A stretch of 64,000 nucleotides of DNA from the IMG/VR virus record IMGVR_UViG_3300024520_000049, positions 124,001-188,000 of that record; one strand, written 5' to 3'. The translations under genes were made by a program, and so were the position numbers. Source of the DNA: a virus. This document shows positions 1-64,000 of this stretch, piece after piece (the stretch's first letter is position 1; each line of letters starts with the position of its first letter). Under the pieces are notes generated by a model. It had not been told where the DNA came from. It saw only the letters and a list, made by a program, of their open reading frames with translations, and did no database searches.

Positions 1-31
1 AACTGAACCAGCAGATAAGCAGGAGGAGGCT

Positions 32-601
32 GTGGACCCGTCCAAGCACTATTACCTGCTGTACAAAGACCCGGAGTCAGAAGAGGGTACGCGCAGCCGG
101 TTCCCGCTTAAGAACCTACCTTTCATTAAGCGTGAGCTTATGCGCGTCTGCAAGGAGAACACGGCGTTTGCGGGGCAGTCTGCGAAGCTGGTTACGTATA
201 TCCCGTTCACTTTGGAGGGGTCGACCAGCTTTAACGAGAGCGTGGTGGTTGAGGGTCCAGTATCCTATATCATTGAGTTCTTAGAGAAGCACACGATGCC
301 GGCAGACCAGGCAATGCAGGCATTCGCGCGATTCGTCGCGTCCATGGCGGAGCAGTCGGATCTGAAGATCGCCAGCGTCATCTGTGTGCTGGACGACCCG
401 GAGGTCGGGCTCACGCCTAAGTCCTTCACGATACCCTTCAACGGCGCCGGCAAAGAGGCGCTGATGTGCTTCAATAACGCGGCGCATGTACATCTGGAGA
501 AGTTCGAGGCGGACTGTCGGGAGAAAGGTCATGATCTCCGCCGGCAGCCGGGAGACGATATCATCCGCCCCGGTGACGGGCTATACCGAGGGCCTACATG
601 A
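32..601 (+). CDS. hypothetical protein, 189 aa
   Basis: I do not recognise this protein. The GTG at 32 is preceded by AGGAGGAGG at 21-29, a strong ribosome site, which decides the start. The product looks soluble, with scattered single cysteines, no signal peptide and no membrane segment. It opens a tightly packed run to 4226 in which successive genes abut or overlap, so it is probably co-transcribed with the glycosyltransferase-like gene downstream. Confidence 0.75.
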   Translation: MDPSKHYYLLYKDPESEEGTRSRFPLKNLPFIKRELMRVCKENTAFAGQSAKLVTYIPFTLEGSTSFNESVVVEGPVSYIIEFLEKHTMPADQAMQAFARFVASMAEQSDLKIASVICVLDDPEVGLTPKSFTIPFNGAGKEALMCFNNAAHVHLEKFEADCREKGHDLRRQPGDDIIRPGDGLYRGPT

Positions 602-602
602 T

Positions 603-989
603 ATGCAGTATCTGGTGGCAATCCCCGGAGACGGGGCGTATGAGGAGGAAGCGCTCGAAGCTGGCGAACCCGTGGTTCCAGCATTCTGCATGGGCGCGTG
701 TAACCACTTCATTGGCGTTAAAGCTGATGGGCGGGTAAGCACAGCACGAGTTATGGAGTTCACTGAAGACCCAGATGAGCTCCTTAAATTGTTTTGCGCG
801 CAGTACCCTGGCCTACCTAAAAAAATGCTGGAAGACGTCCTGTTCAACGTAGTCAAAGTTGCGTCCGCATTGGATAAGCTCGACCGCTTCAGAGTGTTCG
901 TTCAACCTCACAGCGCTACACTGCAGTCAACCATTGATGAAGAACTCGTCCCGATCTGGGAGGATATGGATACTACCAAGTACTTATAA
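603..989 (+). CDS. hypothetical protein, 128 aa
   Basis: Unrecognised acidic protein beginning MQYLVAIPGDG. The frame stays open upstream to 486, but that part overlaps the previous gene and lacks a ribosome site. The ATG at 603 lies just after the preceding stop (599-601), with GAGGG at 588-592 upstream. Its TAA overlaps the next ATG (TAATG at 987-991). Confidence 0.7.
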   Translation: MQYLVAIPGDGAYEEEALEAGEPVVPAFCMGACNHFIGVKADGRVSTARVMEFTEDPDELLKLFCAQYPGLPKKMLEDVLFNVVKVASALDKLDRFRVFVQPHSATLQSTIDEELVPIWEDMDTTKYL

Positions 990-1954
990 TGTCGACGTTT
1001 AAGCGAAAGTTGATGTCCCGATCGAAGCCCCACCTGGTGCATGTGATGCCGAAGGTGGAGCTGAGCGGGCCGCTAATGTTCGTGCGGGATCTTGCCGTCC
1101 GCGCGCGGGAGTTCGACCATACGATCATCGGGTTCAACGCGGCCAAAGATGCCGACGAGGAGCTTGATAAGTTCTTAAGCGCTTATGGCGTTGACGTTTA
1201 CTATCTGAACAGTGTGAAGCTGAACAACGGGCACATCCGGAGAGTCGGAGGAACCCACGTGGTGTTCTACGATCTCTCCATGCGGCATCTGGACGGCAAG
1301 CGCCACCCCGGGGTGAACTACCCGTCGATGTATTATGCGTACAGCACGCGGGACCCGGAGGTGCGCACTGCTGTTACGGTTTACAGCCGTGAGGATGTTC
1401 ACGAACTGGAGCCTGACTTTGTGATCGCGCCTGGCGTGGCCAAAGGAGAATGCCAGAAGTATCACCAAAGCCGACGTGCGCTGCTCAAGGAGCGTCTGGG
1501 CGTGACCTTGCTGGCTGGCCGTAAAGACAAGTTCCATACGAAGCTTGCGGTACGCCTGATGTCGGCGCTGGACTCGAAGCACTGGGTGCTGATGCTCACA
1601 GAGTTCCCTGGCCAGGACCCATTCGGGCTTCTGGCTGCAAAAGAGGCAGCCATTGAGAAGAAGTTGCTGGCCCCATGTAAATTTCGGCCAGGCGTGGCGA
1701 CCTTCTATTTGAGCTACGCCACTGTTCACCTGTCAACCGGATGCCAACGCATCGACGCGGAGGCTGGCATGTTTAAGGTACCCATTGTAGACGGGCTACA
1801 ACCCATAGACGGGGTTCTGGAGGATATCGATAAGATCGTAACCGACCCGGACTTCCGCACCAAAGCAAGGAAAAGAAGTCAGCTCGCGGCCGATAGCTGT
1901 GACCTGAGGATGACCATTACCCACTATAAAAACATTATAAGGGCATGTGTATGA
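989..1954 (+). CDS. putative GT-B (GT4-like) glycosyltransferase
   Basis: Predicted nucleotide-sugar glycosyltransferase of 321 residues. The N-terminus (about residues 15-35, LVHVMPKVELSGPLMFVRDLA) resembles the opening strand and helix of GT4 enzymes. About residues 245-270 (HLSTGCQRIDAEAG...VPIVD) sit where GT4 enzymes carry the donor-binding E-x7-E region, although the canonical second Glu is not obvious. A C-terminal helix resembles the closing helix of GT-B folds. It overlaps the previous gene as TAATG. It may work with the glycan island at 52686-61547, but the acceptor is unknown. Fold assignment is by pattern only. Confidence 0.6.
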   Translation: MSTFKRKLMSRSKPHLVHVMPKVELSGPLMFVRDLAVRAREFDHTIIGFNAAKDADEELDKFLSAYGVDVYYLNSVKLNNGHIRRVGGTHVVFYDLSMRHLDGKRHPGVNYPSMYYAYSTRDPEVRTAVTVYSREDVHELEPDFVIAPGVAKGECQKYHQSRRALLKERLGVTLLAGRKDKFHTKLAVRLMSALDSKHWVLMLTEFPGQDPFGLLAAKEAAIEKKLLAPCKFRPGVATFYLSYATVHLSTGCQRIDAEAGMFKVPIVDGLQPIDGVLEDIDKIVTDPDFRTKARKRSQLAADSCDLRMTITHYKNIIRACV

Positions 1955-2313
1955 CAGTAAAATTTCGCTTGATGCTGGAGATCGATGATCAGCCCAGCAC
2001 AACAACAGCGGATGAAGTGCTCACCCCTCGGGTGCCGAGGATCGTAGCCATTGAGCCTGATGACAAACCAAACATCATCTCTAAATGGCTTAAGCGGGTG
2101 GTTCCCGCGCGCAGGAAAAAGCGTAAACAGCTTGTACCTGTACCGTGCGACACTATGGCGCGCACGGCGTTAATTATGGAGATACCGAGAAAGGTGTCAC
2201 AAGAACTGGCTCATGCCTTGTATGGTATGGACCCCAATGCATGCGAAGACCTGGAGTATGTAGTCAGGCCGCCGCGTGTTGTTAAGAAACAAGAGGGTGT
2301 GCGGACTGTATGA
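1951..2313 (+). CDS. hypothetical protein with basic patch, 120 aa
   Basis: Unrecognised. The ATG at 1951 overlaps the preceding TGA as ATGA; an in-frame ATG at 1945 is an alternative. Residues near 48-60 are strongly basic (KRVVPARRKKRKQ), which could bind nucleic acid. Ends ATGA-overlapped with the next gene. Confidence 0.65.
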   Translation: MTVKFRLMLEIDDQPSTTTADEVLTPRVPRIVAIEPDDKPNIISKWLKRVVPARRKKRKQLVPVPCDTMARTALIMEIPRKVSQELAHALYGMDPNACEDLEYVVRPPRVVKKQEGVRTV

Positions 2314-3026
2314 TCCGGGCCTCTTCTGATCGTAAAACACAAGCATATCCCGCGCAGCGCAACACGTTCGGCACTCTTCCAGGATTACCTGGGGAGGGGG
2401 GCACATGCCCCGGAGCGACGACAGGCGCTGGTGGATGCAGCCATGTGTGGAAAGGAAGAAAGACAAAAGTATGTTACGTAGACAAATTGATAAGAGCCTA
2501 CAAAGGCGTGAAGGGTGTATTACAGCATAACACTGAAGAACTTACGAAAGCAACACACGACGAAAAAGTAGCTCTGTTTATTACAGAGTTCCTGCGATTT
2601 TATGACGAGGAGAAAAGGCGAGAGAAAAGCGACGCGTTCTGGTATCGACTACATTGGAGCGGTGACGTTCCCGACGAGGAGTACGCCTGGGCCTTGAAAG
2701 AGGCCATGGAGGCGTGCCCTTTTATAAAGTTCTGGGGGTACACCCGATCGTTGTTCAGCGTGCCTATACTTGCGGGCACAAAGAACCTCCGCTGGTACAT
2801 ATCAGCGGATGCGACCAACGTGGAGGAGTCCTGGGAACTGTATCAGAAATACTTGATGGATCCGGAAGTGAACAACATCCACTTCTGCTATCTGGGCAAA
2901 GAAAGGCCAAAAGAGCTTAAGCTCGCAACGTGCCCTGTAGACGCAGGCAGGCTGGACTTGGAGGGCGGATGCCACAAGTGCCAGCTGTGTTTTAAGGGCG
3001 CACGTATCTTCTTTCCGGAGAAGTAA
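2310..3026 (+). CDS. GP88-like phage protein
   Basis: A 238-residue protein resembling the phage 'gene product 88' family. Seen: an N-terminal CPGAT ... C ... VCYVDK segment (about residues 33-58), a central HWSGDVPDEEYAWAL followed by KFWGYTRSL (about 112-145), and a cysteine-rich C-terminus (CPVDAG...GCHKCQLCFKG, about 208-232). This order of Cys-rich start, WxSGD, YT+S and Cys-rich end fits that family, whose function is not established. The cysteines suggest metal or Fe-S binding. Start overlaps the previous stop as ATGA. Confidence 0.65.
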   Translation: MIRASSDRKTQAYPAQRNTFGTLPGLPGEGGTCPGATTGAGGCSHVWKGRKTKVCYVDKLIRAYKGVKGVLQHNTEELTKATHDEKVALFITEFLRFYDEEKRREKSDAFWYRLHWSGDVPDEEYAWALKEAMEACPFIKFWGYTRSLFSVPILAGTKNLRWYISADATNVEESWELYQKYLMDPEVNNIHFCYLGKERPKELKLATCPVDAGRLDLEGGCHKCQLCFKGARIFFPEK

Positions 3027-3391
3027 TGAAGAAACGACGAACAGACGTGTCCGAACGGGACACGTACATCATACTAAAGCTGCTGGCCGCGGGGCGCGAA
3101 AGTGTCACGCGGATCGGCAGCCAGTGGTTGGCGGATAGCGGCAGCAAAGCCGCGAACCTCCGCCACCGCGCCTCAGGGTGGGCTGGCTACCGCTGCCGGA
3201 GCCTGGCCAACACGGGGTTGGTCCGGCGGGTGGAGGTAACGGCCCGGCGGGGGCAATCAGAGTGGGTTTATTATGAACTGACAGGAGAGGGCCGGCAGCT
3301 GCTCAGGGTCTTGGACGATGGGAAAGAACTTTGCAAAGTGCGGGGAAAGTACCAACTTACGAATAAGGTGGAACACGATGATCTTGATTAA
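3026..3391 (+). CDS. small winged-helix-like protein, 121 aa
   Basis: Basic protein with a predicted helix-turn-helix-like layout. Helices cover residues 8-50. The pair VRRVEVTARRGQSEWVYYELTGEG (quoted in part: about residues 75-97) has the shape of a winged-helix wing followed by a recognition-domain end, as in MarR/PadR-type regulators. No family is certain. TAATG overlap with the upstream gene, 14-base overlap with the downstream one. Confidence 0.55.
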   Translation: MKKRRTDVSERDTYIILKLLAAGRESVTRIGSQWLADSGSKAANLRHRASGWAGYRCRSLANTGLVRRVEVTARRGQSEWVYYELTGEGRQLLRVLDDGKELCKVRGKYQLTNKVEHDDLD

Positions 3392-4226
3392 CGGAGCTGG
3401 CAGGACACTGGAGAAACTGGTGCATCTTGACGGTATATTTGACGGCGGTACGATCATCCTCATGGGCGGCGCGCCAACGATCAAACACCAGCCGCTGGAC
3501 CTGCTGGCGCAGCGTGGCGTGGTGACGGCGGCGATCAACAACGCTGGTATCCACTTCCGCCCGACTCTGTGGTTTATAGGGGATAACCCTGAGGGCTTTG
3601 AGCCTCAGCTGCTTATGGACGCAGGTATTATGAAGTTCATACCGCACTGCTTCGCCGGCAACACCGCGCAGGGTAGGAAGTTGACTGACATACCGAACGC
3701 CTACTTCTACGTCCAGACAAAGGACGCGGAGCTGGGCGAGTTCCTGAGCAAGCCGCGTGAGGTGCCGTGGTTCTTTAACACGTTGTTCGCCTCGCTCCAC
3801 ATCCTCTACCGCCTCGGGTTTAAGCGTATTATACTGGGAGGGTCTGACTTCGAGCCAAGCCCGGACCAGATGTACGCACACGATACCAAGCTTAGCCCCG
3901 AGGAGCGTGACATGAATGTACGCCTGTACCAGCGTCTGGTTGGGGAGCTGATTGCGTGCAAGGGCGTTTTTGAGCAGGCCGGCGTGGAGCTGTTTGACTG
4001 CTCAGTGAAGTCTAAACTGGGCAGCACCTATCCGGTGATCTCCATGGAGGAGGCTGTCGATATGTGCCTGGATGGGTTCCCGCGAGAGATGGTTGATACA
4101 ACTACGCTGAAGCATGGCACCCGTTTCGCCTCAGCAGACTGGCGCAAAAAGATGAAACTAGCACCCCTTGATGAGTATGAAGAGCTTGAGGATAACCAGG
4201 AGAAAGCCTGGGATTCTGTGCTCTAA
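3378..4226 (+). CDS. MptE/DUF115-like Rossmann protein (sialyltransferase-like fold)
   Basis: A 282-residue protein with an N-terminal GGTIILMGGAPTIKHQPLDLL segment shape (about residues 22-42), similar to the GxGPSL loop of DUF115/MptE-like and CST-type sialyltransferase proteins. It is followed by WFIGDNPEGF (about 65) and KRIILGGSDFE (about 150). Such proteins are often found in surface-glycan loci and may transfer phosphosugar-type groups. The ATG at 3378 is preferred over an open frame back to 3318 because AAGGTGG lies upstream and MILINGAGR is a plausible N-terminus. Last gene of the first coupled run. Confidence 0.55.
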   Translation: MILINGAGRTLEKLVHLDGIFDGGTIILMGGAPTIKHQPLDLLAQRGVVTAAINNAGIHFRPTLWFIGDNPEGFEPQLLMDAGIMKFIPHCFAGNTAQGRKLTDIPNAYFYVQTKDAELGEFLSKPREVPWFFNTLFASLHILYRLGFKRIILGGSDFEPSPDQMYAHDTKLSPEERDMNVRLYQRLVGELIACKGVFEQAGVELFDCSVKSKLGSTYPVISMEEAVDMCLDGFPREMVDTTTLKHGTRFASADWRKKMKLAPLDEYEELEDNQEKAWDSVL

Positions 4227-4327
4227 ATAACAGGGTATTTAATGTTATAAGTATATAGTAGTAGATACTATATGTATCATTACTATTCACTTGTTAACTA
4301 CCCAAACTCAACATAGGAGAAGAGACC
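4227..4327 (+). promoter_or_regulatory. intergenic element with inverted repeat and shared AT-rich motif
   Basis: This A+T-rich gap contains GTTATAAGTATATAG at 4244-4258 followed by GATAC at 4263-4267. Nearly the same motif occurs upstream of 50738 (50664-50678, GATAC at 50887-type spacing: 50687-50691). An inverted repeat ATATAGTA (4253-4260)/TACTATAT (4266-4273) overlaps it. The gap separates a coupled gene run from the next gene, as expected of a promoter or operator. No -35 box is clear. Confidence 0.4.
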
Positions 4328-5221
4328 ATGGGCAACGAAACAAACACACAAGAAGAAACAGCATCGACCTCTGAAAAGAAATCCCCACTGGTGAAGCGTG
4401 CAGCCGCGCGTTCCGTACAGGGGGCTATTCTGCTCGGGGGCTTCGGTGTGGTGACACCTCTGGAGATCACCAAAGACGTTCTGCGCCTCGGCGCTTACGG
4501 ACTTGGCGGTCTTTCTCTGATCCTTAAGAAGGGGTCCGACGGTCTCCACCTGGGGGCTGATATCGTTAAGAATACGCAAACCCGCGTCGACCATAAGGTT
4601 GGAGCACTCTTCGGCCAAGTCGGGGAGTGGGGTGGTGTGGGACTGACGAGAGAGGAACGTCACGAGCAGGAGCAGGCCTTCTTGGTTGAGCTCAATGCAT
4701 CGAAGAAGCTCCTGAAAGAGCTGGATGCTGTGCACGCAATGGATCGTGGAGACGCCCCGATGGACTTCCCACGCATTAACGCGTTCTACGCGGACATCGC
4801 GGAGCTGCGCAAGCAAGCAGCTGGCGTGGCTCCCTCGGAGCCCGCTGCGCCAAGCGTTGCGGACGTTGCTAAAACACAAGCGGCTGACGTGGCGAAGACG
4901 GCTGATACGCAGGAGATGACAGGCACCAAGGCCTGCCCGCACTGCGGCAAGGCGGTTACAGCTCCCGAGTACAGCGCGCATGTTGAAATGCACGCGACCC
5001 GGCTCGCTCTCGTCTACTCAGGCGAGGGTGTCACAGCCAATATAGACGCCGTCTATAAGAAGCTGAAAGATCAGGGTACGGCGGGTACGCGCGAAGCGCT
5101 GCGCAAGGTTGCAAAACCGATCGTGGCGTTGATGAAGAAAGCGAAAGATGCTACCATAGATCCGGGTGTGGCGATGCCCAACAACCCAGGTTCGGTAATC
5201 AATCCTAACCCCGCCACATAG
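4328..5221 (+). CDS. hypothetical protein with membrane-like segment and C2H2 finger
   Basis: A 297-residue protein. Residues 30-68 are rich in Gly and hydrophobics (GAILLGGFGVV...GLGGLSLIL) and could lie in a membrane. Residues 160-200 are Ala/Pro-rich linker with AADVAKT-type repeats. C203-x2-C206 ... H218-x3-H222 make a classic C2H2 zinc finger, followed by a basic helical tail and a Pro/Asn-rich end. GGAG at 4316-4319 serves the ATG. Function unknown. Confidence 0.7.
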   Translation: MGNETNTQEETASTSEKKSPLVKRAAARSVQGAILLGGFGVVTPLEITKDVLRLGAYGLGGLSLILKKGSDGLHLGADIVKNTQTRVDHKVGALFGQVGEWGGVGLTREERHEQEQAFLVELNASKKLLKELDAVHAMDRGDAPMDFPRINAFYADIAELRKQAAGVAPSEPAAPSVADVAKTQAADVAKTADTQEMTGTKACPHCGKAVTAPEYSAHVEMHATRLALVYSGEGVTANIDAVYKKLKDQGTAGTREALRKVAKPIVALMKKAKDATIDPGVAMPNNPGSVINPNPAT

Positions 5222-5263
5222 GCGGAGTTGGGGTGGCGGGGTCAGACATTTGTCTGATCCCGC
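5209..5263 (+). terminator. two mutually exclusive hairpins after gene 4328-5221
   Basis: CCCCGCCAC (5209-5217) can pair with GTGGCGGGG (5233-5241). The same 3' arm can instead start a 13-bp stem, 5236-5248 with 5251-5263 (GCGGGGTCAGACA/TGTCTGATCCCGC, one G-T pair). Only a short TTTT (5271-5274) follows, so the element could be a terminator or an attenuator. Confidence 0.5.
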
Positions 5264-5290
5264 TACGAACTTTTAGATATCGGAGGTAGA

Positions 5291-5626
5291 ATGGCATTCC
5301 AATCTAAGGTATACTTAGTTACGCTGCCGGCAATTATGGCGCCGATGCGGCCGTTCACTTCACTGCTGAAGGCCGCGTTGTTCATCGCTAAACATGAGCG
5401 CTACCTGCCGGGGTGGAAATTATATGTGGGGCAGCCGGACGACGCGGCGGGCCTGCAGGAGATGACAGCGCAGGCTGAGCCCATGATAGCCCACCTGCAG
5501 CACCACATTCCGACGTGCGGGGAGGAGTTCATCTCCTCTGAGTACCGCGTAACGGATGATCCGGACCATAAGAGGTTCAAACACCTGAGGTTAGAACGAT
5601 GCAGGAAGGTAACAACACGCACCTGA
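5291..5626 (+). CDS. hypothetical protein, 111 aa
   Basis: Unrecognised basic protein with an amphipathic N-terminal half (about residues 5-35). CGGAGGT at 5281-5287 serves the ATG. The 3' end overlaps the next ORF by 28 bases. Confidence 0.6.
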   Translation: MAFQSKVYLVTLPAIMAPMRPFTSLLKAALFIAKHERYLPGWKLYVGQPDDAAGLQEMTAQAEPMIAHLQHHIPTCGEEFISSEYRVTDDPDHKRFKHLRLERCRKVTTRT

Positions 5627-5868
5627 TCAAATCCAAAAACGCGCAGCGTAAGCACTCCGATGGGGGCGCATACCGTGAGAACATCTCGCGTATTTTTGGT
5701 GAGAAGAAGGTAGTAGGCACAGCCAAGCTGAAGCCCAAAAACAACCAGACCAGCGTGGTTACATGCCGGTCGGCGAATAAGCACGGGGAAGACAATGACA
5801 GCTACAGGAGCGGACATGAGCGAATCTTTGGTAATAAGACCGCAGAGCCCGAATCTCCCGCTGGATAA
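5599..5868 (+). CDS. hypothetical small basic protein, 89 aa
   Basis: Polar, Lys/Asn-rich protein with no hydrophobic core visible. GAGG at 5586-5589 precedes the ATG. It overlaps both neighbours (28 and 53 bases), so it is less certain than they are. Confidence 0.45.
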   Translation: MQEGNNTHLIKSKNAQRKHSDGGAYRENISRIFGEKKVVGTAKLKPKNNQTSVVTCRSANKHGEDNDSYRSGHERIFGNKTAEPESPAG

Positions 5869-6193
5869 TCCTGCCTTCGTGGAGCTTATGACAGACGCCA
5901 TTGTACTCGACCCTGAGTACCTGGACGCCGCGATCATAGGCCACGACACAAACGAAGATGGGGAGATCATCTTTGTATATAGCTATGAGAAGCTCACCGA
6001 AGCTTTCCGCAACGCCGAAGAAGGGTGGAATGACCTTGACGCGATGGAGTGGGTAGACTTCAACACTGTAAGAGCCCTCCCCTACATGGGGGATCGGGCG
6101 CCGATAATTAAATACGAACTCGAAGATGAGGAAAACAAAGATGAACGAGAAGAATTGGAGGTTCCACGGAACCATCGGGGAGGTACTCCCTAA
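5816..6193 (+). CDS. hypothetical acidic protein, 125 aa
   Basis: Acidic protein of unknown function beginning MSESLVIRPQSP. AGGAG at 5806-5810 favours the ATG at 5816 over the in-frame ATG at 5795. The last 17 codons overlap the antirepressor gene. Confidence 0.6.
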   Translation: MSESLVIRPQSPNLPLDNPAFVELMTDAIVLDPEYLDAAIIGHDTNEDGEIIFVYSYEKLTEAFRNAEEGWNDLDAMEWVDFNTVRALPYMGDRAPIIKYELEDEENKDEREELEVPRNHRGGTP

Positions 6194-7658
6194 GCTGAAA
6201 AGTGGCTACCGCGGGGTAGCAGTGCTCATTGACCCAGCCAAGAGCAGAGCGGCAGTTACCGGCAGTGGCTGTATTAGAACAACCCTTCCTGGCCTGTTGC
6301 AGAATATGAAGGGGCTTAAACGGCGGTTGGATCTGAAGCAGATACAGGAACGCTACCCAGAGCTACTCCTGATGGTCACGCACAAAATCGGAAAGAAGGC
6401 TACGTTCCCACGCCGGCACGAAGTCTCCAGCTGGCTGGGTCTGGCGAAAAAGGCCCCGATCGGGAAGATAGCGCTGGGGGAGGACAACTTCCCATCTGCC
6501 CCTGAACCGGCACCCCAGCCCGAGCTGGGCCTACCCCCCTCAGAGCCTGAGGTTGTTGATCCGCCAAACGCGCAAAGGGCCGCGGACCCAGGAGCTCTCT
6601 CCCTCGTCTGCCCCGAAGATATCGCGCAGGGGCGTGTGATCCGCGCTTTCTCTGAAACAGGCTCAACGGGGGACACGTTCTTCGTCGCGCACGATGTCGC
6701 TGATATCCTGGGCTACCGTGACAGCCAGAACTTGGTTCGACTCCTCAAGAATGAGGATACAAGAGATGGTCTACGCCCTCACTTAGTGAGGGTGAAGGAT
6801 CGAGTGATCGAATCCCCTTGCCTGAGCTTCCCCTGTTTAGTTCTAGCCATGTTTCGATCGGACAAGCCTCTGGCCGTCAAATTCCGGGGCTGGGTGGCGC
6901 ACGATGTCATGGATCAGATCCGCCGGACGGGTTCTTTTTCGGCCGGTGGTGGGCATGCAGAGGTAGTTGGGTCTGATGAGCGGTGGAGGCTTTTTGAGGC
7001 TTCGGGAGCCCGCCAGGATCGCATGCTTGAGGCGCAGATGGCTCAGATGTCGATGTTGCAGTCACTCGTCAGCACCATGGCCGACATGCAGAAGGGCTTC
7101 GGCCACAAAGCGTCGCAGCCAGAGTCGGCGGGTTACTCCCGGGCACAAACTGCGGTCATCGGGCTGCTTGAGCCCCCTCGCGTCCCGATGAAGGAGTTCC
7201 CTTCGGACGCGTATCTCGTTGCAACCAAGGTGTCTGGGCAGCTGATCACGGACATCGCTCACCCCAATGCGCCACTAGGCACACGCACCACGCTGCTGGA
7301 CTTGTTCCCGTTACGGAATGAAGCTGCGGAGATTCTCTTCATCCTTCTAGAGCGGTGGGGTGTGGTTGTTCGACATGAGCAGGGCAGCGATGAGCCGCAT
7401 CTGACGGTTGACGCTACATGGCAGGAGTACGAGATCTTGGTGCCGGCATTCCGGAATACCTATATGAAAGACGGCAGCAAAGTGCTGCATAGCGACGGTT
7501 CTGACGCGTTCCGCTCTATGTTGGTATTCCATCCAGAAGAGGCGGTTAAGCGTCTTCAGCGTCACTTCACAAAGCTGCGGGACTCCAAGCAGCTTGAGCA
7601 GGAACTTGCTGCGGCTGTCTCACTCCGAAGCGCCCGCCGCCAGAAAAAGAAGGCGTAG
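6141..7658 (+). CDS. BRO-N domain antirepressor-like protein
   Basis: A 505-residue protein. Residues about 160-260 form a BRO-N/phage antirepressor domain: VIRAFSETG ... FFVAHDVADILGYRD ... LVRLLKNEDT ... SFPCLVLAMFRSDKPLAVKFRGWVAHDV. BRO-N domains bind DNA in phage and baculovirus regulators. The first 110 residues are a basic, unrecognised domain joined by a Pro-rich linker (about 118-145). The C-terminal 250 residues include a helical region and a Lys-rich tail; this is where other antirepressors carry KilA-C/ANT-type domains, but I cannot match one. The ATG at 6141 (GAGG 8 bases upstream) is preferred to 6126. A terminator follows directly. Confidence 0.8.
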   Translation: MNEKNWRFHGTIGEVLPKLKSGYRGVAVLIDPAKSRAAVTGSGCIRTTLPGLLQNMKGLKRRLDLKQIQERYPELLLMVTHKIGKKATFPRRHEVSSWLGLAKKAPIGKIALGEDNFPSAPEPAPQPELGLPPSEPEVVDPPNAQRAADPGALSLVCPEDIAQGRVIRAFSETGSTGDTFFVAHDVADILGYRDSQNLVRLLKNEDTRDGLRPHLVRVKDRVIESPCLSFPCLVLAMFRSDKPLAVKFRGWVAHDVMDQIRRTGSFSAGGGHAEVVGSDERWRLFEASGARQDRMLEAQMAQMSMLQSLVSTMADMQKGFGHKASQPESAGYSRAQTAVIGLLEPPRVPMKEFPSDAYLVATKVSGQLITDIAHPNAPLGTRTTLLDLFPLRNEAAEILFILLERWGVVVRHEQGSDEPHLTVDATWQEYEILVPAFRNTYMKDGSKVLHSDGSDAFRSMLVFHPEEAVKRLQRHFTKLRDSKQLEQELAAAVSLRSARRQKKKA

Positions 7659-7679
7659 GCCGCACAAACACACAACCAA

Positions 7680-7729
7680 CCCCCATTCATGTTCAGGAAA
7701 ATATTCTTGTTCACGAATGGGGGTTTTTT
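7680..7729 (+). terminator. rho-independent terminator
   Basis: CCCCCATTC (7680-7688) pairs with GAATGGGGG (7715-7723), followed by six T (7724-7729). It ends the antirepressor transcript. Confidence 0.85.
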
Positions 7730-7743
7730 ATTGGGGGTAAATC

Positions 7744-8082
7744 ATGAGTGCAGATCTTTGGGTTCTGCTTCTCGCTGCCATGATTCAGGTGGAATCTGGG
7801 GGCATATCACAGATCAATCACCAGGAGCAGGCCTACGGCGTATTGCAGATACGCCAGGGAGCTCTTGATGATGTCAATCAGTCCTGCGGTACTCGTATCA
7901 CTCTGCAGGACTGTCTCCGTAACGAAACCATAAGTCGTTGGGTCTGCGTACAATACGCACGACGTTACGGCGCACAAACAATGGAAGGGATTGCAAGGAC
8001 GCATAACGGAGGGCCGGCAGGCCCTTCGAAGGTTTCTACCCGGGCCTATTGGAACAGGGTAAAGCGGGAGCTGCGGAAGTAG
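7744..8082 (+). CDS. lysozyme/SLT-fold endolysin-like protein
   Basis: A 112-residue protein with the pattern of small lytic transglycosylases. Glu17 in IQVESGG is the expected catalytic acid, YGVLQIRQ (31-38) is the second conserved motif, and GIARTHNGGPAG (about 82-93) is the third. Expected to cleave the MurNAc-GlcNAc bonds of peptidoglycan. Residues 5-14 are hydrophobic but too short and too close to the active Glu to be a cleavable signal. GGGGG at 7733-7737 lies upstream of the ATG. It stands alone between terminator 7680-7729 and the next gene, with no holin recognisable next to it. Confidence 0.75.
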   Translation: MSADLWVLLLAAMIQVESGGISQINHQEQAYGVLQIRQGALDDVNQSCGTRITLQDCLRNETISRWVCVQYARRYGAQTMEGIARTHNGGPAGPSKVSTRAYWNRVKRELRK

Positions 8083-8173
8083 CTCATAGTGCCCGCTTCA
8101 AAACCGCGGAAGCGCGGGATACGAATGGGGTTTACAATGAAGACGAGAAGAACTGACAAGGGACAAAAGGGGC

Positions 8174-9271
8174 ATGACAAAGGTAGGGACAAAACCACAA
8201 CAGCGGGCACTCGGGCTGAGTGTCGGCGCACTTATTGAGGCAAAAATGCAGCACCAGGAAAATACCGATCACGATCATGTGTTGGTGGGATGGCAGGCGC
8301 CTGTGCAAGCAGGGACTGTTACCTTCGACATCACGACGTTGACCGGGCTATCACCATTCACGCTCGTGTATGGACCCGCCAGTACGTTTGCAGGGCGTGA
8401 GATGACACCGGAGCAGATAATCTCGTGCAGCAAAACTTACCGTATGCGGCTGAAGCCGTTCACGGTGAACTATGCGAAGGAGAAGATCACAACAACCGGG
8501 GACATCAAACTCTCCACATTAGTGGATACAAACTGCACACGATGCCAGCATAAGACCTCGATGCCTACTGGGAAGGCGCGGGCGCTGCAACGAGCCGGTA
8601 AGTTGACGTGCTCAATTTGTAAGGACAATGTAAAGCTAAGTATTATGGGGGTGAGACCCCAGAAACTTTCCACGTCTTCGTCACTCGTGACGAGGATGCA
8701 GAAATGTATGGCGATGCCCTTTGCACCGAACCCTGATGTAATGCCGAACGTCTACGCGCTTATGTTGCCAGGTTCCGCGCCCGGTGCATACACGCCAGAG
8801 TCGGTAAGACAGACGGAAATGGTCAGGCGGTACCACCGTACAGCTTCCCGGTGCCCAGAATGTCAGTATGTCTCCCTTGTGCCAAAGGGAGCCAATTTTG
8901 ACGCTGGGTTCCTTATGGCTTGTCAGAACTGTCGCCACGCCTACGAGGTGCAAGGCGACAGTCACTTGTCATATGATATCCGTCCTCTAAGCGTTCTTAG
9001 AGAGCACTTTGGGAAAGTGCGCGAGACGGTTTCAAAGTCCAAACACAAAAAGGGGAAATCGAAAGTGACGCAAGAAGTTGAGTGGGGGCGCATCCCTGGG
9101 CTGCAATGCCTGGTGTGCCTGGCTGAAACCATCAACGTGGGCTGGGCTCCAAAAGCTCTTCTCCACAACTCAAATCACTTAAAGCAGCTCAACCAGCATG
9201 GTTGGGTAAGAGCATTCCCAGCGCTCGGGATGGCAAATAAACGAGCACAGCCACAAGTAACAATCGTCTAG
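8174..9271 (+). CDS. zinc-ribbon protein, 365 aa
   Basis: Three cysteine clusters suggest zinc ribbons: C121-x2-C124 with C146-x2-C149, C227-x2-C230 with C250-x2-C253, and a CLVC near 317. A basic Lys-rich loop (KSKHKKGKSK, about 285-295) lies between the second and third. Family not recognised; nucleic-acid binding is plausible. AAAGGGG just before the ATG is the ribosome site. It runs convergently into the minus-strand gene across a shared terminator. Confidence 0.7.
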   Translation: MTKVGTKPQQRALGLSVGALIEAKMQHQENTDHDHVLVGWQAPVQAGTVTFDITTLTGLSPFTLVYGPASTFAGREMTPEQIISCSKTYRMRLKPFTVNYAKEKITTTGDIKLSTLVDTNCTRCQHKTSMPTGKARALQRAGKLTCSICKDNVKLSIMGVRPQKLSTSSSLVTRMQKCMAMPFAPNPDVMPNVYALMLPGSAPGAYTPESVRQTEMVRRYHRTASRCPECQYVSLVPKGANFDAGFLMACQNCRHAYEVQGDSHLSYDIRPLSVLREHFGKVRETVSKSKHKKGKSKVTQEVEWGRIPGLQCLVCLAETINVGWAPKALLHNSNHLKQLNQHGWVRAFPALGMANKRAQPQVTIV

Positions 9272-9296
9272 GTGATCCTGGGCTTATGCTTACAAT

Positions 9297-9321
9297 GTGG
9301 GGGGCCTAACCGGCCCCCCAC
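9297..9321. terminator. bidirectional terminator hairpin
   Basis: GTGGGGGGCC (9297-9306) and GGCCCCCCAC (9312-9321) form a perfect 10-bp stem with a 5-base loop between two convergent genes. No long T-run on either side. Confidence 0.65.
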
Positions 9322-9324
9322 CAC

Positions 9325-9672
9325 TTAGCTTTTACGCGCTTTGCGCCGAGCCCAGGCGGCCTTCTGCCCCTCGGAGATTCTCCGGCGGGCCTCCTCAGAC
9401 TGTACTGTGCCTTCGCGGTTCTTCTTACCTTTCATAGATCGTGCAATGCGCATATTCCAGGTGATCCTGTGCTGTTCCTCGTCGTCGCGCACCTCTATGG
9501 AGAGTTCCTCATCGGGGTCGGCGAAGTTCATGATATAGTTCACCTGGCTCAGGGTTAAAACCCAGCCCTGCTTCTTCAGCTCTCTCCACTTCTTTCTGAC
9601 ACCCTTCTCAGACATGCGCGGGTAGCGGGATTCAGGTGGTAGTTTTGGTGCTTTTGGTACGTCTCGTGGCAT
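9325..9672 (-). CDS. minus-strand hypothetical protein with basic C-terminus, 115 aa
   Basis: One of only two minus-strand genes in the window. Read on the minus strand, AAGGAGG lies just upstream of the ATG (complement of 9682-9688), so it is a genuine gene. The C-terminal 25 residues (SEEARRRISEGQKAAWARRKARKS) resemble the short DNA-binding repeats (NUMOD3-like) of homing endonucleases, but no nuclease domain is present. Its position next to a repeat-rich control region makes a regulator plausible. Confidence 0.75.
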   Translation of the reverse strand: MPRDVPKAPKLPPESRYPRMSEKGVRKKWRELKKQGWVLTLSQVNYIMNFADPDEELSIEVRDDEEQHRITWNMRIARSMKGKKNREGTVQSEEARRRISEGQKAAWARRKARKS

Positions 9673-9730
9673 AGGTGCCTCCTTTGTTGCTGAAGAGACG
9701 ATATCACACCTGACAAAAAAGTCCAGACCG

Positions 9731-9872
9731 TACTTAAACTATTCTAGGCAGTAAATCGAGACTATCGTTACAACTTCAGAGAGGATACTTAAACTAAGCC
9801 GCGCCTTCAGATACCTGCTGTTTATACTTTAACTACATACTTAAACTATTCTAGGCAGTAAATCGAGACTAT
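9731..9872. repeat. 35-bp direct repeat, two exact copies
   Basis: The 35 bases at 9731-9765 are repeated exactly at 9838-9872, 107 bases apart. The repeat starts TACTTAAACT and ends AATCGAGACTAT. A third copy of only its first 11 bases lies between them at 9786. The inner TTCTAGGCAG also recurs near 11320. Confidence 0.85.
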
Positions 9873-9900
9873 TGACACGGAAAAATCCCGTTTTTGTAAA
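9872..9900 (+). promoter_or_regulatory. candidate sigma-70-like promoter
   Basis: TTGACA at 9872-9877, 17-base spacer, then TGTAAA at 9895-9900 (4 of 6 to TATAAT). The -35 box begins on the last base of the second 35-bp repeat, so a protein bound to the repeat would overlap or touch this promoter. Confidence 0.45.
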
Positions 9901-9909
9901 TTTCACAAA

Positions 9910-9948
9910 ATAAGAGATATCCCCCCTAAAGGGGGTCTATCCTCTTAT
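9910..9948 (+). terminator. long hairpin in 5' leader
   Basis: ATAAGAG (9910-9916) pairs with CTCTTAT (9942-9948) around an inner CCCCC/GGGGG stem. It lies just downstream of the promoter candidate and 140 bases before gene 10090, so it may be a leader attenuator rather than a plain terminator. Confidence 0.45.
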
Positions 9949-10089
9949 TAAACAAAAACGTCGTCCGCCTTAGCCTAACGGCACGGCTTCCTAGTTTTGT
10001 TCGCTCCATCGCGATAAAACCCCATCTGGGGCTTGCAAAGGGGGTTCCGCCTTGTAAGATATACCACGCACAAACACAAAGGAGGCTCC

Positions 10090-10350
10090 GTGGAGAAGCT
10101 GATGACTCACCCTGTTGAATGCCGCAAATGCGGCCACATTGAGGATGCGCAGCATTGCACCTCGAACACCTGCGGCAACAAAGATTGCCGCGCTCACCTG
10201 ACAACCCCATGCCCTAGCGGCTGCGGCCACGACATCATGGTGTCTTTGGCCTACCCGCACTATTCCAGGAGCAGTAGCTCCTGCCCCTACTGCTACAACA
10301 ACGGCGTCGATGCCGGGCCGTCGATGTTGAAGATTCCGCTGACGACCTAA
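10090..10350 (+). CDS. zinc-ribbon protein, 86 aa
   Basis: Small Cys/His-rich protein: CRKCGH, C..NTCGNKDC, CPSGCGH and CPYC clusters suggest two zinc sites. AAGGAGG at 10079-10085 points to the GTG at 10090; the open frame back to 10033 lacks a ribosome site. Function unknown. Confidence 0.7.
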   Translation: MEKLMTHPVECRKCGHIEDAQHCTSNTCGNKDCRAHLTTPCPSGCGHDIMVSLAYPHYSRSSSSCPYCYNNGVDAGPSMLKIPLTT

Positions 10351-10355
10351 ATAGC

Positions 10356-10497
10356 GGGCAGGTAGCTTAAATCGGCAAAGCGGGGGCCCTGGTCCTCTAG
10401 GATGAGTGGCTACTGCAGCTAGGTTATTTTCTAATTTTTTCCTAATAGCAGGTGACGCGATTCCGACATGCGGGTTCGAATCCCGTCCTGTCCACCA
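10356..10497 (+). tRNA. tRNA-like gene with 71-nt variable region
   Basis: Acceptor GGGCAGG (10356-10362) pairs with CCTGTCC (10487-10493), followed by A and an encoded CCA (10495-10497). D arm GCTT/AAGC has GG in the loop. T arm GCGGG-TTCGAAT-CCCGT (10470-10486) is canonical. After the D arm, GGGGG/CCTCT (10382-10398) frames a 7-base loop CCCTGGT; the middle triplet is CTG (Gln), but position 33 is C, not U. Then 71 bases replace the usual 4-24, including a CTGC..CTAGG/CCTA..GCAG hairpin. It could be an intron-containing or degenerate tRNA, or a tRNA-like RNA. Confidence 0.5.
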
Positions 10498-10510
10498 ATG
10501 ACCTAAAATA

Positions 10511-10538
10511 TTTAGAAAAAAGCACGTCTTTTTCTAAA
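10511..10538 (+). terminator. A/T-rich hairpin after the tRNA-like gene
   Basis: TTTAGAAAAA (10511-10520) pairs with TTTTTCTAAA (10529-10538) around an 8-base loop, immediately downstream of the encoded CCA. Confidence 0.5.
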
Positions 10539-10545
10539 CGCCTTT

Positions 10546-10603
10546 GAGCGAGGCGGGCCGATGCACTGACCAACTGCGGTGCAAAAGCCTGTCTCGCTCT
10601 TTT
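10546..10603 (+). terminator. branched terminator hairpin
   Basis: GAGCGAG-G-CGGGC (10546-10558) pairs with GCCTG-T-CTCGCTC (10587-10599), followed by TTTT. An inner TGCAC/GTGCA stem (10562-10566 with 10579-10583) sits in the loop. Confidence 0.7.
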
Positions 10604-10631
10604 CATTTATACTTACAATTAAGGAGGCAAT

Positions 10632-10835
10632 ATGCCTGACTTCCACGAGACTCGTATGGGTCGGAGATTTATTGAGGGCACCATGCCTAAAATCGCCAAC
10701 GCACTGGAGCGCATCGCTGACGCACTGGAGCGGCGCAATGACCTGGAACGTCACGAGGAGGGCGCGCCGACTAGCGGTACCACTGCAAGGCCTGATCCAG
10801 ACTATAACCCCGGAGGCTCAGGGCCTCCTTCATAA
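10632..10835 (+). CDS. small coiled-coil protein, 67 aa
   Basis: AAGGAGG at 10620-10626 serves the ATG. Residues 18-36 (MPKIANALERIADALERRN) have a clear heptad pattern; the rest is Pro/Gly-rich and probably disordered. The end of the gene overlaps a GGAGGC/GCCTCC hairpin (10812-10828). Function unknown; such short coiled coils are common in phages. Confidence 0.75.
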   Translation: MPDFHETRMGRRFIEGTMPKIANALERIADALERRNDLERHEEGAPTSGTTARPDPDYNPGGSGPPS

Positions 10836-10841
10836 TCAGTC

Positions 10842-11041
10842 GAGAGGCCAGGATCACTACCTGACCTCTCATAGCGCGGGTACAGAACCAAGCCCGCCTC
10901 TCGGTCGAAGGATCTCAGAGGGTTATCACGATAGCCCCGGACCGGTGGGACCTCAGCTTTGGCACAAATTGCTGCAGGTCATGACAAGAAGTTCATCAGC
11001 CACGCTTGTCACCACTCTCCTACAGGGCGCGAGCGGCGCCC
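10842..11041 (+). ncRNA. hairpin-rich gene-free region, possible structured RNA
   Basis: No convincing gene. Successive hairpins: GAGAGG/CCTCTC (10842-10870) with inner CAGG/CCTG, GCGGG/CCCGC (10876-10897), TGACAAG/CTTGTCA (10982-11011) and GGGCGC/GCGCCC (11025-11041). The density of stems, next to a tRNA-like gene, suggests one or more structured RNAs. No known RNA family is recognised. Confidence 0.3.
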
Positions 11042-11069
11042 GATCACTGATCCGTCCGCTCACTTTTTT

Positions 11070-11200
11070 CTTCGCGTGGCGCAATTGGAAGACGCCTCAC
11101 CCGCAAGGTGAGCTGGGCCGAGGTGTGCCCAGGAACGAGAGTTCAAAGGGGGTTCGATTCCCCTACATGATTGCGGGTTCGAGCCCCGCCGCGAAGACCA
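11070..11200 (+). tRNA. tRNA-like gene with 60-nt insert holding a second T arm
   Basis: Acceptor CTTCGCG (11070-11076) pairs perfectly with CGCGAAG (11190-11196), followed by A and encoded CCA. D arm GCG/CGC has GG in its loop. CTCAC-CCGCAAG-GTGAG (11096-11112) is an anticodon-like arm with GCA (Cys) in the middle but C at position 33. T arm is GCGGG-TTCGAGC-CCCGC (11173-11189). The 60 bases between contain CTGGGC/GCCCAG, GAAC-GAGA-GTTC (GNRA loop) and a complete second T-arm-like hairpin, GGGGG-TTCGATT-CCCCT (11148-11164). Confidence 0.5.
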
Positions 11201-11360
11201 GAACCCACCCCCCGGAAAATGGCAGGAAACACCTGTCAAAACCCCCGGAAAACCCCCTCCGCGCCGAGGCAAAAACCCGTCCAGATTTGCAGTTACACCC
11301 CCCACTACGATTTTTTCTAGGCAGGGAAAGGGTCTGCAGGCTATATTAACGAGAGCAAAT
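11201..11360. other. gene-free spacer
   Basis: Holds two C-rich CCCCCGGAAAA copies (about 11213 and 11243) and a TTCTAGGCAG that matches the core of the 35-bp repeat at 9731. No gene or clear promoter seen. Confidence 0.4.
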
Positions 11361-11810
11361 ATGAAGAAGAAAGAAATAATTGATTGGGTTGAGCGGCGGT
11401 TCTTGCCTCAACTTCGACTTAAGCCGGACGACACTGCGGCCGTCTATTGTCTGGACAGGGAAGGTCGGTATACAATCATCCCACCCACTCCCATGCCGCA
11501 CCTGGACCGAGTGTGCGCATACCACATCCGGCGAGCACTGAAAGGGCAGCCCGATGAGACCGCGTGCGACGCCTATGCTGAAGACCCGCTTATCTCTGAT
11601 GGCGGAGACCCGCTGTGGTGCGGCCCAGCAGCAGCCAGTATCTTCAGGCTGTGGTTCCCCGAGCTTCCTCGTGTTGTAGCGACTCATTTAGAGGAGGTGC
11701 TTGACGATTACATCGTAGTCGTGCACAGTGCCTACGTTTACGGGGTTTTCCGAAGAGGGCACAGGCTTACGGAAGTGGCACGTAAACATTACGATAGCAG
11801 GAAGAGCTAA
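11361..11810 (+). CDS. hypothetical protein, 149 aa
   Basis: Unrecognised protein beginning MKKKEIIDWVERRFLPQL; ribosome site weak (GAGAG at 11350-11354). Well-balanced composition and coupling to the genes after it support coding. First gene of a run to 15087. Confidence 0.6.
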   Translation: MKKKEIIDWVERRFLPQLRLKPDDTAAVYCLDREGRYTIIPPTPMPHLDRVCAYHIRRALKGQPDETACDAYAEDPLISDGGDPLWCGPAAASIFRLWFPELPRVVATHLEEVLDDYIVVVHSAYVYGVFRRGHRLTEVARKHYDSRKS

Positions 11811-11814
11811 GACT

Positions 11815-12009
11815 ATGCAAAAAGGTGACTTACTACGATGCACAGAGTGCGGCTACAGGTTTGAGGACGATGATGTCCCAGTCTGCCCGAAGTGTGGAAG
11901 TGAGTCATATGTGGGGCCTGATACAGGCCTTAACGAAGACGAAGAGCTTGAGTATTACAAAACTTTCTATATTGACGAACTCGAAGAAGATGAGGAGGAT
12001 GACGAATGA
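11815..12009 (+). CDS. small acidic zinc-ribbon protein, 64 aa
   Basis: CTECGY ... CPKCGS gives one rubredoxin-like zinc knuckle at residues 9-28, followed by an acidic tail ending EEDEEDDE. AGGAAGAG upstream supports the ATG at 11815 rather than the longer open frame to 11728. Confidence 0.75.
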   Translation: MQKGDLLRCTECGYRFEDDDVPVCPKCGSESYVGPDTGLNEDEELEYYKTFYIDELEEDEEDDE

Positions 12010-12731
12010 CAGATAAACCACAATCACGAGATAGTATTCTTGAGGCAATCTCCGGCGATACCGGACTGGCTATCGACGAGATTCGGGCAGCGCTGACAAA
12101 GACTGTCAGTACTCCAGGAGATTACGCTGCTAAAGTGCACCAGGCCGCCGAGCCGTTGGAGCCCTTTTTTAACACCATTTTCACATATTATGTGGACAGC
12201 GAGGATGTGCATACTTACTACTGGAATGGTTCTTTGGTGGATGCCCCAGGCGTGCTGCAGATGTTGCAGATGATCTGGTCCCAGGCTGAAACACTCAGCA
12301 TCTCCCCTACGGAGCAAGCGCCACTTCAAATTAAGGAGATCGCACTGGCTCAGCCCGAGGACAACCGGGAGCACTTAGGCCAGCTCTTTGACGATTTGGT
12401 ATCCCACACATCGCCGGCCGAGGCCGCTGCCTGTTTGGTATTTGTAGCACAGGTGAACGACGAGAAGAAGACCGTTGACCGGATCGTTCACATGGCTCTC
12501 GGCCCTAAGAATGTTGTCGTCGGACTCTCCGCAAGTCTCTGCCACGCAATGGAGCACGTTCTGTATCAGGTAGTCCAGGCCATTAAGCAGGACAAGCCGG
12601 TGCAGGACCATCTCTACATGCGCCCAGCACCACCGGCGGAAGACGCACCATCCGGGCCTGATCCTATCCCGTTTAAGCCCGACAAGGCTAAGAGAAACAA
12701 GCGCAAAGCCGCGAGAAAGAAGCGTGGATGA
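12006..12731 (+). CDS. hypothetical protein with basic tail, 241 aa
   Basis: Mostly helical, unrecognised protein. The last 25 residues are Lys/Arg-rich (PDKAKRNKRKAARKKRG), a likely nucleic-acid-contacting tail. GAGGATGACGA upstream; overlaps the previous stop as ATGA. Confidence 0.7.
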   Translation: MTDKPQSRDSILEAISGDTGLAIDEIRAALTKTVSTPGDYAAKVHQAAEPLEPFFNTIFTYYVDSEDVHTYYWNGSLVDAPGVLQMLQMIWSQAETLSISPTEQAPLQIKEIALAQPEDNREHLGQLFDDLVSHTSPAEAAACLVFVAQVNDEKKTVDRIVHMALGPKNVVVGLSASLCHAMEHVLYQVVQAIKQDKPVQDHLYMRPAPPAEDAPSGPDPIPFKPDKAKRNKRKAARKKRG

Positions 12732-13305
12732 AGCACCATTACAGTCAACTCAGGACCTTATCGAGAACAGGTTCAACCCCACGCTCCCGGCAGACGTCAA
12801 AGCTTACCTACTGATCGGGGAAGTGGACGTGGCCGGCAGAGGGTACGGGCTGGTTCACAGCAAGGGGGATCCCTCACAAACCGAGCTTATGCTGGAGGAC
12901 AAGATACCTACGGCTATAAAGCACTTTGCGCTGATGCAGTCCTCGCCTAAGTACGCAACCCACCGGCGGCTAGTAATGGGCGAGCACCTCACACCCGAGC
13001 GCTCACTCTGGCTGCTCCGCTCCGCCAAGGTTTTAGAGGACGCTATGACAAGCTTCTTCCTAATCTGCGTGCAGGAGCCTAACAATCACTACATTGCAGT
13101 AATGCATGGTCGCAACATGCCGCTGACCTTTGTAAGTACGATCAATGCACTGCATATTATCGACGAGAATCGCCGAGAGAATGGACGTGCTGGGTTTATG
13201 CATCTGGTTGAGCCGCACATACCGATTGTGAAGCTGCCCCAGGAGCCTGCCCTGCCGCCTCCTGCACCCTCACCAATATGGCCGGATAAACACTGGATGA
13301 ACTGA
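12724..13305 (+). CDS. hypothetical protein, 193 aa
   Basis: GTG start at 12724 overlaps the end of the upstream gene. Ends in a Pro-rich segment (EPALPPPAPSPIWP). No recognisable domain. Confidence 0.65.
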   Translation: MDEAPLQSTQDLIENRFNPTLPADVKAYLLIGEVDVAGRGYGLVHSKGDPSQTELMLEDKIPTAIKHFALMQSSPKYATHRRLVMGEHLTPERSLWLLRSAKVLEDAMTSFFLICVQEPNNHYIAVMHGRNMPLTFVSTINALHIIDENRRENGRAGFMHLVEPHIPIVKLPQEPALPPPAPSPIWPDKHWMN

Positions 13306-13322
13306 GGTGGAGATAAGTGGCC

Positions 13323-13715
13323 ATGACGATTGACAAAGCCATAGCGCTATTGCAGAGCCTCACCTACAAGCCGCATTGGAAGCTGAAGGTGACATACAGT
13401 GAGGCCGACGATCTGGCCTACCTTCGGTTGAAGGTCAAGACGGAGTGCACACGCACAGGTGAGATGGTACAATTTGCTACCGATACGAAAATAGCCATCT
13501 CACCATACTGCAACCGACCACTGCAGTTTGACACTGGTGAGGCGGAGCTCTTACAGGCCGTCCGGCAGTGGATACACGAACTTGAACTACACGAAGCAGA
13601 TGAATGGCTGCAGGTAGATGGGAAGATGGTCTTTGACCCACATCCCGTACCCTACAAGCCAGGACGAAGTTACGTAGAGGCAACGCCAGCTGGGCACAGG
13701 CTTCAGAAGGTATGA
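13323..13715 (+). CDS. conserved phage-type hypothetical protein, 130 aa
   Basis: Resembles a phage protein type of unknown function with a central beta region and a C-terminal HELELHEADEWLQVDG...FDPHP motif (about residues 83-107). GGTGGAG upstream serves either the GTG at 13317 or the ATG at 13323. Confidence 0.65.
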   Translation: MTIDKAIALLQSLTYKPHWKLKVTYSEADDLAYLRLKVKTECTRTGEMVQFATDTKIAISPYCNRPLQFDTGEAELLQAVRQWIHELELHEADEWLQVDGKMVFDPHPVPYKPGRSYVEATPAGHRLQKV

Positions 13716-14011
13716 AGATGCGGATGGTTCATCCGGATGTGCGATCGCGGCCGGAAGGCTTTATGATCGTATTTCCCGACGACACAGCTCTTATCGTTTT
13801 CGAGCGCGGCTTAGATGGCGCTGTCGAATGTGGCAAAGCGCTGTGCCGTTTAGGTTACAGCCAATGGACGACAGACGACGGAACACTGTATTACGCAGGA
13901 ATACTGGACGGGCATAACTATGAGCAGGAGGTCAGACACGGGTGGCTCGTTGAGGAGGCCTTGCAGAGCATGCGCCAGGAATTACACGAAGAGGACGAAG
14001 ATGAAGGATGA
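13712..14011 (+). CDS. hypothetical protein, 99 aa
   Basis: Unrecognised, acidic C-terminus (HEEDEDEG). ATGA overlap with the previous gene; the end overlaps the next ATG, whose ribosome site GAGG lies inside this gene's last codons. Confidence 0.65.
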   Translation: MKMRMVHPDVRSRPEGFMIVFPDDTALIVFERGLDGAVECGKALCRLGYSQWTTDDGTLYYAGILDGHNYEQEVRHGWLVEEALQSMRQELHEEDEDEG

Positions 14012-14285
14012 TAAAGAAGCCTTAGAGGGCTCTCGGGCCGCAGACGGCCAGGAGCCCGCAAATCAGCCTAAAGTCGCGCAGGAGCCGCCAGACGGCCACC
14101 AGCGGGCGAATTTGGCACGTAAGGTTGTCGACATGACAGCCTACATCGAAACGCTACAGATGCGTTACAAGGAGAGCTTAAACAAAGCAAACAGCCTGCT
14201 GGGAACAATTGAGCAGATAAGAGTGGAGCGGGATAAGCTCCAACGACTGCTTGATCATGATATGCAGGCGGGACCTCGTGGGTAA
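14001..14285 (+). CDS. coiled-coil hypothetical protein, 94 aa
   Basis: The N-terminal 30 residues are polar and repeat EPA/EPP-type segments. Residues 37-85 form a predicted coiled coil (AYIETLQMRYKESLNKANSLL...). The ATG at 14001 is chosen over the open frame back to 13920. Confidence 0.65.
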   Translation: MKDDKEALEGSRAADGQEPANQPKVAQEPPDGHQRANLARKVVDMTAYIETLQMRYKESLNKANSLLGTIEQIRVERDKLQRLLDHDMQAGPRG

Positions 14286-14382
14286 CCGCGACGACATCCC
14301 AAGTTCCCAGACGCTGGCCACTCTGGCCATGTTGGTGCTTCTCGCCATACTACTGCTGCTAACGGCAGTTCTCGGCGTATAG
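14278..14382 (+). CDS. 34-aa single-span membrane peptide
   Basis: GTG at 14278 overlaps the upstream stop. The peptide is MGNRDDIPSSQ followed by a hydrophobic helix (LATLAMLVLLAILLLLTAVL) that can just span a membrane, N-terminus outside or inside unknown. Could be a spanin/holin-type or accessory membrane micropeptide, but no family is recognised. Confidence 0.5.
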   Translation: MGNRDDIPSSQTLATLAMLVLLAILLLLTAVLGV

Positions 14383-14391
14383 CCTGACGAA

Positions 14392-14421
14392 ACCTCGGCA
14401 CTTGTTTCAAAGTACCGAGGT
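14392..14421 (+). terminator. hairpin between membrane-peptide genes
   Basis: ACCTCGG (14392-14398) pairs with CCGAGGT (14415-14421). No T-run, so it may be a processing or pausing hairpin. Confidence 0.35.
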
Positions 14422-14447
14422 ATGTATCACCTGAACGGAGAGAATTC

Positions 14448-14714
14448 ATGGACGTGATGGAGCCTTGGGTATTCGTGGTTGTGTTCGTGGTAGTTGTAGA
14501 AATAGTCGTCTCGGCATTGCTGGTATACAGCATCTGCCGGGCGATTCGCCAGCAGAGTGTGGAGCTGAAGAAGACAGCAGCGCTTACTCTGAGGGTCCAG
14601 CTACACCTTGAGGAGGTAAACACAGGACAGACACAGATCTTAGAGACTCTGAAAGAAGTAACCCCAACCCTCGTGAAGATAAGCGAGATTTACCAAAAGG
14701 AGAAAGATGAGTGA
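14448..14714 (+). CDS. membrane-anchored coiled-coil protein, 88 aa
   Basis: One N-terminal membrane helix (residues 6-30, Val/Phe-rich), then a basic stop (CRAIRQQ) and a long helix (35-85) with heptads. GGAGAG upstream of the ATG. The shape resembles phage proteins that sit in the inner membrane with a cytoplasmic coiled coil. Confidence 0.75.
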   Translation: MDVMEPWVFVVVFVVVVEIVVSALLVYSICRAIRQQSVELKKTAALTLRVQLHLEEVNTGQTQILETLKEVTPTLVKISEIYQKEKDE

Positions 14715-15087
14715 TGACGTAACGCCTTGGCGCCCCGAGGATGCTGCAGAGCAAATGCGGGAGAAGATCAGGGAAGAATTCACCAAGCTCATCCCCGATG
14801 AGCAACTGGACAAAATGATCCAGGATACTATCACCAACTTTATGAGGACAGACCTCGACAAGTTGGTGCGACATAACCTCCAGCAGGAGATCGCGACGCG
14901 TCTAAGGGATTACTTCGAAAAGCCAGAATGGCAGGAGCAGTGGTCTTATTCAGACGTTGATGGCGGCCAAGATATCGCCGGCGAAGCCGTGATGAAGTTA
15001 ATAGAGAAGCACTCAATGTCGTTGATGCAGAGCATTCTCGCCAACGCAGTGCAGCAAGTGTTTACGAACATGCGCCACCAGCTGTAA
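14707..15087 (+). CDS. hypothetical helical protein, 126 aa
   Basis: All-helical, acidic, unrecognised. AAGGAG at 14697-14702 lies in the end of the previous gene. Last gene before the terminator at 15129. Confidence 0.65.
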   Translation: MSDDVTPWRPEDAAEQMREKIREEFTKLIPDEQLDKMIQDTITNFMRTDLDKLVRHNLQQEIATRLRDYFEKPEWQEQWSYSDVDGGQDIAGEAVMKLIEKHSMSLMQSILANAVQQVFTNMRHQL

Positions 15088-15128
15088 GGTCGCTTGATTT
15101 AACAGCGATCACCAAGTAAAAAACCCAG

Positions 15129-15168
15129 AAGCCCGCCAAGCGCAAATATGCTGCTTGAGCGGGCTTTT
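15129..15168 (+). terminator. rho-independent terminator
   Basis: AAGCCCGC (15129-15136) pairs with GCGGGCTT (15159-15166), followed by TT GATTT. A nested AAGC/GCTT stem shortens the loop. Confidence 0.8.
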
Positions 15169-15201
15169 GATTTAATGGCCGCAGATTTATAGGAGACGAA
15201 G

Positions 15202-15519
15202 ATGACGAAAGTGAATTTACGAGGAAGAGAGTGTGAAGTGCAGATGAGTCGTTACTGCGAGGGTGATCGCTTAGCGATTCGCCTGATCAGTGTAGAGGAT
15301 GGGATGCCTGAGGCTGTGGCAACCATTAACGTACCGGGGATAAAATTGGCTGAGGACGAGGTCCTGCTCAAGGACTATTCCGAAGGTACGGCCGTGGTCG
15401 ATGCTCTGGTGGAAGCCGGCGTTGTGGAGCTTGCCAAGCCTCGCAGAGCTTGCAAGGTCTCCTCATTTGTAACTACGCAGGTGTACAAGGTGCTGGTGGA
15501 GGTGCCCCAATGCGGTTGA
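15202..15519 (+). CDS. conserved small phage-type protein (DUF4313-like), 105 aa
   Basis: Contains the segment pattern RLAIRLISVEDG-P-A-ATINVPG and LKDYSEGTAVVDALVEAGVV, which resembles a widespread phage and plasmid family of unknown function. AGGAGACG upstream of the ATG. Confidence 0.65.
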   Translation: MTKVNLRGRECEVQMSRYCEGDRLAIRLISVEDGMPEAVATINVPGIKLAEDEVLLKDYSEGTAVVDALVEAGVVELAKPRRACKVSSFVTTQVYKVLVEVPQCG

Positions 15520-16016
15520 GCAAGGATCACTGCTTAAACCCGACAGTATCTACCTGCTGGTGGTGTGGAGGAGAAAAGAATGAGGTCATCCTCACAGGCG
15601 CCGCTGGTGAGAAGATGGCTAAGTCTATGGGCTTTAAGGACGGGAAAATGCCCATGAACACCATCATGGATATGGACCCTTGCGACAAATGCCTGGGCCA
15701 CCAGGAGCTCGGGGTAATGTTTGTGTCCGTAAAGGAAGATGACCTCGAGAAGTACGCTGAAGCTCAGTCGTACAACAAGGGGCTGGATCCAAACAACCGA
15801 CACCATCAGAACCTGTATAAGCGGGTCATTCCAGAGCGGACAGGCCCAATGTGCGTACTCACTGAAGAGGGTGCTCGCAAGCTCCCCATCGAGCCTCCCG
15901 AAATGCTTGAAGGGATCATCAAAAAGCGCTGCTGTATGGTTCCAGAGAGCGTATACGAAGCGTTCGGATTCCCTAACGAAGACATCAACAACCTGGAGGA
16001 CGACGATGAAATATGA
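15510..16016 (+). CDS. phage-type zinc-binding hypothetical protein, 168 aa
   Basis: CWWCGG (residues 16-21) and DPCDKC (about 55-60) form a zinc site, a layout I recall from many tailed-phage hypotheticals of unknown function. The ATG at 15510 overlaps the upstream gene, with GGTGGAGG as ribosome site. The acidic tail (EDINNLEDDDEI) overlaps the next start. Confidence 0.7.
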   Translation: MRLSKDHCLNPTVSTCWWCGGEKNEVILTGAAGEKMAKSMGFKDGKMPMNTIMDMDPCDKCLGHQELGVMFVSVKEDDLEKYAEAQSYNKGLDPNNRHHQNLYKRVIPERTGPMCVLTEEGARKLPIEPPEMLEGIIKKRCCMVPESVYEAFGFPNEDINNLEDDDEI

Positions 16017-16593
16017 GTGCACCGAGGAGCTGTTTAACAAGGCTGTGGAAGCACACCAGATGATTGTTATCAGGGATGAAGGCCTTAGTCGACACCTCCG
16101 GTTTAAGAAGCCGGAAACAACCGACATGTACTTCGACCTCATTACTTGGCGTGGGCATCTTTGCTACACTGGGGACATGGGAACGTATGTGTTTACGCGT
16201 GTCGATGACATGTTCAAGTTCTTCAGAGGCGATCGCATCAATCCCGGCTACTGGGAAGAGAAGTGCATCGCCAGCCAAACCCGCATGAGAGGCAACGGGA
16301 TCAAGGCGTTTGATGTCGACACGTTCAATGACACAGTGCGTGAGTACATCAAGAATTACTGGGAACTGGATGTCGTCCCCGAGGACCTGCAGGCGGAGCT
16401 GGATCGTGAGGTACTTTGCCATCACGAGAATGAGTACGAGGCTTATCAAGCCGCGCACAACTTCAGCTTCAAAGAGTACAACTTCTACGACTGCGAAGGC
16501 CTCTGCGGGTGGATTTACACCTACCACTTCATCTGGTGCTTGCGGGCGTTGGTGTGGGGTATCAACCAGTACGACAAATCGAAGGAGGACTGA
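16006..16593 (+). CDS. conserved phage/prophage hypothetical protein, 195 aa
   Basis: The central FDLITWRGHLCYTGDMGTYVF and VDDMFKFFRG segment shapes (about residues 41-70) match a widespread phage and prophage family of unknown function. Starts inside the previous gene (ATG 16006) after GGAGGACGACG; ends in a TGATG overlap with the first mini-ORF. Confidence 0.75.
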   Translation: MKYECTEELFNKAVEAHQMIVIRDEGLSRHLRFKKPETTDMYFDLITWRGHLCYTGDMGTYVFTRVDDMFKFFRGDRINPGYWEEKCIASQTRMRGNGIKAFDVDTFNDTVREYIKNYWELDVVPEDLQAELDREVLCHHENEYEAYQAAHNFSFKEYNFYDCEGLCGWIYTYHFIWCLRALVWGINQYDKSKED

Positions 16594-16790
16594 TGCGGGG
16601 CGTATCATCTGCGCTTGCAGACAGGGACGGGGTGATGGCGGCAGTAATTCAAAATCACCCGAAACTCAACAAAATCCATGTGGCTGAATCCTACGCACAG
16701 CTTAGGCTCCAGCCGGATTTCACCTTCCGCATTATCATTGAGAGCATGGACCGACAACTGTTGGAGGATACTAATGCCGCGTCTGGGTAG
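16593..16790 (+). CDS. mini-ORF array member (cluster 1), 65 aa
   Basis: First member. Starts MRGVSSALAD, ends DRQLLEDTNAASG. GAAGGAGG at 16581-16588 lies in the codons of the preceding gene's last residues (KEED). The open frame back to 16509 is not used. Confidence 0.6.
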   Translation: MRGVSSALADRDGVMAAVIQNHPKLNKIHVAESYAQLRLQPDFTFRIIIESMDRQLLEDTNAASG

Positions 16791-17013
16791 GCCGGTCAAA
16801 GATGCTGCCTCTGCCCGGTGTTTATGCAGGAATCTCGGCAGTAGTAACGATAACCCGTTCCTTACCTCCAAGATTTGGCGCGGGTCCTGGTTCGGCCTTA
16901 AGCGCGCTATCATACGCGCCACCAATCCCGACTGGGCGCTGGACAACCAACTAGTGGAGGATTTTAGGGATGCGAAGACAGGTTCAGTGTTCCCTCAGAA
17001 CGGGCGCCGTTAA
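16774..17013 (+). CDS. mini-ORF array member (cluster 1), 79 aa
   Basis: ATG at 16774 follows TTGGAGGATACTA. The motif DNQLVEDFRDAK is followed by an extra 11 residues, as if the original stop had been lost; the next member starts inside this tail. Confidence 0.55.
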   Translation: MPRLGRPVKDAASARCLCRNLGSSNDNPFLTSKIWRGSWFGLKRAIIRATNPDWALDNQLVEDFRDAKTGSVFPQNGRR

Positions 17014-17218
17014 AAACGAAGTTATCTGGGAGGTGCGGGAGATGCTTGCCTCCAACATACAAGCGGCAATATGGCGTGGCGTGAGGGGAGGACGATACAA
17101 GGCCCAAAAGGTATGGAAGGAAATGGTGTACAATCCGTACACCGAAGCAGAATCTGAGTTGTGGCGACACGTCACAAGACCATTGATGGACGACATAAAA
17201 GAGGACTCTTATGAGTGA
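16970..17218 (+). CDS. mini-ORF array member (cluster 1), 82 aa
   Basis: Longer than average. Lys/Arg- and Trp-rich middle, ends LMDDIKEDSYE. GTGGAGGA in the previous member's VED codons is its ribosome site. Confidence 0.55.
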   Translation: MRRQVQCSLRTGAVKNEVIWEVREMLASNIQAAIWRGVRGGRYKAQKVWKEMVYNPYTEAESELWRHVTRPLMDDIKEDSYE

Positions 17219-17747
17219 AAAAGACGAAGTAGTTGAGAAGTTGAAGCAGTCACAGCTGCTGCCGGAAGTACTGGTAGTGCCAGAAGAGCACCGGGCGATG
17301 GTAGATGAGCTGGAGGAGAACCTCCACGTCAGCGCACTCGCAGTCAAGCTGGCGAACAAGGATCACTACCACCGTCACAATGATTTCTGGAACTATCTGC
17401 GTGAGCAGGTGTTTCCCGAGTCGACGATGACTACCACCACATACGTAGACGGCAAGGTCTTCCTCCGCCGACCAAGCTACGAGGAGCTCGAGCGGGAGGT
17501 GCGGCTGCTTAAGAAGATGTTTGTAAAGGATCAGAAGTATTCCTTAGCCGCAGAGATGCGTGATATGGAGAAGCTTGTGAGCGATGTGCAGGATCTGATC
17601 CAGACAGAGCCAGGGGTGCTCGTCGAGGCGCACCTCACGCTGAAGACCATGATTCAAGATGTGAGTCGTGAGATGGCGAAAAAGCACGGGTTTCAGTGGG
17701 ACGGGCCAGCCGGGGAGGAGCCTGGCGGTGGAGAGCAGCCGTCTTGA
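17211..17747 (+). CDS. coiled-coil protein with UVR-like motif, 178 aa
   Basis: Not an array member by length. Residues about 86-118 (YEELEREVRLLKKMF...YSLAAEMRDMEKL) resemble the UVR motif of UvrB/ClpATPase adaptors, a helical hairpin for protein binding. N-terminal 60 residues acidic and helical; C-terminus Gly/Glu-rich. Its start overlaps the preceding member by 8 bases. Confidence 0.65.
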   Translation: MSEKDEVVEKLKQSQLLPEVLVVPEEHRAMVDELEENLHVSALAVKLANKDHYHRHNDFWNYLREQVFPESTMTTTTYVDGKVFLRRPSYEELEREVRLLKKMFVKDQKYSLAAEMRDMEKLVSDVQDLIQTEPGVLVEAHLTLKTMIQDVSREMAKKHGFQWDGPAGEEPGGGEQPS

Positions 17748-17922
17748 GCTGCAGCTCCGTTCAAGGCCGTGGCTGAATGCCGAGCTGGCCTTGCCGGAGA
17801 ACGGACAAGCAAAGCGACTCCTGATGGAGGCGCATTTAGGAATGCAGCATCATCTGAGGACAGTGGTGCACCCGGTAGAAGATCAGATGACAGCTGAGCA
17901 CGGGCATGAGATCCTCGATTAG
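17728..17922 (+). CDS. mini-ORF array member (cluster 1, divergent), 64 aa
   Basis: GTG at 17728 after GGGGAGGAG. Leu-rich first half (SSRLELQLRSRPWLNAELAL), ends VEDQMTAEHGHEILD, where the VEDQ matches the motif seen before QLEED in cluster 4. Confidence 0.45.
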   Translation: MESSRLELQLRSRPWLNAELALPENGQAKRLLMEAHLGMQHHLRTVVHPVEDQMTAEHGHEILD

Positions 17923-17932
17923 GGAGAAAGAA

Positions 17933-18163
17933 ATGGCGAAGAAAAAGACGGTAGCGCGGCTCTCAGAGATTCCTCTGGGCGGCCTGTTTGTACACGTGGC
18001 ACCCTATATCAAAGTGTCCAAAACTATGGGCTTGCCGGTTATTGCCACAGGCCGAGACGATGCTGTGACTAAGCGGAAGTTCAAAGCTAATCAGGAGGTG
18101 GAGCTTCCGAAGGCGCTTAAGATCACCGGCAAGCAGGGCTCCATGGTAAATGTTCAGTGGTGA
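17933..18163 (+). CDS. small basic beta-rich protein, 76 aa
   Basis: MAKKKTVARLSEIPLGGLFV..., Lys-rich with alternating hydrophobics, ending KITGKQGSMVNVQW. Not of the array type. AGGGAGAAAG precedes the ATG at 17933; the open frame back to 17906 is not needed. Confidence 0.6.
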   Translation: MAKKKTVARLSEIPLGGLFVHVAPYIKVSKTMGLPVIATGRDDAVTKRKFKANQEVELPKALKITGKQGSMVNVQW

Positions 18164-18381
18164 GCGTCAAAGACCGATTTCCGGACAACACGACGTTGGC
18201 GGATTTCGTGGATGTACGGATTGCGCATGAAGCACTGGAGCAGCTCTCCCGCGCATATGCTCACCCAGAGGGGGGCCCATGGGGGGTCCCTCTTCACGTA
18301 GCAACACCCATAATGGAGCAGCTGGCCAATGAAACTTGTCGAGCGCAACTTATCTCGTACGTCGGACTCGGAGTTCAGTAG
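18160..18381 (+). CDS. mini-ORF array member (cluster 1), 73 aa
   Basis: GTG start overlapping the upstream TGA. Begins VSVKDRFPD, matching the MISVK start of cluster 5. The MEQLANE motif sits at residues 51-57 with an 18-residue read-on tail. Confidence 0.5.
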   Translation: MSVKDRFPDNTTLADFVDVRIAHEALEQLSRAYAHPEGGPWGVPLHVATPIMEQLANETCRAQLISYVGLGVQ

Positions 18382-18547
18382 TGCCCGCGACCTTTCATGG
18401 GACGCGGTTGTCGACGCGACCTCTGAGGCGGCCTGGGATCTGATGGGGGATTTGTATTATGCGGGCCACCCATCCTGGCCCAACGACCCAGTGATGTGGG
18501 TTCGCGAAGAGGTGGATCTAAACGTCTGGGACGACCATAACAATTAA
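18329..18547 (+). CDS. mini-ORF array member (cluster 1), 72 aa
   Basis: Starts MKLVERNL inside the tail of the previous member and ends LNVWDDHNN. Trp/Asp-rich second half. Confidence 0.5.
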   Translation: MKLVERNLSRTSDSEFSSARDLSWDAVVDATSEAAWDLMGDLYYAGHPSWPNDPVMWVREEVDLNVWDDHNN

Positions 18548-18557
18548 GGAGGCGCAA

Positions 18558-18749
18558 ATGCGCTTATGTAACAACATCGTAGACGTGCTGCACGATCTTT
18601 CACATGTGAGCGCCGGCCACACAATAACGGAGCTTTACGTGGATCATGACGCTTCCCAACCCGTCATGGCTTTGTGGGAGAGCGGGCTGATGCAGCTATC
18701 TGATGAGCTCATTACTACTACTCGGGACACGATTCGTGAGGCTCGGTAA
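18558..18749 (+). CDS. mini-ORF array member (cluster 1), 63 aa
   Basis: MRLCNNIVDVLHDL start, preceded by TAAGGAGGCG. Ends LSDELITTTRDTIREAR; the usual EED is not visible. Confidence 0.5.
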   Translation: MRLCNNIVDVLHDLSHVSAGHTITELYVDHDASQPVMALWESGLMQLSDELITTTRDTIREAR

Positions 18750-19011
18750 CAAAGTTCACCGTTTCGTGTCAGAGATAAGCCACGCGTTCCGCAACAACAT
18801 GCAGCCCACCCACGCGCATGCTGCGGTGGGTAAAGTCGCAGAAATCGCCCATCAAGTACGCGCGGAAATTCTACCCCGGAAGCGTATAATGTTAACCTTC
18901 GCAGAGGATGATTTTCTATATGAGTACGATCTCACGAGCCACAGCACGTTTGAACGAACTTGGCGTGAAAAAGGCCGAGGAACTATGGAGCTACCCAGTA
19001 ATGAAGCTTGA
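18736..19011 (+). CDS. mini-ORF array member with extended tail, 91 aa
   Basis: GTG at 18736 gives MRLGNKVHRFVSEI. The expected end motif appears as LTFAEDD near residue 57, with GAGGATGA as ribosome site of the next gene, and the frame then reads on another 30 residues. Confidence 0.4.
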   Translation: MRLGNKVHRFVSEISHAFRNNMQPTHAHAAVGKVAEIAHQVRAEILPRKRIMLTFAEDDFLYEYDLTSHSTFERTWREKGRGTMELPSNEA

Positions 19012-19480
19012 AACAATACTTGGCCGGCCGGTCAACGACTTCCTGATGCGTCTGGCGCTCGGTCTGCCGGCGCCTTGGGAGACGTCTAGAGAGTTCTGGG
19101 ACCCCGAGCCTTTTGGGCTTCATATGCAGATGACCAAAGGCGGGATGAAGCTAGCCCTCCAGCCCATGCCGCTGACGACGCTTACTAAAGCGGCGTTTGG
19201 TGCGACCTGGGAGCGGTCACTCAGGGCGCTCCTGGCAACCAGTGCGGACGCTCCGCCAACACTGGTGGTTCAGTTCAGCCCCGAGATCCGCACTGTAACT
19301 GCGAAGATTGTGTTCAACATATCCGGCCAGTCAGATCAGGTGATTGATGTGACCGAACAGTATGCTGCGCACGGATGGAGCGGATCAGAGTGGTATCTAA
19401 CCTACAACCCAGAGGAGGACGAGGGTGCCAAAGAAGACGACGGAGCCCACGACGGAGGAGCTGAAGCTTCGACTCCGTGA
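18920..19480 (+). CDS. hypothetical protein, 186 aa
   Basis: Unrecognised. Begins MSTISRATARLNELGVKKAEELW (start ATG 18920, with GAGGATGA upstream); mixed alpha/beta middle with PTLVVQFSPEIRTVTAKIVFNI; acidic tail. The last 56 bases overlap the next small ORF. Confidence 0.6.
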   Translation: MSTISRATARLNELGVKKAEELWSYPVMKLETILGRPVNDFLMRLALGLPAPWETSREFWDPEPFGLHMQMTKGGMKLALQPMPLTTLTKAAFGATWERSLRALLATSADAPPTLVVQFSPEIRTVTAKIVFNISGQSDQVIDVTEQYAAHGWSGSEWYLTYNPEEDEGAKEDDGAHDGGAEASTP

Positions 19481-19583
19481 CCTGTATCTGGCTGTGCAGT
19501 CAGGTAAAGGCCTATACACCCAAAAAGCGCTGGCGCGGGCGACGCTTGTCCGTGCCGGCTTAATGCCAAAGGAGGAATCATGA
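19425..19583 (+). CDS. small basic protein, 52 aa
   Basis: GTG start after AGAGGAGGACGA inside the upstream gene. MPKKTTEPTTEELKLRLRDLYLAV... is a Lys/Arg-rich helical peptide; its KEES end encodes the GGAGG of the next gene and the stop overlaps as ATGA. Confidence 0.5.
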   Translation: MPKKTTEPTTEELKLRLRDLYLAVQSGKGLYTQKALARATLVRAGLMPKEES

Positions 19584-20536
19584 GACCTTGCGAACATTGC
19601 GGTGAGCCACTGGAGGAGGGGAGTCATACTAGCAAGAAGTGTCATAAAGAGTGCGCGCGGGAGAGGAAGAACGACCTTCGGCGTGCTAGACGTAGCGACC
19701 CAGAGAAGCGGGAGAGGGAGCTCGCCCGACGACGCATCGCCAACCTAACACCCGAGCAGCGGGAGAGGAAGAACGCCAGGCAACGCATCGCCAACATGAC
19801 CCCCGAGCAGCGGGAGAGGAAGAACGCTCATCATCGCGCCCGGCGCGCCAACCTCACCCCAGAGCAGAGGGAGAGCAAGAATGCCCTCACCCGTGTCGCC
19901 AATATGACACCAGAGCAGCGGGAGAGGACCCGTGTCGCCAACCTCACCCCAGAGCAGCTGGAGAAGAAGAGAGCCCACAACCGCGTCGCCAACATGACGC
20001 CAGAGCAGGTGGAGAAGAGGAACGCCCGCAAACGCATCGCCAACATGCCGCCAGAGCAGCGAGAGAGGAAGAACGCCCGCAAACGCATCGCCAACATGCC
20101 GCCAGAGCAGAGGGAGAGGACGAGGGCACGCGCCCGTGTCGCCAACATGACACCAGAGCAGCTGGAGAAGAAGAGAGCCCGCAACGCCAACCCAACCTCA
20201 GAGCAGCGGGAGAAGAAGAACGCCCGCGCCCGTGTCGCCAACATGACACCAGAGCAGCAGGAGAAGGAGAGAGCTCGTCGTCGGCAGCGCATCGCCAACC
20301 TCACCCCAGAGCAGCGAGAGAGGAAGAACGCCCTCACCCGCATCGCCAACATGACGCCAGAGCAGGTGGAGAAGAGGAACGCTAGCAAACGCGTCGCCAA
20401 CCGAACACCCGAGCAGCGGGAGAAGCAGAGGGCCAGCAACTGCAAATGCCGAGCTAACCGGCAACAAACAAACGAGTACTTTGAGATTCTTGGCCTCATT
20501 GAGGCTCTTCCAGACCTAATCAACGAAACAATATAA
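19580..20536 (+). CDS. TPEQ-repeat protein 1 with N-terminal zinc finger
   Basis: A 318-residue protein. MRPCEHCGEPLEEG...CHKEC (C-x2-C ... H-x3-C) is a zinc finger in the first 30 residues. Residues about 45-280 are 16-17-residue units of the form RIANMTPEQxExKNARx, about 15 copies, highly charged and helical. The last 30 residues (QQTNEYFEILGLIEALPDLINETI in parts) are a shared C-terminal cap. The repeats resemble TPEQR-type repeats seen in unrelated bacterial and eukaryotic proteins; function unknown. First of four tandem paralogues. Confidence 0.8.
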   Translation: MRPCEHCGEPLEEGSHTSKKCHKECARERKNDLRRARRSDPEKRERELARRRIANLTPEQRERKNARQRIANMTPEQRERKNAHHRARRANLTPEQRESKNALTRVANMTPEQRERTRVANLTPEQLEKKRAHNRVANMTPEQVEKRNARKRIANMPPEQRERKNARKRIANMPPEQRERTRARARVANMTPEQLEKKRARNANPTSEQREKKNARARVANMTPEQQEKERARRRQRIANLTPEQRERKNALTRIANMTPEQVEKRNASKRVANRTPEQREKQRASNCKCRANRQQTNEYFEILGLIEALPDLINETI

Positions 20537-20545
20537 GGAGGAATC

Positions 20546-21220
20546 ATGAGACCTTGTAAGCATTGCGGCGAGCCTCTGGAAGAGGGGAGCTGCCACCGGA
20601 CGAAGTATCATAAAGAGTGCGCGCGAGAGAGGAGGAGGGCCCGCTCCCGCATCGCCAACATGACACCAGAGCAGGTGGAGAAGAAGAGGGTCGGGAACCG
20701 CATCGCCAACTTCACCCCTGAGCAGCGGGAGAAGATCAACGCCCGCCGCCGGCGCGCCAATCTCACCCCAGAGCAGTGGGAGGCGGAGAATTCCAGGCAG
20801 GCCCGCAACCGCGCCAACATGACCCCAGAGCAGCGGGCGAAGCGGAACGCCTACCAACGCGGACGGCGAGCCAACCGCACACCAGAGCAGCGAGAGGAGT
20901 GGAACGCCTACAAACGCCAACACACCGCCAACCTCACCCCAGAGCAGCGGGAGAGCAAGAACGCCCGCTCCCGCATCGCCAACATGACACCAGAGCAGGT
21001 GGAGAAGCAGAGGGCCGGGAACCGCCGCGCCAATCTCACCCCAGAGCAGTGGGAGAAGCGGTTGGCCCCCCAACGCGTCGCCAACATGACACCAGAGCAG
21101 GTGGCGGAGAGGAGGGCCTGCCAAAGTGCCCGCCAACGCGAACAACAACAAACAAACGAATACTTCGAGATTCTTGGCCTCATTGAGGCCCTTCCAGATC
21201 TAATCAACGAAACAGTATAA
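20546..21220 (+). CDS. TPEQ-repeat protein 2 with N-terminal zinc finger
   Basis: A 224-residue paralogue with the same finger (CKHCGEPLEEGS ... YHKEC), about ten repeat units and the same C-terminal cap. Several units carry longer spacers (for example AYQRGRRANRTPEQ), so copy number and unit length both vary. TAAGGAGG precedes the ATG; the junction sequence is repeated at each paralogue. Confidence 0.8.
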   Translation: MRPCKHCGEPLEEGSCHRTKYHKECARERRRARSRIANMTPEQVEKKRVGNRIANFTPEQREKINARRRRANLTPEQWEAENSRQARNRANMTPEQRAKRNAYQRGRRANRTPEQREEWNAYKRQHTANLTPEQRESKNARSRIANMTPEQVEKQRAGNRRANLTPEQWEKRLAPQRVANMTPEQVAERRACQSARQREQQQTNEYFEILGLIEALPDLINETV

Positions 21221-21229
21221 GGAGGAATC

Positions 21230-21889
21230 ATGAGACCCTGTAAGCATTGCGGCGAGCCTTTGGAGGAGGGGCGTGGCTACCGCGCGCAATATCATAAGGA
21301 GTGTCAGCGCGAGAGGAGGAGCCGCCACCACCGCATCGCCAACCTCACCCCCGAGCAGCGGGAGAAGCGGAACGCTAAACAGCGCATTGCCAACATGACC
21401 CCAGATCAGGTGGAGAAGCAGAGGGCCTATGATCGCGGACGACGCCAAACCCGCACCCCAGAGCAGGTGGAGAAGGACAGAGACCGCTGCCGCATCGCCA
21501 ACATGACCCCAGAGCAGGTGGATAAGCGGAACACCCGCCACCGCGACAACATGACACCAGAGCAGCGGGAGAGGAAGAACGCCCGCTACCGCGTCGCCAA
21601 CCTCACCCCAGAGCAGCGGGAGAAGGAGAGAGCCCGCAAACGCATCGCCAACCTCACCCCAGAGCAGCTAGAGAAGAACAGAGCCCGCGCCCGTCGCGCC
21701 AACATGACCCCAGAGCAGGTGGAGAGGGTAAGGGCCCAGGCCCGTCGCGCCAACATGACCCCAGAGCAGGTGGAGAGGAGGAGAGCCTACGCCCAGGACC
21801 TCCGCCACGAACAGCAACAAACAAACGAGTACTTTGAGATTCTTGGCCTCATTGAGGCCCTTCCAGATCTAATCAACGAAACAGTATAA
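21230..21889 (+). CDS. TPEQ-repeat protein 3 with N-terminal zinc finger
   Basis: A 219-residue paralogue: finger CKHCGEPLEEGR ... YHKEC, about eleven units, same cap. The last two units are nearly identical (RARRANMTPEQVERVRA / RRANMTPEQVERRRA), a sign of recent unit duplication. Confidence 0.8.
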   Translation: MRPCKHCGEPLEEGRGYRAQYHKECQRERRSRHHRIANLTPEQREKRNAKQRIANMTPDQVEKQRAYDRGRRQTRTPEQVEKDRDRCRIANMTPEQVDKRNTRHRDNMTPEQRERKNARYRVANLTPEQREKERARKRIANLTPEQLEKNRARARRANMTPEQVERVRAQARRANMTPEQVERRRAYAQDLRHEQQQTNEYFEILGLIEALPDLINETV

Positions 21890-21898
21890 GGAGGAATC

Positions 21899-22093
21899 AT
21901 GAACCCAGAACAACGCAGAAAGATCAACATGCGGCAGCGCCGCGCTCATCTCATCAATCGCTGCAGCGATAGCGACCTCACCCCAGAACAACAAAAGGAG
22001 AAGAACGACCGTAAACACGCTCACCGCCTCGCCAACATGACCCCGTCGCACCTGGAGAGGATCAGAGCCTGGGATCGCCGCCACGGCCAATAG
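21899..22093 (+). CDS. truncated TPEQ-repeat paralogue, 64 aa
   Basis: Keeps the TAAGGAGGAATC-ATG junction and two or three degenerate units (DLTPEQQKEKN, NMTPSHLERI) but has lost both the zinc finger and the C-terminal cap. Either a decayed copy or a minimal version. Confidence 0.55.
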   Translation: MNPEQRRKINMRQRRAHLINRCSDSDLTPEQQKEKNDRKHAHRLANMTPSHLERIRAWDRRHGQ

Positions 22094-22161
22094 GCCCACG
22101 AAGAAGACAGTCTTACAACGAAACGATAAAAACGACACGAAACGAACAAGGAATAAGAAAA

Positions 22162-22866
22162 ATGACTATCTCCGCAGAAAACAACGAAGAAAACAACGAA
22201 CCCAAGCAGCAGAAAATCGAGCTGACAGACGAACAGTGCAAGAAGATCCTCGCCAGGGCCATCGCCCGTATGAAGGCAATGTCAGGCGACTGGAAATCCA
22301 TCTCCGAGGACTTTGTTGAGCTCATCGACGGCCGTACTGACGGTAGGGATTACATCCGCAGCCGCCTCCCCGGCCTTTCGCTACATAGCCTAAACCTCTT
22401 TGAGAAGGTAGGTCGAGGAAGCTTGGACCCCCGCCTCGGCCCCAGCGCGATGATCCACAAGCCCCACATGCTGCGGAACCTCTCAATCGCTGACCAGCTT
22501 AAGACTCTTGACGAGAAGCTGTCTCTTGCGATACTCGGCGTCGATCCCGGCAACTTCCGGCTGGTGCGCTGGTCAGATGAGCTTTCGTTAAGCCAACGCA
22601 AGCAGCTGGTAAGCCACTCGGCGCTCCGGACGGTAGCAGAGCAGATCCTGTACCTGGAGGCTCTCCGCACCAACCGCCGCTTGAAGAGCGCAGACAAAGA
22701 GACAGCTGATTATTTCGTGAAGCCTAACGGCGTCGTGGTCTTCACAACGAAGAAAGAGGAGCATGAATGGGAACCAGAGGACCTGCTGCAGCTGGCGACT
22801 AACGCCGTGAAGCGTGCCAGGGAGTGGGACAACAAGAGGAAGGGCAAAGGTACGTCAAAGCCGTGA
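22162..22866 (+). CDS. hypothetical helical protein, 234 aa
   Basis: Unrecognised, polar N-terminus (about 15 residues), then mainly helical. AAGGAA precedes the ATG. Its end overlaps GTG 22863 of the next array member. Confidence 0.65.
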   Translation: MTISAENNEENNEPKQQKIELTDEQCKKILARAIARMKAMSGDWKSISEDFVELIDGRTDGRDYIRSRLPGLSLHSLNLFEKVGRGSLDPRLGPSAMIHKPHMLRNLSIADQLKTLDEKLSLAILGVDPGNFRLVRWSDELSLSQRKQLVSHSALRTVAEQILYLEALRTNRRLKSADKETADYFVKPNGVVVFTTKKEEHEWEPEDLLQLATNAVKRAREWDNKRKGKGTSKP

Positions 22867-23042
22867 AGCTCGGCTCAGTGAGGGTCATCGTATACCTCAA
22901 CCCGTTCGCTACCGTGAAGAGTCAAGTGTTCAAACAGCCTTGGGAGAAGGCGAACTACACTCTTCGGCAGCTGAACGTGGGTGTGAGGAACGTACGGAAT
23001 CACGTCCACGCCGAAGTGTACAGGGCGCGGGCGGGCATATGA
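22863..23042 (+). CDS. mini-ORF array member (cluster 2), 59 aa
   Basis: GTG start giving MKLGSVRVIVYL; the open frame upstream to 22824 overlaps a real gene. QLNVGVRNVRNHVHAEVYRARAGI end lacks the EED motif. Confidence 0.5.
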   Translation: MKLGSVRVIVYLNPFATVKSQVFKQPWEKANYTLRQLNVGVRNVRNHVHAEVYRARAGI

Positions 23043-23227
23043 AATCCGTTAAACAAATCATAAAGCACAACAGACTAGGCGTGGCCCATAAGGTACTGTA
23101 CGGCTCAGGCAAGTACACACAGGTCCGTGGGCGCATGCTGCTAGGGCAGCCATTGGGCATGTTTGGCCGCATGCTCATGCTTGTAGACCACCAAATAGAA
23201 GAAGACCTAGGAGGAAGGAGAAGATGA
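23039..23227 (+). CDS. mini-ORF array member (cluster 2), 62 aa
   Basis: MKSVKQIIKHNRL start, DHQIEEDLGGRRR end. The GGAGGAAGGAG coding for the last residues is the ribosome site of the next ORF. Confidence 0.6.
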   Translation: MKSVKQIIKHNRLGVAHKVLYGSGKYTQVRGRMLLGQPLGMFGRMLMLVDHQIEEDLGGRRR

Positions 23228-23343
23228 AGATCAAGAAGGCACAACCCCGCGTCTGGGGTGTGCTTACGGACGCGGGTGGCAGAACGCCTGCGACAAGCGA
23301 CAACAAGAACCACACGAGTAAGGAAGAAGACGAAAATGACTGA
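23224..23343 (+). CDS. short mini-ORF, 39 aa
   Basis: MKIKKAQPRVWGVL start like the array but only 39 codons, ending SKEEDEND. Its GAAGAAGACGAAA leads directly into the DUF6745 start, so it may act mainly as a leader ORF. Confidence 0.45.
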   Translation: MKIKKAQPRVWGVLTDAGGRTPATSDNKNHTSKEEDEND

Positions 23344-24457
23344 TGCTATAAATGACCAAATGTCCGATGATCTTGGCGGCGCCAAACCATCGACTACACC
23401 AAACGCGCTGGCTGACGCTGCGGCAAAGCCTACCAAAGCAAAAAATAAGAAGATCGAATCGTTGACGCCTGAGCAGGAGGCGGCGATACCTGAGTTCCGT
23501 GATCGCTGGATTGCGATTGGACTGCAGACTCGCAAGTACGACAAGACCATGGTGCCAGAGCTGATGGCTCGCATCTACAAAGAGGGCGGGCTCGAGCCGC
23601 CCCAGCACATCCTGCATCTGACGTCACCAATGGCGGCCAATGCGCTCATCAACCTGCTGCAGGACAACGAAGACCACCCCATGAAAGAGGCCGATGTCTC
23701 TTTGACCACGGTTGAAGGCTACGGCGCCGACGGGGCCACCTCGTTCGACATTCGCTCAATGACAGTTGACGATAAGACGCCGGACCTGCGGGCACTGTGC
23801 AAGGACAAAACCCTGGACACAGTACACAATGGGGCTGCCTGCTACGGTGCTCACGACGCGGCCTGGCTGGGCTTCTACGAGTTCTGGATGGAGGCCGGCA
23901 TTGAGGAATGCAAGCAGCTGCTTCCGCTCATGGACGCGGCCAAAGCCGCTGTGGGCTGGTTCTACCCGTTCGAGGAGGCTTGTATCGTCACACCGCTGCC
24001 TACTGAGCTGCACCGTGATGATGAAGGTCGCTTGCACAACACAGAAGGTGCTGCTCTGATCTTTGATGATGGCTGGGGCGTATGGAGCGTCAACGGCGTG
24101 CGTGTGCCGCGCAAGATCATCGAAGAGAAGGACAAGATCACTGCTCAGGACATCCTCGATGAGGAGAATGCAGAGATCCGCCGTGTTATGATGGAGTTCC
24201 TCGGCACAGAGAAGTTCATCCAGGAGTCTGGTGCCCGCTTGGTGCACAAGGACGATTGGGGGGAGCTCTACGAGAAGGAGCTTGAGGACGACGAACCTCT
24301 CTGTATGGTGAAGGTGGTGAACAGCACACCTGAGCCAGACGGGCATTATAAGGATTACTGGATTCGGGTACGTCCGGGGTGTGAGACGGCACATGACGCT
24401 GTTGCCTCTACCTTCCACCGGACGGCTGAAACCTACGATCCTTCCGTAGAAACCTGA
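23336..24457 (+). CDS. DUF6745 family protein
   Basis: A 373-residue protein. The first 45 residues are low-complexity (Ala/Lys). LTPEQEAAIPEFRDRWIAIGL (about 42-62) and the C-terminal half, with GVRVP, EIRRVMMEFLG, ELEDDEPLCMVKVVN, TPEPDG, YWIRVRPGCETAHDAVA, match DUF6745 as I recall it; function unknown. In many DUF6745 proteins the region before the YGxHDAxWLxFYxF motif (here about 180-192) carries QV-D-type tetrapeptide repeats. They are absent here, while similar repeats occur as separate array ORFs. Starts 8 bases inside the preceding mini-ORF. Confidence 0.75.
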   Translation: MTDAINDQMSDDLGGAKPSTTPNALADAAAKPTKAKNKKIESLTPEQEAAIPEFRDRWIAIGLQTRKYDKTMVPELMARIYKEGGLEPPQHILHLTSPMAANALINLLQDNEDHPMKEADVSLTTVEGYGADGATSFDIRSMTVDDKTPDLRALCKDKTLDTVHNGAACYGAHDAAWLGFYEFWMEAGIEECKQLLPLMDAAKAAVGWFYPFEEACIVTPLPTELHRDDEGRLHNTEGAALIFDDGWGVWSVNGVRVPRKIIEEKDKITAQDILDEENAEIRRVMMEFLGTEKFIQESGARLVHKDDWGELYEKELEDDEPLCMVKVVNSTPEPDGHYKDYWIRVRPGCETAHDAVASTFHRTAETYDPSVET

Positions 24458-24465
24458 TATAACTG

Positions 24466-24502
24466 CTATCCCAGGGCCGCTGCAATGGTGGTCCTGGGAT
24501 AG
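24466..24502 (+). terminator. 10-bp hairpin after DUF6745 gene
   Basis: CTATCCCAGG (24466-24475) pairs with CCTGGGATAG (24493-24502). No T-run follows; it may separate DUF6745 from the long cluster below. Confidence 0.5.
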
Positions 24503-24517
24503 CGATTTGGAGATTAT

Positions 24518-24745
24518 ATGCAGTTAATTCGACGAAGAGTAGAAGTGAAGGAGCGTGCCATCCAGAGATCGTCGGCCAGGATCTCAGAGGAGCATGTGTA
24601 TAAGGATTCGACCTGCGACGTCTTGCGGGCGTACCATATAAAACTTTACGAGGCGCTACACGCGGAAGCTCCAGCGCAGGCAGTTGATCCAAGATCTTCT
24701 GCGACTGTGCTCCAACTGTCCGACCAATTACAGGACGATGCATGA
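24518..24745 (+). CDS. mini-ORF array member (cluster 2), 75 aa
   Basis: Opens the uninterrupted 27-ORF stretch. MQLIRRRVEVKERAIQ start, SDQLQDDA end, ATGA overlap. GGAG at 24509-24512. Confidence 0.6.
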   Translation: MQLIRRRVEVKERAIQRSSARISEEHVYKDSTCDVLRAYHIKLYEALHAEAPAQAVDPRSSATVLQLSDQLQDDA

Positions 24746-24918
24746 AGAACGCTGTTATACATGCAGTGGTTATCACCCCAGGCGGGAGATCAGCCACGAT
24801 TATTGTGAGCCACCACGACCAATTCTGGGTGGGGCATGCGCAGAGACGAGAGCAGGAACGACAACTACTGGAGGCGCAATCTTATGAGGTTAAAGCAGCA
24901 AGTCACGCCCAAGGTTAA
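24742..24918 (+). CDS. mini-ORF array member with read-on tail, 58 aa
   Basis: MKNAVIHAVVITPGG start. The end motif RQLLEA is followed by 13 extra residues because the expected stop is missing; CTGGAGGCG in the motif still serves the next ATG. Confidence 0.55.
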   Translation: MKNAVIHAVVITPGGRSATIIVSHHDQFWVGHAQRREQERQLLEAQSYEVKAASHAQG

Positions 24919-25060
24919 CCAGCGAATGTACGCCAGCGACCTGGCGATCAATGGACTTTTTACACTGGAACTGTGGTCGAATCTCATTCACCCCGACCGC
25001 CATCGCGAGGCGATACATGAGGAACTATACGATGAAGCTCGGACCGACAATGAAGTATGA
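24884..25060 (+). CDS. mini-ORF array member (cluster 2), 58 aa
   Basis: MRLKQQVTPKVNQRMYAS start. HEELYDEARTDNEV end reads 28 bases into the next member. Confidence 0.55.
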   Translation: MRLKQQVTPKVNQRMYASDLAINGLFTLELWSNLIHPDRHREAIHEELYDEARTDNEV

Positions 25061-25307
25061 GGTGTATCGGCAGGTCCAGGAAGGAGCCGCTGTCTGCGCA
25101 CCCCCAGACCTGTTGTCTGGAGGACCGCACCCAGCCACGATGCGCCCCGGCGCTGTCTCAAGATATCTCCACCCGATCGCCAATCATGCCCATGAAATTG
25201 CGCACCAGCTGGGCGCGGAGCTATGGGACGGGGAGGTGCTGTTACGAGGTTGGGGCCGACTCGCCGAGACCACATCAAGGCAACTACCCGCCAGGGCTAC
25301 GATTTAA
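25032..25307 (+). CDS. mini-ORF array member, elongated, 91 aa
   Basis: MKLGPTMKYEVYRQVQEGAA start. The motif region AHQLGAELWDGE lies at residues 55-66 and the frame then continues 25 codons over the next member. Confidence 0.5.
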   Translation: MKLGPTMKYEVYRQVQEGAAVCAPPDLLSGGPHPATMRPGAVSRYLHPIANHAHEIAHQLGAELWDGEVLLRGWGRLAETTSRQLPARATI

Positions 25308-25456
25308 TCCCACGCACCAACAACGGTCACATTCACAGCATGCCGATCGGCAGCGTGGAGCTGATGGCGCAGGGACAGATTGACGGGATGATCTATGAGA
25401 TAGAGGACAAACTGCAGGAAGACGTAACAGGGAGGAGGGCAAATCTATGGCGATGA
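25223..25456 (+). CDS. mini-ORF array member with decayed start, 77 aa
   Basis: The family start RLGPT appears at 25247 preceded by ACG (25244) instead of ATG, 6 bases after GGGGAGGTG. The in-frame ATG at 25223 may have taken over. Ends EDKLQEDVTGRRANLWR. Confidence 0.45.
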   Translation: MGRGGAVTRLGPTRRDHIKATTRQGYDLIPRTNNGHIHSMPIGSVELMAQGQIDGMIYEIEDKLQEDVTGRRANLWR

Positions 25457-25674
25457 GATTAGGATACACGAGTGAGCGCGGCCGTATACAAGAGGATCCC
25501 CGCCACCGCGTCTCGATGGCGTGCCACCAGGCGGATAGGCGTCTACTTAATGGTGCCTCTTTGGCGCCCCTCTTCTCCATACTGCTGCAGGATGTGCGGG
25601 ATGCTGCTAGAGATCAGCTGCTTATCGATGTCGCGCCAAAGCCCAGGGACTGGAACGGGCAGGTGCTCCTGTGA
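25447..25674 (+). CDS. mini-ORF array member (cluster 2), 75 aa
   Basis: GGGAGGAGG at 25430-25438 favours ATG 25447 (MAMRLGYTSERG); ATG 25453 is possible. DQLLIDVAPKPRDWNGQVLL end, GTGA overlap with the next. Confidence 0.5.
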   Translation: MAMRLGYTSERGRIQEDPRHRVSMACHQADRRLLNGASLAPLFSILLQDVRDAARDQLLIDVAPKPRDWNGQVLL

Positions 25675-25856
25675 AGTTGGGAGAGTCCGCAGGGAAGACA
25701 ATAACGCAGCTGTGCTTTGACTCGCCCGCCAGCAACGCCGTCATCATGCACGATGCTGCCACGGTGGATAGGTGGAGAAGGTTGGCATTCCCAGCACCAC
25801 TGTTCCACCCAATCACAAATAGCCAAAGCGGCCAACTAGAGGAGGACGCCAAATGA
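25671..25856 (+). CDS. mini-ORF array member (cluster 2), 61 aa
   Basis: GTG start, MKLGESAGKTITQLCF; classic SGQLEEDAK end whose codons contain GAGGAGGAC. Confidence 0.6.
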   Translation: MKLGESAGKTITQLCFDSPASNAVIMHDAATVDRWRRLAFPAPLFHPITNSQSGQLEEDAK

Positions 25857-26041
25857 AGATAGAGACAGACAAGTTTATACGTCAGCGCCTCCGCCTCTAT
25901 GCGGAGTTGCGCAAGAACGTGATAGCGCCGTATGGCTTTGCGGTGTTCAACGAGGTCGCTACCGAGTTCGGCGCTTTCCGCACCCCAGGTACACAACCAT
26001 TAAGACAATTGCTCCACCAGCTAGTTTGGGAGGGTATGTAA
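25853..26041 (+). CDS. mini-ORF array member (cluster 2), 62 aa
   Basis: MKIETDKFIRQRLRLY start; HQLVWEGM end, with GGGAGGG as the following ribosome site and a TAATG junction. Confidence 0.55.
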   Translation: MKIETDKFIRQRLRLYAELRKNVIAPYGFAVFNEVATEFGAFRTPGTQPLRQLLHQLVWEGM

Positions 26042-26226
26042 TGAGATTAACCTGCCCACAGAAGGGCCTGATCGATCGCAACCTTAAGGACCATATTTTC
26101 AGCGGGATAATAATAGGGGCGGGGCCGCTGTTCACGAGGAAAACGAACCCGCAGCGATTCTTCGATTCAACGGGCGGCCGTCACGTAGGGGACGTTATCG
26201 CTACCGAGATCCGCCGCCGAAACTAA
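26041..26226 (+). CDS. mini-ORF array member, divergent, 61 aa
   Basis: MRLTCPQKGLIDRNL start, Arg-rich end VIATEIRRRN without the motif. A 13-base gap follows, one of few breaks in the chain. Confidence 0.5.
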   Translation: MRLTCPQKGLIDRNLKDHIFSGIIIGAGPLFTRKTNPQRFFDSTGGRHVGDVIATEIRRRN

Positions 26227-26239
26227 AGGATTAAAACTA

Positions 26240-26413
26240 ATGCAAATCAAGGCTGTGCCCACCTCGGAGCTCCGCAACCGCTCACTGCGCGCCGAGGATT
26301 ATCTACACGCAGCAAAGCGTGCGAAGATGGGGCGGTACATTGCTCGGCTGGAGGCGCAAAGAGATAACATAAACAAGAAGCGGCGATCGATTTTCGACTG
26401 CTGCTGGAGGTGA
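26240..26413 (+). CDS. mini-ORF array member, divergent, 57 aa
   Basis: MQIKAVPTSELRNRS start after AAGGA. Very basic helix, ends IFDCCWR; the TGGAGG coding for CWR is the next ribosome site, in a different frame from EED members. Confidence 0.5.
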   Translation: MQIKAVPTSELRNRSLRAEDYLHAAKRAKMGRYIARLEAQRDNINKKRRSIFDCCWR

Positions 26414-26416
26414 CAG

Positions 26417-26596
26417 GTGAAGGTTAGCCATATGGATATGTGCCAGCACGAGGTGCGGGACTGTAAGATGATAGCCGCCCACACAGCTATTAGAGCCGCG
26501 CGCCCAAGCCAGTACAGCCGAGAGCTTCTGCTGGTTCGGGATGACCTTCACCCCCAGCTTAATGCGGTAATGGACCAAATCGAGGAGGACGCATGA
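26417..26596 (+). CDS. mini-ORF array member (cluster 2), 59 aa
   Basis: GTG start, MKVSHMDMCQHEVRD; VMDQIEEDA end with GAGGAGGACGC-ATGA junction. Confidence 0.6.
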   Translation: MKVSHMDMCQHEVRDCKMIAAHTAIRAARPSQYSRELLLVRDDLHPQLNAVMDQIEEDA

Positions 26597-26769
26597 AGGT
26601 TGAAAGATCAATACGCAAACACCTCGGACACGCGGGGCTAAACGCCCGTGTAGGCGCAATCGCCGTTGACGCTGCCCAGAAGAAGTACTCCCCGCAACCC
26701 CCAGGCCTTCTGATACTGGCGCTAACGATTGAGCAAGAGGTAAGGCGAGGGATTAAAGATGAAGGTTAA
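26593..26769 (+). CDS. mini-ORF array member (cluster 2), 58 aa
   Basis: MKVERSIRKHLGHAG start; LTIEQEVRRGIKDEG end, AGGCGAGGG before the next ATG. Confidence 0.55.
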   Translation: MKVERSIRKHLGHAGLNARVGAIAVDAAQKKYSPQPPGLLILALTIEQEVRRGIKDEG

Positions 26770-26956
26770 ACATGTAAACCAGTGTCGCCACAAGGTTTGG
26801 CACCCTGTAGAGGGGTTAGCACGCTTCGCTATCAGAGGTCGCGTCAGCAACCAAAGCTATACCAAGCTGGTGGTGGAGCTCATCCAGGAGGTGTTATCTC
26901 CTGACCTAATACGAATAGTCGCCGATCAACTCGAGGAGGATGCCCGTGAAGTGTAA
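26759..26956 (+). CDS. mini-ORF array member (cluster 2), 65 aa
   Basis: MKVKHVNQCRHKVWH start, VADQLEEDAREV end; 11-base overlap with the next GTG. Confidence 0.6.
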   Translation: MKVKHVNQCRHKVWHPVEGLARFAIRGRVSNQSYTKLVVELIQEVLSPDLIRIVADQLEEDAREV

Positions 26957-27206
26957 GCTAGGCAGCTCAGTACAGCGTGCAGCCAGCCAGGCCTCGTCGG
27001 TCACCCACATTACTTACCCACACTTTGAGGGCCTGGACGAGGAGCTCTGGTGGTTAACCTTGGCAAGACTTGTCAACAACCACAAGGATGGGATGATAAC
27101 CCGAACACCTGAGCAGCTACGCCTACGCGCCCAGCTGACGGATGACTGGAGGCGGTACCCATGCCAGCTATCTCACGCCTATGGGTTTCTTCCAGATCAC
27201 GGGTAA
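26946..27206 (+). CDS. mini-ORF array member with read-on tail, 86 aa
   Basis: GTG start, MKCKLGSSVQRAASQ. The end motif is AQLTDDWRRYP at about residues 63-73, then 14 read-on residues. The GACTGGAGGCGG coding for DWRR is the next ribosome site. Confidence 0.55.
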   Translation: MKCKLGSSVQRAASQASSVTHITYPHFEGLDEELWWLTLARLVNNHKDGMITRTPEQLRLRAQLTDDWRRYPCQLSHAYGFLPDHG

Positions 27207-27361
27207 GTCAACAAGGGCATAACGCTGCCCACCGGGCCGTGGACCGCGCCGTCGCCGACGAGGCCTGGGAGAAAGTCTCCAAAGGCATCCCCCACGTTAC
27301 TGCCGACAACCGCGAAGACATTCGCAAAGCGCTGACGGATGACTGGAGGCGGTACCCATGA
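27161..27361 (+). CDS. mini-ORF array member (DDWRRYP subtype), 66 aa
   Basis: MPAISRLWVSSRSRVSQ start. Ends KALTDDWRRYP, identical in its last eight residues to the previous member, so these two are recent duplicates at the junction. Confidence 0.6.
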   Translation: MPAISRLWVSSRSRVSQQGHNAAHRAVDRAVADEAWEKVSKGIPHVTADNREDIRKALTDDWRRYP

Positions 27362-27582
27362 CAACCATTTCACGCCGATGGCTGCCTGTCAAAGTATGGG
27401 TAGACAGCCATAACCGCAACGGCCTTCAGGAGCGCGTAGCCATCGCTGTAGCCGAAAGCTCCTGGATAGCCGCTGCCGAAGGTATTGCTATGCGCGGGAT
27501 CGGGCACACCATCGCGGCTAATCGCCACGAGGCGCTGGCGCAGATGGGGGCGGATTGGGGTCACGCGGAGGACTGGGAATGA
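27358..27582 (+). CDS. mini-ORF array member (DDW subtype), 74 aa
   Basis: MTTISRRWLPVKVWVDS start resembles the previous member (xTISRxW). Ends GADWGHAEDWE. Confidence 0.6.
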   Translation: MTTISRRWLPVKVWVDSHNRNGLQERVAIAVAESSWIAAAEGIAMRGIGHTIAANRHEALAQMGADWGHAEDWE

Positions 27583-27767
27583 AGCTGGGCGATCAGGCGA
27601 CGACGACCTACGGCCCCTCCTCAGAAGTTTATGTTGCGGTACGAGCCAGTTGGGGGCCGACCCTCAAGACGAGCCCTGGCCTGTTACTGAGTCTTGTCAT
27701 AGGAACCAACCTCATAAATGAGGTGCAGCACGCCATCCTCGATGACACACACCTGGAGGACACATGA
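27579..27767 (+). CDS. mini-ORF array member (cluster 2), 62 aa
   Basis: MKLGDQATTTYGPSSEV start, ILDDTHLEDT end, CTGGAGGACAC-ATGA junction. Confidence 0.6.
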   Translation: MKLGDQATTTYGPSSEVYVAVRASWGPTLKTSPGLLLSLVIGTNLINEVQHAILDDTHLEDT

Positions 27768-27961
27768 AGTTGAGTGAGACTGTTACAAAAGCTGGACGCA
27801 AGCTGAACCACTCAGTGCATTACTCGGTACACGTTGAGGTCACCCATAAGCCTAATCGGTGTACACGCCACCACGATCTGCGAGATCACTACGCAGAGCT
27901 CGCGTTGCATAATGTGGTCGTATGGCGCGGTGTGCGTGAGCAATTAAAGGAGGACACATGA
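27764..27961 (+). CDS. mini-ORF array member (cluster 2), 65 aa
   Basis: MKLSETVTKAGRKLNHS start, VREQLKEDT end, AAGGAGGACAC-ATGA junction. His-rich middle. Confidence 0.6.
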   Translation: MKLSETVTKAGRKLNHSVHYSVHVEVTHKPNRCTRHHDLRDHYAELALHNVVVWRGVREQLKEDT

Positions 27962-28161
27962 AGTTGAACAGCGTGATGCTCGAGCTCGGCCGACCCGAGG
28001 TGAAGCTCAGGCGCAAATTAGTAGGTGGCCAGATCGACCTGCTGGCTGATCACGAACTGTGGAGCCTGGATGAGATAGAGACCATCATATGGGCGATAAT
28101 GGAAGAATCGACCTACTACTACGACAAGCACCCCATCTGGGCGGAGGAGGACCAGCCATGA
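27958..28161 (+). CDS. mini-ORF array member (cluster 2), 67 aa
   Basis: MKLNSVMLELGRPEVKL start; acidic/aromatic end YYYDKHPIWAEEDQP. Confidence 0.6.
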   Translation: MKLNSVMLELGRPEVKLRRKLVGGQIDLLADHELWSLDEIETIIWAIMEESTYYYDKHPIWAEEDQP

Positions 28162-28388
28162 GAATAGCTAAAGAGAAAAGCGGGCTTCTCCGCAGTTGTG
28201 CCCGATCCCGTGCACGCCAAGGCGTGCACCGGGCGGTAAAACACACGATCGATACACCATCCCTAGTCGTGAGAGTCTGGTCCGGGGATGGCTTGTCTCG
28301 CCAGCCGCTCCTGCGCCAGATACGCGATGACGTTGTTGCTGACTACCCGCGTCTTCGCCGCATCAGCGGCGGGGGGAACTCAGTATGA
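28158..28388 (+). CDS. mini-ORF array member (cluster 2), 76 aa
   Basis: MRIAKEKSGLLRSCARS start; RQIRDDVVADYPRLRR near the end plus a Gly-rich tail coding for the GGGGGG ribosome site of the next ORF. Confidence 0.55.
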   Translation: MRIAKEKSGLLRSCARSRARQGVHRAVKHTIDTPSLVVRVWSGDGLSRQPLLRQIRDDVVADYPRLRRISGGGNSV

Positions 28389-28576
28389 AGCTGAAACCAG
28401 TAATACGCGAGGACATCCGCAGAATCCGCCCCGCCAATGACGCGGTACCCCGGGTAAAACGGAGACCACCATGGACGAGGCAGGCAGCGGTGCTGAAGTA
28501 TATAGGCAGTACCGAGAGCTCCAGGTACGCAGTGATGGCTGAGGTCTGCATCGATATAAAGAGGGATAGCCTATGA
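28385..28576 (+). CDS. mini-ORF array member (cluster 2), 63 aa
   Basis: MKLKPVIREDIRRIRP start; VCIDIKRDSL end with AGAGGGA upstream of the next ATG. Confidence 0.6.
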   Translation: MKLKPVIREDIRRIRPANDAVPRVKRRPPWTRQAAVLKYIGSTESSRYAVMAEVCIDIKRDSL

Positions 28577-28788
28577 AGTTGAAATCAGCGAAGCTCGGGG
28601 GCGGCTTGCGGCTTCGCTCCTCCAGTCACATCTGGGTACGTACGAAGCCGATCGGCCCGACGCAGTGGTGGCGCGTAAAGGACAGGCTGATGCATAGCGA
28701 GCCCTGGCCAAGCACCTTCCATGCTGTAGAGCTGGTGCTTGACGCAGCGATCGGCCAGATGTGGGCCGACGCCGAGGAGGACGCATGA
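28573..28788 (+). CDS. mini-ORF array member (cluster 2), 71 aa
   Basis: MKLKSAKLGGGLRLRSS start shared with the next member; MWADAEEDA end, GAGGAGGACGC-ATGA junction. Confidence 0.6.
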   Translation: MKLKSAKLGGGLRLRSSSHIWVRTKPIGPTQWWRVKDRLMHSEPWPSTFHAVELVLDAAIGQMWADAEEDA

Positions 28789-29000
28789 AGCTGAAATCAG
28801 TGAAGCTTGATGCGGGGAAGCAGCTCCGCAGCTTCTACGTGGGCGGCACACCACACAACGTGCCGGAGGAACTTTGGCAGTCCTGGCAGCATACACGAAC
28901 CCATCTCGCTCAGGTTATCATAATGGGGCCGGGAGGGCAGCCATACCATATGATGAACAACCAGATGTGGGTAGACTGGAAGGGGGATGCATGGCAATGA
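28785..29000 (+). CDS. mini-ORF array member (cluster 2), 71 aa
   Basis: MKLKSVKLDAGKQLRS start is close to the previous member, and both have GPxxxxxW in the middle: an adjacent duplicate pair that has diverged. Ends MWVDWKGDAWQ. Confidence 0.6.
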   Translation: MKLKSVKLDAGKQLRSFYVGGTPHNVPEELWQSWQHTRTHLAQVIIMGPGGQPYHMMNNQMWVDWKGDAWQ

Positions 29001-29197
29001 AGCTGATATCAGTGGTGCAAAGGGTGAACTATGGTGCCATACGCAATGTCCCAGACCTAGAAGAGGACCTTACACTAATTACGCAAACACGCGGAGAGTT
29101 CATGCCCCCAGCGGCTCTGCGTATCGCCCTGCAATCCCGCAATGGGGTGTGGGACCAGATGCGAGCGGATTGCTGGGGGTGGGAGATACGATCATGA
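28997..29197 (+). CDS. mini-ORF array member (cluster 2), 66 aa
   Basis: MKLISVVQRVNYGAIRN start (ATG 28991 is an alternative). LEEDL occurs early, at residues 21-25; ends QMRADCWGWEIRS. Confidence 0.55.
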   Translation: MKLISVVQRVNYGAIRNVPDLEEDLTLITQTRGEFMPPAALRIALQSRNGVWDQMRADCWGWEIRS

Positions 29198-29388
29198 AGC
29201 CGATACCTGTAAAAACAAGAGTTAGCGGAGGCCAGATGAAAGCGAAACTCAGATACCCCTTGCGCAGAGATGTACCCAGGTCAGCAATACGCGAAGCATT
29301 TGTCCGCCACCCAAGCGCCTGCTTAGTTGTGCACGTGTCCAATGCGGTGGCTACTCAGGTGTTCGTCGACACCTGGACGTGGCTATGA
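29194..29388 (+). CDS. mini-ORF array member (cluster 2), 64 aa
   Basis: MKPIPVKTRVSGGQMKA start; TQVFVDTWTWL end. Basic first half. Confidence 0.55.
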   Translation: MKPIPVKTRVSGGQMKAKLRYPLRRDVPRSAIREAFVRHPSACLVVHVSNAVATQVFVDTWTWL

Positions 29389-29579
29389 CGTCTGCACGAT
29401 GTAAAGTCGGGCTGCACTGGCTCGGCACCAAAGCTGAGAAGGCCATGCCTCGTAACGCCGTTGAACTGTGGATCCTGGCCCGCAGAAAGACAGGAGTCGA
29501 TCAGCAACGAGCACTGGTGCTGCCTGATCCGGTGCTCGGCCAACTACACGACGACTGGAAGAAGGACACACCCCCATGA
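29385..29579 (+). CDS. mini-ORF array member (cluster 2), 64 aa
   Basis: MTSARCKVGLHWLGTKA start; GQLHDDWKKDTPP end, AAGAAGGAC before the next ATG. Confidence 0.55.
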   Translation: MTSARCKVGLHWLGTKAEKAMPRNAVELWILARRKTGVDQQRALVLPDPVLGQLHDDWKKDTPP

Positions 29580-29791
29580 AGGTAACAAGGAGCACATCCA
29601 GGCGCAGAGCGGTCAACTGCCCGTTCCAGGCTCTGGGCATCAGCTCTCAGGCCAAGGACCTGGTGGATGAGGATTTATGGTGGCTCGTCAAGTACAAGCT
29701 ACAGCCAGGCCCGTGGGTTGGCGTAAGCCGAGAAGGAGACAGTATCAAGACGGAAATCGAGCTTGATAGTCATAAAAATTCACCTATATAG
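29576..29791 (+). CDS. mini-ORF array member, last of cluster 2, 71 aa
   Basis: MKVTRSTSRRRAVNC start; the tail IKTEIELDSHKNSPI has no motif, as expected where no further array ORF follows. Confidence 0.55.
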   Translation: MKVTRSTSRRRAVNCPFQALGISSQAKDLVDEDLWWLVKYKLQPGPWVGVSREGDSIKTEIELDSHKNSPI

Positions 29792-29909
29792 GTGCAAGAA
29801 ATGCAGGTGGGGAGAAATAGGAGGACCCCCCTCAGGTAGTGGTAATAGTTAAAAAGTGGGTCTAGATTAGAGGCCTCAACAACACAAACAAACGGACAAG
29901 GAGAAGAGA

Positions 29910-30251
29910 ATGGCGAAACAGAAGATCTACCGTCAAGGCGACGTGCTCGTCGTTGCACTGGACGAATTCCCTAAGGGAGTTGACAGCAGCAAGATGAAGA
30001 AGTACAACCACGCCGATCAGCTGGTGCTTGCCTATGGCGAGACCACTGGCCACCACCACACCGTGGTAGGTAACAGCAAGGTGGCCGAAGCGCTCAAGGA
30101 AGAGTACGGAGAAGACATCTTCTTCGAGCTGGATAAGCCCAGCGCACTCACCCATGATGAGCATGACACCGTGGAACTTCCAGCAGGGAAGTACCAGAAG
30201 GTGCAACAGCAGGAGTACTCTCCTGACGCATACCGGGACGTGCGCGACTAA
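29910..30251 (+). CDS. conserved phage-type protein (RQGDV...GETTGHHH), 113 aa
   Basis: RQGDVLVVALDEFP (8-21), LAYGETTGHHHTV (about 40-52) and HDEHDTVELPAGKYQ...QEYSPDAYRDVRD at the end match a small conserved protein found in phages and bacteria. His-rich, beta-rich and possibly cupin-like, function unknown. Own transcription unit: 118-base leader with GGAGAAGAG ribosome site, terminator downstream. Confidence 0.75.
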   Translation: MAKQKIYRQGDVLVVALDEFPKGVDSSKMKKYNHADQLVLAYGETTGHHHTVVGNSKVAEALKEEYGEDIFFELDKPSALTHDEHDTVELPAGKYQKVQQQEYSPDAYRDVRD

Positions 30252-30269
30252 GTTTCTCGCCAGACCCGT

Positions 30270-30306
30270 GGGCCAGCAACCATTCTTCAGGTTGCTGGCC
30301 CTTTTT
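30270..30306 (+). terminator. rho-independent terminator
   Basis: GGGCCAGCAACC (30270-30281) pairs perfectly with GGTTGCTGGCCC (30290-30301), followed by TTTTT. Confidence 0.9.
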
Positions 30307-30346
30307 ATTTTCAGCAGGGTATATGTGAGCATTTAGCCTGTGAAAC

Positions 30347-30388
30347 CTACTTAAACGATAACATGTAAACACTTAGCGAGGAGGGCAT
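30347..30388 (+). promoter_or_regulatory. TACTTAAAC motif upstream of cluster 3
   Basis: TACTTAAACGATAACATG lies between the terminator and gene 30389, where a promoter is needed. The same TACTTAAAC occurs in the control region at 9731-9872 and at 44690. Confidence 0.35.
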
Positions 30389-30592
30389 ATGAAGCCACGA
30401 GGATACAAAGAACAGACGGGTATCCCCTGCTGCGCCAACTGCGTGTTCGGAGGATACCTGGGCGCCCAGGAGCAGCCAGAGCGCATGGCCATCTGTGAGG
30501 TCATGGGCGAGTGTGAGTCCGGAGCCTACTCGGATATCGCCGTCGAGCCGCTGGGCATTTGCGACGCCTGGAACAGCAGAGCTGGCACATGA
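30389..30592 (+). CDS. small cysteine-rich protein, 67 aa
   Basis: PCCANCVFGG ... MAICEVMGEC ... LGICDAWN gives six or seven cysteines in a C-x2-C ... C ... C order recalling small Fe-S or zinc proteins. The same CxNCVF ... ICDxW layout recurs at the start of gene 35566. GAGGAGGG upstream of the ATG. Confidence 0.7.
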   Translation: MKPRGYKEQTGIPCCANCVFGGYLGAQEQPERMAICEVMGECESGAYSDIAVEPLGICDAWNSRAGT

Positions 30593-30792
30593 AGCTGGGT
30601 GAGCGTATGCCCGGCGCCCTCTTCGAGGTAGACCAGAAACTCCAGGAGCTATCTGCCACCCGCAGCATCAAGCGCTATGTGGCTGAGGCTATAGACGGTA
30701 CAGGCGACGAGGCTCTTGAGGACGAGTACTGGAGCATCTCATTAGCGATCGATTTCATTGAGGATCAGATAGAGGAGGACATATGCAACTAA
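30589..30792 (+). CDS. mini-ORF array member (cluster 3), 67 aa
   Basis: MKLGERMPGALFEVDQKL start, IEDQIEEDICN end; the next ATG lies inside the ICN codons. Confidence 0.6.
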   Translation: MKLGERMPGALFEVDQKLQELSATRSIKRYVAEAIDGTGDEALEDEYWSISLAIDFIEDQIEEDICN

Positions 30793-30962
30793 AGAGTGTT
30801 GTCGAGCAGGTGAGCAGCACCAAGAGCTTCCCAGCGCTGTCTGATCACGTAGACACAGGCCCACGGGTAGTGGTGATCGCGAGTATGGGTAACGGTGGTT
30901 GGGATGTAGCGAGGGAGACACGCGCAGAGATCTCCCGCCAGGTGCGGAAGGAGGACATATGA
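30783..30962 (+). CDS. mini-ORF array member (cluster 3), 59 aa
   Basis: MQLKSVVEQVSSTKS start, SRQVRKEDI end, AAGGAGGACAT-ATGA junction. Confidence 0.6.
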   Translation: MQLKSVVEQVSSTKSFPALSDHVDTGPRVVVIASMGNGGWDVARETRAEISRQVRKEDI

Positions 30963-31135
30963 AGCTGGGCTACGCAGTCTTCGCACAGGTTCGCCATAAG
31001 CTCAGCAACGCCGCTTGCGATTGCCTACTGCAGGAAGGCATGGCGATCGATATGGCTAATGAGTGGAGAGCGCCACGGGCAGGGACGACCATCACAGAGA
31101 ATCACATCGAGGACCAACTAGCGGAGGATGCATGA
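30959..31135 (+). CDS. mini-ORF array member (cluster 3), 58 aa
   Basis: MKLGYAVFAQVRHKLSN start, IEDQLAEDA end, GCGGAGGATGC-ATGA junction. Confidence 0.6.
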   Translation: MKLGYAVFAQVRHKLSNAACDCLLQEGMAIDMANEWRAPRAGTTITENHIEDQLAEDA

Positions 31136-31323
31136 ATAGCGTTATTAAACAGGTAACGGGGCAAGTCATCCCTGCGGGCATCCCGGAGATGATCTCTATG
31201 TATGTGGAGACGCAGCTCGTCGAGGAGCTTGCTGAGCCGGTTCAAGCCGCCACCCTCTTCACTGCGGAGATCGCTACTGAGGTAATTCTTAAGCAACGCG
31301 GCACGTGGGGCTGGCACGCATGA
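31132..31323 (+). CDS. mini-ORF array member (cluster 3), 63 aa
   Basis: MNSVIKQVTGQVIPAG start; hydrophobic middle; ends KQRGTWGWHA, a junction without GGAGG (GTGGGGCTGG instead). Confidence 0.55.
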   Translation: MNSVIKQVTGQVIPAGIPEMISMYVETQLVEELAEPVQAATLFTAEIATEVILKQRGTWGWHA

Positions 31324-31508
31324 AGCTGGGAGACATGCAGCTTTTCGGCGGGGTGTGCAAGCTCCGCCCTGCGCCTAGCGACTTCCTAGATAGCCAGGTG
31401 TGCCCTGTCCCATGGGCAACCACGATCAGGGCTATGCGCATCAAAGTATGGCGCGCCCACACACCGTTCCGCGAGGCAGAAGCTGATCAACTGCGGGAGG
31501 ACGTATGA
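31320..31508 (+). CDS. mini-ORF array member (cluster 3), 62 aa
   Basis: MKLGDMQLFGGVCKLR start, EADQLREDV end, GGGAGGACGT-ATGA junction. Confidence 0.6.
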   Translation: MKLGDMQLFGGVCKLRPAPSDFLDSQVCPVPWATTIRAMRIKVWRAHTPFREAEADQLREDV

Positions 31509-31681
31509 AGCTTAGCAATCATGTCTCGGTGCAGGTCCGCCAAGAGCGTAGCACGGGTGCTTGCGAGACCCTCCTTCAACGCAGTAGCGCGGTAACTATG
31601 ACGAGTAAGTGGGCCGCCCGGCGGACGTTCACCGCTACCATAGAGAGACACATCAATGACCAACTGAAGGAGGACACATGA
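31505..31681 (+). CDS. mini-ORF array member (cluster 3), 58 aa
   Basis: MKLSNHVSVQVRQERS start, INDQLKEDT end, AAGGAGGACAC-ATGA junction. Thr/Ser-rich middle. Confidence 0.6.
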   Translation: MKLSNHVSVQVRQERSTGACETLLQRSSAVTMTSKWAARRTFTATIERHINDQLKEDT

Positions 31682-31902
31682 AGCTGATTAGCACACGGCG
31701 CCGCAGTGATAAGAAGTTAGAGCTCTATATGAAGCCACGCATCTATACGCAGCTAGGGCATCGGGCATGGTCGAAGGTTCTCGCTACCATACCCGATGGC
31801 TGCCCCTCTCATCGAATAAGGAGAGATGCTCAAGTACACCACGGGACCCGTGATAGGCCGAACAACACACTCAAACGACAGCTGGAGGCGGACATGCTAT
31901 GA
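31678..31902 (+). CDS. mini-ORF array member (cluster 3), 74 aa
   Basis: MKLISTRRRSDKKLEL start, KRQLEADML end, CTGGAGGCGGAC junction. Confidence 0.6.
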   Translation: MKLISTRRRSDKKLELYMKPRIYTQLGHRAWSKVLATIPDGCPSHRIRRDAQVHHGTRDRPNNTLKRQLEADML

Positions 31903-32096
31903 AGATAGGAGCACCAGCACGGAAGGCTATCAAGTCAACCATCTGTCGCGGGCTGTGGACGACCGCCAAACTGAGCGTTTACCATAAAGGGAAGACGGGC
32001 ACGCTGGCACTGGGCCCGATGAGCGATGATCCCGCGACCGCCTTGTTGCAGGCAGTCTTGAGCGCCCCAATCCTGCAGCTAGAGGAGGATGTATGA
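31899..32096 (+). CDS. mini-ORF array member (cluster 3), 65 aa
   Basis: MKIGAPARKAIKSTIC start, LQLEEDV end, AGAGGAGGATGT-ATGA junction. Confidence 0.6.
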   Translation: MKIGAPARKAIKSTICRGLWTTAKLSVYHKGKTGTLALGPMSDDPATALLQAVLSAPILQLEEDV

Positions 32097-32302
32097 AGAT
32101 GATGTCCGTTAACCAGCCAGTCAGGTACAATCTGGCCCACAGGGTGTACGAAGACACCTCACAGCATATACCCTGGGGAGGGTCAACACCCGCATTCTCC
32201 CCAGTACCAGCACTCAGCCAAGCACTTGGCTGGATATCTGAGGGGATTAGACATGAGTTCAAATATAAAGGAAAGGATAATGAGAGCAGAAAGCACAAGT
32301 AA
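32093..32302 (+). CDS. mini-ORF array member, last of cluster 3, 69 aa
   Basis: MKMMSVNQPVRYNLAH start; Lys-rich end FKYKGKDNESRKHK overlapping the next, unrelated gene by 23 bases. Confidence 0.55.
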   Translation: MKMMSVNQPVRYNLAHRVYEDTSQHIPWGGSTPAFSPVPALSQALGWISEGIRHEFKYKGKDNESRKHK

Positions 32303-32720
32303 ATGGACTTACCTCGGTGAGCCCGGTGGCCGTGGAGGCCATCATGACGACCAGCTGCGGTTCGCCCGCAACAATGAGAGCGGAGAGCTGTATCTCTTCG
32401 ACCGCAGCGGGGAGAACCCCGACCTTACAGACGACGCGCCCTGCCGGGTGCTGATACACAAGCCCATCACAATCGCATCTGGCGCCGGCAAAGGTAGCAA
32501 AGAGATCCACTGCCGCGTGTCGGTTATGGTAGAGGATCCAGAGCCCGGGATCTATGCAATGCCCATTCACTACGAAGCTGCCATGTGGCTGCACGAGACC
32601 CACGAGACACGGATCCTGCCAGCGGAAGGCGACAAGCGCATCCTGCGTATGCTTCGCCTCTTCCAGCTGGTATCGGTGCCGCTCACGCCTGAGGAGGAGG
32701 GTATCTTTGATGAAGACTAA
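32280..32720 (+). CDS. hypothetical protein, 146 aa
   Basis: Unrecognised. Begins MRAESTSKWTYLGEPGG (ATG 32280 after AAAGGAAAGG; open frame upstream ignored). Beta-rich middle, acidic end EEEGIFDED. Embedded between clusters 3 and 4. Confidence 0.65.
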   Translation: MRAESTSKWTYLGEPGGRGGHHDDQLRFARNNESGELYLFDRSGENPDLTDDAPCRVLIHKPITIASGAGKGSKEIHCRVSVMVEDPEPGIYAMPIHYEAAMWLHETHETRILPAEGDKRILRMLRLFQLVSVPLTPEEEGIFDED

Positions 32721-32937
32721 CCCGATAGATAAACAAAAGGCAGCCAATCGCCGGCATAAGCGCCGGCTAAGAGAGTCTGCAGAAGTCACCGCCCGCGCGA
32801 CTGCATCTGCTGAAGTCACTGCCCGCCTGATGCAGCTGCTGGCCAACAAAGGCCTGGTAACGGCTGAGGAGATCGTGCAGGTAGCGAATGGCCAGTCTCC
32901 TAAGGAGCTGGGCTACTCCGACTGCGGGCTAGTATGA
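32710..32937 (+). CDS. small helical protein with direct repeat, 75 aa
   Basis: Basic start (RRHKRRLRES), then SAEVTARA / SAEVTARL, an internal duplication, and TAEEIVQVANGQSPKELGYSDCGLV. Unrecognised. Starts in the GAGGAGG of the previous gene's end. Confidence 0.55.
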   Translation: MKTNPIDKQKAANRRHKRRLRESAEVTARATASAEVTARLMQLLANKGLVTAEEIVQVANGQSPKELGYSDCGLV

Positions 32938-33128
32938 CCAGCGTGAAATATGAAGTGCTCCGCCAGGTGATGGACTCAGTGTGGGCCCAGGTGATAGCCC
33001 CGGCAGACTGCCTTGTGGTAGCCCGGCTACGCCAGCAAGCGCAGCCGAAGGTGCAGCTGCGAGTTCGAGCTCAGGTGAGCGGCGCAGTGTGGGAGCAACT
33101 AGAGGAGGACGCCCATGAAGCTGGCTAG
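32934..33128 (+). CDS. mini-ORF array member (cluster 4), 64 aa
   Basis: MTSVKYEVLRQVMDSVWAQV start with visible QV spacing; VWEQLEEDAHEAG end, GAGGAGGAC junction. Confidence 0.65.
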   Translation: MTSVKYEVLRQVMDSVWAQVIAPADCLVVARLRQQAQPKVQLRVRAQVSGAVWEQLEEDAHEAG

Positions 33129-33297
33129 CGCGCGAGAACGGGTAGATGACCTGGTGTTGGACCGAGTGCACTTGACCATGTGTGCACAGGTAGTCTGCCT
33201 TATCGGACACCCGGCGTGGCCGCAGGCGGACGCTCTGGTGAGCCATGCTCTGCTGCGCCGGCTGGAGGATCAATTAAAGGAGGATCACGATGACTAA
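33115..33297 (+). CDS. mini-ORF array member (cluster 4), 60 aa
   Basis: MKLASARERVDDLVLDRV start, LEDQLKEDHDD end, AAAGGAGGATC junction. Confidence 0.65.
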   Translation: MKLASARERVDDLVLDRVHLTMCAQVVCLIGHPAWPQADALVSHALLRRLEDQLKEDHDD

Positions 33298-33490
33298 CGT
33301 ATCAGTTAGAGTTGACGAGCGAGTGAGCACACAGCTTTACGCCCGCTCACGGAGACACGTGAATTCCTACGTTCGCCTGCAGCCCCGGGATGCTGTGCAC
33401 TGGCAGACCTTCGTCGAAGTACACCCCCGCTTGCGGGTCAGCGTGTGGGGCCAGGTGTGGGACCAACTGGATGAGGACATCGATGATTAA
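33290..33490 (+). CDS. mini-ORF array member (cluster 4), 66 aa
   Basis: MTNVSVRVDERVSTQLY start, WGQVWDQLDEDIDD end; the next start ATGATTA overlaps the last codons. Confidence 0.65.
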   Translation: MTNVSVRVDERVSTQLYARSRRHVNSYVRLQPRDAVHWQTFVEVHPRLRVSVWGQVWDQLDEDIDD

Positions 33491-33683
33491 CGTATCAGCT
33501 GAAGTACAGCTTCGAGTTCGTGAGCAGCACTGGAGCTCAGTACACCTCCAGGCGTGGCGCGGCACGTGGGATCGTGTGCACCGCCAAGTGGAAGATCAGG
33601 TGTATACCTCACTTCATACCCAGGTGGCATTCCACGTTGAGCGCCAACTCGGGAATCAACTAACGGAGGACATCGATGATTAA
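33483..33683 (+). CDS. mini-ORF array member (cluster 4), 66 aa
   Basis: MINVSAEVQLRVREQHWSSV start, GNQLTEDIDD end. Very close to the next member (MINVSAEVxxRVRxQxW ... QAWxxTWxRVHxxVEDxVY), same length: a recent duplicate pair. Confidence 0.7.
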   Translation: MINVSAEVQLRVREQHWSSVHLQAWRGTWDRVHRQVEDQVYTSLHTQVAFHVERQLGNQLTEDIDD

Positions 33684-33876
33684 CGTATCAGCTGAAGTGT
33701 ACGATCGAGTACGACGACAGCGGTGGGCCTCCACGCATCGTCAAGCGTGGTGTCACACGTGGGGGCGTGTGCATCACCGCGTGGAGGATAAGGTGTACCG
33801 CGCTATTGCTGCGGATGTGCATCTTCAGGTGCAGGATCGAATGTGGGACCAACTAGAGGAGGACGCTGATGATTAG
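33676..33876 (+). CDS. mini-ORF array member (cluster 4), 66 aa
   Basis: MINVSAEVYDRVRRQRW start, MWDQLEEDADD end. Duplicate partner of 33483; His/Trp-rich QAWCHTWGRVHH middle. Confidence 0.7.
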   Translation: MINVSAEVYDRVRRQRWASTHRQAWCHTWGRVHHRVEDKVYRAIAADVHLQVQDRMWDQLEEDADD

Positions 33877-33997
33877 CAAAGATACTTACGTCCGCGGCCA
33901 GGTGCATAATCTAGTGTGGGCTATAGCAGCCCACCACGTAGCTAAGGCTACACATACTTCGGTGGAGGACCAAGTGATTGACCAGATGCAAGGGTAG
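33869..33997 (+). CDS. mini-ORF array member, short, 42 aa
   Basis: ATG within ATGATTAG after GAGGAGGACGCTG. MISKDTYVRGQVHNLVW start, VEDQVIDQMQG end. It closely matches the start of 34668 (xISxDTYVRxQV). Confidence 0.55.
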   Translation: MISKDTYVRGQVHNLVWAIAAHHVAKATHTSVEDQVIDQMQG

Positions 33998-34052
33998 AGT
34001 AGGTAAGAGTACCAAGGATTAGTGAGACCAGACCAACACACGAAGGACGAAA

Positions 34053-34256
34053 ATGATTGAGAAGTTCGGACACGCGATCACGAACTCAGCAGACACCCGT
34101 GTCGCAGTCAAGATGATTGCGGAGCAGCACGTGATGGAGGATTGCGGCTTCATCCCCACCATTCAGGACTGGACTACCCCGATGGGCAAGACCCCTGAGA
34201 GCTGGATGCTGCGCGTGCACACAACCACAGTACTAGCGTTGGAGGTAGAAGAATGA
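34053..34256 (+). CDS. hypothetical protein, 67 aa
   Basis: MIEKFGHAITNSADTRV..., soluble, unrecognised. GAAGGACG precedes the ATG; ATGA overlap downstream. Confidence 0.6.
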   Translation: MIEKFGHAITNSADTRVAVKMIAEQHVMEDCGFIPTIQDWTTPMGKTPESWMLRVHTTTVLALEVEE

Positions 34257-34678
34257 CTATACAGCCATTAAGTAAAGAGATACACCAGATGGCGCTGGAC
34301 ATGGGCGTCCTACAGCTGCGGCTGCAATTCTCTGGGGGTAGTGACGAGGGTTTTCTGAACGTAGAGTCCGCACCGTGGCTGTATCACTCGGTGTGCCGCA
34401 CCTGCCGGAGGGCGGGCCAAAAGTCTGATCGTGGCTATGTTTGCATACATTGTGATGAGGTTATTAGCTACCCGCACAAACCACGAGACTTCTACGAAGC
34501 TGTGGAGGAGTGGGCCTGGAAGGTATACTCCTATGGCGGCGCTGGCGCCGGTGAGGACTATGGTGATGACATCACCTATAACCTGGAGAATAAGACAATG
34601 GAGCATCAGCGCTGGACGGAGGGGCGCGTCTACCACGACGAGACAGAGGAGAAGCTGGAGGTAGCGGATGCTGATTAG
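34253..34678 (+). CDS. DUF6878-like protein with zinc ribbon, 141 aa
   Basis: LQLRLQFSGGSDEGFL (about 20-35) and WAWKVYSYGGAGAGEDYGDD...NKTMEHQR (about 83-115) resemble the FSG-GDSG and Asp/Gly-rich segments of DUF6878 proteins; CRTCRRA...YVCIHCDE (about 48-67) inserts a zinc ribbon. Function unknown. Confidence 0.6.
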   Translation: MTIQPLSKEIHQMALDMGVLQLRLQFSGGSDEGFLNVESAPWLYHSVCRTCRRAGQKSDRGYVCIHCDEVISYPHKPRDFYEAVEEWAWKVYSYGGAGAGEDYGDDITYNLENKTMEHQRWTEGRVYHDETEEKLEVADAD

Positions 34679-34895
34679 CGAAGACACCTACGTACGAGCC
34701 CAGGTGAACAACACACCCTGGGCTCGGGCGAGCTGGCACGCTCGCACTGGCACCGCTAGCACTGTTTGCCATCATGTGGAGCTCCAGCTGCAGGACCAGG
34801 CTGCGCAGATATATGCGCTACGTGATACAATCCGTGAACGCGTGCAGGACCAAATAGAAGAGGATCAACTAAAGGAGAACGAAGATGGCGATTGA
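34668..34895 (+). CDS. mini-ORF array member (cluster 4 outlier), 75 aa
   Basis: MLISEDTYVRAQVNNTPW start, RVQDQIEEDQLKENEDGD end (the motif appears twice, EEDQLKE). Separated from cluster 4 by two unrelated genes. Confidence 0.6.
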   Translation: MLISEDTYVRAQVNNTPWARASWHARTGTASTVCHHVELQLQDQAAQIYALRDTIRERVQDQIEEDQLKENEDGD

Positions 34896-35160
34896 ACCAG
34901 TAGACGTTGACCGATGCCAGGGGGAGAGCAGGCCCGGGGCGTTCGCCCTCGGCCCGAACACCTTCCGCCGTTGCGGCCGCCTCCCCACAGCCATTGTGCT
35001 TGAGCGCGAGGATGGCGAGGACGGCCACAAGGGCAGCATGTCCCTCTGCGAGCACTGCCTGCCTATTATGCAGGACATGACGAATGTGCCGGTGGACGTG
35101 ATCCACATCAAGGAGCGGGGGGTTAGTGAAGTGTTAAAGAAGGAGAAGAACAGTGGATGA
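34885..35160 (+). CDS. small cysteine-containing protein, 91 aa
   Basis: DVDRCQGES...RRCGRLPTAIVLE...LCEHCLP is a four-cysteine layout of a zinc-binding protein. AAAGGAGAACGA precedes the ATG. Unrecognised. Confidence 0.65.
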   Translation: MAIEPVDVDRCQGESRPGAFALGPNTFRRCGRLPTAIVLEREDGEDGHKGSMSLCEHCLPIMQDMTNVPVDVIHIKERGVSEVLKKEKNSG

Positions 35161-35566
35161 GAAATTAGAAGAAGCGAAGAAGACTGAGCTCCACTCGTGG
35201 GCGCAGACGCTGGTCATGGACTTCCAGCGCCTCGCTGAGATGGGGATGAATTACCTGGCTCTGGGCTTCGGTGATCCGAAGACGGGCGAGGAGTACGAGG
35301 TGATCGTACAGCGCAAGAGCGGGCGCACCCCTGCGGACAAGGTCACAGCGCTACAGGCTGAGGTTGACCGGCTACAGCAGGGATTGGAAGGCGCGATCAA
35401 CAGGCTTGAGACGATACGCGAGACAGAGTCGAGATTCATGCTGGACCGGGACATTGAGAGCTACAAGGCAGCTTTGTGCCCCACGCATCTCTCCGCTGCA
35501 GGCGAGTGCGCCTACATGCACGTACCCGACAAGCACTGCGTGAAGTGCGGCAAGGTCGGTCTCTGA
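35153..35566 (+). CDS. coiled-coil protein with C-terminal zinc knuckle, 137 aa
   Basis: GTG start after GGAGAAG. Residues 60-100 (LQAEVDRLQQGLEGAINRLETIRE) form a coiled coil; CPTHLSAAGECAYM...HCVKCGKVGL is a zinc-binding end. Unrecognised. Confidence 0.65.
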   Translation: MDEKLEEAKKTELHSWAQTLVMDFQRLAEMGMNYLALGFGDPKTGEEYEVIVQRKSGRTPADKVTALQAEVDRLQQGLEGAINRLETIRETESRFMLDRDIESYKAALCPTHLSAAGECAYMHVPDKHCVKCGKVGL

Positions 35567-36246
35567 TGAGCAAAGCTAAGGACTACCGCAGTGCGAATCT
35601 GGCCAAGCACTGCGGCAATTGTGTCTTCCACCTATGGGAGGAGGACAAGGCTGTGTGCCAGAACCCGGCGTTCCTGGCGGTTGAAGACGCAGCACGGACA
35701 GCTGTGGGCATGGGCTGGCATGAGGAGGACATGCGCGCTAAGGCTGCTGACTATGTGCTGGAGGACTTCTTCACAGACTCAGACTGGCAGGAGTATCACG
35801 CTATCTGCGATGATTGGGCTGGTAAGAGTGAGCACCTCGTGATGAGCCACAGCTTGGAGCTCTGGGAGGAGAGCTTCTACGAAGCGCTCGACGTTGAGGC
35901 CGCCAGGCCTGACCCAACAGAGGTCATCAGAGAGCCATGCGACGATCCGGACTGCCAAGCCTGCAAAGTAGCTACCGTGCTGCATACACCACAAACGGCT
36001 GAGGCTGAGCAGTGCTGTGACCCGGGCTGCCACGCCTGCAAGGCGGAGCATGAGGCGCGACTGCTTAAGCAGCAGCTGTCTGACGTCAACAAGAAGGGCT
36101 ATGAAGAAGGGCGTGCGGCAGTGATAGCGGAGCTCCGAGAGCTGTACCACCACTGGGCTCTTGTTGCGGAAGGTGCTCCCCACAAGGAGTACATTGCGGC
36201 GCACCAGTATATCAAAGACGTGAAGCAGATAACAGGAGACAGCTGA
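35566..36246 (+). CDS. multi-cysteine protein, 226 aa
   Basis: KHCGNCVFHL...AVCQNP ... YHAICDDW at the N-terminus echoes gene 30389. Two further clusters (EPCDDPDCQACK and QCCDPGCHACK, about 125-160) are internal duplicates with C-D-P-x-C-x2-C spacing. A helical C-terminus follows. Probably metal-binding; no family recognised. The open frame back to 35476 overlaps the upstream gene and is not used. Confidence 0.65.
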   Translation: MSKAKDYRSANLAKHCGNCVFHLWEEDKAVCQNPAFLAVEDAARTAVGMGWHEEDMRAKAADYVLEDFFTDSDWQEYHAICDDWAGKSEHLVMSHSLELWEESFYEALDVEAARPDPTEVIREPCDDPDCQACKVATVLHTPQTAEAEQCCDPGCHACKAEHEARLLKQQLSDVNKKGYEEGRAAVIAELRELYHHWALVAEGAPHKEYIAAHQYIKDVKQITGDS

Positions 36247-36413
36247 TGGTTGGTATGTTCGGCATAGTGGCAGTAATCCTGATGTTCCCACGCGCCCTCT
36301 CAGAAAATCGCTGGACCTGGCGTGTGGCTGGTGAGTTCCTGGTCCTTCTTGTGCTGACCGTGCTCTCTATCCTGTGCCTTGTCACCTCGGCGAGCAAGGG
36401 CGGCACATCATGA
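36246..36413 (+). CDS. 55-aa two-span membrane protein
   Basis: TGATG overlap with upstream stop. Two hydrophobic segments, residues 3-16 and 30-47, separated by a charged loop (RALSENRWTWR). Holin-like in size, but nothing proves it. Confidence 0.5.
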   Translation: MVGMFGIVAVILMFPRALSENRWTWRVAGEFLVLLVLTVLSILCLVTSASKGGTS

Positions 36414-36682
36414 GCCGGCCGCTGGAGTGGGATGTAATCGACTGGGAGAGAAGCGGGCCTGCCCATACCGCCAACTCCACGGTCCACGATGACGGCCGGC
36501 CGTTCCGGTACCGCGTAACAAAGCAGGGTAAGGAGTTCTCCGTAGGGCATTCAGACCACGAGCTGCTCTCTGACCCGGTGGATCCGTTCCCGGATCTTGC
36601 TCAGGCTTACTGCCAGAATAACGAGTACATGCTGGTGAGATCCTTGGAGGATGACTACAAACGCAAAGAAGGAGGTGGATGA
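36410..36682 (+). CDS. hypothetical protein, 90 aa
   Basis: MSRPLEWDVIDWERSG..., acidic, unrecognised. ATGA overlap; AAGGAGG coding for its KEGGG end serves the next gene. Confidence 0.6.
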   Translation: MSRPLEWDVIDWERSGPAHTANSTVHDDGRPFRYRVTKQGKEFSVGHSDHELLSDPVDPFPDLAQAYCQNNEYMLVRSLEDDYKRKEGGG

Positions 36683-36683
36683 T

Positions 36684-36920
36684 ATGCCCGATTTAGGGCC
36701 ACTTATCAAGGGCTTAGAAACGGTAATAAAAGCCAAGTACGACCTGATGTGCGAGACCTGCGGTAGAATGACAAAGGCTCGCGAGATGATCGGCAAGCAC
36801 GAGCAGGCCACCTGTCTGGTGTGTCAAGGAATATGTCCTGACTGCGAGCAGTACGGAGAGGATAGCGAACGCGGGCTAGTTTGCCTGGAGTGTGATAAAG
36901 TGTGGGAGGCAGAACCATGA
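36684..36920 (+). CDS. double zinc-ribbon protein, 78 aa
   Basis: CETCGRM ... CLVCQGICPDCEQY ... LVCLECDKV makes two zinc sites. AAGGAGG eight bases upstream decides ATG 36684 over ATG 36651. Confidence 0.7.
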   Translation: MPDLGPLIKGLETVIKAKYDLMCETCGRMTKAREMIGKHEQATCLVCQGICPDCEQYGEDSERGLVCLECDKVWEAEP

Positions 36921-37039
36921 GCACGACAACCAACAGCGTGCGCCTAAGAGACAACACCAGCGCGGCTATCAATGACTACGAGATCTGGCTGCTCCAGTGG
37001 AGCGACTACTGTGCAATGCTACAAAGGAGGGCAAGATGA
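36917..37039 (+). CDS. 40-aa peptide
   Basis: MSTTTNSVRLRDNTSAAIND...; short, Trp-rich middle; its last codons (CAAAGGAGGGCA) are the ribosome site for the next gene. ATGA overlaps at both ends support it being real. Confidence 0.5.
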   Translation: MSTTTNSVRLRDNTSAAINDYEIWLLQWSDYCAMLQRRAR

Positions 37040-37197
37040 TAATACAACGAACCATATCTGTAATGCTGCTATTGCTGATGTTGCACTACCTCGCCACCGA
37101 TAAGGAGTTGATCGCGGCCGTGCTATTGCTGTGTTCGCTCATGTCCGAGGCGCTTGCTGAGCTGAAAGGCGCACGTGACGACGCGCGGGACCCGTGA
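37036..37197 (+). CDS. 53-aa membrane peptide
   Basis: MIIQRTISVMLLLLMLHYLATDKELIAAVLLLCSLMSEALAEL: two hydrophobic stretches around a charged turn, then a charged tail. Confidence 0.55.
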   Translation: MIIQRTISVMLLLLMLHYLATDKELIAAVLLLCSLMSEALAELKGARDDARDP

Positions 37198-37475
37198 AGT
37201 GCCCAATCTGTAAGGAGCCCATAGTCAAGAAGAGTATGCTGCCAGCAGAGGCGTACAGCTTCATGCGGGACCTGGGCCTGAACGCCTTCCCTGGCGCCTT
37301 CCTCAGCCGTAAGTGCTGCAACTACTGTGTCGGGGCGATGCGTGCCGGCATGACATTGGAGTGTTTGCGCAGAGAGAGTATACGTAGCAGGCAATCAGAC
37401 GCTGCTGCAGTGGACAATCAGACGGATGCTGAAAAAGCACCGCCACACCTAAAAAAGTGCGTACAACCAGACTGA
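37194..37475 (+). CDS. zinc-binding hypothetical protein, 93 aa
   Basis: GTG start. CPICKEP (2-8) and RKCCNYCVG (about 39-47) form a zinc site; the polar C-terminus has no structure visible. Confidence 0.6.
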   Translation: MKCPICKEPIVKKSMLPAEAYSFMRDLGLNAFPGAFLSRKCCNYCVGAMRAGMTLECLRRESIRSRQSDAAAVDNQTDAEKAPPHLKKCVQPD

Positions 37476-37498
37476 CGGTCGAATAAAGGAGGATAGAC

Positions 37499-38173
37499 GT
37501 GACAAAAAAAGAAGCGCAAGAAGGTGTCGACGCGCGTCTGCGACTGTCTGCAATGAAGACCCGGCACCGATTGAAATTGTCGTGGAACTTTGACAGCGAA
37601 CTCGTCCTAGCCTCCCGCTGGCCCCGACGACTGCCGAGAGATCCCTGGGGGGCTGGCTACATGCGCCGAGTACCGGGCCCACGGTGGATGCACACGGGGC
37701 CAGTGAGGTTCCATCTCTACGATTCGGCGACAGCGGGTAACCGACTGTATGACGCTCAAGCGTTTTACTACGCGTGGAGGATCACGGAAGAGGAGCGCGC
37801 CAGGGTTCTGCAGCGCTACAAATCGGCTGGCGACAGCCTGCCCTGGGGGACGGCCCCAACCTGGGGCTCGATGGACCTGTGCGCACGTTGCGGGGAGGAC
37901 TACCATAACTCGACCCGGGGTCATGTGTGCCTCAACCCGCTCCCGGCTTGGGAGCATCTAGTTGAAGATCTGAGGGAAGCCAGCCCCGGCAGGCACTACA
38001 CGACTTTGGTCTGCCGCTGCCCCTTCCACACCGAGAAGCGCCGTTCCTTCCGCATCGACCCTCACATGTACCGGTTCGGCTGCACTAAATGCTATCACCC
38101 TGGCGGGAAGCTAAGCGATCTGGCGTCCCGCATAGAGGAGGTACGAAATGGCGTCAATAGCGCCGATGATTAA
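37499..38173 (+). CDS. CHC2-type zinc-finger protein (primase-like finger only)
   Basis: A 224-residue protein with GTG start after AAAGGAGG. Residues about 170-210 (YTTLVCRCPFHTEKRRSFRIDP...FGCTKCYHPGGKLSDL) match the CHC2 zinc finger of DnaG-type primases, including CPFH and the distal C-x2-C. No TOPRIM domain follows. A separate zinc knuckle CARCGEDYHN...HVC lies at about 126-142. It may recruit to DNA or be a split primase part; no replication gene lies nearby. Confidence 0.65.
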   Translation: MTKKEAQEGVDARLRLSAMKTRHRLKLSWNFDSELVLASRWPRRLPRDPWGAGYMRRVPGPRWMHTGPVRFHLYDSATAGNRLYDAQAFYYAWRITEEERARVLQRYKSAGDSLPWGTAPTWGSMDLCARCGEDYHNSTRGHVCLNPLPAWEHLVEDLREASPGRHYTTLVCRCPFHTEKRRSFRIDPHMYRFGCTKCYHPGGKLSDLASRIEEVRNGVNSADD

Positions 38174-38522
38174 ACTGCTGGGAGAGAATATGGCACTGAA
38201 GCAGAGCAGGCACAAGTGGGAGCGTGTAGGCGAGGGTATCGAGGTGTGCGCTCACTGTGATCGCCGGCGCCTTAAGCGGGCACTCGCGCCCACAGAGGAG
38301 GGTGGAACTATCTACTACAGCATCGTCCACTGGAACAAAACAGAAGATGACCCCGCTCACGGAGATGAGCCTTCCCGCCCGGCAGACACGACTCGCGAGT
38401 CATCATACGCTGGACGCTGCACTCGCCGAGTGTGCCGCACATGTAATACCGTTGTAATGAACACAGTAAGAAACGAACAGGGGTACGTATGCGCGTGCTC
38501 CGAAGGAGAAGTAGATGAGTGA
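38148..38522 (+). CDS. zinc-binding hypothetical protein, 124 aa
   Basis: CAHCDRR ... CTRRVCRTCNT ... YVCACSE: two zinc knuckles. GAGGAGG at 38135-38141 supports the first ATG (38148). Confidence 0.65.
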   Translation: MASIAPMIKLLGENMALKQSRHKWERVGEGIEVCAHCDRRRLKRALAPTEEGGTIYYSIVHWNKTEDDPAHGDEPSRPADTTRESSYAGRCTRRVCRTCNTVVMNTVRNEQGYVCACSEGEVDE

Positions 38523-38811
38523 TGATCAGTATAGCCTGGGCTTGGTGAAGTTCGAATGCGGCTGCGTCGGCTGGGTGCCAGCCATCCGGCCTGATGAGGG
38601 TAAGACACACATGGACGCCACGTGCATCAAGCACTGTGACCGTACGGCGGACGGTAGCCCGTATGGGTTGATAGTGAAGCAGGTTCCTGCAAGGTGGGAG
38701 TCCATGCCGCTGCCGGCGCAGAAGGCCGTGGTCCAAGAGATGGGCCGGCTGATAGCTGAGGGCGGGGAGTTCCGCAAGTTGAAGGCCATCCTGGGAATCT
38801 CTGATGCCTGA
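38515..38811 (+). CDS. hypothetical protein, 98 aa
   Basis: KFECGCVGW ... CIKHC at the N-terminus, helical C-terminus ending AILGISDA. Overlaps both neighbours by 8 bases. Confidence 0.65.
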   Translation: MSDDQYSLGLVKFECGCVGWVPAIRPDEGKTHMDATCIKHCDRTADGSPYGLIVKQVPARWESMPLPAQKAVVQEMGRLIAEGGEFRKLKAILGISDA

Positions 38812-39022
38812 CCGGACATACAGAGTAGACCATCACTGGGCCTTCGCGCCCATAGCATACTACCTCACCCACACCTCAAAGATGACCCAGGAGCAGGCAG
38901 CGGCTGCCTTGGAGATTGACTTTAATCCGGCGAAAGGTGAGTACCTGGTTATCGAAGAGATAGAGATTAAACACTTCCCGGATAGCCTTCTCGGGGGCAT
39001 CGTGGGAATAAGCGATACCTGA
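38804..39022 (+). CDS. hypothetical protein, 72 aa
   Basis: TQEQAAAALEIDFNPAKGEYLVIEEIEI..., ending IVGISDT, an ending shared with the previous gene (GISDA), which suggests the junction was copied. Confidence 0.6.
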   Translation: MPDRTYRVDHHWAFAPIAYYLTHTSKMTQEQAAAALEIDFNPAKGEYLVIEEIEIKHFPDSLLGGIVGISDT

Positions 39023-39027
39023 GTACG

Positions 39028-39144
39028 ATGGGACACACATACCGCGGGGACGAGCATAAAAACAAGCGGCAGCTGAAGAAGGACTCAAAGAAAGTTAGAG
39101 CTGCACGTAAGCACAACAAGAAACACGGAGGAAAGAAGAGCTGA
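39028..39144 (+). CDS. 38-aa highly basic peptide
   Basis: MGHTYRGDEHKNKRQLKKD...KKHGGKKS: 16 Lys/Arg and several His. Likely nucleic-acid binding. The CACGGAGGAAAG at its end serves the next gene, with TGATG overlap. Confidence 0.55.
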   Translation: MGHTYRGDEHKNKRQLKKDSKKVRAARKHNKKHGGKKS

Positions 39145-39458
39145 TGATCAACAAAGAATTTGCAAATGCGGCCATAGCGCTGCTGAATGAGCTGAATGGT
39201 ATTGATCCAGAGGCCACCCGCAAGTTGGTGGACACACACGTACCGTGCGGGGACGTGCTGATAGAGCACCCCACGATACAGGTTCTGACAGGCCCCCCAC
39301 AAGCGTCGGTTGGGCTTCTCGGGATACTTAACGGCATCTGCGGGAGTTATGGACCGGAAGGCGGGGACAAGGAGGGCTGGGGTCCAGTTGCAGCCATATG
39401 TGAAGAGGACGGCTCCATCTTTGAGTTTCAACTAGTGACCTGCGGATCTACCACCTAA
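39144..39458 (+). CDS. conserved phage-type hypothetical protein, 104 aa
   Basis: GIDPEATRKLVDTHVPCGDVLIEHPTIQV (about 18-46, quoted in part) and VGLLGILNG resemble a phage family of unknown function with the VPC...HPTIQV core. Confidence 0.65.
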   Translation: MINKEFANAAIALLNELNGIDPEATRKLVDTHVPCGDVLIEHPTIQVLTGPPQASVGLLGILNGICGSYGPEGGDKEGWGPVAAICEEDGSIFEFQLVTCGSTT

Positions 39459-40054
39459 TGTGGATCATGCTCACCACCAAGCTGCCTACGGAGGTGTCAC
39501 CACCAAAGCTCAGCATCTTCTGGTCAGTACCATGGGTCGACGAGGAGATGGTTAAGAGCCAGATGGAGCCTGCAGTCAGGATCAATGGCTGTACCAGCAA
39601 GAAGAAGGTTCCCTGTGAGAAGGTTGGCGAGCTTGTCTTGGGCAATTCACCCTTCGGGCTGGAGCCTGACTTCAGGGAGGCGCGCAAGATCCTCTACAAG
39701 AGCGAGTCAGTGCGCGTATTCCCACATGAGTTCTCAGTGCTGAAGAAGGAGAACCTTCGCATGTACATCGAGGAGTCGCATGAGCTGGTGGCCGGCAGCG
39801 CGGCCGAGGATGAGATCCTTTCAGAGATTAAGCGCGGCGCGCGTAAGGACACCTACGACGCCGCGCTGATCGACGGCGCAACACACGCTCAGGCTACAAT
39901 GGTGGCGCTGGGCAAGGACCCCACGCTGGAGGACAACGAGTTCCCGGCAATCGGCTGGTATCGGTGCAAGCGGGAGTTTGCACAGATCTACTGCTATGAT
40001 AACGAGATGGAAGAAACTGATCACCGGCGAGAGCCACAACTGGAGGACGCATAA
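39458..40054 (+). CDS. hypothetical protein, 198 aa
   Basis: Unrecognised, begins MWIMLTTKLPTEVSPP; ends HRREPQLEDA, an array-like QLEDA end whose CTGGAGGACGC is the ribosome site of the next gene. Confidence 0.65.
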   Translation: MWIMLTTKLPTEVSPPKLSIFWSVPWVDEEMVKSQMEPAVRINGCTSKKKVPCEKVGELVLGNSPFGLEPDFREARKILYKSESVRVFPHEFSVLKKENLRMYIEESHELVAGSAAEDEILSEIKRGARKDTYDAALIDGATHAQATMVALGKDPTLEDNEFPAIGWYRCKREFAQIYCYDNEMEETDHRREPQLEDA

Positions 40055-40333
40055 ATGGCTGACCGAGCAGAGTACCCGCAGCACGATAAGCTGCATGAAG
40101 TGAAGGAACGCTCTCAGACCATCGGGGAGTTCATGGAGTGGCTTGGTGCAGAGAAGAAGCTCTGCCTGGCCACCTGGGCGAACGATAACTGGATGTTGCC
40201 AGCGCCCTACGATATCCAGGATCTCTTGGCGGAGTTCTTTGAGATCGACCGTAATGCGCTTGAGGCCGAGAAGCTGCACATGCTGGAGGCGCAGCGTGCG
40301 TTAAATGCGCGAGCGGCAGAGCAAACAGCATGA
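40055..40333 (+). CDS. conserved phage-type protein (YPxxDKLxxV...SQTIGEFMEWL), 92 aa
   Basis: EYPQHDKLHEVKERSQTIGEFMEWL and LLAEFFEIDRNALEAEKLHMLE match a small helical protein family widespread in phages, function unknown. Its end overlaps cluster 5 as ATGA. Confidence 0.75.
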   Translation: MADRAEYPQHDKLHEVKERSQTIGEFMEWLGAEKKLCLATWANDNWMLPAPYDIQDLLAEFFEIDRNALEAEKLHMLEAQRALNARAAEQTA

Positions 40334-40518
40334 CTAGCGTTAAGGCCCTTTTGCGGGAGCAGGTGCGGGCTCAGATATGGGGGCGGGTTCGGGATCAGGT
40401 GCGAACCACGCCGCGACATCAAACAGGGGAACAGGTAGGGGATCGGGCAAAGCTCCCAGTATGGGATCAAGTGGGGGAACAGGTAGGGGATCAGCTATGG
40501 GGTGAAGAGCGTGGTTAG
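40330..40518 (+). CDS. mini-ORF array member (cluster 5), 62 aa
   Basis: MTSVKALLREQVRAQIW start, then QVRDQVR and DQVGEQVGDQLW tetrads; ends LWGEERG. Confidence 0.65.
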   Translation: MTSVKALLREQVRAQIWGRVRDQVRTTPRHQTGEQVGDRAKLPVWDQVGEQVGDQLWGEERG

Positions 40519-40705
40519 CGTTAAGGAGCAGGATCAGGTAGGGGCTCAGGTATGGGGTCAGGTACGGGGTCAGGTATGGGATCAGGTAGAGGAGCAGGTA
40601 TCGGATCAGGCATCGAGACCGGTATCGGCTCAGATTTACAGGCAGGTACAGGATCGGGCGTGGGATCAGCTATGGGATCAGCTATGGGAGGATGTAGATG
40701 ATTAG
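40511..40705 (+). CDS. mini-ORF array member (cluster 5), 64 aa
   Basis: GTG in GTGGTTAG gives VVSVKEQDQVGAQVW (GTG 40502 possible). Almost entirely QV-x-(D/E/G) tetrads; ends DQLWDQLWEDVDD. Confidence 0.65.
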   Translation: MVSVKEQDQVGAQVWGQVRGQVWDQVEEQVSDQASRPVSAQIYRQVQDRAWDQLWDQLWEDVDD

Positions 40706-40886
40706 TGTCAAGGAGCAGGCGCAGGATCAGGTATGGAGCGGGCCGCGCCATAAGGTCGCGACCAAATTGAAGCTCCCGGCAGGCGTCCGCCTCGATATGC
40801 ACGATTGGTGGTGGGCGTCTATGACCCGTGAGTGGCGCCCGGGACACATACGGGACCAGCTGCACAGCGACGTGCAGTGTGATTAG
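40698..40886 (+). CDS. mini-ORF array member (cluster 5), 62 aa
   Basis: MISVKEQAQDQVW start, then a non-repetitive Trp-rich middle; RDQLHSDVQCD end. Confidence 0.6.
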   Translation: MISVKEQAQDQVWSGPRHKVATKLKLPAGVRLDMHDWWWASMTREWRPGHIRDQLHSDVQCD

Positions 40887-41073
40887 CGTGCAGAAGCAGG
40901 CGCGCCCGAAGCTGCTGGAGCGTGCTAGCCACGCCCAGCTCGAGGCCAATTACTGGATCTCCAATGATGTTTGGTGCCGCGGCTCCATTCAGATATATGA
41001 TCTGGTGTGGCAGGCGACGGGGAGACCTATACGAGTCCCTATCCAGGAGGAATTAAGAGATGATCAGCGTTAA
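40879..41073 (+). CDS. mini-ORF array member (cluster 5), 64 aa
   Basis: GTG in GTGATTAG gives VISVQKQARPKLLER; IQEELRDDQR end with CAGGAGGAATT. Confidence 0.6.
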   Translation: MISVQKQARPKLLERASHAQLEANYWISNDVWCRGSIQIYDLVWQATGRPIRVPIQEELRDDQR

Positions 41074-41266
41074 GAAGCGGGTGCGGGATCAGGTGGAAAC
41101 CCACCCCCGCGCGGCTGTGGAGCAAATTCCGGCGTACACAGAGGTGGTAGTGCACAACCACTTACGCACTACCGTATATCTTAGCGTAATGGATCGGGTG
41201 TGGTTACTCACATGGGACCAGCTGTATCATGATGGGAGGCAACAACAGGAGGACTTCAATGATTAG
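41060..41266 (+). CDS. mini-ORF array member (cluster 5), 68 aa
   Basis: MISVKKRVRDQVETHPRAAV start, TWDQLYHDGRQQQEDFND end. Confidence 0.65.
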   Translation: MISVKKRVRDQVETHPRAAVEQIPAYTEVVVHNHLRTTVYLSVMDRVWLLTWDQLYHDGRQQQEDFND

Positions 41267-41435
41267 CGTTAAACAGCAGGTACGAGATCAGGCATGGGAT
41301 CAGGCAGGAGGTCAGTTAGAGAGTCAGTTAGAGAGTCAGTTAGAGAGTCAGGTACGGAGTCAGATATGGAATCAGGTATGGGCTCAGGTATGGGATCTGG
41401 TACGGATTCAGGTATGGGAGGACTTCAATGATTAG
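41259..41435 (+). CDS. mini-ORF array member (cluster 5), 58 aa
   Basis: ATGATTAG start after AGGAGGACTTCA. MISVKQQVRDQAWDQ, then three identical QLES tetrads, QVW units and VWEDFND end. The most regular tetrad repeat of all. Confidence 0.65.
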   Translation: MISVKQQVRDQAWDQAGGQLESQLESQLESQVRSQIWNQVWAQVWDLVRIQVWEDFND

Positions 41436-41669
41436 CGCCAAACAGCAGTTATGGAGCGAAGCGCTCGAGACTGGGTGCTAGTTCATCCAGAGTTGCAGAT
41501 ACGGGCGCGGACACAAAACCAAATAGAGAACCGAGTTTGGGCTAAGGTGTGGGAGCAAGTACGGGATCAGACATGGGATCAGCTGTGGGATTTACGGGCG
41601 CACGCGTGGGATCAACTAGAGGAGGATGTAAATGAAATGGGCACGAGAGACACGAGGCCATCAATATGA
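41428..41669 (+). pseudogene. frameshifted mini-ORF array member
   Basis: The family start ATGATTAGCGCCAAACAGCAG (MISAKQQ) at 41428 hits a stop at 41479. The body of a member (ARDWVLVHPELQ ... DQLEEDVNEM) continues in another frame, open from ATG 41451 to 41669. Body and start align to 41060 (VRDQVETHP), so one indel separates them. The 41451 ORF may still be translated. Confidence 0.6.
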
Positions 41670-41673
41670 CTAA
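41632..41673 (+). repeat. partial copy of the start of gene 41845
   Basis: ATGAAATGGGCACGAGAGACA at 41632 nearly repeats the start of gene 41845 (ATGAAATGGACACGAGAGACA), but the frame stops after 13 codons. It is a leftover of a duplication of the junction between array and next gene. Confidence 0.65.
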
Positions 41674-41848
41674 CGTCAGTGTACGGGCAACGGTCAAGCC
41701 AGAGGGCGGGGCAGAGGCTCAGCTGTTTTGGCAGGTAAGCTATCGGGTAAGGGCTCAGGTGTCGAGACAGTTGTGGCATCGGGTAGAGGATCAACTAGTA
41801 CAAGTGGACCGCCCAATGTGGCTCCTACTACGGGAGGATAACACATGA
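41666..41848 (+). CDS. mini-ORF array member, last of cluster 5, 60 aa
   Basis: MTNVSVRATVKPEGGAEAQL start as in 33290; RVEDQLVQVDRPMWLLLREDNT end, ATGA overlap with gene 41845. Confidence 0.6.
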   Translation: MTNVSVRATVKPEGGAEAQLFWQVSYRVRAQVSRQLWHRVEDQLVQVDRPMWLLLREDNT

Positions 41849-42045
41849 AATGGACACGAGAGACATATGACGGGCCAGGCTTCTCCAAATACACCAGCGA
41901 CTGTGGAGAGTACGAGATCGTGAAGCTGTACGAGAACTTGCCGAACGGTGACGCCTTCCAGCTGAACGTGCGTGGGTACTTCAAAGGCACTGGCACGCTG
42001 TCGTCACTGAAGACAGCAGCACGCTGGGACAAACGACATAACTAA
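41845..42045 (+). CDS. hypothetical protein, 66 aa
   Basis: MKWTRETYDGPGFSKYTS..., a small beta-rich protein (GEYEIVKLYE...FQLNVRGYF). Unrecognised. Confidence 0.6.
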   Translation: MKWTRETYDGPGFSKYTSDCGEYEIVKLYENLPNGDAFQLNVRGYFKGTGTLSSLKTAARWDKRHN

Positions 42046-42055
42046 GGGGGGTATC

Positions 42056-42412
42056 ATGTACGAACGCATGTACCATGAGAAGGTGGAAGAGCTGCACAAG
42101 ATGCAGACGGAGCGGGACGAGCTAAAGAAAGAGCTGGACGGCGTCAGCACGGCGCTGACCGAGGCTGGCGAGAGTATGGAAGCACTGGCTATAAAGCTGG
42201 CGGCCATCGAAAAGTCCTTCACGTATGCTGGCGGCAACCTGCCTGAGAACTTCAAGATCATCACCATGCATGATCTTGAGCGGTCGAAGTGGGAGCTTAA
42301 GGAGACTGGCACAATCCTCATCGAGAACATTGACGGCACACTGTACACACACTTCGGCGCCACCGAGCCGCCAGGCAGAGCAAAGGCTCTACGCTGGGGG
42401 ATGATCATCTGA
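42056..42412 (+). CDS. coiled-coil protein, 118 aa
   Basis: Residues 5-60 are a coiled coil (YHEKVEELHKMQTERDELKKEL...), followed by a globular end. AAGGGGGG precedes the ATG. Confidence 0.7.
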   Translation: MYERMYHEKVEELHKMQTERDELKKELDGVSTALTEAGESMEALAIKLAAIEKSFTYAGGNLPENFKIITMHDLERSKWELKETGTILIENIDGTLYTHFGATEPPGRAKALRWGMII

Positions 42413-42672
42413 TGGCTAAGGTATCAATACTCGCGTGGAAGAAGAAGCCCGCCGGCGTGTTCACCCAGAAGAAGCTGCTCTGGGAGGCGATGGAGAAGGT
42501 GATGGATGAAGATGAGCTCTTCATTGGTGACAAGGAAGCCACGTACAACCGCCTGTGCACAGTGCTGCGCAAGGAGGGCAAGGTAAAGATCACGGACGAC
42601 ATCGACACAGCTGTCTTCCAGGTCTGGGATTGCGTAACCAATGAGCTCATGCTGGAACTCGAGGAGGCTTGA
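42412..42672 (+). CDS. hypothetical protein, 86 aa
   Basis: MAKVSILAWKKKPAGVF..., possibly a small winged-helix (LCTVLRKEGKVKITDDIDTAVFQV). Ends LMLELEEA; CTCGAGGAGG in that end serves the next gene. Confidence 0.6.
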   Translation: MAKVSILAWKKKPAGVFTQKKLLWEAMEKVMDEDELFIGDKEATYNRLCTVLRKEGKVKITDDIDTAVFQVWDCVTNELMLELEEA

Positions 42673-42673
42673 G

Positions 42674-42922
42674 ATGGGATCGACTATGCTTTACGGCAGC
42701 GCCGTGGACTCGATTGGCGGTGTCACGATAGCAAGCGGGGATTCCCGCACTGTCGATAAGGGTTACGACAACGTAACAATAAATATGCACTGTACCAGCA
42801 CCACTGTTACAGTGTACGAAATCACGTTACATGCATTCGAAGATGATTTGGGCGAGAAGGTTATGAAACAGAAACAGGAGCCCTTCTACAAGGCGCTCTA
42901 CCCACGAAGGAAGAACAGATGA
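42674..42922 (+). CDS. hypothetical protein, 82 aa
   Basis: Thr/Ser- and beta-rich (NVTINMHCTSTTVTVYEITL), unrecognised. Ends in the CCCACGAAGGAAGAACAG leader that is repeated before thyA. Confidence 0.6.
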   Translation: MGSTMLYGSAVDSIGGVTIASGDSRTVDKGYDNVTINMHCTSTTVTVYEITLHAFEDDLGEKVMKQKQEPFYKALYPRRKNR

Positions 42923-43182
42923 AGAAGCTTATCACATGTCTTGTTCTGATGTGCGGTTGCGCTCCCTCGCCACCACCCCCGCACTCTACTAAATCGAGCC
43001 TCGATTCCAGCCAGACATGGGGCACACGTGAGGTTAAAGTTGTTACGGATGAAGAGGGTTACCGCTGGGCGGTGATTCATGAGACTCGTAACGTGTTCAG
43101 TGTCTCCCCGCTACCAAAGTTGAAGGATGAAGAGGGCAAACTCGCACCATAATTAACCACCCACGAAGGAAGAACAGATGAA
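42900..43182 (+). repeat. 24-bp direct repeat flanking the lipoprotein gene
   Basis: The same 24 bases (ACCCACGAAGG...CAGATGAA) occur at 42900-42923 and 43159-43182, covering the ribosome site and start codon of both the lipoprotein gene and thyA. Confidence 0.8.
42919..43152 (+). CDS. small lipoprotein, 77 aa
   Basis: MKKLITCLVLMCGCAPSPPPP is a lipoprotein signal with Cys15 as the likely lipidated residue, then a Pro/Ser linker and a small beta domain (REVKVVTDEEGYRWAVIHE). Phage lipoproteins are often expressed in the host to block superinfection, but that is only a possibility here. Confidence 0.7.
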   Translation: MKKLITCLVLMCGCAPSPPPPHSTKSSLDSSQTWGTREVKVVTDEEGYRWAVIHETRNVFSVSPLPKLKDEEGKLAP

Positions 43183-44044
43183 ACTATACCTGGACCTGCT
43201 GGACCGAATCATCGGCACCGGCGAACGTAAAGAGAACCGCACAGGCATTGACACGATGGTCATACCACCTGTGCAGATTCAGCACGACATGGGCAAGGGC
43301 TTCCCCCTGCTCACCACAAAGAAGATGGCGAAGAAGACCATGGCGGTGGAGCTGGAAGGCTTCATCAAAGGCGTCACCTCAAAGGCTTGGTTCCAGGAGC
43401 GCGGCTGCCGTATTTGGAACGAATGGGCCAACCCTATATCTGTGACGAAACGGGTGGAATATCTCGGTAAGCCAGAAGGAGAGGATCCCGATGCTTTCCG
43501 CAAGCGAGTACAGCTCGGTACGGATGATCTCGGCCCTATCTACGGGGCACAGTGGAGGAACTACAACTTCCAAGGATGTGATCAGTTTGATAACATCGTA
43601 CAGAAGCTGAAGACCAACCCCAACGATCGCCGTATGATCTGCATGGCCTGGAATCCCCTGGCTGTTGATGAGCAGGCTCTGCCGGCATGCCATCTCGGCT
43701 TCATCATCCAGCACATCAACGGCAAGCTTCACCTGGCTTGGTGGCAGCGCAGCGTTGATACATTCCTGGGGCTGCCGTTCAACTTGGCCTCATACGCTCT
43801 GCTGCTGCACCTCATCTGCCTGGAGACAGGTATGAAGGAGGGGACAGTGACTGGGCAGCTGGTGGATGTGCACATCTACGAGAACCACCGGGAGCAGGTA
43901 CTGGAGCAGTTGGGCAGGACACCCTACTCGCTGCCCAGGGTGTCTACGCCCAACTTCACGTCGATCTACGACTGGAAGGCATCTGACACCGAGTTCATTG
44001 GCTATCAGCATCATCCGCCGATCAAAGCAGAAGTTGCTGTCTGA
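43178..44044 (+). CDS. thyA: thymidylate synthase
   Basis: Converts dUMP to dTMP with methylene-tetrahydrofolate. The 288-residue length is typical of ThyA. Seen: RENRTG-type start (KENRTGIDT, 18-26), RRMICMAWNP (151-160), catalytic Cys171 in LPACHLGF, RSVDTFLGLPFNLASYA (191-207) and GQLVDVHIYENHREQ (226-240) binding dUMP. All key residues are present, so it should be active. AAGGAAG upstream. Supplies dTMP for phage DNA synthesis. Confidence 0.95.
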   Translation: MKLYLDLLDRIIGTGERKENRTGIDTMVIPPVQIQHDMGKGFPLLTTKKMAKKTMAVELEGFIKGVTSKAWFQERGCRIWNEWANPISVTKRVEYLGKPEGEDPDAFRKRVQLGTDDLGPIYGAQWRNYNFQGCDQFDNIVQKLKTNPNDRRMICMAWNPLAVDEQALPACHLGFIIQHINGKLHLAWWQRSVDTFLGLPFNLASYALLLHLICLETGMKEGTVTGQLVDVHIYENHREQVLEQLGRTPYSLPRVSTPNFTSIYDWKASDTEFIGYQHHPPIKAEVAV

Positions 44045-44475
44045 TGGCTAATTACATATCCACTTGGCGCAGCAACTACTTCAAGGTGAAGGACAGGGAG
44101 GCGTTCTTGGAGTTCATTTCTAGAGTGCACGACCTCGACGTGAAAGAGGACGAGCGCGGATTTGTGCTGCTCGAAGCGCAGGATGGCGAGGGCGGCGCAC
44201 CGTCGATGATATCGCTCAACCCTGACGACGATGACGCGGAGCCAGCGTACTTTGACACCGGCGAGGCAGCCTCATTTGAGTCCTATATCGCAGCGCACCT
44301 TGCCGACGGTGAGGTGGCTATCCTGATGGAGTCTGGCCATGAGAAGCTTCGCTACGTCAGCGGATACGCCACCGCGGTGAGAGCCGACGGTGAGATCATC
44401 CACATCAGCTTGAGCATGATCTACGATCTGGTTGAGCGGGAGTGGGGAGTCAAAACAACGGAAGCTACATACTGA
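44044..44475 (+). CDS. conserved phage-type hypothetical protein, 143 aa
   Basis: MANYISTWRSNYFKVKDREAF start and LADGEVAILMESGHEKLRYVSGYA (about 95-118) match a hypothetical family common in phages and actinobacterial elements. TGATG overlap with thyA, so co-translated. Confidence 0.75.
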   Translation: MANYISTWRSNYFKVKDREAFLEFISRVHDLDVKEDERGFVLLEAQDGEGGAPSMISLNPDDDDAEPAYFDTGEAASFESYIAAHLADGEVAILMESGHEKLRYVSGYATAVRADGEIIHISLSMIYDLVEREWGVKTTEATY

Positions 44476-44718
44476 CGGACACACTAAACTAATACGTAGG
44501 TATATTTATTGCGCGCTAGGTTCTATTGGATGGAGAGTCTGTGTTTTTAGAGGTCGTAAGCGCGCGATTCACGTTTTTTGCGACCTCTGGCGTTGCGGTG
44601 TGTTGGACGCACGCTTGTCCCACCGCCGCCGCCTCCTAAACATGGCGACAAGCCCGGACCGTCATGGGTAACAGACTCATGTCCGGACATTACTTAAACT
44701 AATCAAAAGGAGACACTT
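44476..44718 (+). promoter_or_regulatory. structured intergenic region with promoter-like motif
   Basis: No gene. AGAGGTCG (44549-44556) pairs with CGACCTCT (44581-44588). CCGGAC (about 44656) and GTCCGG (about 44682) frame a second hairpin. TACTTAAACTAAT (44690) then precedes AAAGGAG and the ATG at 44719. Confidence 0.45.
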
Positions 44719-45132
44719 ATGCCTGAAGTACAAGTATTAACAGAAGAGCAGGCGGAAGCCTGGGCGGCCATCGAGAAGGCCGCGAAGGAGCTGGTGTTCG
44801 GCGAGGGCTTCGCAGTTGTGGCCGCCGGCAAGCGCCTAACAGCGCTGGTTGAGGAAGCTACTGCTCGCGCCATTCCAATGGCCAACTTGGAGTATAAGAA
44901 AGACATGGTAGGGTCGAAGACCCCGCACCGTGGCTGCATGCTCGGCAAAAACGCTGCACGCAGCACCTGGACGTATACACCCGAGCTGCAGGCTGACATT
45001 GACACGCTAGACACGCGTAAGAAGGTGGAGCAGGTTGATGGGTCCGCCACGAAAGTCGCTGGCAAACTGGACAGTAACAAAAATGCGCTGTTCAGGCTTT
45101 CTGTCGTAGAGCGTTTGACGTTACCTGGTTGA
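44719..45132 (+). CDS. hypothetical protein, 137 aa
   Basis: Helical N-terminal half (AEAWAAIEKAAKELVFGEGFAVVAAGKRL); later a basic KTPHRG...KNAARSTWTY segment. Unrecognised. AAAGGAG upstream. Confidence 0.65.
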   Translation: MPEVQVLTEEQAEAWAAIEKAAKELVFGEGFAVVAAGKRLTALVEEATARAIPMANLEYKKDMVGSKTPHRGCMLGKNAARSTWTYTPELQADIDTLDTRKKVEQVDGSATKVAGKLDSNKNALFRLSVVERLTLPG

Positions 45133-45151
45133 CAATAGACAGTTACCCGGA
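45129..45151 (+). promoter_or_regulatory. weak promoter candidate
   Basis: TTGACA at 45129-45134 with TAACGT 17 bases later; the -10 is poor. Confidence 0.25.
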
Positions 45152-45163
45152 TAACGTGCTCTC

Positions 45164-45652
45164 ATGAAGAACATACCCATAATATGCGCCATAGCGGTGC
45201 TGGCAAGTATAAGTATATTTAGTATTGGGTACGCTCTCGGCCGCACCAACGCGCCAGAGCCGAAGTACGCAGACGAGCATACGTGCCCAGAACCGCGTTG
45301 GCCTAATGACCACAAATGCTTATCGGCCTCCAAGGAGGACGTGAATGCTGTGATGATCAAGTGGTCCAACGCTGTCATTGAGAGCATGCCCCGCAACGCG
45401 GAGTGTGAAGTCAAGGCAGGGGATCTTATCATCAACGGCCTCGCCGAGTATCAGCGCGATCCGCAGACGGGTAAGTCCGTCCTGCGGCTCCGCTCTGCTG
45501 ATGAGATCATACAAGCAGCGTATCATCGGCCCGCCAAGTCGCTGCTCAACGCAACACCGGCCCCGATACCAAAGCAGCTGCCTGAGGATGAGCGCGGACT
45601 CATCCGTAAAGGTGCTGGGGGTATCGGCGGGCTGCTTAAGAGGTTATGGTAA
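45164..45652 (+). CDS. membrane-anchored protein, 162 aa
   Basis: Residues 5-26 (IPIICAIAVLASISIFSIGYAL) are a membrane anchor or uncleaved signal, followed by a soluble domain with four cysteines (CPEP..., HKCLS, AECEV). Function unknown. Confidence 0.65.
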   Translation: MKNIPIICAIAVLASISIFSIGYALGRTNAPEPKYADEHTCPEPRWPNDHKCLSASKEDVNAVMIKWSNAVIESMPRNAECEVKAGDLIINGLAEYQRDPQTGKSVLRLRSADEIIQAAYHRPAKSLLNATPAPIPKQLPEDERGLIRKGAGGIGGLLKRLW

Positions 45653-45660
45653 TCTCCATA

Positions 45661-45726
45661 GCAGGGTTTAGTCCACCCTGCGCCCACCCGAATGCTGCCT
45701 CTGGGGTTCGCTTCAGAGGCAGTTTT
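45661..45726. terminator. two hairpins between convergent genes
   Basis: GCAGGGT/ACCCTGC (45661-45681) and CTGCCTCTG/CAGAGGCAG (45695-45722), the latter followed by TTTT. They separate the + gene from the minus-strand lipoprotein. Confidence 0.75.
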
Positions 45727-45737
45727 ATGTACGGGTA

Positions 45738-46001
45738 TTAAAGACCTGGAAGCCGCCGAAGCTGTAGAAGTGCTCGACGGTTAATCTCGTCGATCTTCTC
45801 ATTTGACTCTTCGACACTCATGCTGGGGACCAACATCCACCGGCCTTCAACAAATATCCACGTGTCGCCTGTGAGTGCATTGAACTTGTACATGCCTTCC
45901 GTCGTAAACGTCAGGCTGAACTCAGAAGAACTCTCCGGCGCAGGTGGTGCTGTGTGCTTACAGCTGCACAGCAAACATAGGATTATAACGACGTACTTCA
46001 T
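45738..46001 (-). CDS. minus-strand small lipoprotein, 87 aa
   Basis: MKYVVIILCLLCSC at the N-terminus is a lipoprotein signal (LLCSC, lipid on the second Cys), followed by a Pro/Ser linker and MYKFNALTGDTWIFVEGRWMLVP, a small beta repeat like those of other small lipoproteins. A start at 46025 is possible; neither start has a good ribosome site. Divergent from the kinase-like gene. Confidence 0.65.
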   Translation of the reverse strand: MKYVVIILCLLCSCKHTAPPAPESSSEFSLTFTTEGMYKFNALTGDTWIFVEGRWMLVPSMSVEESNEKIDEINRRALLQLRRLPGL

Positions 46002-46050
46002 TGTGTAATATATCGTGAACAGCATTAGGAAACAAATCTAGGAGAATGGA

Positions 46051-46608
46051 ATGGCATTTAAGAAGAACACTGTGATGATCATGCGAGCGCCCTCGCAGTG
46101 CGGTAAGACACTGTACGCGAACAAGGCCAAAGCCTACCTCGGCTCTGAGGGCGTCGAGTGCAAGATAGTGTCTGCGGACCACTACTTTGTGAATGAGCAC
46201 AACGAGTATCGCTTCGACCCGTCGAAGCTCGCCATCGCGCACAATCAGTGCTTTGGCAACTTCATGCGCATCGTGACAAGTAAGCCGGCCTCCCGCGCAC
46301 GGGTGGTGATTGTGGACAACACCAACACTCGCCGCTGGGAGTATGAGAACTACAAGCTTCTGGCCCTCCACATGGGCTGGGATGTCGTGCTCTACGAGAT
46401 TCTGCCCGAGACGCGGGAGGGCCTACTAACTGTTCTTGGGCGGTATAATGGGCACGATGTGCCTAAGGAAGTAATCACGCGGCAGTGGGTGGAGTTCCAG
46501 GCGGACTGCTCATCCACAGCGCTGCCTGAAAATCGCACCAAGCGCGTGCGCATCTGGCCGGCATCCATCAACGGCGCTGGGTTGCTAGATAAGAAGCATT
46601 TGCAGTGA
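46051..46608 (+). CDS. P-loop kinase-like protein (AAA_33 / polynucleotide-kinase type)
   Basis: A 185-residue protein. APSQCGKT (13-20) is a Walker A variant (final GKT intact), SADHYF (41-46) and VVIVDNTNTRRWEYENY (85-101) are the motifs of N4BP2-like/phage polynucleotide kinases. It likely phosphorylates a nucleic acid or small substrate with ATP. No phosphatase domain. TAGGAGAATGG upstream. Confidence 0.7.
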   Translation: MAFKKNTVMIMRAPSQCGKTLYANKAKAYLGSEGVECKIVSADHYFVNEHNEYRFDPSKLAIAHNQCFGNFMRIVTSKPASRARVVIVDNTNTRRWEYENYKLLALHMGWDVVLYEILPETREGLLTVLGRYNGHDVPKEVITRQWVEFQADCSSTALPENRTKRVRIWPASINGAGLLDKKHLQ

Positions 46609-47453
46609 TTAACGGCATCGAGGATGCTGATGTAACAACCGAACTCCAGGGTTGGTGGTACGCAGAAGAGCTGTGGGAGGGAACGCTGCAGACGGGGACC
46701 CCACGTCATAAAGCACTGGCCGAGAAGGAGCTGGCACGGATCCGTAACGGGATATCAGTTGAGGTCGCACAGATACTTGGAAGGAAGGCGGTGGCGCAAG
46801 CCGAAGCCAAACGCAGGGCAGCTGAAGCTATCGTAGTGCTGCGGCGCGCAGAGGAGGAGGCTGCACGGCGGCACGCTGAAACTCCTCATGAGCGCACGCT
46901 ACGTCTGGCATGCGAAGCTGCTCGAGCACGTATGCGAAAAGAGGCGGACACGCGTTTAGCTGAGATAGAGGAAGAGAAGCGCAAGAAGAAAGAAGCTCGG
47001 CAGCAAATCAGGGCAATGGCGGAGGCGCAGCAGGAGGCGGAGCGGGCTGAGGAGCGTAGACAGGAAGAGGAGATCCTTGAGCGCCGCCGCCAGGCGCGTT
47101 TGCGCGAAGAGGCTGCTAAGATCCGGGACGAGGAGAATTGGCGCAACCACCCTCTCTACAAGTCCGACCGCCCCGGCGCCTACGGCACTCACGAACTCTA
47201 CAAAACCGGGGTGTGCTGTGAGTGTGGTGGTGTACTTATGAGGTACACAGGACCGCAGGGCTACCATTCAGCTGACATAACCTACCTTACACGCACGCCC
47301 CAGACATGCGTGCATTGTGAGGATCCGTTCTATACGCGGAAGCTGATCTGGCAGTCATACCATACACCAGACCGGAAGCCGGACTTTGAGGAGTCTAACT
47401 TCTGGGAAGATAATCACGCTGACAACGTGATGAAGGCCTACGAAGAGCGGTAA
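46605..47453 (+). CDS. long coiled-coil protein with zinc ribbon, 282 aa
   Basis: GTG start. Residues 60-180 are one long charged helix (KRRAAEAIVVLRRAEEEAARR...). The C-terminal part carries CCECGGV ... CVHCEDP (about 203-240), a zinc ribbon. Unrecognised. Confidence 0.65.
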   Translation: MINGIEDADVTTELQGWWYAEELWEGTLQTGTPRHKALAEKELARIRNGISVEVAQILGRKAVAQAEAKRRAAEAIVVLRRAEEEAARRHAETPHERTLRLACEAARARMRKEADTRLAEIEEEKRKKKEARQQIRAMAEAQQEAERAEERRQEEEILERRRQARLREEAAKIRDEENWRNHPLYKSDRPGAYGTHELYKTGVCCECGGVLMRYTGPQGYHSADITYLTRTPQTCVHCEDPFYTRKLIWQSYHTPDRKPDFEESNFWEDNHADNVMKAYEER

Positions 47454-47507
47454 GTGGATCTATTCCGTTTACGGTGATACTATAATAATTAACAAGGAGA
47501 CATATAA

Positions 47508-47729
47508 ATGTCAAAGAGAGCGGAACGGCGTGTGCGCCGTGCAGAGAAAGTGAAGATGTTTAGAGAGCAGATCAACGAAGGTCTGAAAGCCACGAAGGGC
47601 AAAGACATGCAGAAGAGGATCAACCAGGTGATGACACGCCTGGCGCGCGCCTTCCCGCAGGAACGCCACCTGCTGACTGAAGCTGCGCGAGCAGAATGTC
47701 TGGAGTTCGAATTAGACTTGGCGGTGTAA
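47508..47729 (+). CDS. small basic helical protein, 73 aa
   Basis: MSKRAERRVRRAEKVKM..., strongly basic start. AAGGAG upstream and TATAAT at 47481-47486, a possible -10 without a clear -35. Confidence 0.6.
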   Translation: MSKRAERRVRRAEKVKMFREQINEGLKATKGKDMQKRINQVMTRLARAFPQERHLLTEAARAECLEFELDLAV

Positions 47730-47740
47730 GCGGCAGAAGG

Positions 47741-48295
47741 ATGACACACGCAGATCTCATCAATGTGACGGCCGACCTCGTAGAGGCGAAAACCTATGCG
47801 GAGGTTGGCCTGTGCTTTGGCACACGATTTGATGAGGTTGAGATCCCCTCGAAGTACGGCATCGGCCCCGATGCCGCGCTCTCCCCCTACTTCAAAATGA
47901 CCGTCGCCGAGTTCCATCGAGCGTACACGGGAGTCTACTTCGACATCCTGTACCTCGATGGTCTTCCTTTAGGGTACAGCGAGTGCAAGCTTAACGCCTT
48001 CCACAGCCTGGACTGGATGAAGCCGAACAGCGTGTTCGTGATCAGGGGCGTATGGCCACCACGCCGGCATGCGCTCTCACCCGCCGCCCAGGTGTTCGCG
48101 GAGCTGCTGTCCGATGACAAGTGCTCTGGGTTTAGCATCCCGGACGACAACGGCCTGGGCGTGCTGATGCTCCGACGTTCAGTACACCCGCTCCCGCCGA
48201 TCGGCTTCAGCCGCAAGTACCTGCGGGAGCACCCAGAAATACTAAACCAGAGCAGGAACTTCGCCGATGGGTGGTTGGAGCTGATGGCACGATGA
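47741..48295 (+). CDS. class I SAM-methyltransferase-like protein
   Basis: A 184-residue protein. YAEVGLCFGTRFDEVEIPSKYGIGPD (19-44, in part) fits motif I of the Methyltransf_24 group; FHRAYTGVYFDILYLDGL (58-75) and SVFVIRGVWPP fit motifs II-III. Motif I has CFG where GxxxG is usual, so activity is uncertain. GAAGG just before ATG 47741. Confidence 0.55.
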   Translation: MTHADLINVTADLVEAKTYAEVGLCFGTRFDEVEIPSKYGIGPDAALSPYFKMTVAEFHRAYTGVYFDILYLDGLPLGYSECKLNAFHSLDWMKPNSVFVIRGVWPPRRHALSPAAQVFAELLSDDKCSGFSIPDDNGLGVLMLRRSVHPLPPIGFSRKYLREHPEILNQSRNFADGWLELMAR

Positions 48296-48834
48296 CCAAG
48301 ATAACCTCACGACACCAAGCACTCGCACTGTTCAAGCAGGGGCACTATGGCAACGCCGTACCCTCATGGACTTACAAAGAGTTCATCAACCAGCCCTTGC
48401 CTGGGCTGTTCAGTGTTCGGTACCGCGGGGGGATTGGAGGCAGTGGCATATGTGAATACCTCAAGACCTACAAAGAGGCGCTGGAGATCACACGCAAGAG
48501 CAGCTACCCCAGCAAGAACTTCTTCTACAACCAGAGCTGCCCTGATCACCGCTTGGCGATACAGGGAGAGATGCGCCGCACGGTGCAAGGGCTCTACCTA
48601 TTTTACTCTATGGCGAAGCTGCCGATGCGCGAAGCACTGAAGGATGGCAAACACGCCGAAGGCCTGCGGGCCAAGATGATGCTGGAGCACTTCTGTGACC
48701 CCAGCAGCCTGAATGACATCTACTGGCTTTTGGACAAATACGAAGACGCGAGCTTGGAGTTCACAACGTGGTCATGCTGCTTTGGAACTCTGCCCAACCG
48801 CAACACGGTGGTTTGGGAAGTCCGCCACTATTAA
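48292..48834 (+). CDS. hypothetical protein, 180 aa
   Basis: MTKITSRHQALALFKQGHYGNAVPSW..., mixed fold, ends WS CCFGTLPNRNTVVWEVRHY. Unrecognised. ATGA overlap with the methyltransferase-like gene. Confidence 0.6.
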   Translation: MTKITSRHQALALFKQGHYGNAVPSWTYKEFINQPLPGLFSVRYRGGIGGSGICEYLKTYKEALEITRKSSYPSKNFFYNQSCPDHRLAIQGEMRRTVQGLYLFYSMAKLPMREALKDGKHAEGLRAKMMLEHFCDPSSLNDIYWLLDKYEDASLEFTTWSCCFGTLPNRNTVVWEVRHY

Positions 48835-48848
48835 CAAAGGAGGGGGCG

Positions 48849-49037
48849 ATGATACTTATGGAGCGTCCGGCCGCCATGGCCATTTACCGACCCTTTCGTG
48901 ATCTGTACGATGTGGCCCACCACCCGCTGATGCCCAAAGCGGTCGCGCTACGGCGGCGGATAACGGAGAAGACTTCGATGGGTGTTCGTGTTGAGCTGCA
49001 AGCTCAAATCGCAGAGGACTCATTTTTCCGCCCCTGA
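48849..49037 (+). CDS. isolated mini-ORF array member, 62 aa
   Basis: MILMERPAAMAIYRP start, VRVELQAQIAEDSFFRP end; AAAGGAGGGGG upstream. It stands alone, 7 kb from cluster 5, before a terminator. Confidence 0.55.
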   Translation: MILMERPAAMAIYRPFRDLYDVAHHPLMPKAVALRRRITEKTSMGVRVELQAQIAEDSFFRP

Positions 49038-49119
49038 TACCACCACAGGCTGACTCCTCCAAGGTCGTCTGTGGAGCCAAACACACAATGACAAAGCGTC
49101 GGTATCAGGGGCTTTTTTT
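49030..49119 (+). terminator. branched rho-independent terminator
   Basis: GCCCCTGATACC (49030-49041) pairs with GGTATCAGGGGC (49101-49112), followed by seven T. An inner CCACAG/CTGTGG stem lies in the long loop. Confidence 0.8.
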
Positions 49120-49136
49120 AACTCAAGGAGAAACAC

Positions 49137-49223
49137 ATGGATAGTTTAGCATCACCGGGAGCTGTGCTCCTGCTCTTATTCTTACTGGCCGCGTTCGGCC
49201 TATATAAGTCTAACGGGAAATGA
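49137..49223 (+). CDS. 28-aa membrane peptide
   Basis: MDSLASPGAVLLLLFLLAAFGLYKSNGK: one membrane helix with a basic end. AAGGAGAAAC upstream, ATGA overlap downstream. Confidence 0.55.
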   Translation: MDSLASPGAVLLLLFLLAAFGLYKSNGK

Positions 49224-49612
49224 TCGACTGGATACCCGTCGACGAGAAGCTGCCCTGCGTGGGGGAGTTCTACCCACCAGATGGCAGTGCCGGCACACCG
49301 CAGCCAGGCCAGATGGACAGCGAGGACCTGATCCTCACGAACTGTATAGAGATATGGGTCGGCCACTTGACTTACGACCAGGTGCTTGGCGCCGCCGCGA
49401 AATGCTGGCATTGGCGTATCAACGGCCTCGCCCACGGCAGCGATACGCTCGAGATGCAGGAAGTCACACATTGGGCGCGGGGTGAAGGCCAAGTACCCTG
49501 CCCATGGTGCCACCAGAGCTGGCACCCTCTGGACACGCACGTATGCCTCTGCAGGAAGTGCGGAGAGCCACTAGAAAACACCCAACGAATAGGGAAACAC
49601 CTATGCATATAG
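49220..49612 (+). CDS. DUF551-like protein with zinc knuckles, 130 aa
   Basis: MIDWIPVDEKLPCVG start, LILTNCIEIWVG and EVTHWARG match the short DUF551 domain common in phages (WIxVxxxLP ... VTHWMP). A C-terminal CPWCHQSWHP...HVCLCRKCGEP adds zinc knuckles. Confidence 0.65.
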   Translation: MIDWIPVDEKLPCVGEFYPPDGSAGTPQPGQMDSEDLILTNCIEIWVGHLTYDQVLGAAAKCWHWRINGLAHGSDTLEMQEVTHWARGEGQVPCPWCHQSWHPLDTHVCLCRKCGEPLENTQRIGKHLCI

Positions 49613-49974
49613 GGCCAGACGACCTGAAGATGTTCCAGCCCATCCCAGAGGACCCGATGGTGGCGTACCTGATGCACAAGGACGACGCTGTCAAACTCAG
49701 GTACGCCAGCAAGATCGACCAGCTCAGGGGACGGATGCAGCAACTGACCGAGAAGTGCGGAGAGCTAAAAGAAGAGCTTCGTCGCCGGCCGCTGCCAACG
49801 CGCTTTACTCTGCTGAAGCGCACTGACGCTGTGGCTGTGGCACATGACACAGGTGACGGCTGGTCCCTGGAGTGGGAAGACCTGGAAGGCGAAACCGAAG
49901 AGATACCCTGGCCCTTTGGCGAGCACCTCGTGACGTGCGAGGACTTGCGGAAGGTGGGTTTCACGATTGTATGA
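49603..49974 (+). CDS. hypothetical protein, 123 aa
   Basis: Coiled-coil middle (SKIDQLRGRMQQLTEKCGELKEELRR), beta-rich end. Unrecognised. Confidence 0.6.
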   Translation: MHIGPDDLKMFQPIPEDPMVAYLMHKDDAVKLRYASKIDQLRGRMQQLTEKCGELKEELRRRPLPTRFTLLKRTDAVAVAHDTGDGWSLEWEDLEGETEEIPWPFGEHLVTCEDLRKVGFTIV

Positions 49975-49989
49975 ATGAGGAGGACTTCA

Positions 49990-50157
49990 ATGATTAGCGT
50001 TAAGCGTCAGGTATGGGATCAGATATGGGATCAGATATGGGAGCAGGTAGAGGCTCAAATATCGGCTCAGGTATCGGATCAGGTATCGGATCAGGTAGAG
50101 GGTCCGGTAGAGAATCAGCTAGCTGATCAGGTACGGGGGGATGTAGATGAACAATAA
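49990..50157 (+). CDS. isolated cluster-5-type mini-ORF, 55 aa
   Basis: MISVKRQVWDQIWDQIWEQV start and QISAQVSDQVSDQVEG tetrads, ending DQVRGDVDEQ. Its leader GAGGAGGACTTCAATGATTAG matches those at 41246 and 41413, so it is a displaced copy of a cluster 5 unit. The in-frame ATG at 49975 is part of the copied leader. Confidence 0.65.
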   Translation: MISVKRQVWDQIWDQIWEQVEAQISAQVSDQVSDQVEGPVENQLADQVRGDVDEQ

Positions 50158-50171
50158 CGAAAGGACGAATT

Positions 50172-50453
50172 ATGATTGAAGACGACGGACTTAACTATTT
50201 AGACTCAGCCGTACATGGGCTGGGTAAGGTGAAGCCTCCAGCAGGGAGGATCACCGAGTGGTGGTTCTGGGTTGTGATATGTAACACTGCGCAGAGAAAG
50301 ACGTTCAAGACACAGGAGCAGGCCAAAGCGCGCCACGCTGAGTTTGCCCAGGCGCAGATGCGCGCCGAGCACCCGCTCCACTCCGTCACGGTCCAGCAGG
50401 ACATCGTGGACGGCATCAATGGTATCATGAACCTCACGGTGCTGCCAGACTGA
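50172..50453 (+). CDS. hypothetical protein, 93 aa
   Basis: MIEDDGLNYLDSAVHGLG..., WWFWVVICN core and KTFKTQEQAKARHAEF helix. Unrecognised; ribosome site weak (AAAGGACG). Confidence 0.55.
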   Translation: MIEDDGLNYLDSAVHGLGKVKPPAGRITEWWFWVVICNTAQRKTFKTQEQAKARHAEFAQAQMRAEHPLHSVTVQQDIVDGINGIMNLTVLPD

Positions 50454-50647
50454 TGCTGCTTTCGGTGCAGCGTCAAGTCAATCATCTACCCTGCAAGGAA
50501 GCCGAGCGGCACCTGTACGAATACTGGCGAGGCTCCACTTGCTTCACGTGGTGGGATTCTGTGTACGAGGCTGTGGACGATGAGGTAGCGGACGTCCTCG
50601 TTGAGGAGCTGAACGACGTTCTGTCAAGCGGCCGCCTGGACACTTAA
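50453..50647 (+). CDS. divergent mini-ORF array member, 64 aa
   Basis: MLLSVQRQVNHLPCKE start, VEELNDVLSSGRLDT end. Last array-like ORF of the window. Confidence 0.5.
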   Translation: MLLSVQRQVNHLPCKEAERHLYEYWRGSTCFTWWDSVYEAVDDEVADVLVEELNDVLSSGRLDT

Positions 50648-50737
50648 TTACGTAACCTTCGTAGTTATAACTATATAGACGTAATAGATACGTGCTGTGG
50701 CAAAAGCCACATAAACTATAACTAATGGAGGTTGAGT
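50648..50737 (+). promoter_or_regulatory. intergenic copy of the 4244 motif
   Basis: GTTATAACTATATAG (50664-50678) with AGATAC at 50686-50691 nearly repeats the motif at 4244-4267. GTGGC/GCCAC hairpin (about 50697-50711) follows, then TGGAGG and ATG 50738. Confidence 0.4.
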
Positions 50738-51088
50738 ATGGACCACATAAAGATCAGCAGCTCGCTGAGCTTCTTTCAGGAGCCAGCGGTTGCTGAGCAT
50801 CTCAGCGCGATGCACCTGATCGTGTCATCGAACGAATACGCGGTCAGGACGTGGGAGCAACGCATCCACCAGACTATCGTGCTCATCCCCGGCATAGCGG
50901 ACCTGCGGCCTGAAGATGTGGCGCTCTTTGCCGTCGCGCTTCAGGACCGCATCAGCGCCTGGCGTGATGTGCCAACTGCACATGTTTATGGCTTCAGCCA
51001 CATCATGTGCATTAAAGAGGAGCGGCCAACCCCGTTCCCGCCTGTAGAGATTAACCTAAAGGAGTTGTTACATGGACTATCCATATAA
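50738..51088 (+). CDS. hypothetical protein, 116 aa
   Basis: MDHIKISSSLSFFQEPAV..., helical, unrecognised. TGGAGG upstream decides the ATG at 50738 over the TTG at 50732. Confidence 0.6.
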   Translation: MDHIKISSSLSFFQEPAVAEHLSAMHLIVSSNEYAVRTWEQRIHQTIVLIPGIADLRPEDVALFAVALQDRISAWRDVPTAHVYGFSHIMCIKEERPTPFPPVEINLKELLHGLSI

Positions 51089-51773
51089 GACGAAGGAATC
51101 ATGGGACGCGGCCACTGACGTGTTCTCGATGCTGGCCTATTCAGGTCTGAGTAATGAGTTGTTGGGTGAGGTGGCGCTCACCCTGGCGCAGTATTGCACA
51201 GCGGCGATCGCAGGTAATAGCGAGGTGACAACTAAAACAAAGCGTAAAGCAACGCGGTTACGGAGTATCTGCCCGCCACCCAGCCACACCGTGTCAACTG
51301 CCCAACTACGCCGCGCCGTCGAGCAGCGCAAGCCGCTGCGTCAGCAATTAGCAGAGCTCGCTACAGAGTGTAGCAAGGCGATTGCTGAGAACGACACGGG
51401 TGAAGCGGACCACGGGGCCATGGCTATTCAGCATATGGCCACGCAACTCAGCAGCCCGAAAGACCACGGTGAGTCAGCCGCGTATGCTGCTAAGCATGCG
51501 GCATTAGCTCTCCGCTCACAAGACCGTTCGGCACTGAAGATGGTGCGCAGCATGGTGTCTTGGAAAGCGGTAGCTGAAGCGCAGTGTTTGGACGAAGAGG
51601 TCGAAGACTGCCTGCGGGAAGAGCGGGAAGATAAGATGACGATCGCACTGATCCATAACGTGCAAACACTAACGGGTCTGATAACAGACCAGGATCTGGC
51701 TGGCCCTGAAGTTCAGGCAGCCCTGAAGGATCTTGTTCCTGTGATGAAGGAGTTGATGAAGGAGGTATTATGA
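51072..51773 (+). CDS. hypothetical helical protein, 233 aa
   Basis: Helix-rich with a basic middle (KTKRKATRLRS). No domain recognised. AAGGAG in the previous gene's end serves its ATG. Confidence 0.65.
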   Translation: MDYPYKTKESWDAATDVFSMLAYSGLSNELLGEVALTLAQYCTAAIAGNSEVTTKTKRKATRLRSICPPPSHTVSTAQLRRAVEQRKPLRQQLAELATECSKAIAENDTGEADHGAMAIQHMATQLSSPKDHGESAAYAAKHAALALRSQDRSALKMVRSMVSWKAVAEAQCLDEEVEDCLREEREDKMTIALIHNVQTLTGLITDQDLAGPEVQAALKDLVPVMKELMKEVL

Positions 51774-52465
51774 AGATGATCATGACAGCCATGCTGCTGG
51801 CCTTTATGGCCACTGCAGCAGAACCGTCGCGCCTGACAAGCGTGAAGGCGATGTTCGACTCCGGTATTAAGAAGCTGGAGGCGGAGCACAAGCAGAAGGT
51901 CAAGCTCTACAGCCAGAAGTACCTGGCCGAGCTTGACCGGATTCAGACTGCCAGCACACGTGCGGGTGATCTGGATGGCGCGCTGCAGGTCCGGGCTGAG
52001 ATCCTTCGGGTGAAGCAGCGCCTGGCCGGCAAGACGCCAGCTGTACGTGTGGTCGTGCCTACGGCGGCGGGTAAGCCGGCAGGGTCCAGCCACACGCTAA
52101 AACCTGTGTCTGGAGTGTTCCAGCCGCTAACTCTTGGCGCGCGAATATTCAACAACCCGGATGCTGCCAGTGTCTTTGCACACGTGCCCGAGGAGTTGGC
52201 CGGCAAGCATTATCTGTATACGAGCTACAGCAGCATTGGAGTGTCCGCGTTGGAGGACACGACTGTCTACGTGCTGCCCACGCTCTTCCCGAAGTTCTGG
52301 GATGGAGGGCTGAAGGACGCTTTGGAGCGTTACGGCTTTGTTCCCAGAGGGGAGGTGTTCTTGCTATGTGCCAAAAACGGTGACGAGAGCAGAGTGTACA
52401 CAAAGATGTTAAGAAAAGGCGAGAAAATTATCCTTCCTCGCTGGGCAGTGATTATCGCTGATTAG
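51770..52465 (+). CDS. secreted protein with PVC-type GDLDGA motif, 231 aa
   Basis: MKMIMTAMLLAFMATAAEPS is a signal peptide. KLYSQKYLAELDRIQTASTRAGDLDGALQVRAEI (about 45-80, quoted in part) is a coiled helix with a GDLDGALxVRAEI pattern that I know from many secreted proteins of Lentisphaerae/Verrucomicrobia. The rest is a beta-rich domain of unknown type. It suggests the host group or a gene taken from it. Confidence 0.65.
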   Translation: MKMIMTAMLLAFMATAAEPSRLTSVKAMFDSGIKKLEAEHKQKVKLYSQKYLAELDRIQTASTRAGDLDGALQVRAEILRVKQRLAGKTPAVRVVVPTAAGKPAGSSHTLKPVSGVFQPLTLGARIFNNPDAASVFAHVPEELAGKHYLYTSYSSIGVSALEDTTVYVLPTLFPKFWDGGLKDALERYGFVPRGEVFLLCAKNGDESRVYTKMLRKGEKIILPRWAVIIAD

Positions 52466-52491
52466 GCTGGATTTTGGCGCCAAGGTCGAGT

Positions 52492-52514
52492 AGAAAGCCT
52501 TCGGGCTTTCTTTT
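52492..52514 (+). terminator. UUCG-loop terminator
   Basis: AGAAAGCC (52492-52499) TTCG GGCTTTCT (52504-52511) then TTT. It closes the array-bearing half of the window. The 170 bases after it hold no gene and no clear promoter. Confidence 0.75.
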
Positions 52515-52685
52515 AGCTGTTGCATCTTTGCAAGTAACTACTTACTGTAGTCACTATGAATGTACTTCAATCCTGGTGCGAGGCGAAGAAAGCCTACTAT
52601 ACACGCTCCGGGTAACGAGCGGTAGTTGTTTAATCAGCTTAGGGCACAGTTGCTGCAGGTTAATTTTACTTGAGAGTGTACTAAC

Positions 52686-53918
52686 ATGGACTGGTTTAAG
52701 CACAAGAAAGCAGAAGTTGAGACGGAGGATATTGGCATAGGTACGAAGATTTGGGCTAATGCCCACGTCTGTAGAGGGGCGAAGATAGGTAGAGATTGCG
52801 TAATCGGAGAAGGTGTTTATGTGGGACCCGGTGTGGTGATCGGCGACCGCTGTAAAATACAAAACCTCTGTTTGATTTATCACGGAGTTACCGTCGGAGA
52901 CGATGTGTTTATAGGCCCTAACGTGGTAACGACCAACGACATCCGACCACGGGCCTACGGTAGCTGGGACAGTAGGTTCCGGGAGACTCGTATCGAGGAC
53001 AAGGTAGCGATTGGTGCAAACTGTACGATTCTATGCGGCGTTACACTTGGAGAGGGTAGTGAAATAGGGTGTGGCTCTGTCGTAACTAAGTCAACAAAGC
53101 CTTGGCATTTGTACTTCGGAAAGGCTGCTGAAAATCGAGGAGTGTCTATTGACAGCAGCCTTTCCGAGGATTCTTCACTGAGCTTGTTTCGACCGGTGTT
53201 GCTGCAGATGCAGCCCAGAAATATACCGGAACCTTTAGCCTCAATACGTCAGAACTTAACCATACCTAGGGTATGGTTTAGAGCTTTTGACGAGCCTGGT
53301 GTTCTCGCGGCGATGAACAGTTTTGTACGCGACAGCAATTATTCTCACTATATTATACATGCGGATGACGCCATTGCGTACAAGCTGGCAGTAGACACGA
53401 TTCTCAACCACGCCCACAACTACGATGTGTTCACTGGGTGGTCCAACATGGACATGGCTGGCGAATATCTCAACAAACAATCCAACGTGTGCGTTGAACC
53501 GCTTACCTTAAGCCGAGATAAAGGGCCAACCCAGTCGGACTACAGTTGGCTTGACGTGGCGGCCGTACGCGATCGTCCGGAGGTGTTTCAGGTGTCCTTA
53601 GCCACTTTTGCACTCTCGTGTTTTCGCCGCGAAGTACTAATAAGGTACCCCCTCCAAGCGTACTCGAACGGGTGCTCATCTGATCACAACATATCGTACC
53701 GAATACAACATGACGGGTTTTTCACGATTAGTACTCACCGTGATGCGTTCTGTCGGCATCTACGGCAGGGGTACAAACCCCTGAAAAGGGCGTGGTTGGT
53801 GGGTAAGCAGTCTCCCGAAGTACACTACGAGCTGTATCATACTCAGTATGCATACAGTGGTTCAATTGACTACGTAAGCGAACCCTCGTTTAATACTGCA
53901 CTAGCGGAGGCCCAGTGA
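52686..53918 (+). CDS. hexapeptide acetyltransferase - glycosyltransferase fusion
   Basis: Residues 15-155 are a left-handed beta-helix acyltransferase: IGIGTKIWANAHVCRGAKIG (17-36), CKIQNLCLIYHGVTVGDDVFIGP, TNDIRPRA (83-90) and IGANCTILCGVTLG, the pattern of WbpD/WlbB-type UDP-amino-sugar N-acetyltransferases. Residues 195-410 look like a GT-A domain with HYIIHADDA (221-229) as possible DxD site. Such a fusion would link sugar acetylation to transfer. A+T-richer than its downstream neighbours. Ribosome site weak (GAGAG). Confidence 0.7.
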   Translation: MDWFKHKKAEVETEDIGIGTKIWANAHVCRGAKIGRDCVIGEGVYVGPGVVIGDRCKIQNLCLIYHGVTVGDDVFIGPNVVTTNDIRPRAYGSWDSRFRETRIEDKVAIGANCTILCGVTLGEGSEIGCGSVVTKSTKPWHLYFGKAAENRGVSIDSSLSEDSSLSLFRPVLLQMQPRNIPEPLASIRQNLTIPRVWFRAFDEPGVLAAMNSFVRDSNYSHYIIHADDAIAYKLAVDTILNHAHNYDVFTGWSNMDMAGEYLNKQSNVCVEPLTLSRDKGPTQSDYSWLDVAAVRDRPEVFQVSLATFALSCFRREVLIRYPLQAYSNGCSSDHNISYRIQHDGFFTISTHRDAFCRHLRQGYKPLKRAWLVGKQSPEVHYELYHTQYAYSGSIDYVSEPSFNTALAEAQ

Positions 53919-55471
53919 ATTCTCTGAGGCTCCTTATTATAACTCCGTTCTGGGAAGCTGGAGAGCTCGTTTATAGCTGCCTTACATCGTTGTGTAGGCA
54001 AGATTTTCAGGACTTCCATTGCGTTGTTATCGACGACGGGTCTATTGAAACTCCTCCAGGACCCGCGGCGTTACAGGAATTTCGCGCTGATAGCAGGTTT
54101 ACGTTCGTAACCCGTGAGTCTCGCGTAGGGGCGTTGAAGAACTACGTGGACGCGACTGAGTTAATGTCTGCTAGACTCTCGGACAGTAGCGTAATAACGG
54201 CGATTCATGGGGATGACACTCTTGTGACAACCTCCTCACTTTCTGAGTTCATGGCGCCGTTCGACGACCCGGATTGTTGGTTTGCGTACAGCCGTTTGCG
54301 TCGTGTGTCTAACGGACAAGAGATACCCGAGCACCCTTACGGGTACGGGGGTGAAAGGGAGTGGAAATCCTTAGACTCTGGGGCCTTTCGGTCTGTCGGC
54401 TGGAGAAGTCAGCCGCTACGAGGGTGGCGGTTTGGGCTGTGGAAGCTTTTGGATCAGGCGAGGTTAAAAAACAGCCGTGGTGAGTATTTTGACACAGGGT
54501 CTGACAAGGCGACCGTCTTCCCTATGATGGAGATGAGTGGCATGAACCGCATACGATTTGTACCACAGGCTACGCTTCTTTATAATGATAAGACAGGGAA
54601 GAACGATTATGTTCTTCGGCGCGAGCAGAACAGGCGAGAGAGCCACGAAATTTCACAATTTCCACGCCACCACTTTGTACCTACGATATACGCTAACGGT
54701 AATATAGCTGAGTGCCTTCACCATAAGATAACTGATACGATGCCGGACGTTTTATTTGTGAGTTACTGCACAGATGAGTACACCAGTTTAGCCGATGAGC
54801 TAGTAGAATCCATCAACGCTCAGGGGCTTAGTTATCATATAGAGAAGTGGCCATCAGCAGGCAGCTGGAAGGCCAACAATGTTCAGAGGTTTGTGTTTTT
54901 AATAGACATGTTCAAAAGGTTTCCGAACCGCTCTGTGGTCTGGATAGACTGCGACGCTCAAGTAGTACAGCTCCCGAGTCTATTTGGAGAATATCACAGG
55001 CTTCAGGTGGACATGGCGGCGCATATGTTTGACCGTGCCAAAGGCCGGCGACCATCTGGAGCGTATGTTGTGGACCGCGGAAATAGCTATTACTGCTATC
55101 GAACTCATGAGGTTCTTCACGGTACAGTATTTTATGGGGCCCATGGGCTTAGACAGGCGTTTATGGAGGACGTTTTGGCCTGGTTCAGTCGGCACCCAAC
55201 TCTGCATGCGAGGTCTCAGCCATACGTGCAGGACACGCTTTTACGCTGGCAGGGTGAGCTTCGTCGATGGAATTTTCTACCAATGCCGATGTCCTATGTG
55301 CAGATCGACGAGGAGCCTAGACTGGACGGGGAAGCAGTAATACTTCATGGTCTTGCTCATCGTAAGCACAAGGCTACTATAGACAAGGATTCCGCGCCGT
55401 TCTGGAAGTGCCCCGGGTGGACACGAGGTACGGAGATAACGAAGAGCCGCATACGCGAGCTCATAGGATGA
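53915..55471 (+). CDS. double glycosyltransferase (GT2 + GT-A)
   Basis: GTG start in a GTGA overlap, with GGAGG upstream. N-terminal GT2 (LLIITPFWEAGELVYSC, CVVIDDGS with D40-D41, GDDTLV). A second domain starts at about residue 278 (DVLFVSYCTDEYTS) with WIDCDAQVV near 342-350 as the DxD site. It is a paralogue of gene 56934 (same SYxT...CDA/SDA...RSQ...FWKxPGW...RGT order). A+T-rich codon use. Confidence 0.75.
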   Translation: MNSLRLLIITPFWEAGELVYSCLTSLCRQDFQDFHCVVIDDGSIETPPGPAALQEFRADSRFTFVTRESRVGALKNYVDATELMSARLSDSSVITAIHGDDTLVTTSSLSEFMAPFDDPDCWFAYSRLRRVSNGQEIPEHPYGYGGEREWKSLDSGAFRSVGWRSQPLRGWRFGLWKLLDQARLKNSRGEYFDTGSDKATVFPMMEMSGMNRIRFVPQATLLYNDKTGKNDYVLRREQNRRESHEISQFPRHHFVPTIYANGNIAECLHHKITDTMPDVLFVSYCTDEYTSLADELVESINAQGLSYHIEKWPSAGSWKANNVQRFVFLIDMFKRFPNRSVVWIDCDAQVVQLPSLFGEYHRLQVDMAAHMFDRAKGRRPSGAYVVDRGNSYYCYRTHEVLHGTVFYGAHGLRQAFMEDVLAWFSRHPTLHARSQPYVQDTLLRWQGELRRWNFLPMPMSYVQIDEEPRLDGEAVILHGLAHRKHKATIDKDSAPFWKCPGWTRGTEITKSRIRELIG

Positions 55472-56937
55472 CCGAAGACAGTTTCAACGTAGCCTGGACC
55501 GCGGCAATACGGCGCATAGCCTACATCGTACCCGACAGGGAGGAGAAGTTTATCTTCTTCCCCTCAATGAAGGTTTGCTCAAAGAGCGTCATACAGGGCG
55601 TGCTCAAAGACAGAGTAGTAAACTGGAAGGACGGGCCAGGCGAGTGGCGCCAGACTGTTGCCAAGATGACGCCGACGTCCTTCGCAACTGCCCAGAAGTT
55701 CACCATTGTGCGCAACCCGTACGATCGGGCAGTGTCAGCCTTCTTCCACCTGATCAGACTGAAGGTGGTTCCCGAGCATTACTCGTTTAGCCGCTATTGC
55801 GCTGAGTACCTGGCTACTCTGGGCACGGACGCAAATGAGCACTTCCACCCACAGCTGGACGGCCTGCGGCATCCGGACGGTGGCTTCATCGTAGACCACA
55901 TCCTCAGGTTTGAGAACATCCAGGAAGACTGGGCCAAGTTGGCGCAGGTGCTGGGGGTAGACGAAGAGCTGCCCAGGCTGAACAAGGGCGTACCCCGTAA
56001 ACCTTTCCAGGAGTATTACACTGATGAGTCCAAAGAGATCGTCAGCAGGCTGTACAAGGAGGACCTTGAAATCTTCGGGTACGGGTTCGACGAGCAGCCT
56101 GTGCCGTGGAGCAGGAAGATCAAGACAGCCAGGAGTAAGTTTGCCGACGATGTCTCATTGGTCATCAAAGCCTTTGAGCGGCCTGCCGCCACCATGACAC
56201 TGCTGCAGAGCCTGGAGGATCATGGCTACATCGGCAAGGTCGACATAGTGATAGCGGATGACAGCAAGACGCCTGACCTGGATGAGCGGATGCCAGCAGC
56301 TTGGGTCAAGAACATCAGGTACCTGAAGCTTCCCTACGACACAGGCCTTGCGGAAGGTAGGAACGTAGCAGTTCGGGATGTGCACACCCCCTACATGGTG
56401 CTGCTGGATGATGACTACATCGTGGACCGCCCTGATGTGTTTGAGACTATGTTCGACACTATGTTACGCCACTACAAGCACTTGGACATACTCGGGGCTG
56501 GGCTGCGCGAGGGGAACGACAAGGACCCACGTGACAGGATCTACGCCAACTTTAAGACGACCGAGACCGATCTGATGATCATGTACGGGCACCACCACCG
56601 TATGATGGACAGGGTATGGATGTGTGATGTAGTCGTCAACTTCTTCCTGGCGAGGACGCAGGTAGTGCGAGATGTGGGCTGGACCCCGGAACTGAAGATC
56701 GGCGGAGAGCACTACGAGTTCTTCTGGCGCGCCAAGAAGGCCGGCGCCCGCGTAGGGTCGCTGCCCAAGCTCACCATACGCCATGAGAGGAAGCGCCCGG
56801 AAGGTTACTGGGACATGCGCTACGGCCGCGCGGTGAAGATGACAGAGCGGTCGCTGGAGCTGATGGGCTTCAAGACCCTCCGAGTCTATCTGAACCACGG
56901 CGCGTTCCATGTCGGTGGAGGGTTCAAGGTGCAATGA
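55468..56937 (+). CDS. sulfotransferase - glycosyltransferase fusion
   Basis: A 489-residue protein. N-terminal sulfotransferase-2-like domain: FFPSMKVCSKSVI (30-42) fits the 5'-phosphosulfate loop, TIVRNPYDRAVSAFF (79-93) the 3'-phosphate motif, and YYTDESKEIVSRLYKEDLEIFGY the family's C-terminal signature. From about 228, a B4GALNT/GT2-like domain: VSLVIKAFERPAATM, DTGLAEGRNVAVRD, VLLDDDYIVD (D314-316) and GGEHYEFFWRAKKAG. It should use PAPS and a nucleotide sugar. More G+C-rich than the two genes before it. Confidence 0.75.
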   Translation: MTEDSFNVAWTAAIRRIAYIVPDREEKFIFFPSMKVCSKSVIQGVLKDRVVNWKDGPGEWRQTVAKMTPTSFATAQKFTIVRNPYDRAVSAFFHLIRLKVVPEHYSFSRYCAEYLATLGTDANEHFHPQLDGLRHPDGGFIVDHILRFENIQEDWAKLAQVLGVDEELPRLNKGVPRKPFQEYYTDESKEIVSRLYKEDLEIFGYGFDEQPVPWSRKIKTARSKFADDVSLVIKAFERPAATMTLLQSLEDHGYIGKVDIVIADDSKTPDLDERMPAAWVKNIRYLKLPYDTGLAEGRNVAVRDVHTPYMVLLDDDYIVDRPDVFETMFDTMLRHYKHLDILGAGLREGNDKDPRDRIYANFKTTETDLMIMYGHHHRMMDRVWMCDVVVNFFLARTQVVRDVGWTPELKIGGEHYEFFWRAKKAGARVGSLPKLTIRHERKRPEGYWDMRYGRAVKMTERSLELMGFKTLRVYLNHGAFHVGGGFKVQ

Positions 56938-57758
56938 GCAGCGACGTCCTTTTTGTTAGCTATCACACCCCGAAGTACGCAGCAGCTGCCAATCGTCTGT
57001 CCCGGTCAATGGATAGATTCGATCTCTCTTACGAGGTAGAGGAGCTCCCACCGATCGGGTGCTGGAAGTCCAACTGCATGCAGAGGTTCGAATACCTGCT
57101 GGAGAAGTTCTGGGCGCACCCAGAGCGTGCAGTCGTATGGCTGGACTCTGACGCGGTGGTCATGCACAACCCCTCACTGTTCCAGAAGTACTTCGACCAC
57201 AGGCATAGCATCGACATGAGCTGCGGGTTCGAGCGCCGAAGCAGGAATCCGTATAAGGTAGACAAGTCAGACTACCACTTCTACAGGACATTGGAGCTGC
57301 AGGGCGGGACCATGTATTACGGGCCATCGGAGCGGAGGGAGGAGTTCATGAGCAGGGTGATCAAGCACTGCTACTCTGATCCCAGCCTGCACATACGCAG
57401 CCAGGCCTTCCTCTTCGACATCTTGCTGGAGTACTGGGCCGATCCCACCCGCAGGTGGAGATTTCGGGAACTCCCGCAGACTTATGTGCACGTGCAGGAC
57501 CCGCAGGATCGGCCAGCGCGCGCACGCCGAGCCAGGCAGGACCGCGCCTACGCCCGCCGCGCCGGCGAGCTAAGGAGTCGTCGCTACCCGGCAGTTAGGA
57601 GAAAGAATCCCCAAGTTGTGGTACATTGCCCAAACGACCAGGAGTTTAGAGATTCGCTGGAGCAGGAGTGCCAACCCTTCTGGAAGAGGCCTGGATGGGT
57701 GAGAGGCACACGTTATACTCAGGAGGAAATTGACAATGGTCATTGTCCTATCGTGTAA
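56934..57758 (+). CDS. GT-A glycosyltransferase with Arg-rich insert
   Basis: DVLFVSYHTPKYAAA start, ERAVVWLDSDAVVM (about 62-75) with SDA/DxD, and GTMYYGPSERREEF...IRSQAFLFD. Homologous to the second half of 53915. Residues about 188-222 (DRPARARRARQDRAYARRA...) form an Arg-rich insert absent from the paralogue. Ends KRPGWVRGTR... Confidence 0.7.
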   Translation: MSSDVLFVSYHTPKYAAAANRLSRSMDRFDLSYEVEELPPIGCWKSNCMQRFEYLLEKFWAHPERAVVWLDSDAVVMHNPSLFQKYFDHRHSIDMSCGFERRSRNPYKVDKSDYHFYRTLELQGGTMYYGPSERREEFMSRVIKHCYSDPSLHIRSQAFLFDILLEYWADPTRRWRFRELPQTYVHVQDPQDRPARARRARQDRAYARRAGELRSRRYPAVRRKNPQVVVHCPNDQEFRDSLEQECQPFWKRPGWVRGTRYTQEEIDNGHCPIV

Positions 57759-58749
57759 GAGCTACCCGACAGTCAGACCAGGAGGCATGCTATTTGTCTG
57801 CCAGGATCGGGCGGAGGAGCTTTCTCGGCAAGGCCATGAGGTGCATGTGCTGCTGCCCGGGGTCAGCGGAAAGGTTTACCACCATAACGGGGTGAACATC
57901 CACGAGGTCGGGGGAAAGATCAAGACCTACTCCATGGAGTTCGCTTGCGGCTGCCGGCAGGTATGCGAGGAGATATCCCCGGACATCGTGCACCTGGATG
58001 GCGTGCCTGCCCATTGCGGCAGATGGTGGGAGGATCGTCCAGGAGACGCCAAAGTTTACGCGGCCACACTGCACGGCTTCGGCCCAGGAGGGATGCTCAC
58101 ACGCTGGAACATGTTTCGTACGGGCGTGGATCGTCGACAGCCGCAGACACTGGAGATGACCCGCTTTGAGTCGGAGATCAAGATCTTTGAGACGTTTGAT
58201 GTGGTGATCGGGGTCAGCCGCGCAGAGCACTGGTACCTGCAGGACATCTACGGCTTGCCCCGCACCAAGCTGGTGTACAATCCCATACCCTCTTACTTCT
58301 TTGAGCCCAGGGTGGAGCGGAAGGCATTTGCCCCGCTGGTCTGTGCTGACCTGACTTCAGCAGCCTGCCGTAACTTTAAGTCAGCACAACGCGTCACTGA
58401 CAGCCTTGATCGTAAGGTCCGCATCATCAAAGGGGTGCCGAGAGTAGATATGCCGAAAGTCTTCGATGGCGCCGCAGCTCTGCTGCTGCCCACCTTCTAC
58501 GCGCAAGGCTACGACCTGACAGTGGCCGAAGCCGAAGCCCGGGGGCTACCGATCATCGCCGCCGCGACGGGTAGCTATCTGATGGAGTCATGGGAGCGCC
58601 CGTGGATACGCACCTTCCGTGCTGGAGACGACCAAGCGTTCCGGGAAGCACTCACCAAAGACCTGCCCGCTCCGCCGCCATCAGGCGCGGCAGACCGCCA
58701 CCGCCCTGAGGCGCACGTTAAAAACTGGATGGAGGCCCTCGGCTTATGA
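57736..58749 (+). CDS. GT-B (GT4-like) glycosyltransferase
   Basis: MVIVLSCKSYPTVRPGGMLFVCQDRAEELSRQGHEVHVL is a typical GT4 N-terminal Rossmann start (quoted as residue shape). LVYNPIPS (about 180) and FDGAAALLLPTFYAQGYDLTVAEAEARGLPIIA (about 245-278) give the E-x7-E-like donor site. AGGAGG at 57722-57727 decides ATG 57736. Confidence 0.75.
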   Translation: MVIVLSCKSYPTVRPGGMLFVCQDRAEELSRQGHEVHVLLPGVSGKVYHHNGVNIHEVGGKIKTYSMEFACGCRQVCEEISPDIVHLDGVPAHCGRWWEDRPGDAKVYAATLHGFGPGGMLTRWNMFRTGVDRRQPQTLEMTRFESEIKIFETFDVVIGVSRAEHWYLQDIYGLPRTKLVYNPIPSYFFEPRVERKAFAPLVCADLTSAACRNFKSAQRVTDSLDRKVRIIKGVPRVDMPKVFDGAAALLLPTFYAQGYDLTVAEAEARGLPIIAAATGSYLMESWERPWIRTFRAGDDQAFREALTKDLPAPPPSGAADRHRPEAHVKNWMEALGL

Positions 58750-59402
58750 TTCCCAAGAAGATCCACTGGTGCTGGTTTGGCCAAGCCGAGCGCAGCCCGC
58801 TTATGGAGAGATGCATGCAGAGTGTGCGTGATGCACACCCCGACCACGAGATAACCCTCTGGACTGACAAGCACGTGTTCGCACTGCCAGCCAGCCAACT
58901 CCGAGATTACCTGGAGGCTACCCTGAAGGCTGGCAACTTCGCACACACCGCTAACCTGTTCCGAGCCTATGTGCTGTACACCCATGGCGGCATTTACCTG
59001 GACACAGACGTAGAGATACTGCGACCCCTCGACCCGCTGCTGGGCCAGGAAGCGTTCTTTGGCGCCCAGCACCCGGTGTCCTTGAGCCGCGGTCGGATTA
59101 ACAACGCGGTGATGGGCGCTGTACCCAAGCACCGGAGCATGAAGTACGTTATGGCGCTGACCTGCTACAAGTGTCAACCGACCCAGAAGCCAAATCAGGG
59201 CGGCCCTCACATAATCACAGAGGTGCTGGATGATATGGCAGAAGGCTGCGTCCGCTATTGTGGTGTGTTCAGCAACAAGGAGTTTACGATCTACCCCCCG
59301 GAGTATTTCTACCCGTACCCGTTTGGGGGCACGCTCACCACAGACTGCCTGACGATGGAGACTTACTGTGTCCATCACTGGGCTCACACCTGGAAGAAGT
59401 AG
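58746..59402 (+). CDS. GT32-family glycosyltransferase
   Basis: MIPKKIHWCWFG start, AHTANLFRAYVLYTHGGIYLDTDVEIL (66-92) with DTD at 86-88, and YCVHHWAHTWKK end are the full GT32 (Gly_transf_sug, DXD) signature. Length normal at 218. Confidence 0.85.
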   Translation: MIPKKIHWCWFGQAERSPLMERCMQSVRDAHPDHEITLWTDKHVFALPASQLRDYLEATLKAGNFAHTANLFRAYVLYTHGGIYLDTDVEILRPLDPLLGQEAFFGAQHPVSLSRGRINNAVMGAVPKHRSMKYVMALTCYKCQPTQKPNQGGPHIITEVLDDMAEGCVRYCGVFSNKEFTIYPPEYFYPYPFGGTLTTDCLTMETYCVHHWAHTWKK

Positions 59403-59405
59403 CTC

Positions 59406-60227
59406 ATGGTACGTAATCTAGCCTACTTCCTATTTCCGCGCAGCGGCAGCAACTGGCAGGAGGCTGTCGCAGAGCTGCTGCCTCATATGCATAAGTTCAA
59501 CGGCCGCAGGATAATAACCGTGGCAGAGGACGATAGCACGGACGAGCTGTCTGAGGTGGTGGAAGCGTTCCAGGGCGTCAGAGCAGAGTTTGCAGCTGTC
59601 GTGAACGACCGCCGGCTGGGTGAGATGCCGCACTTCCTCGACGCGCTTGACCGCATGGATGACGGGCGGGAGGGCATAACACTGTACGCCCACGCCAAGG
59701 GTGTGAGCTATCTGGCTGACGGCAAGTACGTGGAGGCAATTGGAGGGCCAGGCTCCCCAGAGCGGATGCGCAACATATGCAAGTGGCGGCAGCGTATGCT
59801 CACACACCTCACGGACATACCCAAGGTACAGCGGGCATTTGATGAGGGCTTTGATAGCGTGGGCTGCTTCAAGGTCCCCGAGATCATCCGTAAAGATGAA
59901 TGGGTGCATTGGCATTACTCCGGCACCTTCTTCTGGTTCCGCAACTCCGCGGTGTTCCATCACCCAGAGTGGCGGGAGATCTACCCCGTGAGGAACGGCA
60001 CAGAGTTCTATCTGCAGAGACTGATACCGACAGAGGCGGCGGCTTGTCTATATGTCGACTTCCGCAAGGACGCCCCACTACCAGCGCCACCGCCGTGGCG
60101 GGAGGACTTTGACAATGCCAAGGATCAGAAGTACGCTGATTTCGCCTGGTGGTGGGACGTCTACCACTGGACAGATGAAGACTGGGAAAACTGGGATAGA
60201 CTTTATGAAGATCGCTCACCGAAGTAA
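59406..60227 (+). CDS. putative glycosyltransferase-like protein
   Basis: RRIITVAEDDSTDE, GEMPHFLDALDR, TLYAHAKGVSYL and HWHYSGTFFWFRNSAVF resemble phage and bacterial glycosyltransferase-like proteins that carry YAHAKG and SGTFFWFR signatures. Catalytic residues are not certain. Confidence 0.6.
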   Translation: MVRNLAYFLFPRSGSNWQEAVAELLPHMHKFNGRRIITVAEDDSTDELSEVVEAFQGVRAEFAAVVNDRRLGEMPHFLDALDRMDDGREGITLYAHAKGVSYLADGKYVEAIGGPGSPERMRNICKWRQRMLTHLTDIPKVQRAFDEGFDSVGCFKVPEIIRKDEWVHWHYSGTFFWFRNSAVFHHPEWREIYPVRNGTEFYLQRLIPTEAAACLYVDFRKDAPLPAPPPWREDFDNAKDQKYADFAWWWDVYHWTDEDWENWDRLYEDRSPK

Positions 60228-60762
60228 TTACCCGCACTTGCTCGACGCACTCAAGCTGAAGGTTGGGGTGGAGGTAGGAGTGCAGTACGGACTGTTCTCT
60301 GATCACATCCTCCACCACAGCAGCATAGACACGCTGTATAGCGTGGACCCGTGGATGATGTTCAGTCAAGAGGACTATCAGGATATGGGCAATGTCACCC
60401 AGCGGGAGCAGGATAGCCGCTATCTGTACGCAGTTACTCAGCTGCGCCGGCATCAGTACCGGAGTGTGATCGTGCGGCGCACCTCAGAGGAGGCTGCCAC
60501 GATCTTGGCTGATCACATGATGGATTTCGTGTACATCGATGCCAACCACTCCTATGAGCAGTGCCGGCATGACCTAGAGCTGTGGTGGCCAAAGCTCCGG
60601 CCTGGTGGGCTGTTCTCTGGGCATGATTACGTGGATGGCAAATTCTCTGCGGGCGACTTCGGGGTGAAGAGCGCAGTTGACGAGTTTGTGGGGCGGGAGC
60701 AGCTCAAGCTCTACGTGACGGATGAAGAGTGGCCGACCTGGTACGCTCTAAAGGGCGGATGA
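60205..60762 (+). CDS. class I SAM-methyltransferase (Methyltransf_24-like)
   Basis: GVEVGVQYGLFSDHIL (21-36) is motif I; DTLYSVDPW, MDFVYIDANHSYEQCRHDLELWW (about 105-128) and LRPGGLFSGHDY complete the family. Likely O- or N-methylates a sugar. Starts within the end of the previous gene. Confidence 0.8.
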   Translation: MKIAHRSNYPHLLDALKLKVGVEVGVQYGLFSDHILHHSSIDTLYSVDPWMMFSQEDYQDMGNVTQREQDSRYLYAVTQLRRHQYRSVIVRRTSEEAATILADHMMDFVYIDANHSYEQCRHDLELWWPKLRPGGLFSGHDYVDGKFSAGDFGVKSAVDEFVGREQLKLYVTDEEWPTWYALKGG

Positions 60763-61547
60763 CCGTGGCAAGCAGCAACACCCTCCTGTGTCTGGTCTGT
60801 GGTTTCGCGCATGGCGGCACCACCATGCTTGGGGAGCTCCTCCGCCAGCACCCGCGCGTGGATGGGCGCTTCGAAGCAGGCCTGCTCCTGGGGGAACGAC
60901 CGAAGGACTTCACAGGTGTGCAGTGCTTCCCCAGGTTCGTCCGGCGCTGTTGGGGTGTTGATGATGGGGGCATGCGCCGACTCACCAGCTGCCAGACGTT
61001 CCCGGAGATGTACGATACTCTGCGGGAGGTGAGCAATCTGGAGGATAAGACAGTCCAGATCTACGACAAAGCGCCAGTTTACATGTACGAGCTCGCAAAG
61101 ATAATGGCGAAGACCGATGTGCCTGTTGTGGTAACAGTAAAGGATCCCAGGGCTATTCTGCTCAGCAACTTACGGCGACACGCCACGGCGCCGCTGGAGA
61201 AGACGGCGCTATCCCTGGATCCCTGGACTCGTGGCTATGAGCATGCCCAGCGCACCTACGGGGATCGCATCCTCCTGGTCAGGAACGAGCACCTCTGCCT
61301 GGAGCCGCTCAAGTATGGGAAGCAGATCTATGACTTCCTGGGGCTGGAGTGGAAGGACGAGTATGTTGAGCTGCGCTCTGTTTACCCACTGCACGACAAC
61401 ATCTACGGTAATGAGGACGGGGGAGGCAGTTCTCGGGGCATTGCGTCTGACCGGCTGACGGAGTGGAAGGAGTTGCTACCCGCTGAAGATGTGGAGATTT
61501 TCCAGGGTTTGCTGCAGGACAGCAGACGGTGGTGCTGGAATCCGTAA
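60759..61547 (+). CDS. sulfotransferase-like protein, 262 aa
   Basis: LVCGFAHGGTTMLGELLRQHP (12-32, in part) is the PAPS-binding loop of Sulfotransfer_3-type enzymes (GxxHxGTT); VVTVKDPRAILLSNLRRH is the 3'-phosphate motif; DRILLVRNEHLCLEPLK and DFLGL follow the family order. Second sulfotransferase of the island. Confidence 0.75.
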   Translation: MTVASSNTLLCLVCGFAHGGTTMLGELLRQHPRVDGRFEAGLLLGERPKDFTGVQCFPRFVRRCWGVDDGGMRRLTSCQTFPEMYDTLREVSNLEDKTVQIYDKAPVYMYELAKIMAKTDVPVVVTVKDPRAILLSNLRRHATAPLEKTALSLDPWTRGYEHAQRTYGDRILLVRNEHLCLEPLKYGKQIYDFLGLEWKDEYVELRSVYPLHDNIYGNEDGGGSSRGIASDRLTEWKELLPAEDVEIFQGLLQDSRRWCWNP

Positions 61548-61549
61548 AA

Positions 61550-61600
61550 AATAAGTACTTGTATTGTAGACACTTAGATGTTCAAGTACCCCATTGTAAA
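61550..61600 (+). terminator. hairpin after the glycan island
   Basis: GTACTTG and CAAGTAC (about 61553-61559 and 61593-61599) form a 7-bp stem around a 33-base loop; no T-run. Confidence 0.3.
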
Positions 61601-61612
61601 GCCTTGACCCGG

Positions 61613-61641
61613 TTGACGAAGCTGACCAACCGTTGTATTTT
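61613..61641 (+). promoter_or_regulatory. sigma-70-like promoter for the receiver gene
   Basis: TTGACG (61613-61618), 17-base spacer, TATTTT (61636-61641). Transcription would begin near 61648, 70 bases before the ATG at 61717. Confidence 0.55.
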
Positions 61642-61716
61642 ATAGTAGGAAAAACGAACCCGCCAGATCAACGAATCCCGACGCCAATACCAACACGGGA
61701 TAAGTGTGCACAGACT

Positions 61717-62070
61717 ATGACTCAGATTAAAACCATCCTCGTCCTCGACGACTGGAACTCCCTTCGCAAGCTCCTCTGCAGTCTTCTCGACCGTAGAGGG
61801 TTCTTCTCTATCGGCTCCGCCTCTGTAGAGGACGCCGAATCCATCCTCAGCCACGTCCAGGTGGACCTTGCCATCCTGGACTTCCAACTCGAGTACGGCA
61901 CCAGCGAACCACTGTTCGAGCTCCTTTACGAGCGCCGTATCCCCTTCGTGATCCACACAGGCGATGTCGTTGCAGCCAGAGATGTTGCAGCGGACCTGGC
62001 CATGGAGATCTGGGAGAAGGGCATCACCGGCAGGGAGATTATCCACCGGGTTCAGGGAATTCTGCGTTAA
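61717..62070 (+). CDS. stand-alone response-regulator receiver domain
   Basis: A 117-residue CheY-like domain with no output domain. Acidic pair D11-D12 (LVLDDW), phosphoacceptor D55 (LAILDFQL), T81 (VIHTGD) and K101 (WEKG) are all in place, so it should be phosphorylated by a histidine kinase. No kinase gene is in the window. The ATG at 61717 lies downstream of the promoter; the open frame to 61633 does not. No strong ribosome site is visible. Confidence 0.8.
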   Translation: MTQIKTILVLDDWNSLRKLLCSLLDRRGFFSIGSASVEDAESILSHVQVDLAILDFQLEYGTSEPLFELLYERRIPFVIHTGDVVAARDVAADLAMEIWEKGITGREIIHRVQGILR

Positions 62071-62089
62071 TCGCCGCGGCTGTCGGTTG

Positions 62090-62111
62090 TAGGCGCGTCC
62101 ACCCGCGCCTA
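62090..62111 (+). terminator. hairpin after the receiver gene
   Basis: TAGGCGCG (62090-62097) pairs with CGCGCCTA (62104-62111), loop TCCACC, followed by TATT. Confidence 0.55.
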
Positions 62112-62148
62112 TATTACGGAGATAGTTCCACACTCAAAGGAGTAACTT

Positions 62149-62907
62149 ATGGGTTTCCCGCATTCATTTTTTCGCCGGAACAAGGGTATCTTTGTCCCAG
62201 TAGTCCAACAATCATCGTACTTCAATCCATCAGGCGTTGTTACTACAGGTTTAAGAAAACTTGACAGCGGCCTGCAACACGGCGCACAAGACTGGTCGTA
62301 TTTTGGCTGGGTTAAATTTGAAGATTTTGCCTATAACACTGGTGGTGGTACTAATGCCGCTATCGTGGCAAAAACATCTGGCGCCGACGAAATGATGCTT
62401 GCAGTCCATCAAACCACCGGCTTTACTTTCAGCATATGGAGTAGCCTGAGTCCTGTGTCAATCTCGTCAACAGTCTCCCCCAGCACTGGTGTGTGGTATA
62501 ATTGCTACATCGAATACGACAATTCTTCCGGCGACATGGGAATGTCTATTCAGAATGAGGCTTTAGTACAAGCAGCTTCGAGCGCCTCGGACACCGAAGC
62601 TTCCTATCTCAAATTTAATCAATGGCTTGCCTCCGACGGCGAAAGTAGGGCAAAATACTCACAGTGGGGCAGGTGGAACAGGAAACTTACGCCAGCAGAA
62701 AGACTCATTCTTAACGGTGACGGCAAGGGGAAACTCCACGCCACCTTACCACCCGCGCTGCTTTCCGGCTTACTTGCATACTGGAACATGGATGAAGACG
62801 ATACATTCGGCGTTGCTACTTCCCGTATTGACAGTCACGGCACCTACGACATGGAAGAAATAGGCTCTGGCGCTAAGGGCGAAGCATCTTCAGACGTACC
62901 AAATTAA
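62149..62907 (+). CDS. LamG/concanavalin-like tail-fibre protein
   Basis: A 252-residue beta-rich protein; WSYFGWVKFED, GVWYNCYIEYDNSSGDMGMSI and YWNMDED follow the order of LamG/laminin-G-like jelly-roll domains used for glycan binding. Likely a tail or fibre adhesin. AAAGGAG precedes the ATG. Confidence 0.65.
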   Translation: MGFPHSFFRRNKGIFVPVVQQSSYFNPSGVVTTGLRKLDSGLQHGAQDWSYFGWVKFEDFAYNTGGGTNAAIVAKTSGADEMMLAVHQTTGFTFSIWSSLSPVSISSTVSPSTGVWYNCYIEYDNSSGDMGMSIQNEALVQAASSASDTEASYLKFNQWLASDGESRAKYSQWGRWNRKLTPAERLILNGDGKGKLHATLPPALLSGLLAYWNMDEDDTFGVATSRIDSHGTYDMEEIGSGAKGEASSDVPN

Positions 62908-62919
62908 AGGGGTATAATT

Positions 62920-63027
62920 ATGGCATTAGCAATGGCAGTAGTGAAGTTTTTGGGTACCCGGCGCAACCTCGTCACGGAAGATAGCATCGAGCTGCTCACT
63001 GAGAGTGGTGAAGAGATAATGTATTAA
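62920..63027 (+). CDS. 35-aa peptide between fibre genes
   Basis: MALAMAVVKFLGTRRNLVTEDSIELLTESGEEIMY; good AAAGGGG ribosome site. Function unknown. Confidence 0.55.
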   Translation: MALAMAVVKFLGTRRNLVTEDSIELLTESGEEIMY

Positions 63028-63038
63028 GGAGATCAACC

Positions 63039-63842
63039 ATGGCTAAGAAAATATCAGAACTCGCAACACTCGGCTCCCCGACAACGGCCGCAGAGGTTGC
63101 TGTTATCCAGAGCGGTGTGACCTACAAGGTCGCGCTTGGCGCACTGCCCATCGGCCCCGTGCTGCAGGAAGACACGACAGTAAATTTCACCAGTACAGAT
63201 TCAGTCGCTGAGATGCAGGCGCTGATCAACGCGCAGCCGAAGAACCTGGGCGGGTATACCCTGACGTTCCAATTCGGCAATGGCACCTATGCCCTCGGCA
63301 GCGGAGCTGTGAGTATATTGTTTGCGAGCTTTTTCGGCGGCAGGCTGATCATCCAAGGGAACCGTTCTGAAACGAACGCCAACGACCTGCACACGACACA
63401 GGACGTGATACTGTCTGGCGCGAGCCTCGGCGATCATGTGATTGAGGTTCTGAGATGTAATTGCTCAAATGTGTTCGTCCAAAATCTTCGAGTAGACTAT
63501 GACGCATCGGCCAGTAAGAACGGCATCGCCATCCTTTACTGCCCTGGCTACAATGATGTCCGGTACAATTACTGTTTGGGCGACTCCACCTCCGGAAGCG
63601 GCGCAGGTATTGAGTTCTTCCGTGCTGGGACAGCCTACGCTCAGGAGAATTACGTGTCGCAAGGTGCCTATGGTATACAGGCAGCCGACAGCGTAAACCT
63701 GACGTCTGTAAACAATGACGACACTGGCACCCAGCCGGGGTACGGGCTGCAAGCACAGAGCGCGACAATATTCAAAAACGGTACACAGCCTGCTGGCAGT
63801 ACAGCTAACGAACTCGTCTCTAGCGGCGGCCAAATACTCTAG
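63039..63842 (+). CDS. beta-helix tail-fibre/spike-like protein
   Basis: A 267-residue protein. KKISELATLGSPTTAAEVAVIQSGVTYKVALGAL shape at the N-terminus (about 3-36) is typical of phage tail proteins. The later region (IEVLRCNCSNVFVQNLRVDYD...GYNDVRYNYCLGD) has the asparagine-ladder look of a right-handed parallel beta-helix. Possible host-receptor or glycan-binding part. AAGGAG upstream. Confidence 0.7.
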   Translation: MAKKISELATLGSPTTAAEVAVIQSGVTYKVALGALPIGPVLQEDTTVNFTSTDSVAEMQALINAQPKNLGGYTLTFQFGNGTYALGSGAVSILFASFFGGRLIIQGNRSETNANDLHTTQDVILSGASLGDHVIEVLRCNCSNVFVQNLRVDYDASASKNGIAILYCPGYNDVRYNYCLGDSTSGSGAGIEFFRAGTAYAQENYVSQGAYGIQAADSVNLTSVNNDDTGTQPGYGLQAQSATIFKNGTQPAGSTANELVSSGGQIL

Positions 63843-63864
63843 GAGTACTGCCAGGCCGCCGCTA

Positions 63865-63940
63865 CCGGAGTTGCGTGTAAGCTGACCTCCGGACGCTATA
63901 GTCTGGGCGTGGGTTGCATTGCGCTCCCGCCAAGACTATA
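63865..63940 (+). terminator. two hairpins after the tail gene
   Basis: CCGGAG/CTCCGG (63865-63892), then TATAGTCT (63897-63904)/AGACTATA (63933-63940) extended inside by GGCG/CGCC. Confidence 0.55.
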
Positions 63941-63982
63941 TTCAGACATTACATCTACTTATGCATAAGAAGGAGTACTCTA

Positions 63983-64000
63983 ATGTCTACAATCCCAACA
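63983..64000 (+). CDS. start of a further gene, cut by the window edge
   Basis: AAGGAG at 63970-63975 then ATG at 63983 begins MSTIPT. Only six codons are in view. Confidence 0.6.

Follow-up and report, generated by a model that had tools for sequence, protein, structure and literature searches.

The window analysed in this study, a 64,000-nt stretch of the record IMGVR_UViG_3300024520_000049 (ca. 190 kb), comes from a large virus of bacteria and contains about 61 chained mini-ORFs of 39 to 86 codons; all features described below lie on the + strand. Neighbouring mini-ORFs overlap by 4 nt (ATGA) at 23 junctions and by 8 nt (e.g. ATGATTAA) at nine. The Shine-Dalgarno sequence of most mini-genes lies inside the 3' end of the preceding gene, and part of the DQLEED-type ends also provides the following mini-gene with its ribosome-binding site. 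As read from the sequence, the chains are arranged as expected for translational coupling. Between 23.0 and 32.3 kb, the annotated frame had the best codon score in 28 of 36 mini-genes (12 expected), and the GC contents by codon position (0.61/0.43/0.64) were similar to those of the other genes of this phage; the frames look coding. The initial annotation had described about 60 chained mini-ORFs, and the count, the overlapping junctions and the coding-like frames bear this out. A search of the remaining 126 kb found no mini-genes.

The chain starting at 22.9 kb opens with a candidate mini-gene with a GTG start (22863–23042; HMM 7e-4 for the ORF 22824–23042), followed by 23039–23227, with the C-terminal end HQIEEDLGGRRR, and a short mini-gene of 39 aa (23224–23343). 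Starting 8 nt ahead of the end of the latter, the gene at 23336–24457 encodes a DUF6745 (PF20530) protein of 373 aa without tetrad repeats (Pfam E = 3.1e-60; 203.4 bits against the Pfam curated cut-off of 27). Mini-genes then lie at 24518–24745 (C-terminal SDQLQDDA), 24742–24918 (4-nt overlap), 24884–25060, 25223–25456 (uncertain start), 25447–25674, 25671–25856 (GTG, C-terminal GQLEEDAK), 25853–26041, 26041–26226, 26240–26413, 26417–26596 (GTG, C-terminal DQIEEDA) and 26593–26769. The degenerate mini-gene at 26759–26956, a paralogue of 26417, was matched both by profiles built on clear members and by profiles from other phages (E = 5.4e-4, 3.4e-4 and 1.2e-3). These are followed by 26946–27206 (GTG), the paralogues 27161–27361 and 27358–27582, 27579–27767, 27764–27961 (C-terminal REQLKEDT), 27958–28161, 28158–28388, 28385–28576, the paralogues 28573–28788 and 28785–29000, 28997–29197, 29236–29388, 29379–29579 (GTG) and 29576–29791. 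The chain, which encloses the DUF6745 gene, ends at the gene for a PHROG27831 protein (QGDV...GETTGHHH...; 29910–30251; PHROG E = 4e-13), a conserved neighbour of DUF6745, and at an intrinsic-terminator-like hairpin after it (30270–30301; 12-bp stem, T-rich tail). Further mini-genes lie at 30589–30792 (C-terminal EDQIEEDICN), 30783–30962, 30959–31135 and its paralogue 31505–31681, 31132–31323, 31320–31508 (C-terminal ADQLREDV), 31678–31902, 31899–32096 (C-terminal LQLEEDV) and 32093–32302, the last of its cluster. HMM matches are among the bases for the mini-genes starting at 24518, 25223, 27764, 28997, 29236, 31132 and 31678.

The clear members, located at 32.9–34.9, 40.3–41.8 and 49.99 kb, carry a four-residue repeat, Q-[V/L]-X-X (tetrad), encoded by 12-nt units. 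Clear tetrad-type mini-genes are 32934–33128 (MTSVKYEV..EQLEEDA; external-phage HMM 1.3e-4), 33290–33490 (8-nt junctions; HMM among the bases) and the duplicates 33483–33683 and 33676–33876 (alignment score and HMM). With them lie 33115–33297 (C-terminal EDQLKEDHDD; HMM), the short 33869–33997 and its outlying paralogue 34668–34895 (HMM 2.9e-6). Repeat units and HMM identify tetrad mini-genes at 40330–40518, 41259–41435 and, in isolation, 49990–50157; that at 40511–40705 (GTG) has QVWD-type 12-nt repeats and that at 41666–41848 is tetrad-type by HMM. The degenerate tetrad mini-genes 40698–40886 (MISVKEQAQDQVW) and 41060–41266 and the degenerate mini-gene 40879–41073 (GTG) were assigned partly by HMM. 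One tetrad member, 41428–41669, is frameshifted: the frame from the ATG at 41428 closes early, and a second frame is open from 41451. Possible, weak members lie at 48849–49037 (C-terminal AQIAED) and 50453–50647 (SVQRQV start; HMM E = 0.22). The 16.6–19.0 kb cluster includes possible members at 16593–16790 (C-terminal RQLLED) and, weakly, 17042–17218 (HMM E = 0.006 for the ORF 16970–17218), and three mini-ORFs, candidate members at most, within 18157–18749 (18157–18381, 18329–18547 and 18558–18749). The ORF ending at 17218 gave the single, weak HMM match of this cluster, the period-4 signal was absent in the four members tested, and most of the cluster is at best a candidate part of the family.

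In 46 degenerate members, a hydrophobic residue recurs at every fourth position (lag-4 z ca. 6–8, with echoes at 8 and 12). The z values at lags 4/8/12 were 7.9/4.6/3.5 for V, I and L and 5.9/3.3/3.4 for V, I, L and M, and out-of-frame and phage-gene controls were null. The degenerate mini-genes at 24.5–32.3 kb gave 5.2/3.2/2.7 when taken together, most not being significant individually, and the shared ends carry part of the signal, the core-only lag-4 z being 2.3. An HMM of the clear members scored the other mini-genes far above 449 control ORFs, and an HMM from external phages matched ten mini-genes of the window (4e-13 to 1e-4). The period-4 hydrophobicity and the HMM ranking establish, at the sequence level, that the members at 22.9–34.9, 40.3–41.8 and 49.99 kb form one family and that clear and degenerate mini-genes alike go back to Q-[V/L]-X-X repeats with a 12-nt unit. 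The single gene family proposed in the initial annotation thus stands for these regions; it is only a possibility for the 16.6–19.0 kb cluster as a whole and is weak for 48849 and 50453. The HMM matches likewise linked the mini-genes of the window with the repeats of other phages. A long helix was predicted for the tetrad repeats (AlphaFold, pLDDT 91), although repetitive sequences are readily drawn as a single helix. Scans of the mini-genes with Pfam, PHROG, NCBIfam and PADLOC gave no convincing match; DUF4816, which matched three of them (best 3e-4), was set aside, and the match to PDB 23fj_R (an ARID protein with GQMP repeats; E = 5e-12) was compositional, its unit being different.

DUF6745 homologues are present in the contigs of tetrad-bearing phages; in most such phages other than the present one, the array lies within DUF6745, beside PHROG27831, which adjoins DUF6745 in most related loci and in Ma-LMM01. 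The family identity of the mini-genes and their association with a DUF6745/PHROG27831 module are, in our assessment, highly probable. The four-residue repeat, this module and the double role of the DQLEED-type ends had not been named in the initial annotation. Stand-alone mini-gene chains also occur in L012, L016, L057, L041 and L028, each with its particular cap sequences, and the degenerate mini-genes of L028 gave z values of 9.0/5.5/4.3 at lags 4/8/12. Sister phages whose DUF6745 proteins are 82% identical carry different arrays in the same place, and the repeats of unrelated phages share a residue alphabet encoded by different codons. No DUF6745 or mini-gene was found in the nearest relatives by terminase, the records of which are incomplete. 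Among known proteins, Ma-LMM01 gp174 is a PF20530 phage protein of the same Pfam family as the ORF 23336–24457, and prophiGD102-1 gene 38 (PF20530) includes these QL tetrads within its own product rather than in mini-genes. When the DUF6745 model was searched with Foldseek, no solved fold in the PDB matched, and only DUF6745 and uncultured phage proteins matched in BFVD. The literature searched contained no paper naming DUF6745, two scans of bacterial genome contigs found no relatives, and a search of viral contigs by the PHROG27831 gene's own patterns found no near relative. In L041, DUF6745 and PHROG27831 looked likely to be fused on visual inspection (end HPEHN...REVDHV), but the fusion was dropped because PHROG27831 did not match there.

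Most members have low mutual similarity. The pairs singled out as clear duplicates in the initial annotation held for 33483/33676 (score 185) and 27161/27358 (78), shuffled sequences reaching 48 at most, and 28573/28785 was weaker. Its proposal of expansion with rapid divergence agrees with the arrays found in other phages, the array differences between sisters and an excess of amino-acid change at X3 (pN/pS ca. 2.4, P = 0.0015); X4 gave ca. 1.2, which is not significant, and positions 1 and 2 (Q and L) are constrained. The first and second codon positions vary in many arrays, while the third are nearly invariant. These data bear on neutral repeat drift, in which slippage and tandem duplication would make a gene nursery of inert proteins, the frames being kept open only by coupling along the chain, which penalises stops. 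Slippage-prone 12-nt units, little similarity among most members, one frameshifted member and a coupled layout with Shine-Dalgarno sequences in the preceding gene would all fit it. However, dN/dS was 0.2–0.6 rather than 1 in the old duplicate pairs, and plain neutral drift is therefore disfavoured. Moreover, a simple neutral-decay simulation failed to give the hydrophobic period retained with Q lost, and the constrained Q and L beside the diversifying X3, the residue alphabet common to unrelated phages despite different codons and the constant DUF6745 association also argue against drift, which we regard as unlikely.

The best reading of the sequences is that the mini-genes encode a repertoire of helical repeat modules that may work with DUF6745. 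The closest known protein is mycobacteriophage Tweety gp54, a counter-defence protein tuned by the number of its tetrapeptide repeats, with which Che8 gp57 and PMC gp51 are grouped (PMC2884959, PMC9262239, PMC8549241). Its 12-nt unit encodes two fixed residues and then variable X3 (G/W/Q) and X4 (S/Y), its third codon positions are invariant, its repeat number varies between phages, and the repeats sit between unique N- and C-terminal parts (PMC2884959). The mini-genes resemble it in the 12-nt unit, in the variability of X3 and X4 and in third codon positions that hardly change, but this is an analogy only: the scaffold is AA rather than Q-L/V, one gene stands against an array of stand-alone mini-genes, and gp54 matches PHROG3416, not the PF20530 or DUF6745 profiles, and is not homologous. 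Bordetella phage BPP-1 bbp36 (VR2), a non-essential early gene with a short-repeat variable region (cited in PMC2884959), was set aside as a relative; it is one gene with an 8-residue GTATAGYR unit and no QL tetrads. Since the non-homologous gp54 is a tunable counter-defence factor, variable host targets, as first suggested in the initial annotation, are plausible for the mini-proteins; a counter-defence function is put forward tentatively on this analogy.

We suggest that each mini-protein would form a long helix that bears a hydrophobic stripe and has a variable face, and that slippage within the repeats and duplication of genes may give rise to new ones, which would then diverge. Many would be produced simultaneously by the phage, and they would act in trans with DUF6745 and replace a built-in tetrad arm. 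The variable partners that they bind in the cell would most likely be defence systems, in a way that recalls how repeat changes tune gp54. Taken as a whole, the statement that the array consists of detached, multiplied and diversifying tetrad modules acting with DUF6745/PHROG27831 and likely binding defence systems has, in our view, slightly less than an even chance of being right. More speculatively, and rather doubtfully, a constant effector (DUF6745 and PHROG27831) with dozens of co-translated helical modules might form a standing repertoire, an antibody-like combinatorial counter-defence not described so far, in which births by 12-nt slippage and diversification at one or two positions of each unit would leave some members always matching current host defences.

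Since replication genes surround the DUF6745/PHROG27831 pair in Ma-LMM01, a replication role is possible. RepA and ERF genes are close to the pair in prophiGD102-1, and an ERF-like ORF (by eye) adjoins it in L010 and L018. The tetrads might then be rod-like oligomerisation or spacer helices of a DUF6745/PHROG27831 complex in DNA metabolism, with selection on length rather than target binding and with the mini-proteins as extra rods. The predicted long helix would suit such a structural role, but it requires neither the excess change at X3 nor the total replacement of arrays between sister phages, and we consider it improbable. A decoy or buffer array, raised in the initial annotation, in which many small acidic-tailed proteins non-specifically titrate a host protease, nuclease or toxin, would fit the large number and the simultaneous expression implied by the chain, but it found no specific support, and non-specific titration needs no conserved Q/L scaffold, DUF6745 association or one-position diversification, which makes it very unlikely. 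DGR-like targeted mutagenesis of repeat positions, which the nearly invariant third codon positions beside varying first and second ones might recall, was rejected as extremely improbable because a search of 14 records, the full 190-kb record of the present phage among them, found no reverse transcriptase (PF00078).

To return to helical modules working with DUF6745: since arrays that are alike and change fast accompany this partner gene in viruses that are not related, they look like an undescribed viral means of keeping tunable proteins in store, perhaps for use against host defences. DUF6745, PHROG27831 and hypervariable mini-gene arrays, all three undescribed, are thereby joined in one recurrent phage module. 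If the analogy with gp54 is sound, slippage of repeats would give phages a general means of tuning counter-defence, and mini-gene arrays would be both records and reservoirs of the arms race. Strings of many small ORFs are also found in the SPO1 host-takeover module and in anti-CRISPR loci and may act on the host; to our knowledge, those small genes are not one repeat-derived family. For strings of ORFan genes in large phages, the present arrays offer a concrete hypothesis, namely decayed copies of simple repeats selected for an amphipathic period. This one genome also shows genes arising out of a 12-nt repeat, with every stage present between the pure repeat and a protein that is no longer recognisable.

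The chain consists of approximately 61 mini-ORFs of 39–86 codons on the plus strand of the window, joined mainly by two types of junction. A 4-nt overlap (ATGA), found at 23 pairs, mostly goes with MKL-type starts. At 9 pairs the overlap is of 8 nt (e.g. ATGATTAA), and here the next start is mostly of the MIS/MIN/MTN type after a terminal DD, the same bases largely encoding both this DD and the MI of the next gene. For 28 of 36 degenerate members, i.e. mini-genes whose repeat has largely decayed, the frame as annotated was the one favoured by codon statistics. These observations bear out the chained mini-ORFs proposed in the initial annotation. The DQLEED-type ends described there were present as well. 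The EED codons (GAGGAGGAC) at the end of a mini-gene provide the Shine-Dalgarno sequence of the next gene, and this part of the end is therefore a constraint at the DNA level. Unlike the EED part, the D-Q-[LIV] part is under no DNA-level constraint since, among the 24 members carrying the motif, Q is encoded by CAA in 19 and by CAG in 5, and the next residue by many codons.

All mini-genes had been regarded as one hypervariable family. The clear members (40.3–41.8, 49.99 and 32.9–34.9 kb) are built of four-residue units (tetrads) of the form Q-[V/I/L]-X-X, encoded by 12-nt repeats with the consensus CAGGTATGGGAT. Pairwise alignment was barely possible for the other 46. As a set, these degenerate members showed recurrence of V/I/L at lags 4, 8 and 12 (z = 7.9, 4.6 and 3.5), and z was 5.9, 3.3 and 3.4 with the VILM alphabet, a pattern without counterpart in the long genes of this phage or in translations out of frame (maximum of 60 control sets: 3.25, 2.73 and 2.59). 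The shared ends carry part of the lag-4 signal, as z was 2.3, 2.8 and 3.4 when 14 residues were removed from each end. When an HMM was built from the clear members of the window, the other minis ranked far above the 449 ORFs used as controls, with matches at E < 0.5 for 16 of the 46 as against 3 controls, 2 of which are unlisted chain ORFs. An HMM built solely from other phages matched the clear members of the window (4e-13 to 1e-4), as well as mini 26759 (1e-3). Period 4 was looked for in four members of the first cluster (16.6–19.0 kb) and was absent, and the place of this cluster in the tetrad family is not established. The single-family claim stands for the clear members and, as a set, for the degenerate ones. 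The tetrad mini-gene at 41428–41669 is interrupted by a frameshift, or else by a sequencing error; reading from ATG 41428 ends early, and the tetrads lie in a second frame.

A DUF6745 (PF20530) gene (23336–24457, E = 3e-60) lies inside the chain, and a gene of PHROG27831, a conserved neighbour family, is located at 29910–30251 with a strong predicted terminator after it. Nearly all IMG/VR contigs retrieved with one tetrad mini encode DUF6745. In the fused layout (L010, L011, L015, L018–L024 and L029–L031), ca. 19–35 counted tetrads lie between an N-terminal part and the DUF6745 domain, and in the split layout (L012, L016, L057 and the window) DUF6745 without tetrads is followed by separate mini-genes. 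The PHROG27831 gene adjoins DUF6745 in most loci, as well as in prophiGD102-1, Microcystis phage Ma-LMM01 and relatives of the latter. In Ma-LMM01 (L081 3980–5511, gp175-gp174), PHROG27831 and DUF6745 without tetrads are side by side, with DNA polymerase, exonuclease, uracil-DNA glycosylase and clamp-loader genes as neighbours; this cultured phage could serve as an experimental system. Directly upstream of the fused gene of L018 is a pentapeptide-repeat (ADLSGADLRG) protein gene (5659–6450). In L049 (MW202476, 4362–5639), DUF6745 carries SSL[G/E/W/R] tetrads with S in place of Q, the G/E/W/R alphabet of the third position (X3) being unchanged.

Similar arrays are present in other phages as stand-alone chains (L012, L016, L057, L028, L041, L045 and L025). 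Those of L028 (GC 33%), L041, L045 and L025 have pure members; L041 has a DUF6745-like gene, scoring below the curated cut-off, inside the chain, and L028 also has degenerate members, whose period is even stronger than that of the window (9.0, 5.5 and 4.3 at lags 4, 8 and 12). Cap sequences differ by phage (MNIE..EDL, MISVK..REET, MRPYEIN..EDVK and MKKRK..IKYYEET), which fits expectation because local amplification of a founder would give phage-specific caps. L016 and L057 have 82% identical DUF6745 and arrays differing in caps and numbers. The contigs L047 and L045 are identical over ca. 10.4 kb without mismatch and differ only inside the tetrad array (1–210 and 9630–9842, respectively), a difference that is possibly an assembly error as the L047 array lies at the contig edge.

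Selection on the units was estimated with codon-level spanning trees for the units of 20 arrays. The tetrad Q and L positions are under purifying selection (27 synonymous steps vs 12.4 expected under neutrality), X3 showed 11 synonymous of 96 steps vs 23 expected (P = 0.0015, pN/pS ca. 2.4), and the fourth position (X4) was near neutral (12 vs 14.1). Between duplicate pairs in the window, dN/dS, which is approximate owing to few codons and protein-guided alignments, was 0.20–0.62 in old pairs and 0.7–2.2 in young tetrad pairs; the values are not near 1 in all pairs, the outcome that neutral drift of the repeats would give. In a simple simulation of neutral decay, the Q-Q and hydrophobic periods vanished together, whereas the real minis keep the hydrophobic period only.

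The AlphaFold model of a pure mini is a single unbroken helix (pLDDT 91), and that of the fused array has low-confidence helices, beside which the DUF6745 domain was well predicted; the predicted DUF6745 fold had no match among solved structures. The repeat modules may be helices that carry a hydrophobic stripe along one side and a variable face, and in the split form they would be used in trans. A diversity-generating retroelement is disfavoured because a reverse transcriptase (PF00078) was looked for in 14 records, including the whole record of this phage, and none was found. The only functional lead is gp54 of mycobacteriophage Tweety, a protein whose counter-defence against prophage defences is tuned by the number of its repeats (PMC9262239, PMC8549241). 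Within an array, the third codon positions are often invariant while the first and second vary, as reported for gp54. gp54 is not a homologue, and the parallel may therefore bear on a possible working mode, not on family membership. In the literature searched, which was of partial coverage, no paper names DUF6745 or contains the tetrad sequences that were looked for. The mini-gene arrays are real and recurrent and, as far as this coverage shows, undescribed. Tetrapeptide-repeat variable phage proteins are a known kind, in which we place the arrays; the array form itself has a substantial chance of being a separate system.

The source virus is a large tailed phage, since its terminase shows 28–29% identity to those of Salmonella phage Arash and Vibrio phage D181, and it encodes a 2198-aa RNA polymerase protein of the fused Rpb2/Rpb1-like type, in which a LAGLIDADG domain and segments resembling inteins are present (L002 9226–15822, from record base 9226 on). 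No mini-genes were found in the rest of the 190.5-kb record outside the window (124001–188000). The same phage encodes a Tubulin/FtsZ-family protein (PF00091, 3.5e-12; L006 10646–11827). At 10356–10494 of the window, Rfam gave a tRNA (36.2 bits) whose span of 139 nt implies an insertion of ca. 68 nt, and ARAGORN gave none. Downstream of the array region (52686–61547) is a run of large genes resembling, by eye, glycosyltransferases, a sulfotransferase and methyltransferases. Adjoining the mini-gene chain is a second repeat-driven gene family (19580–22093) of three tandem paralogues (318, 224 and 219 aa) and a short remnant, with ca. 17-residue IANMTPEQ(V/R)EK.. repeats, a CxxC-type N-terminus (MRPCKHCGEPLEEG) and a common C-terminus (QTNEYFEILGLIEALPDLINET).
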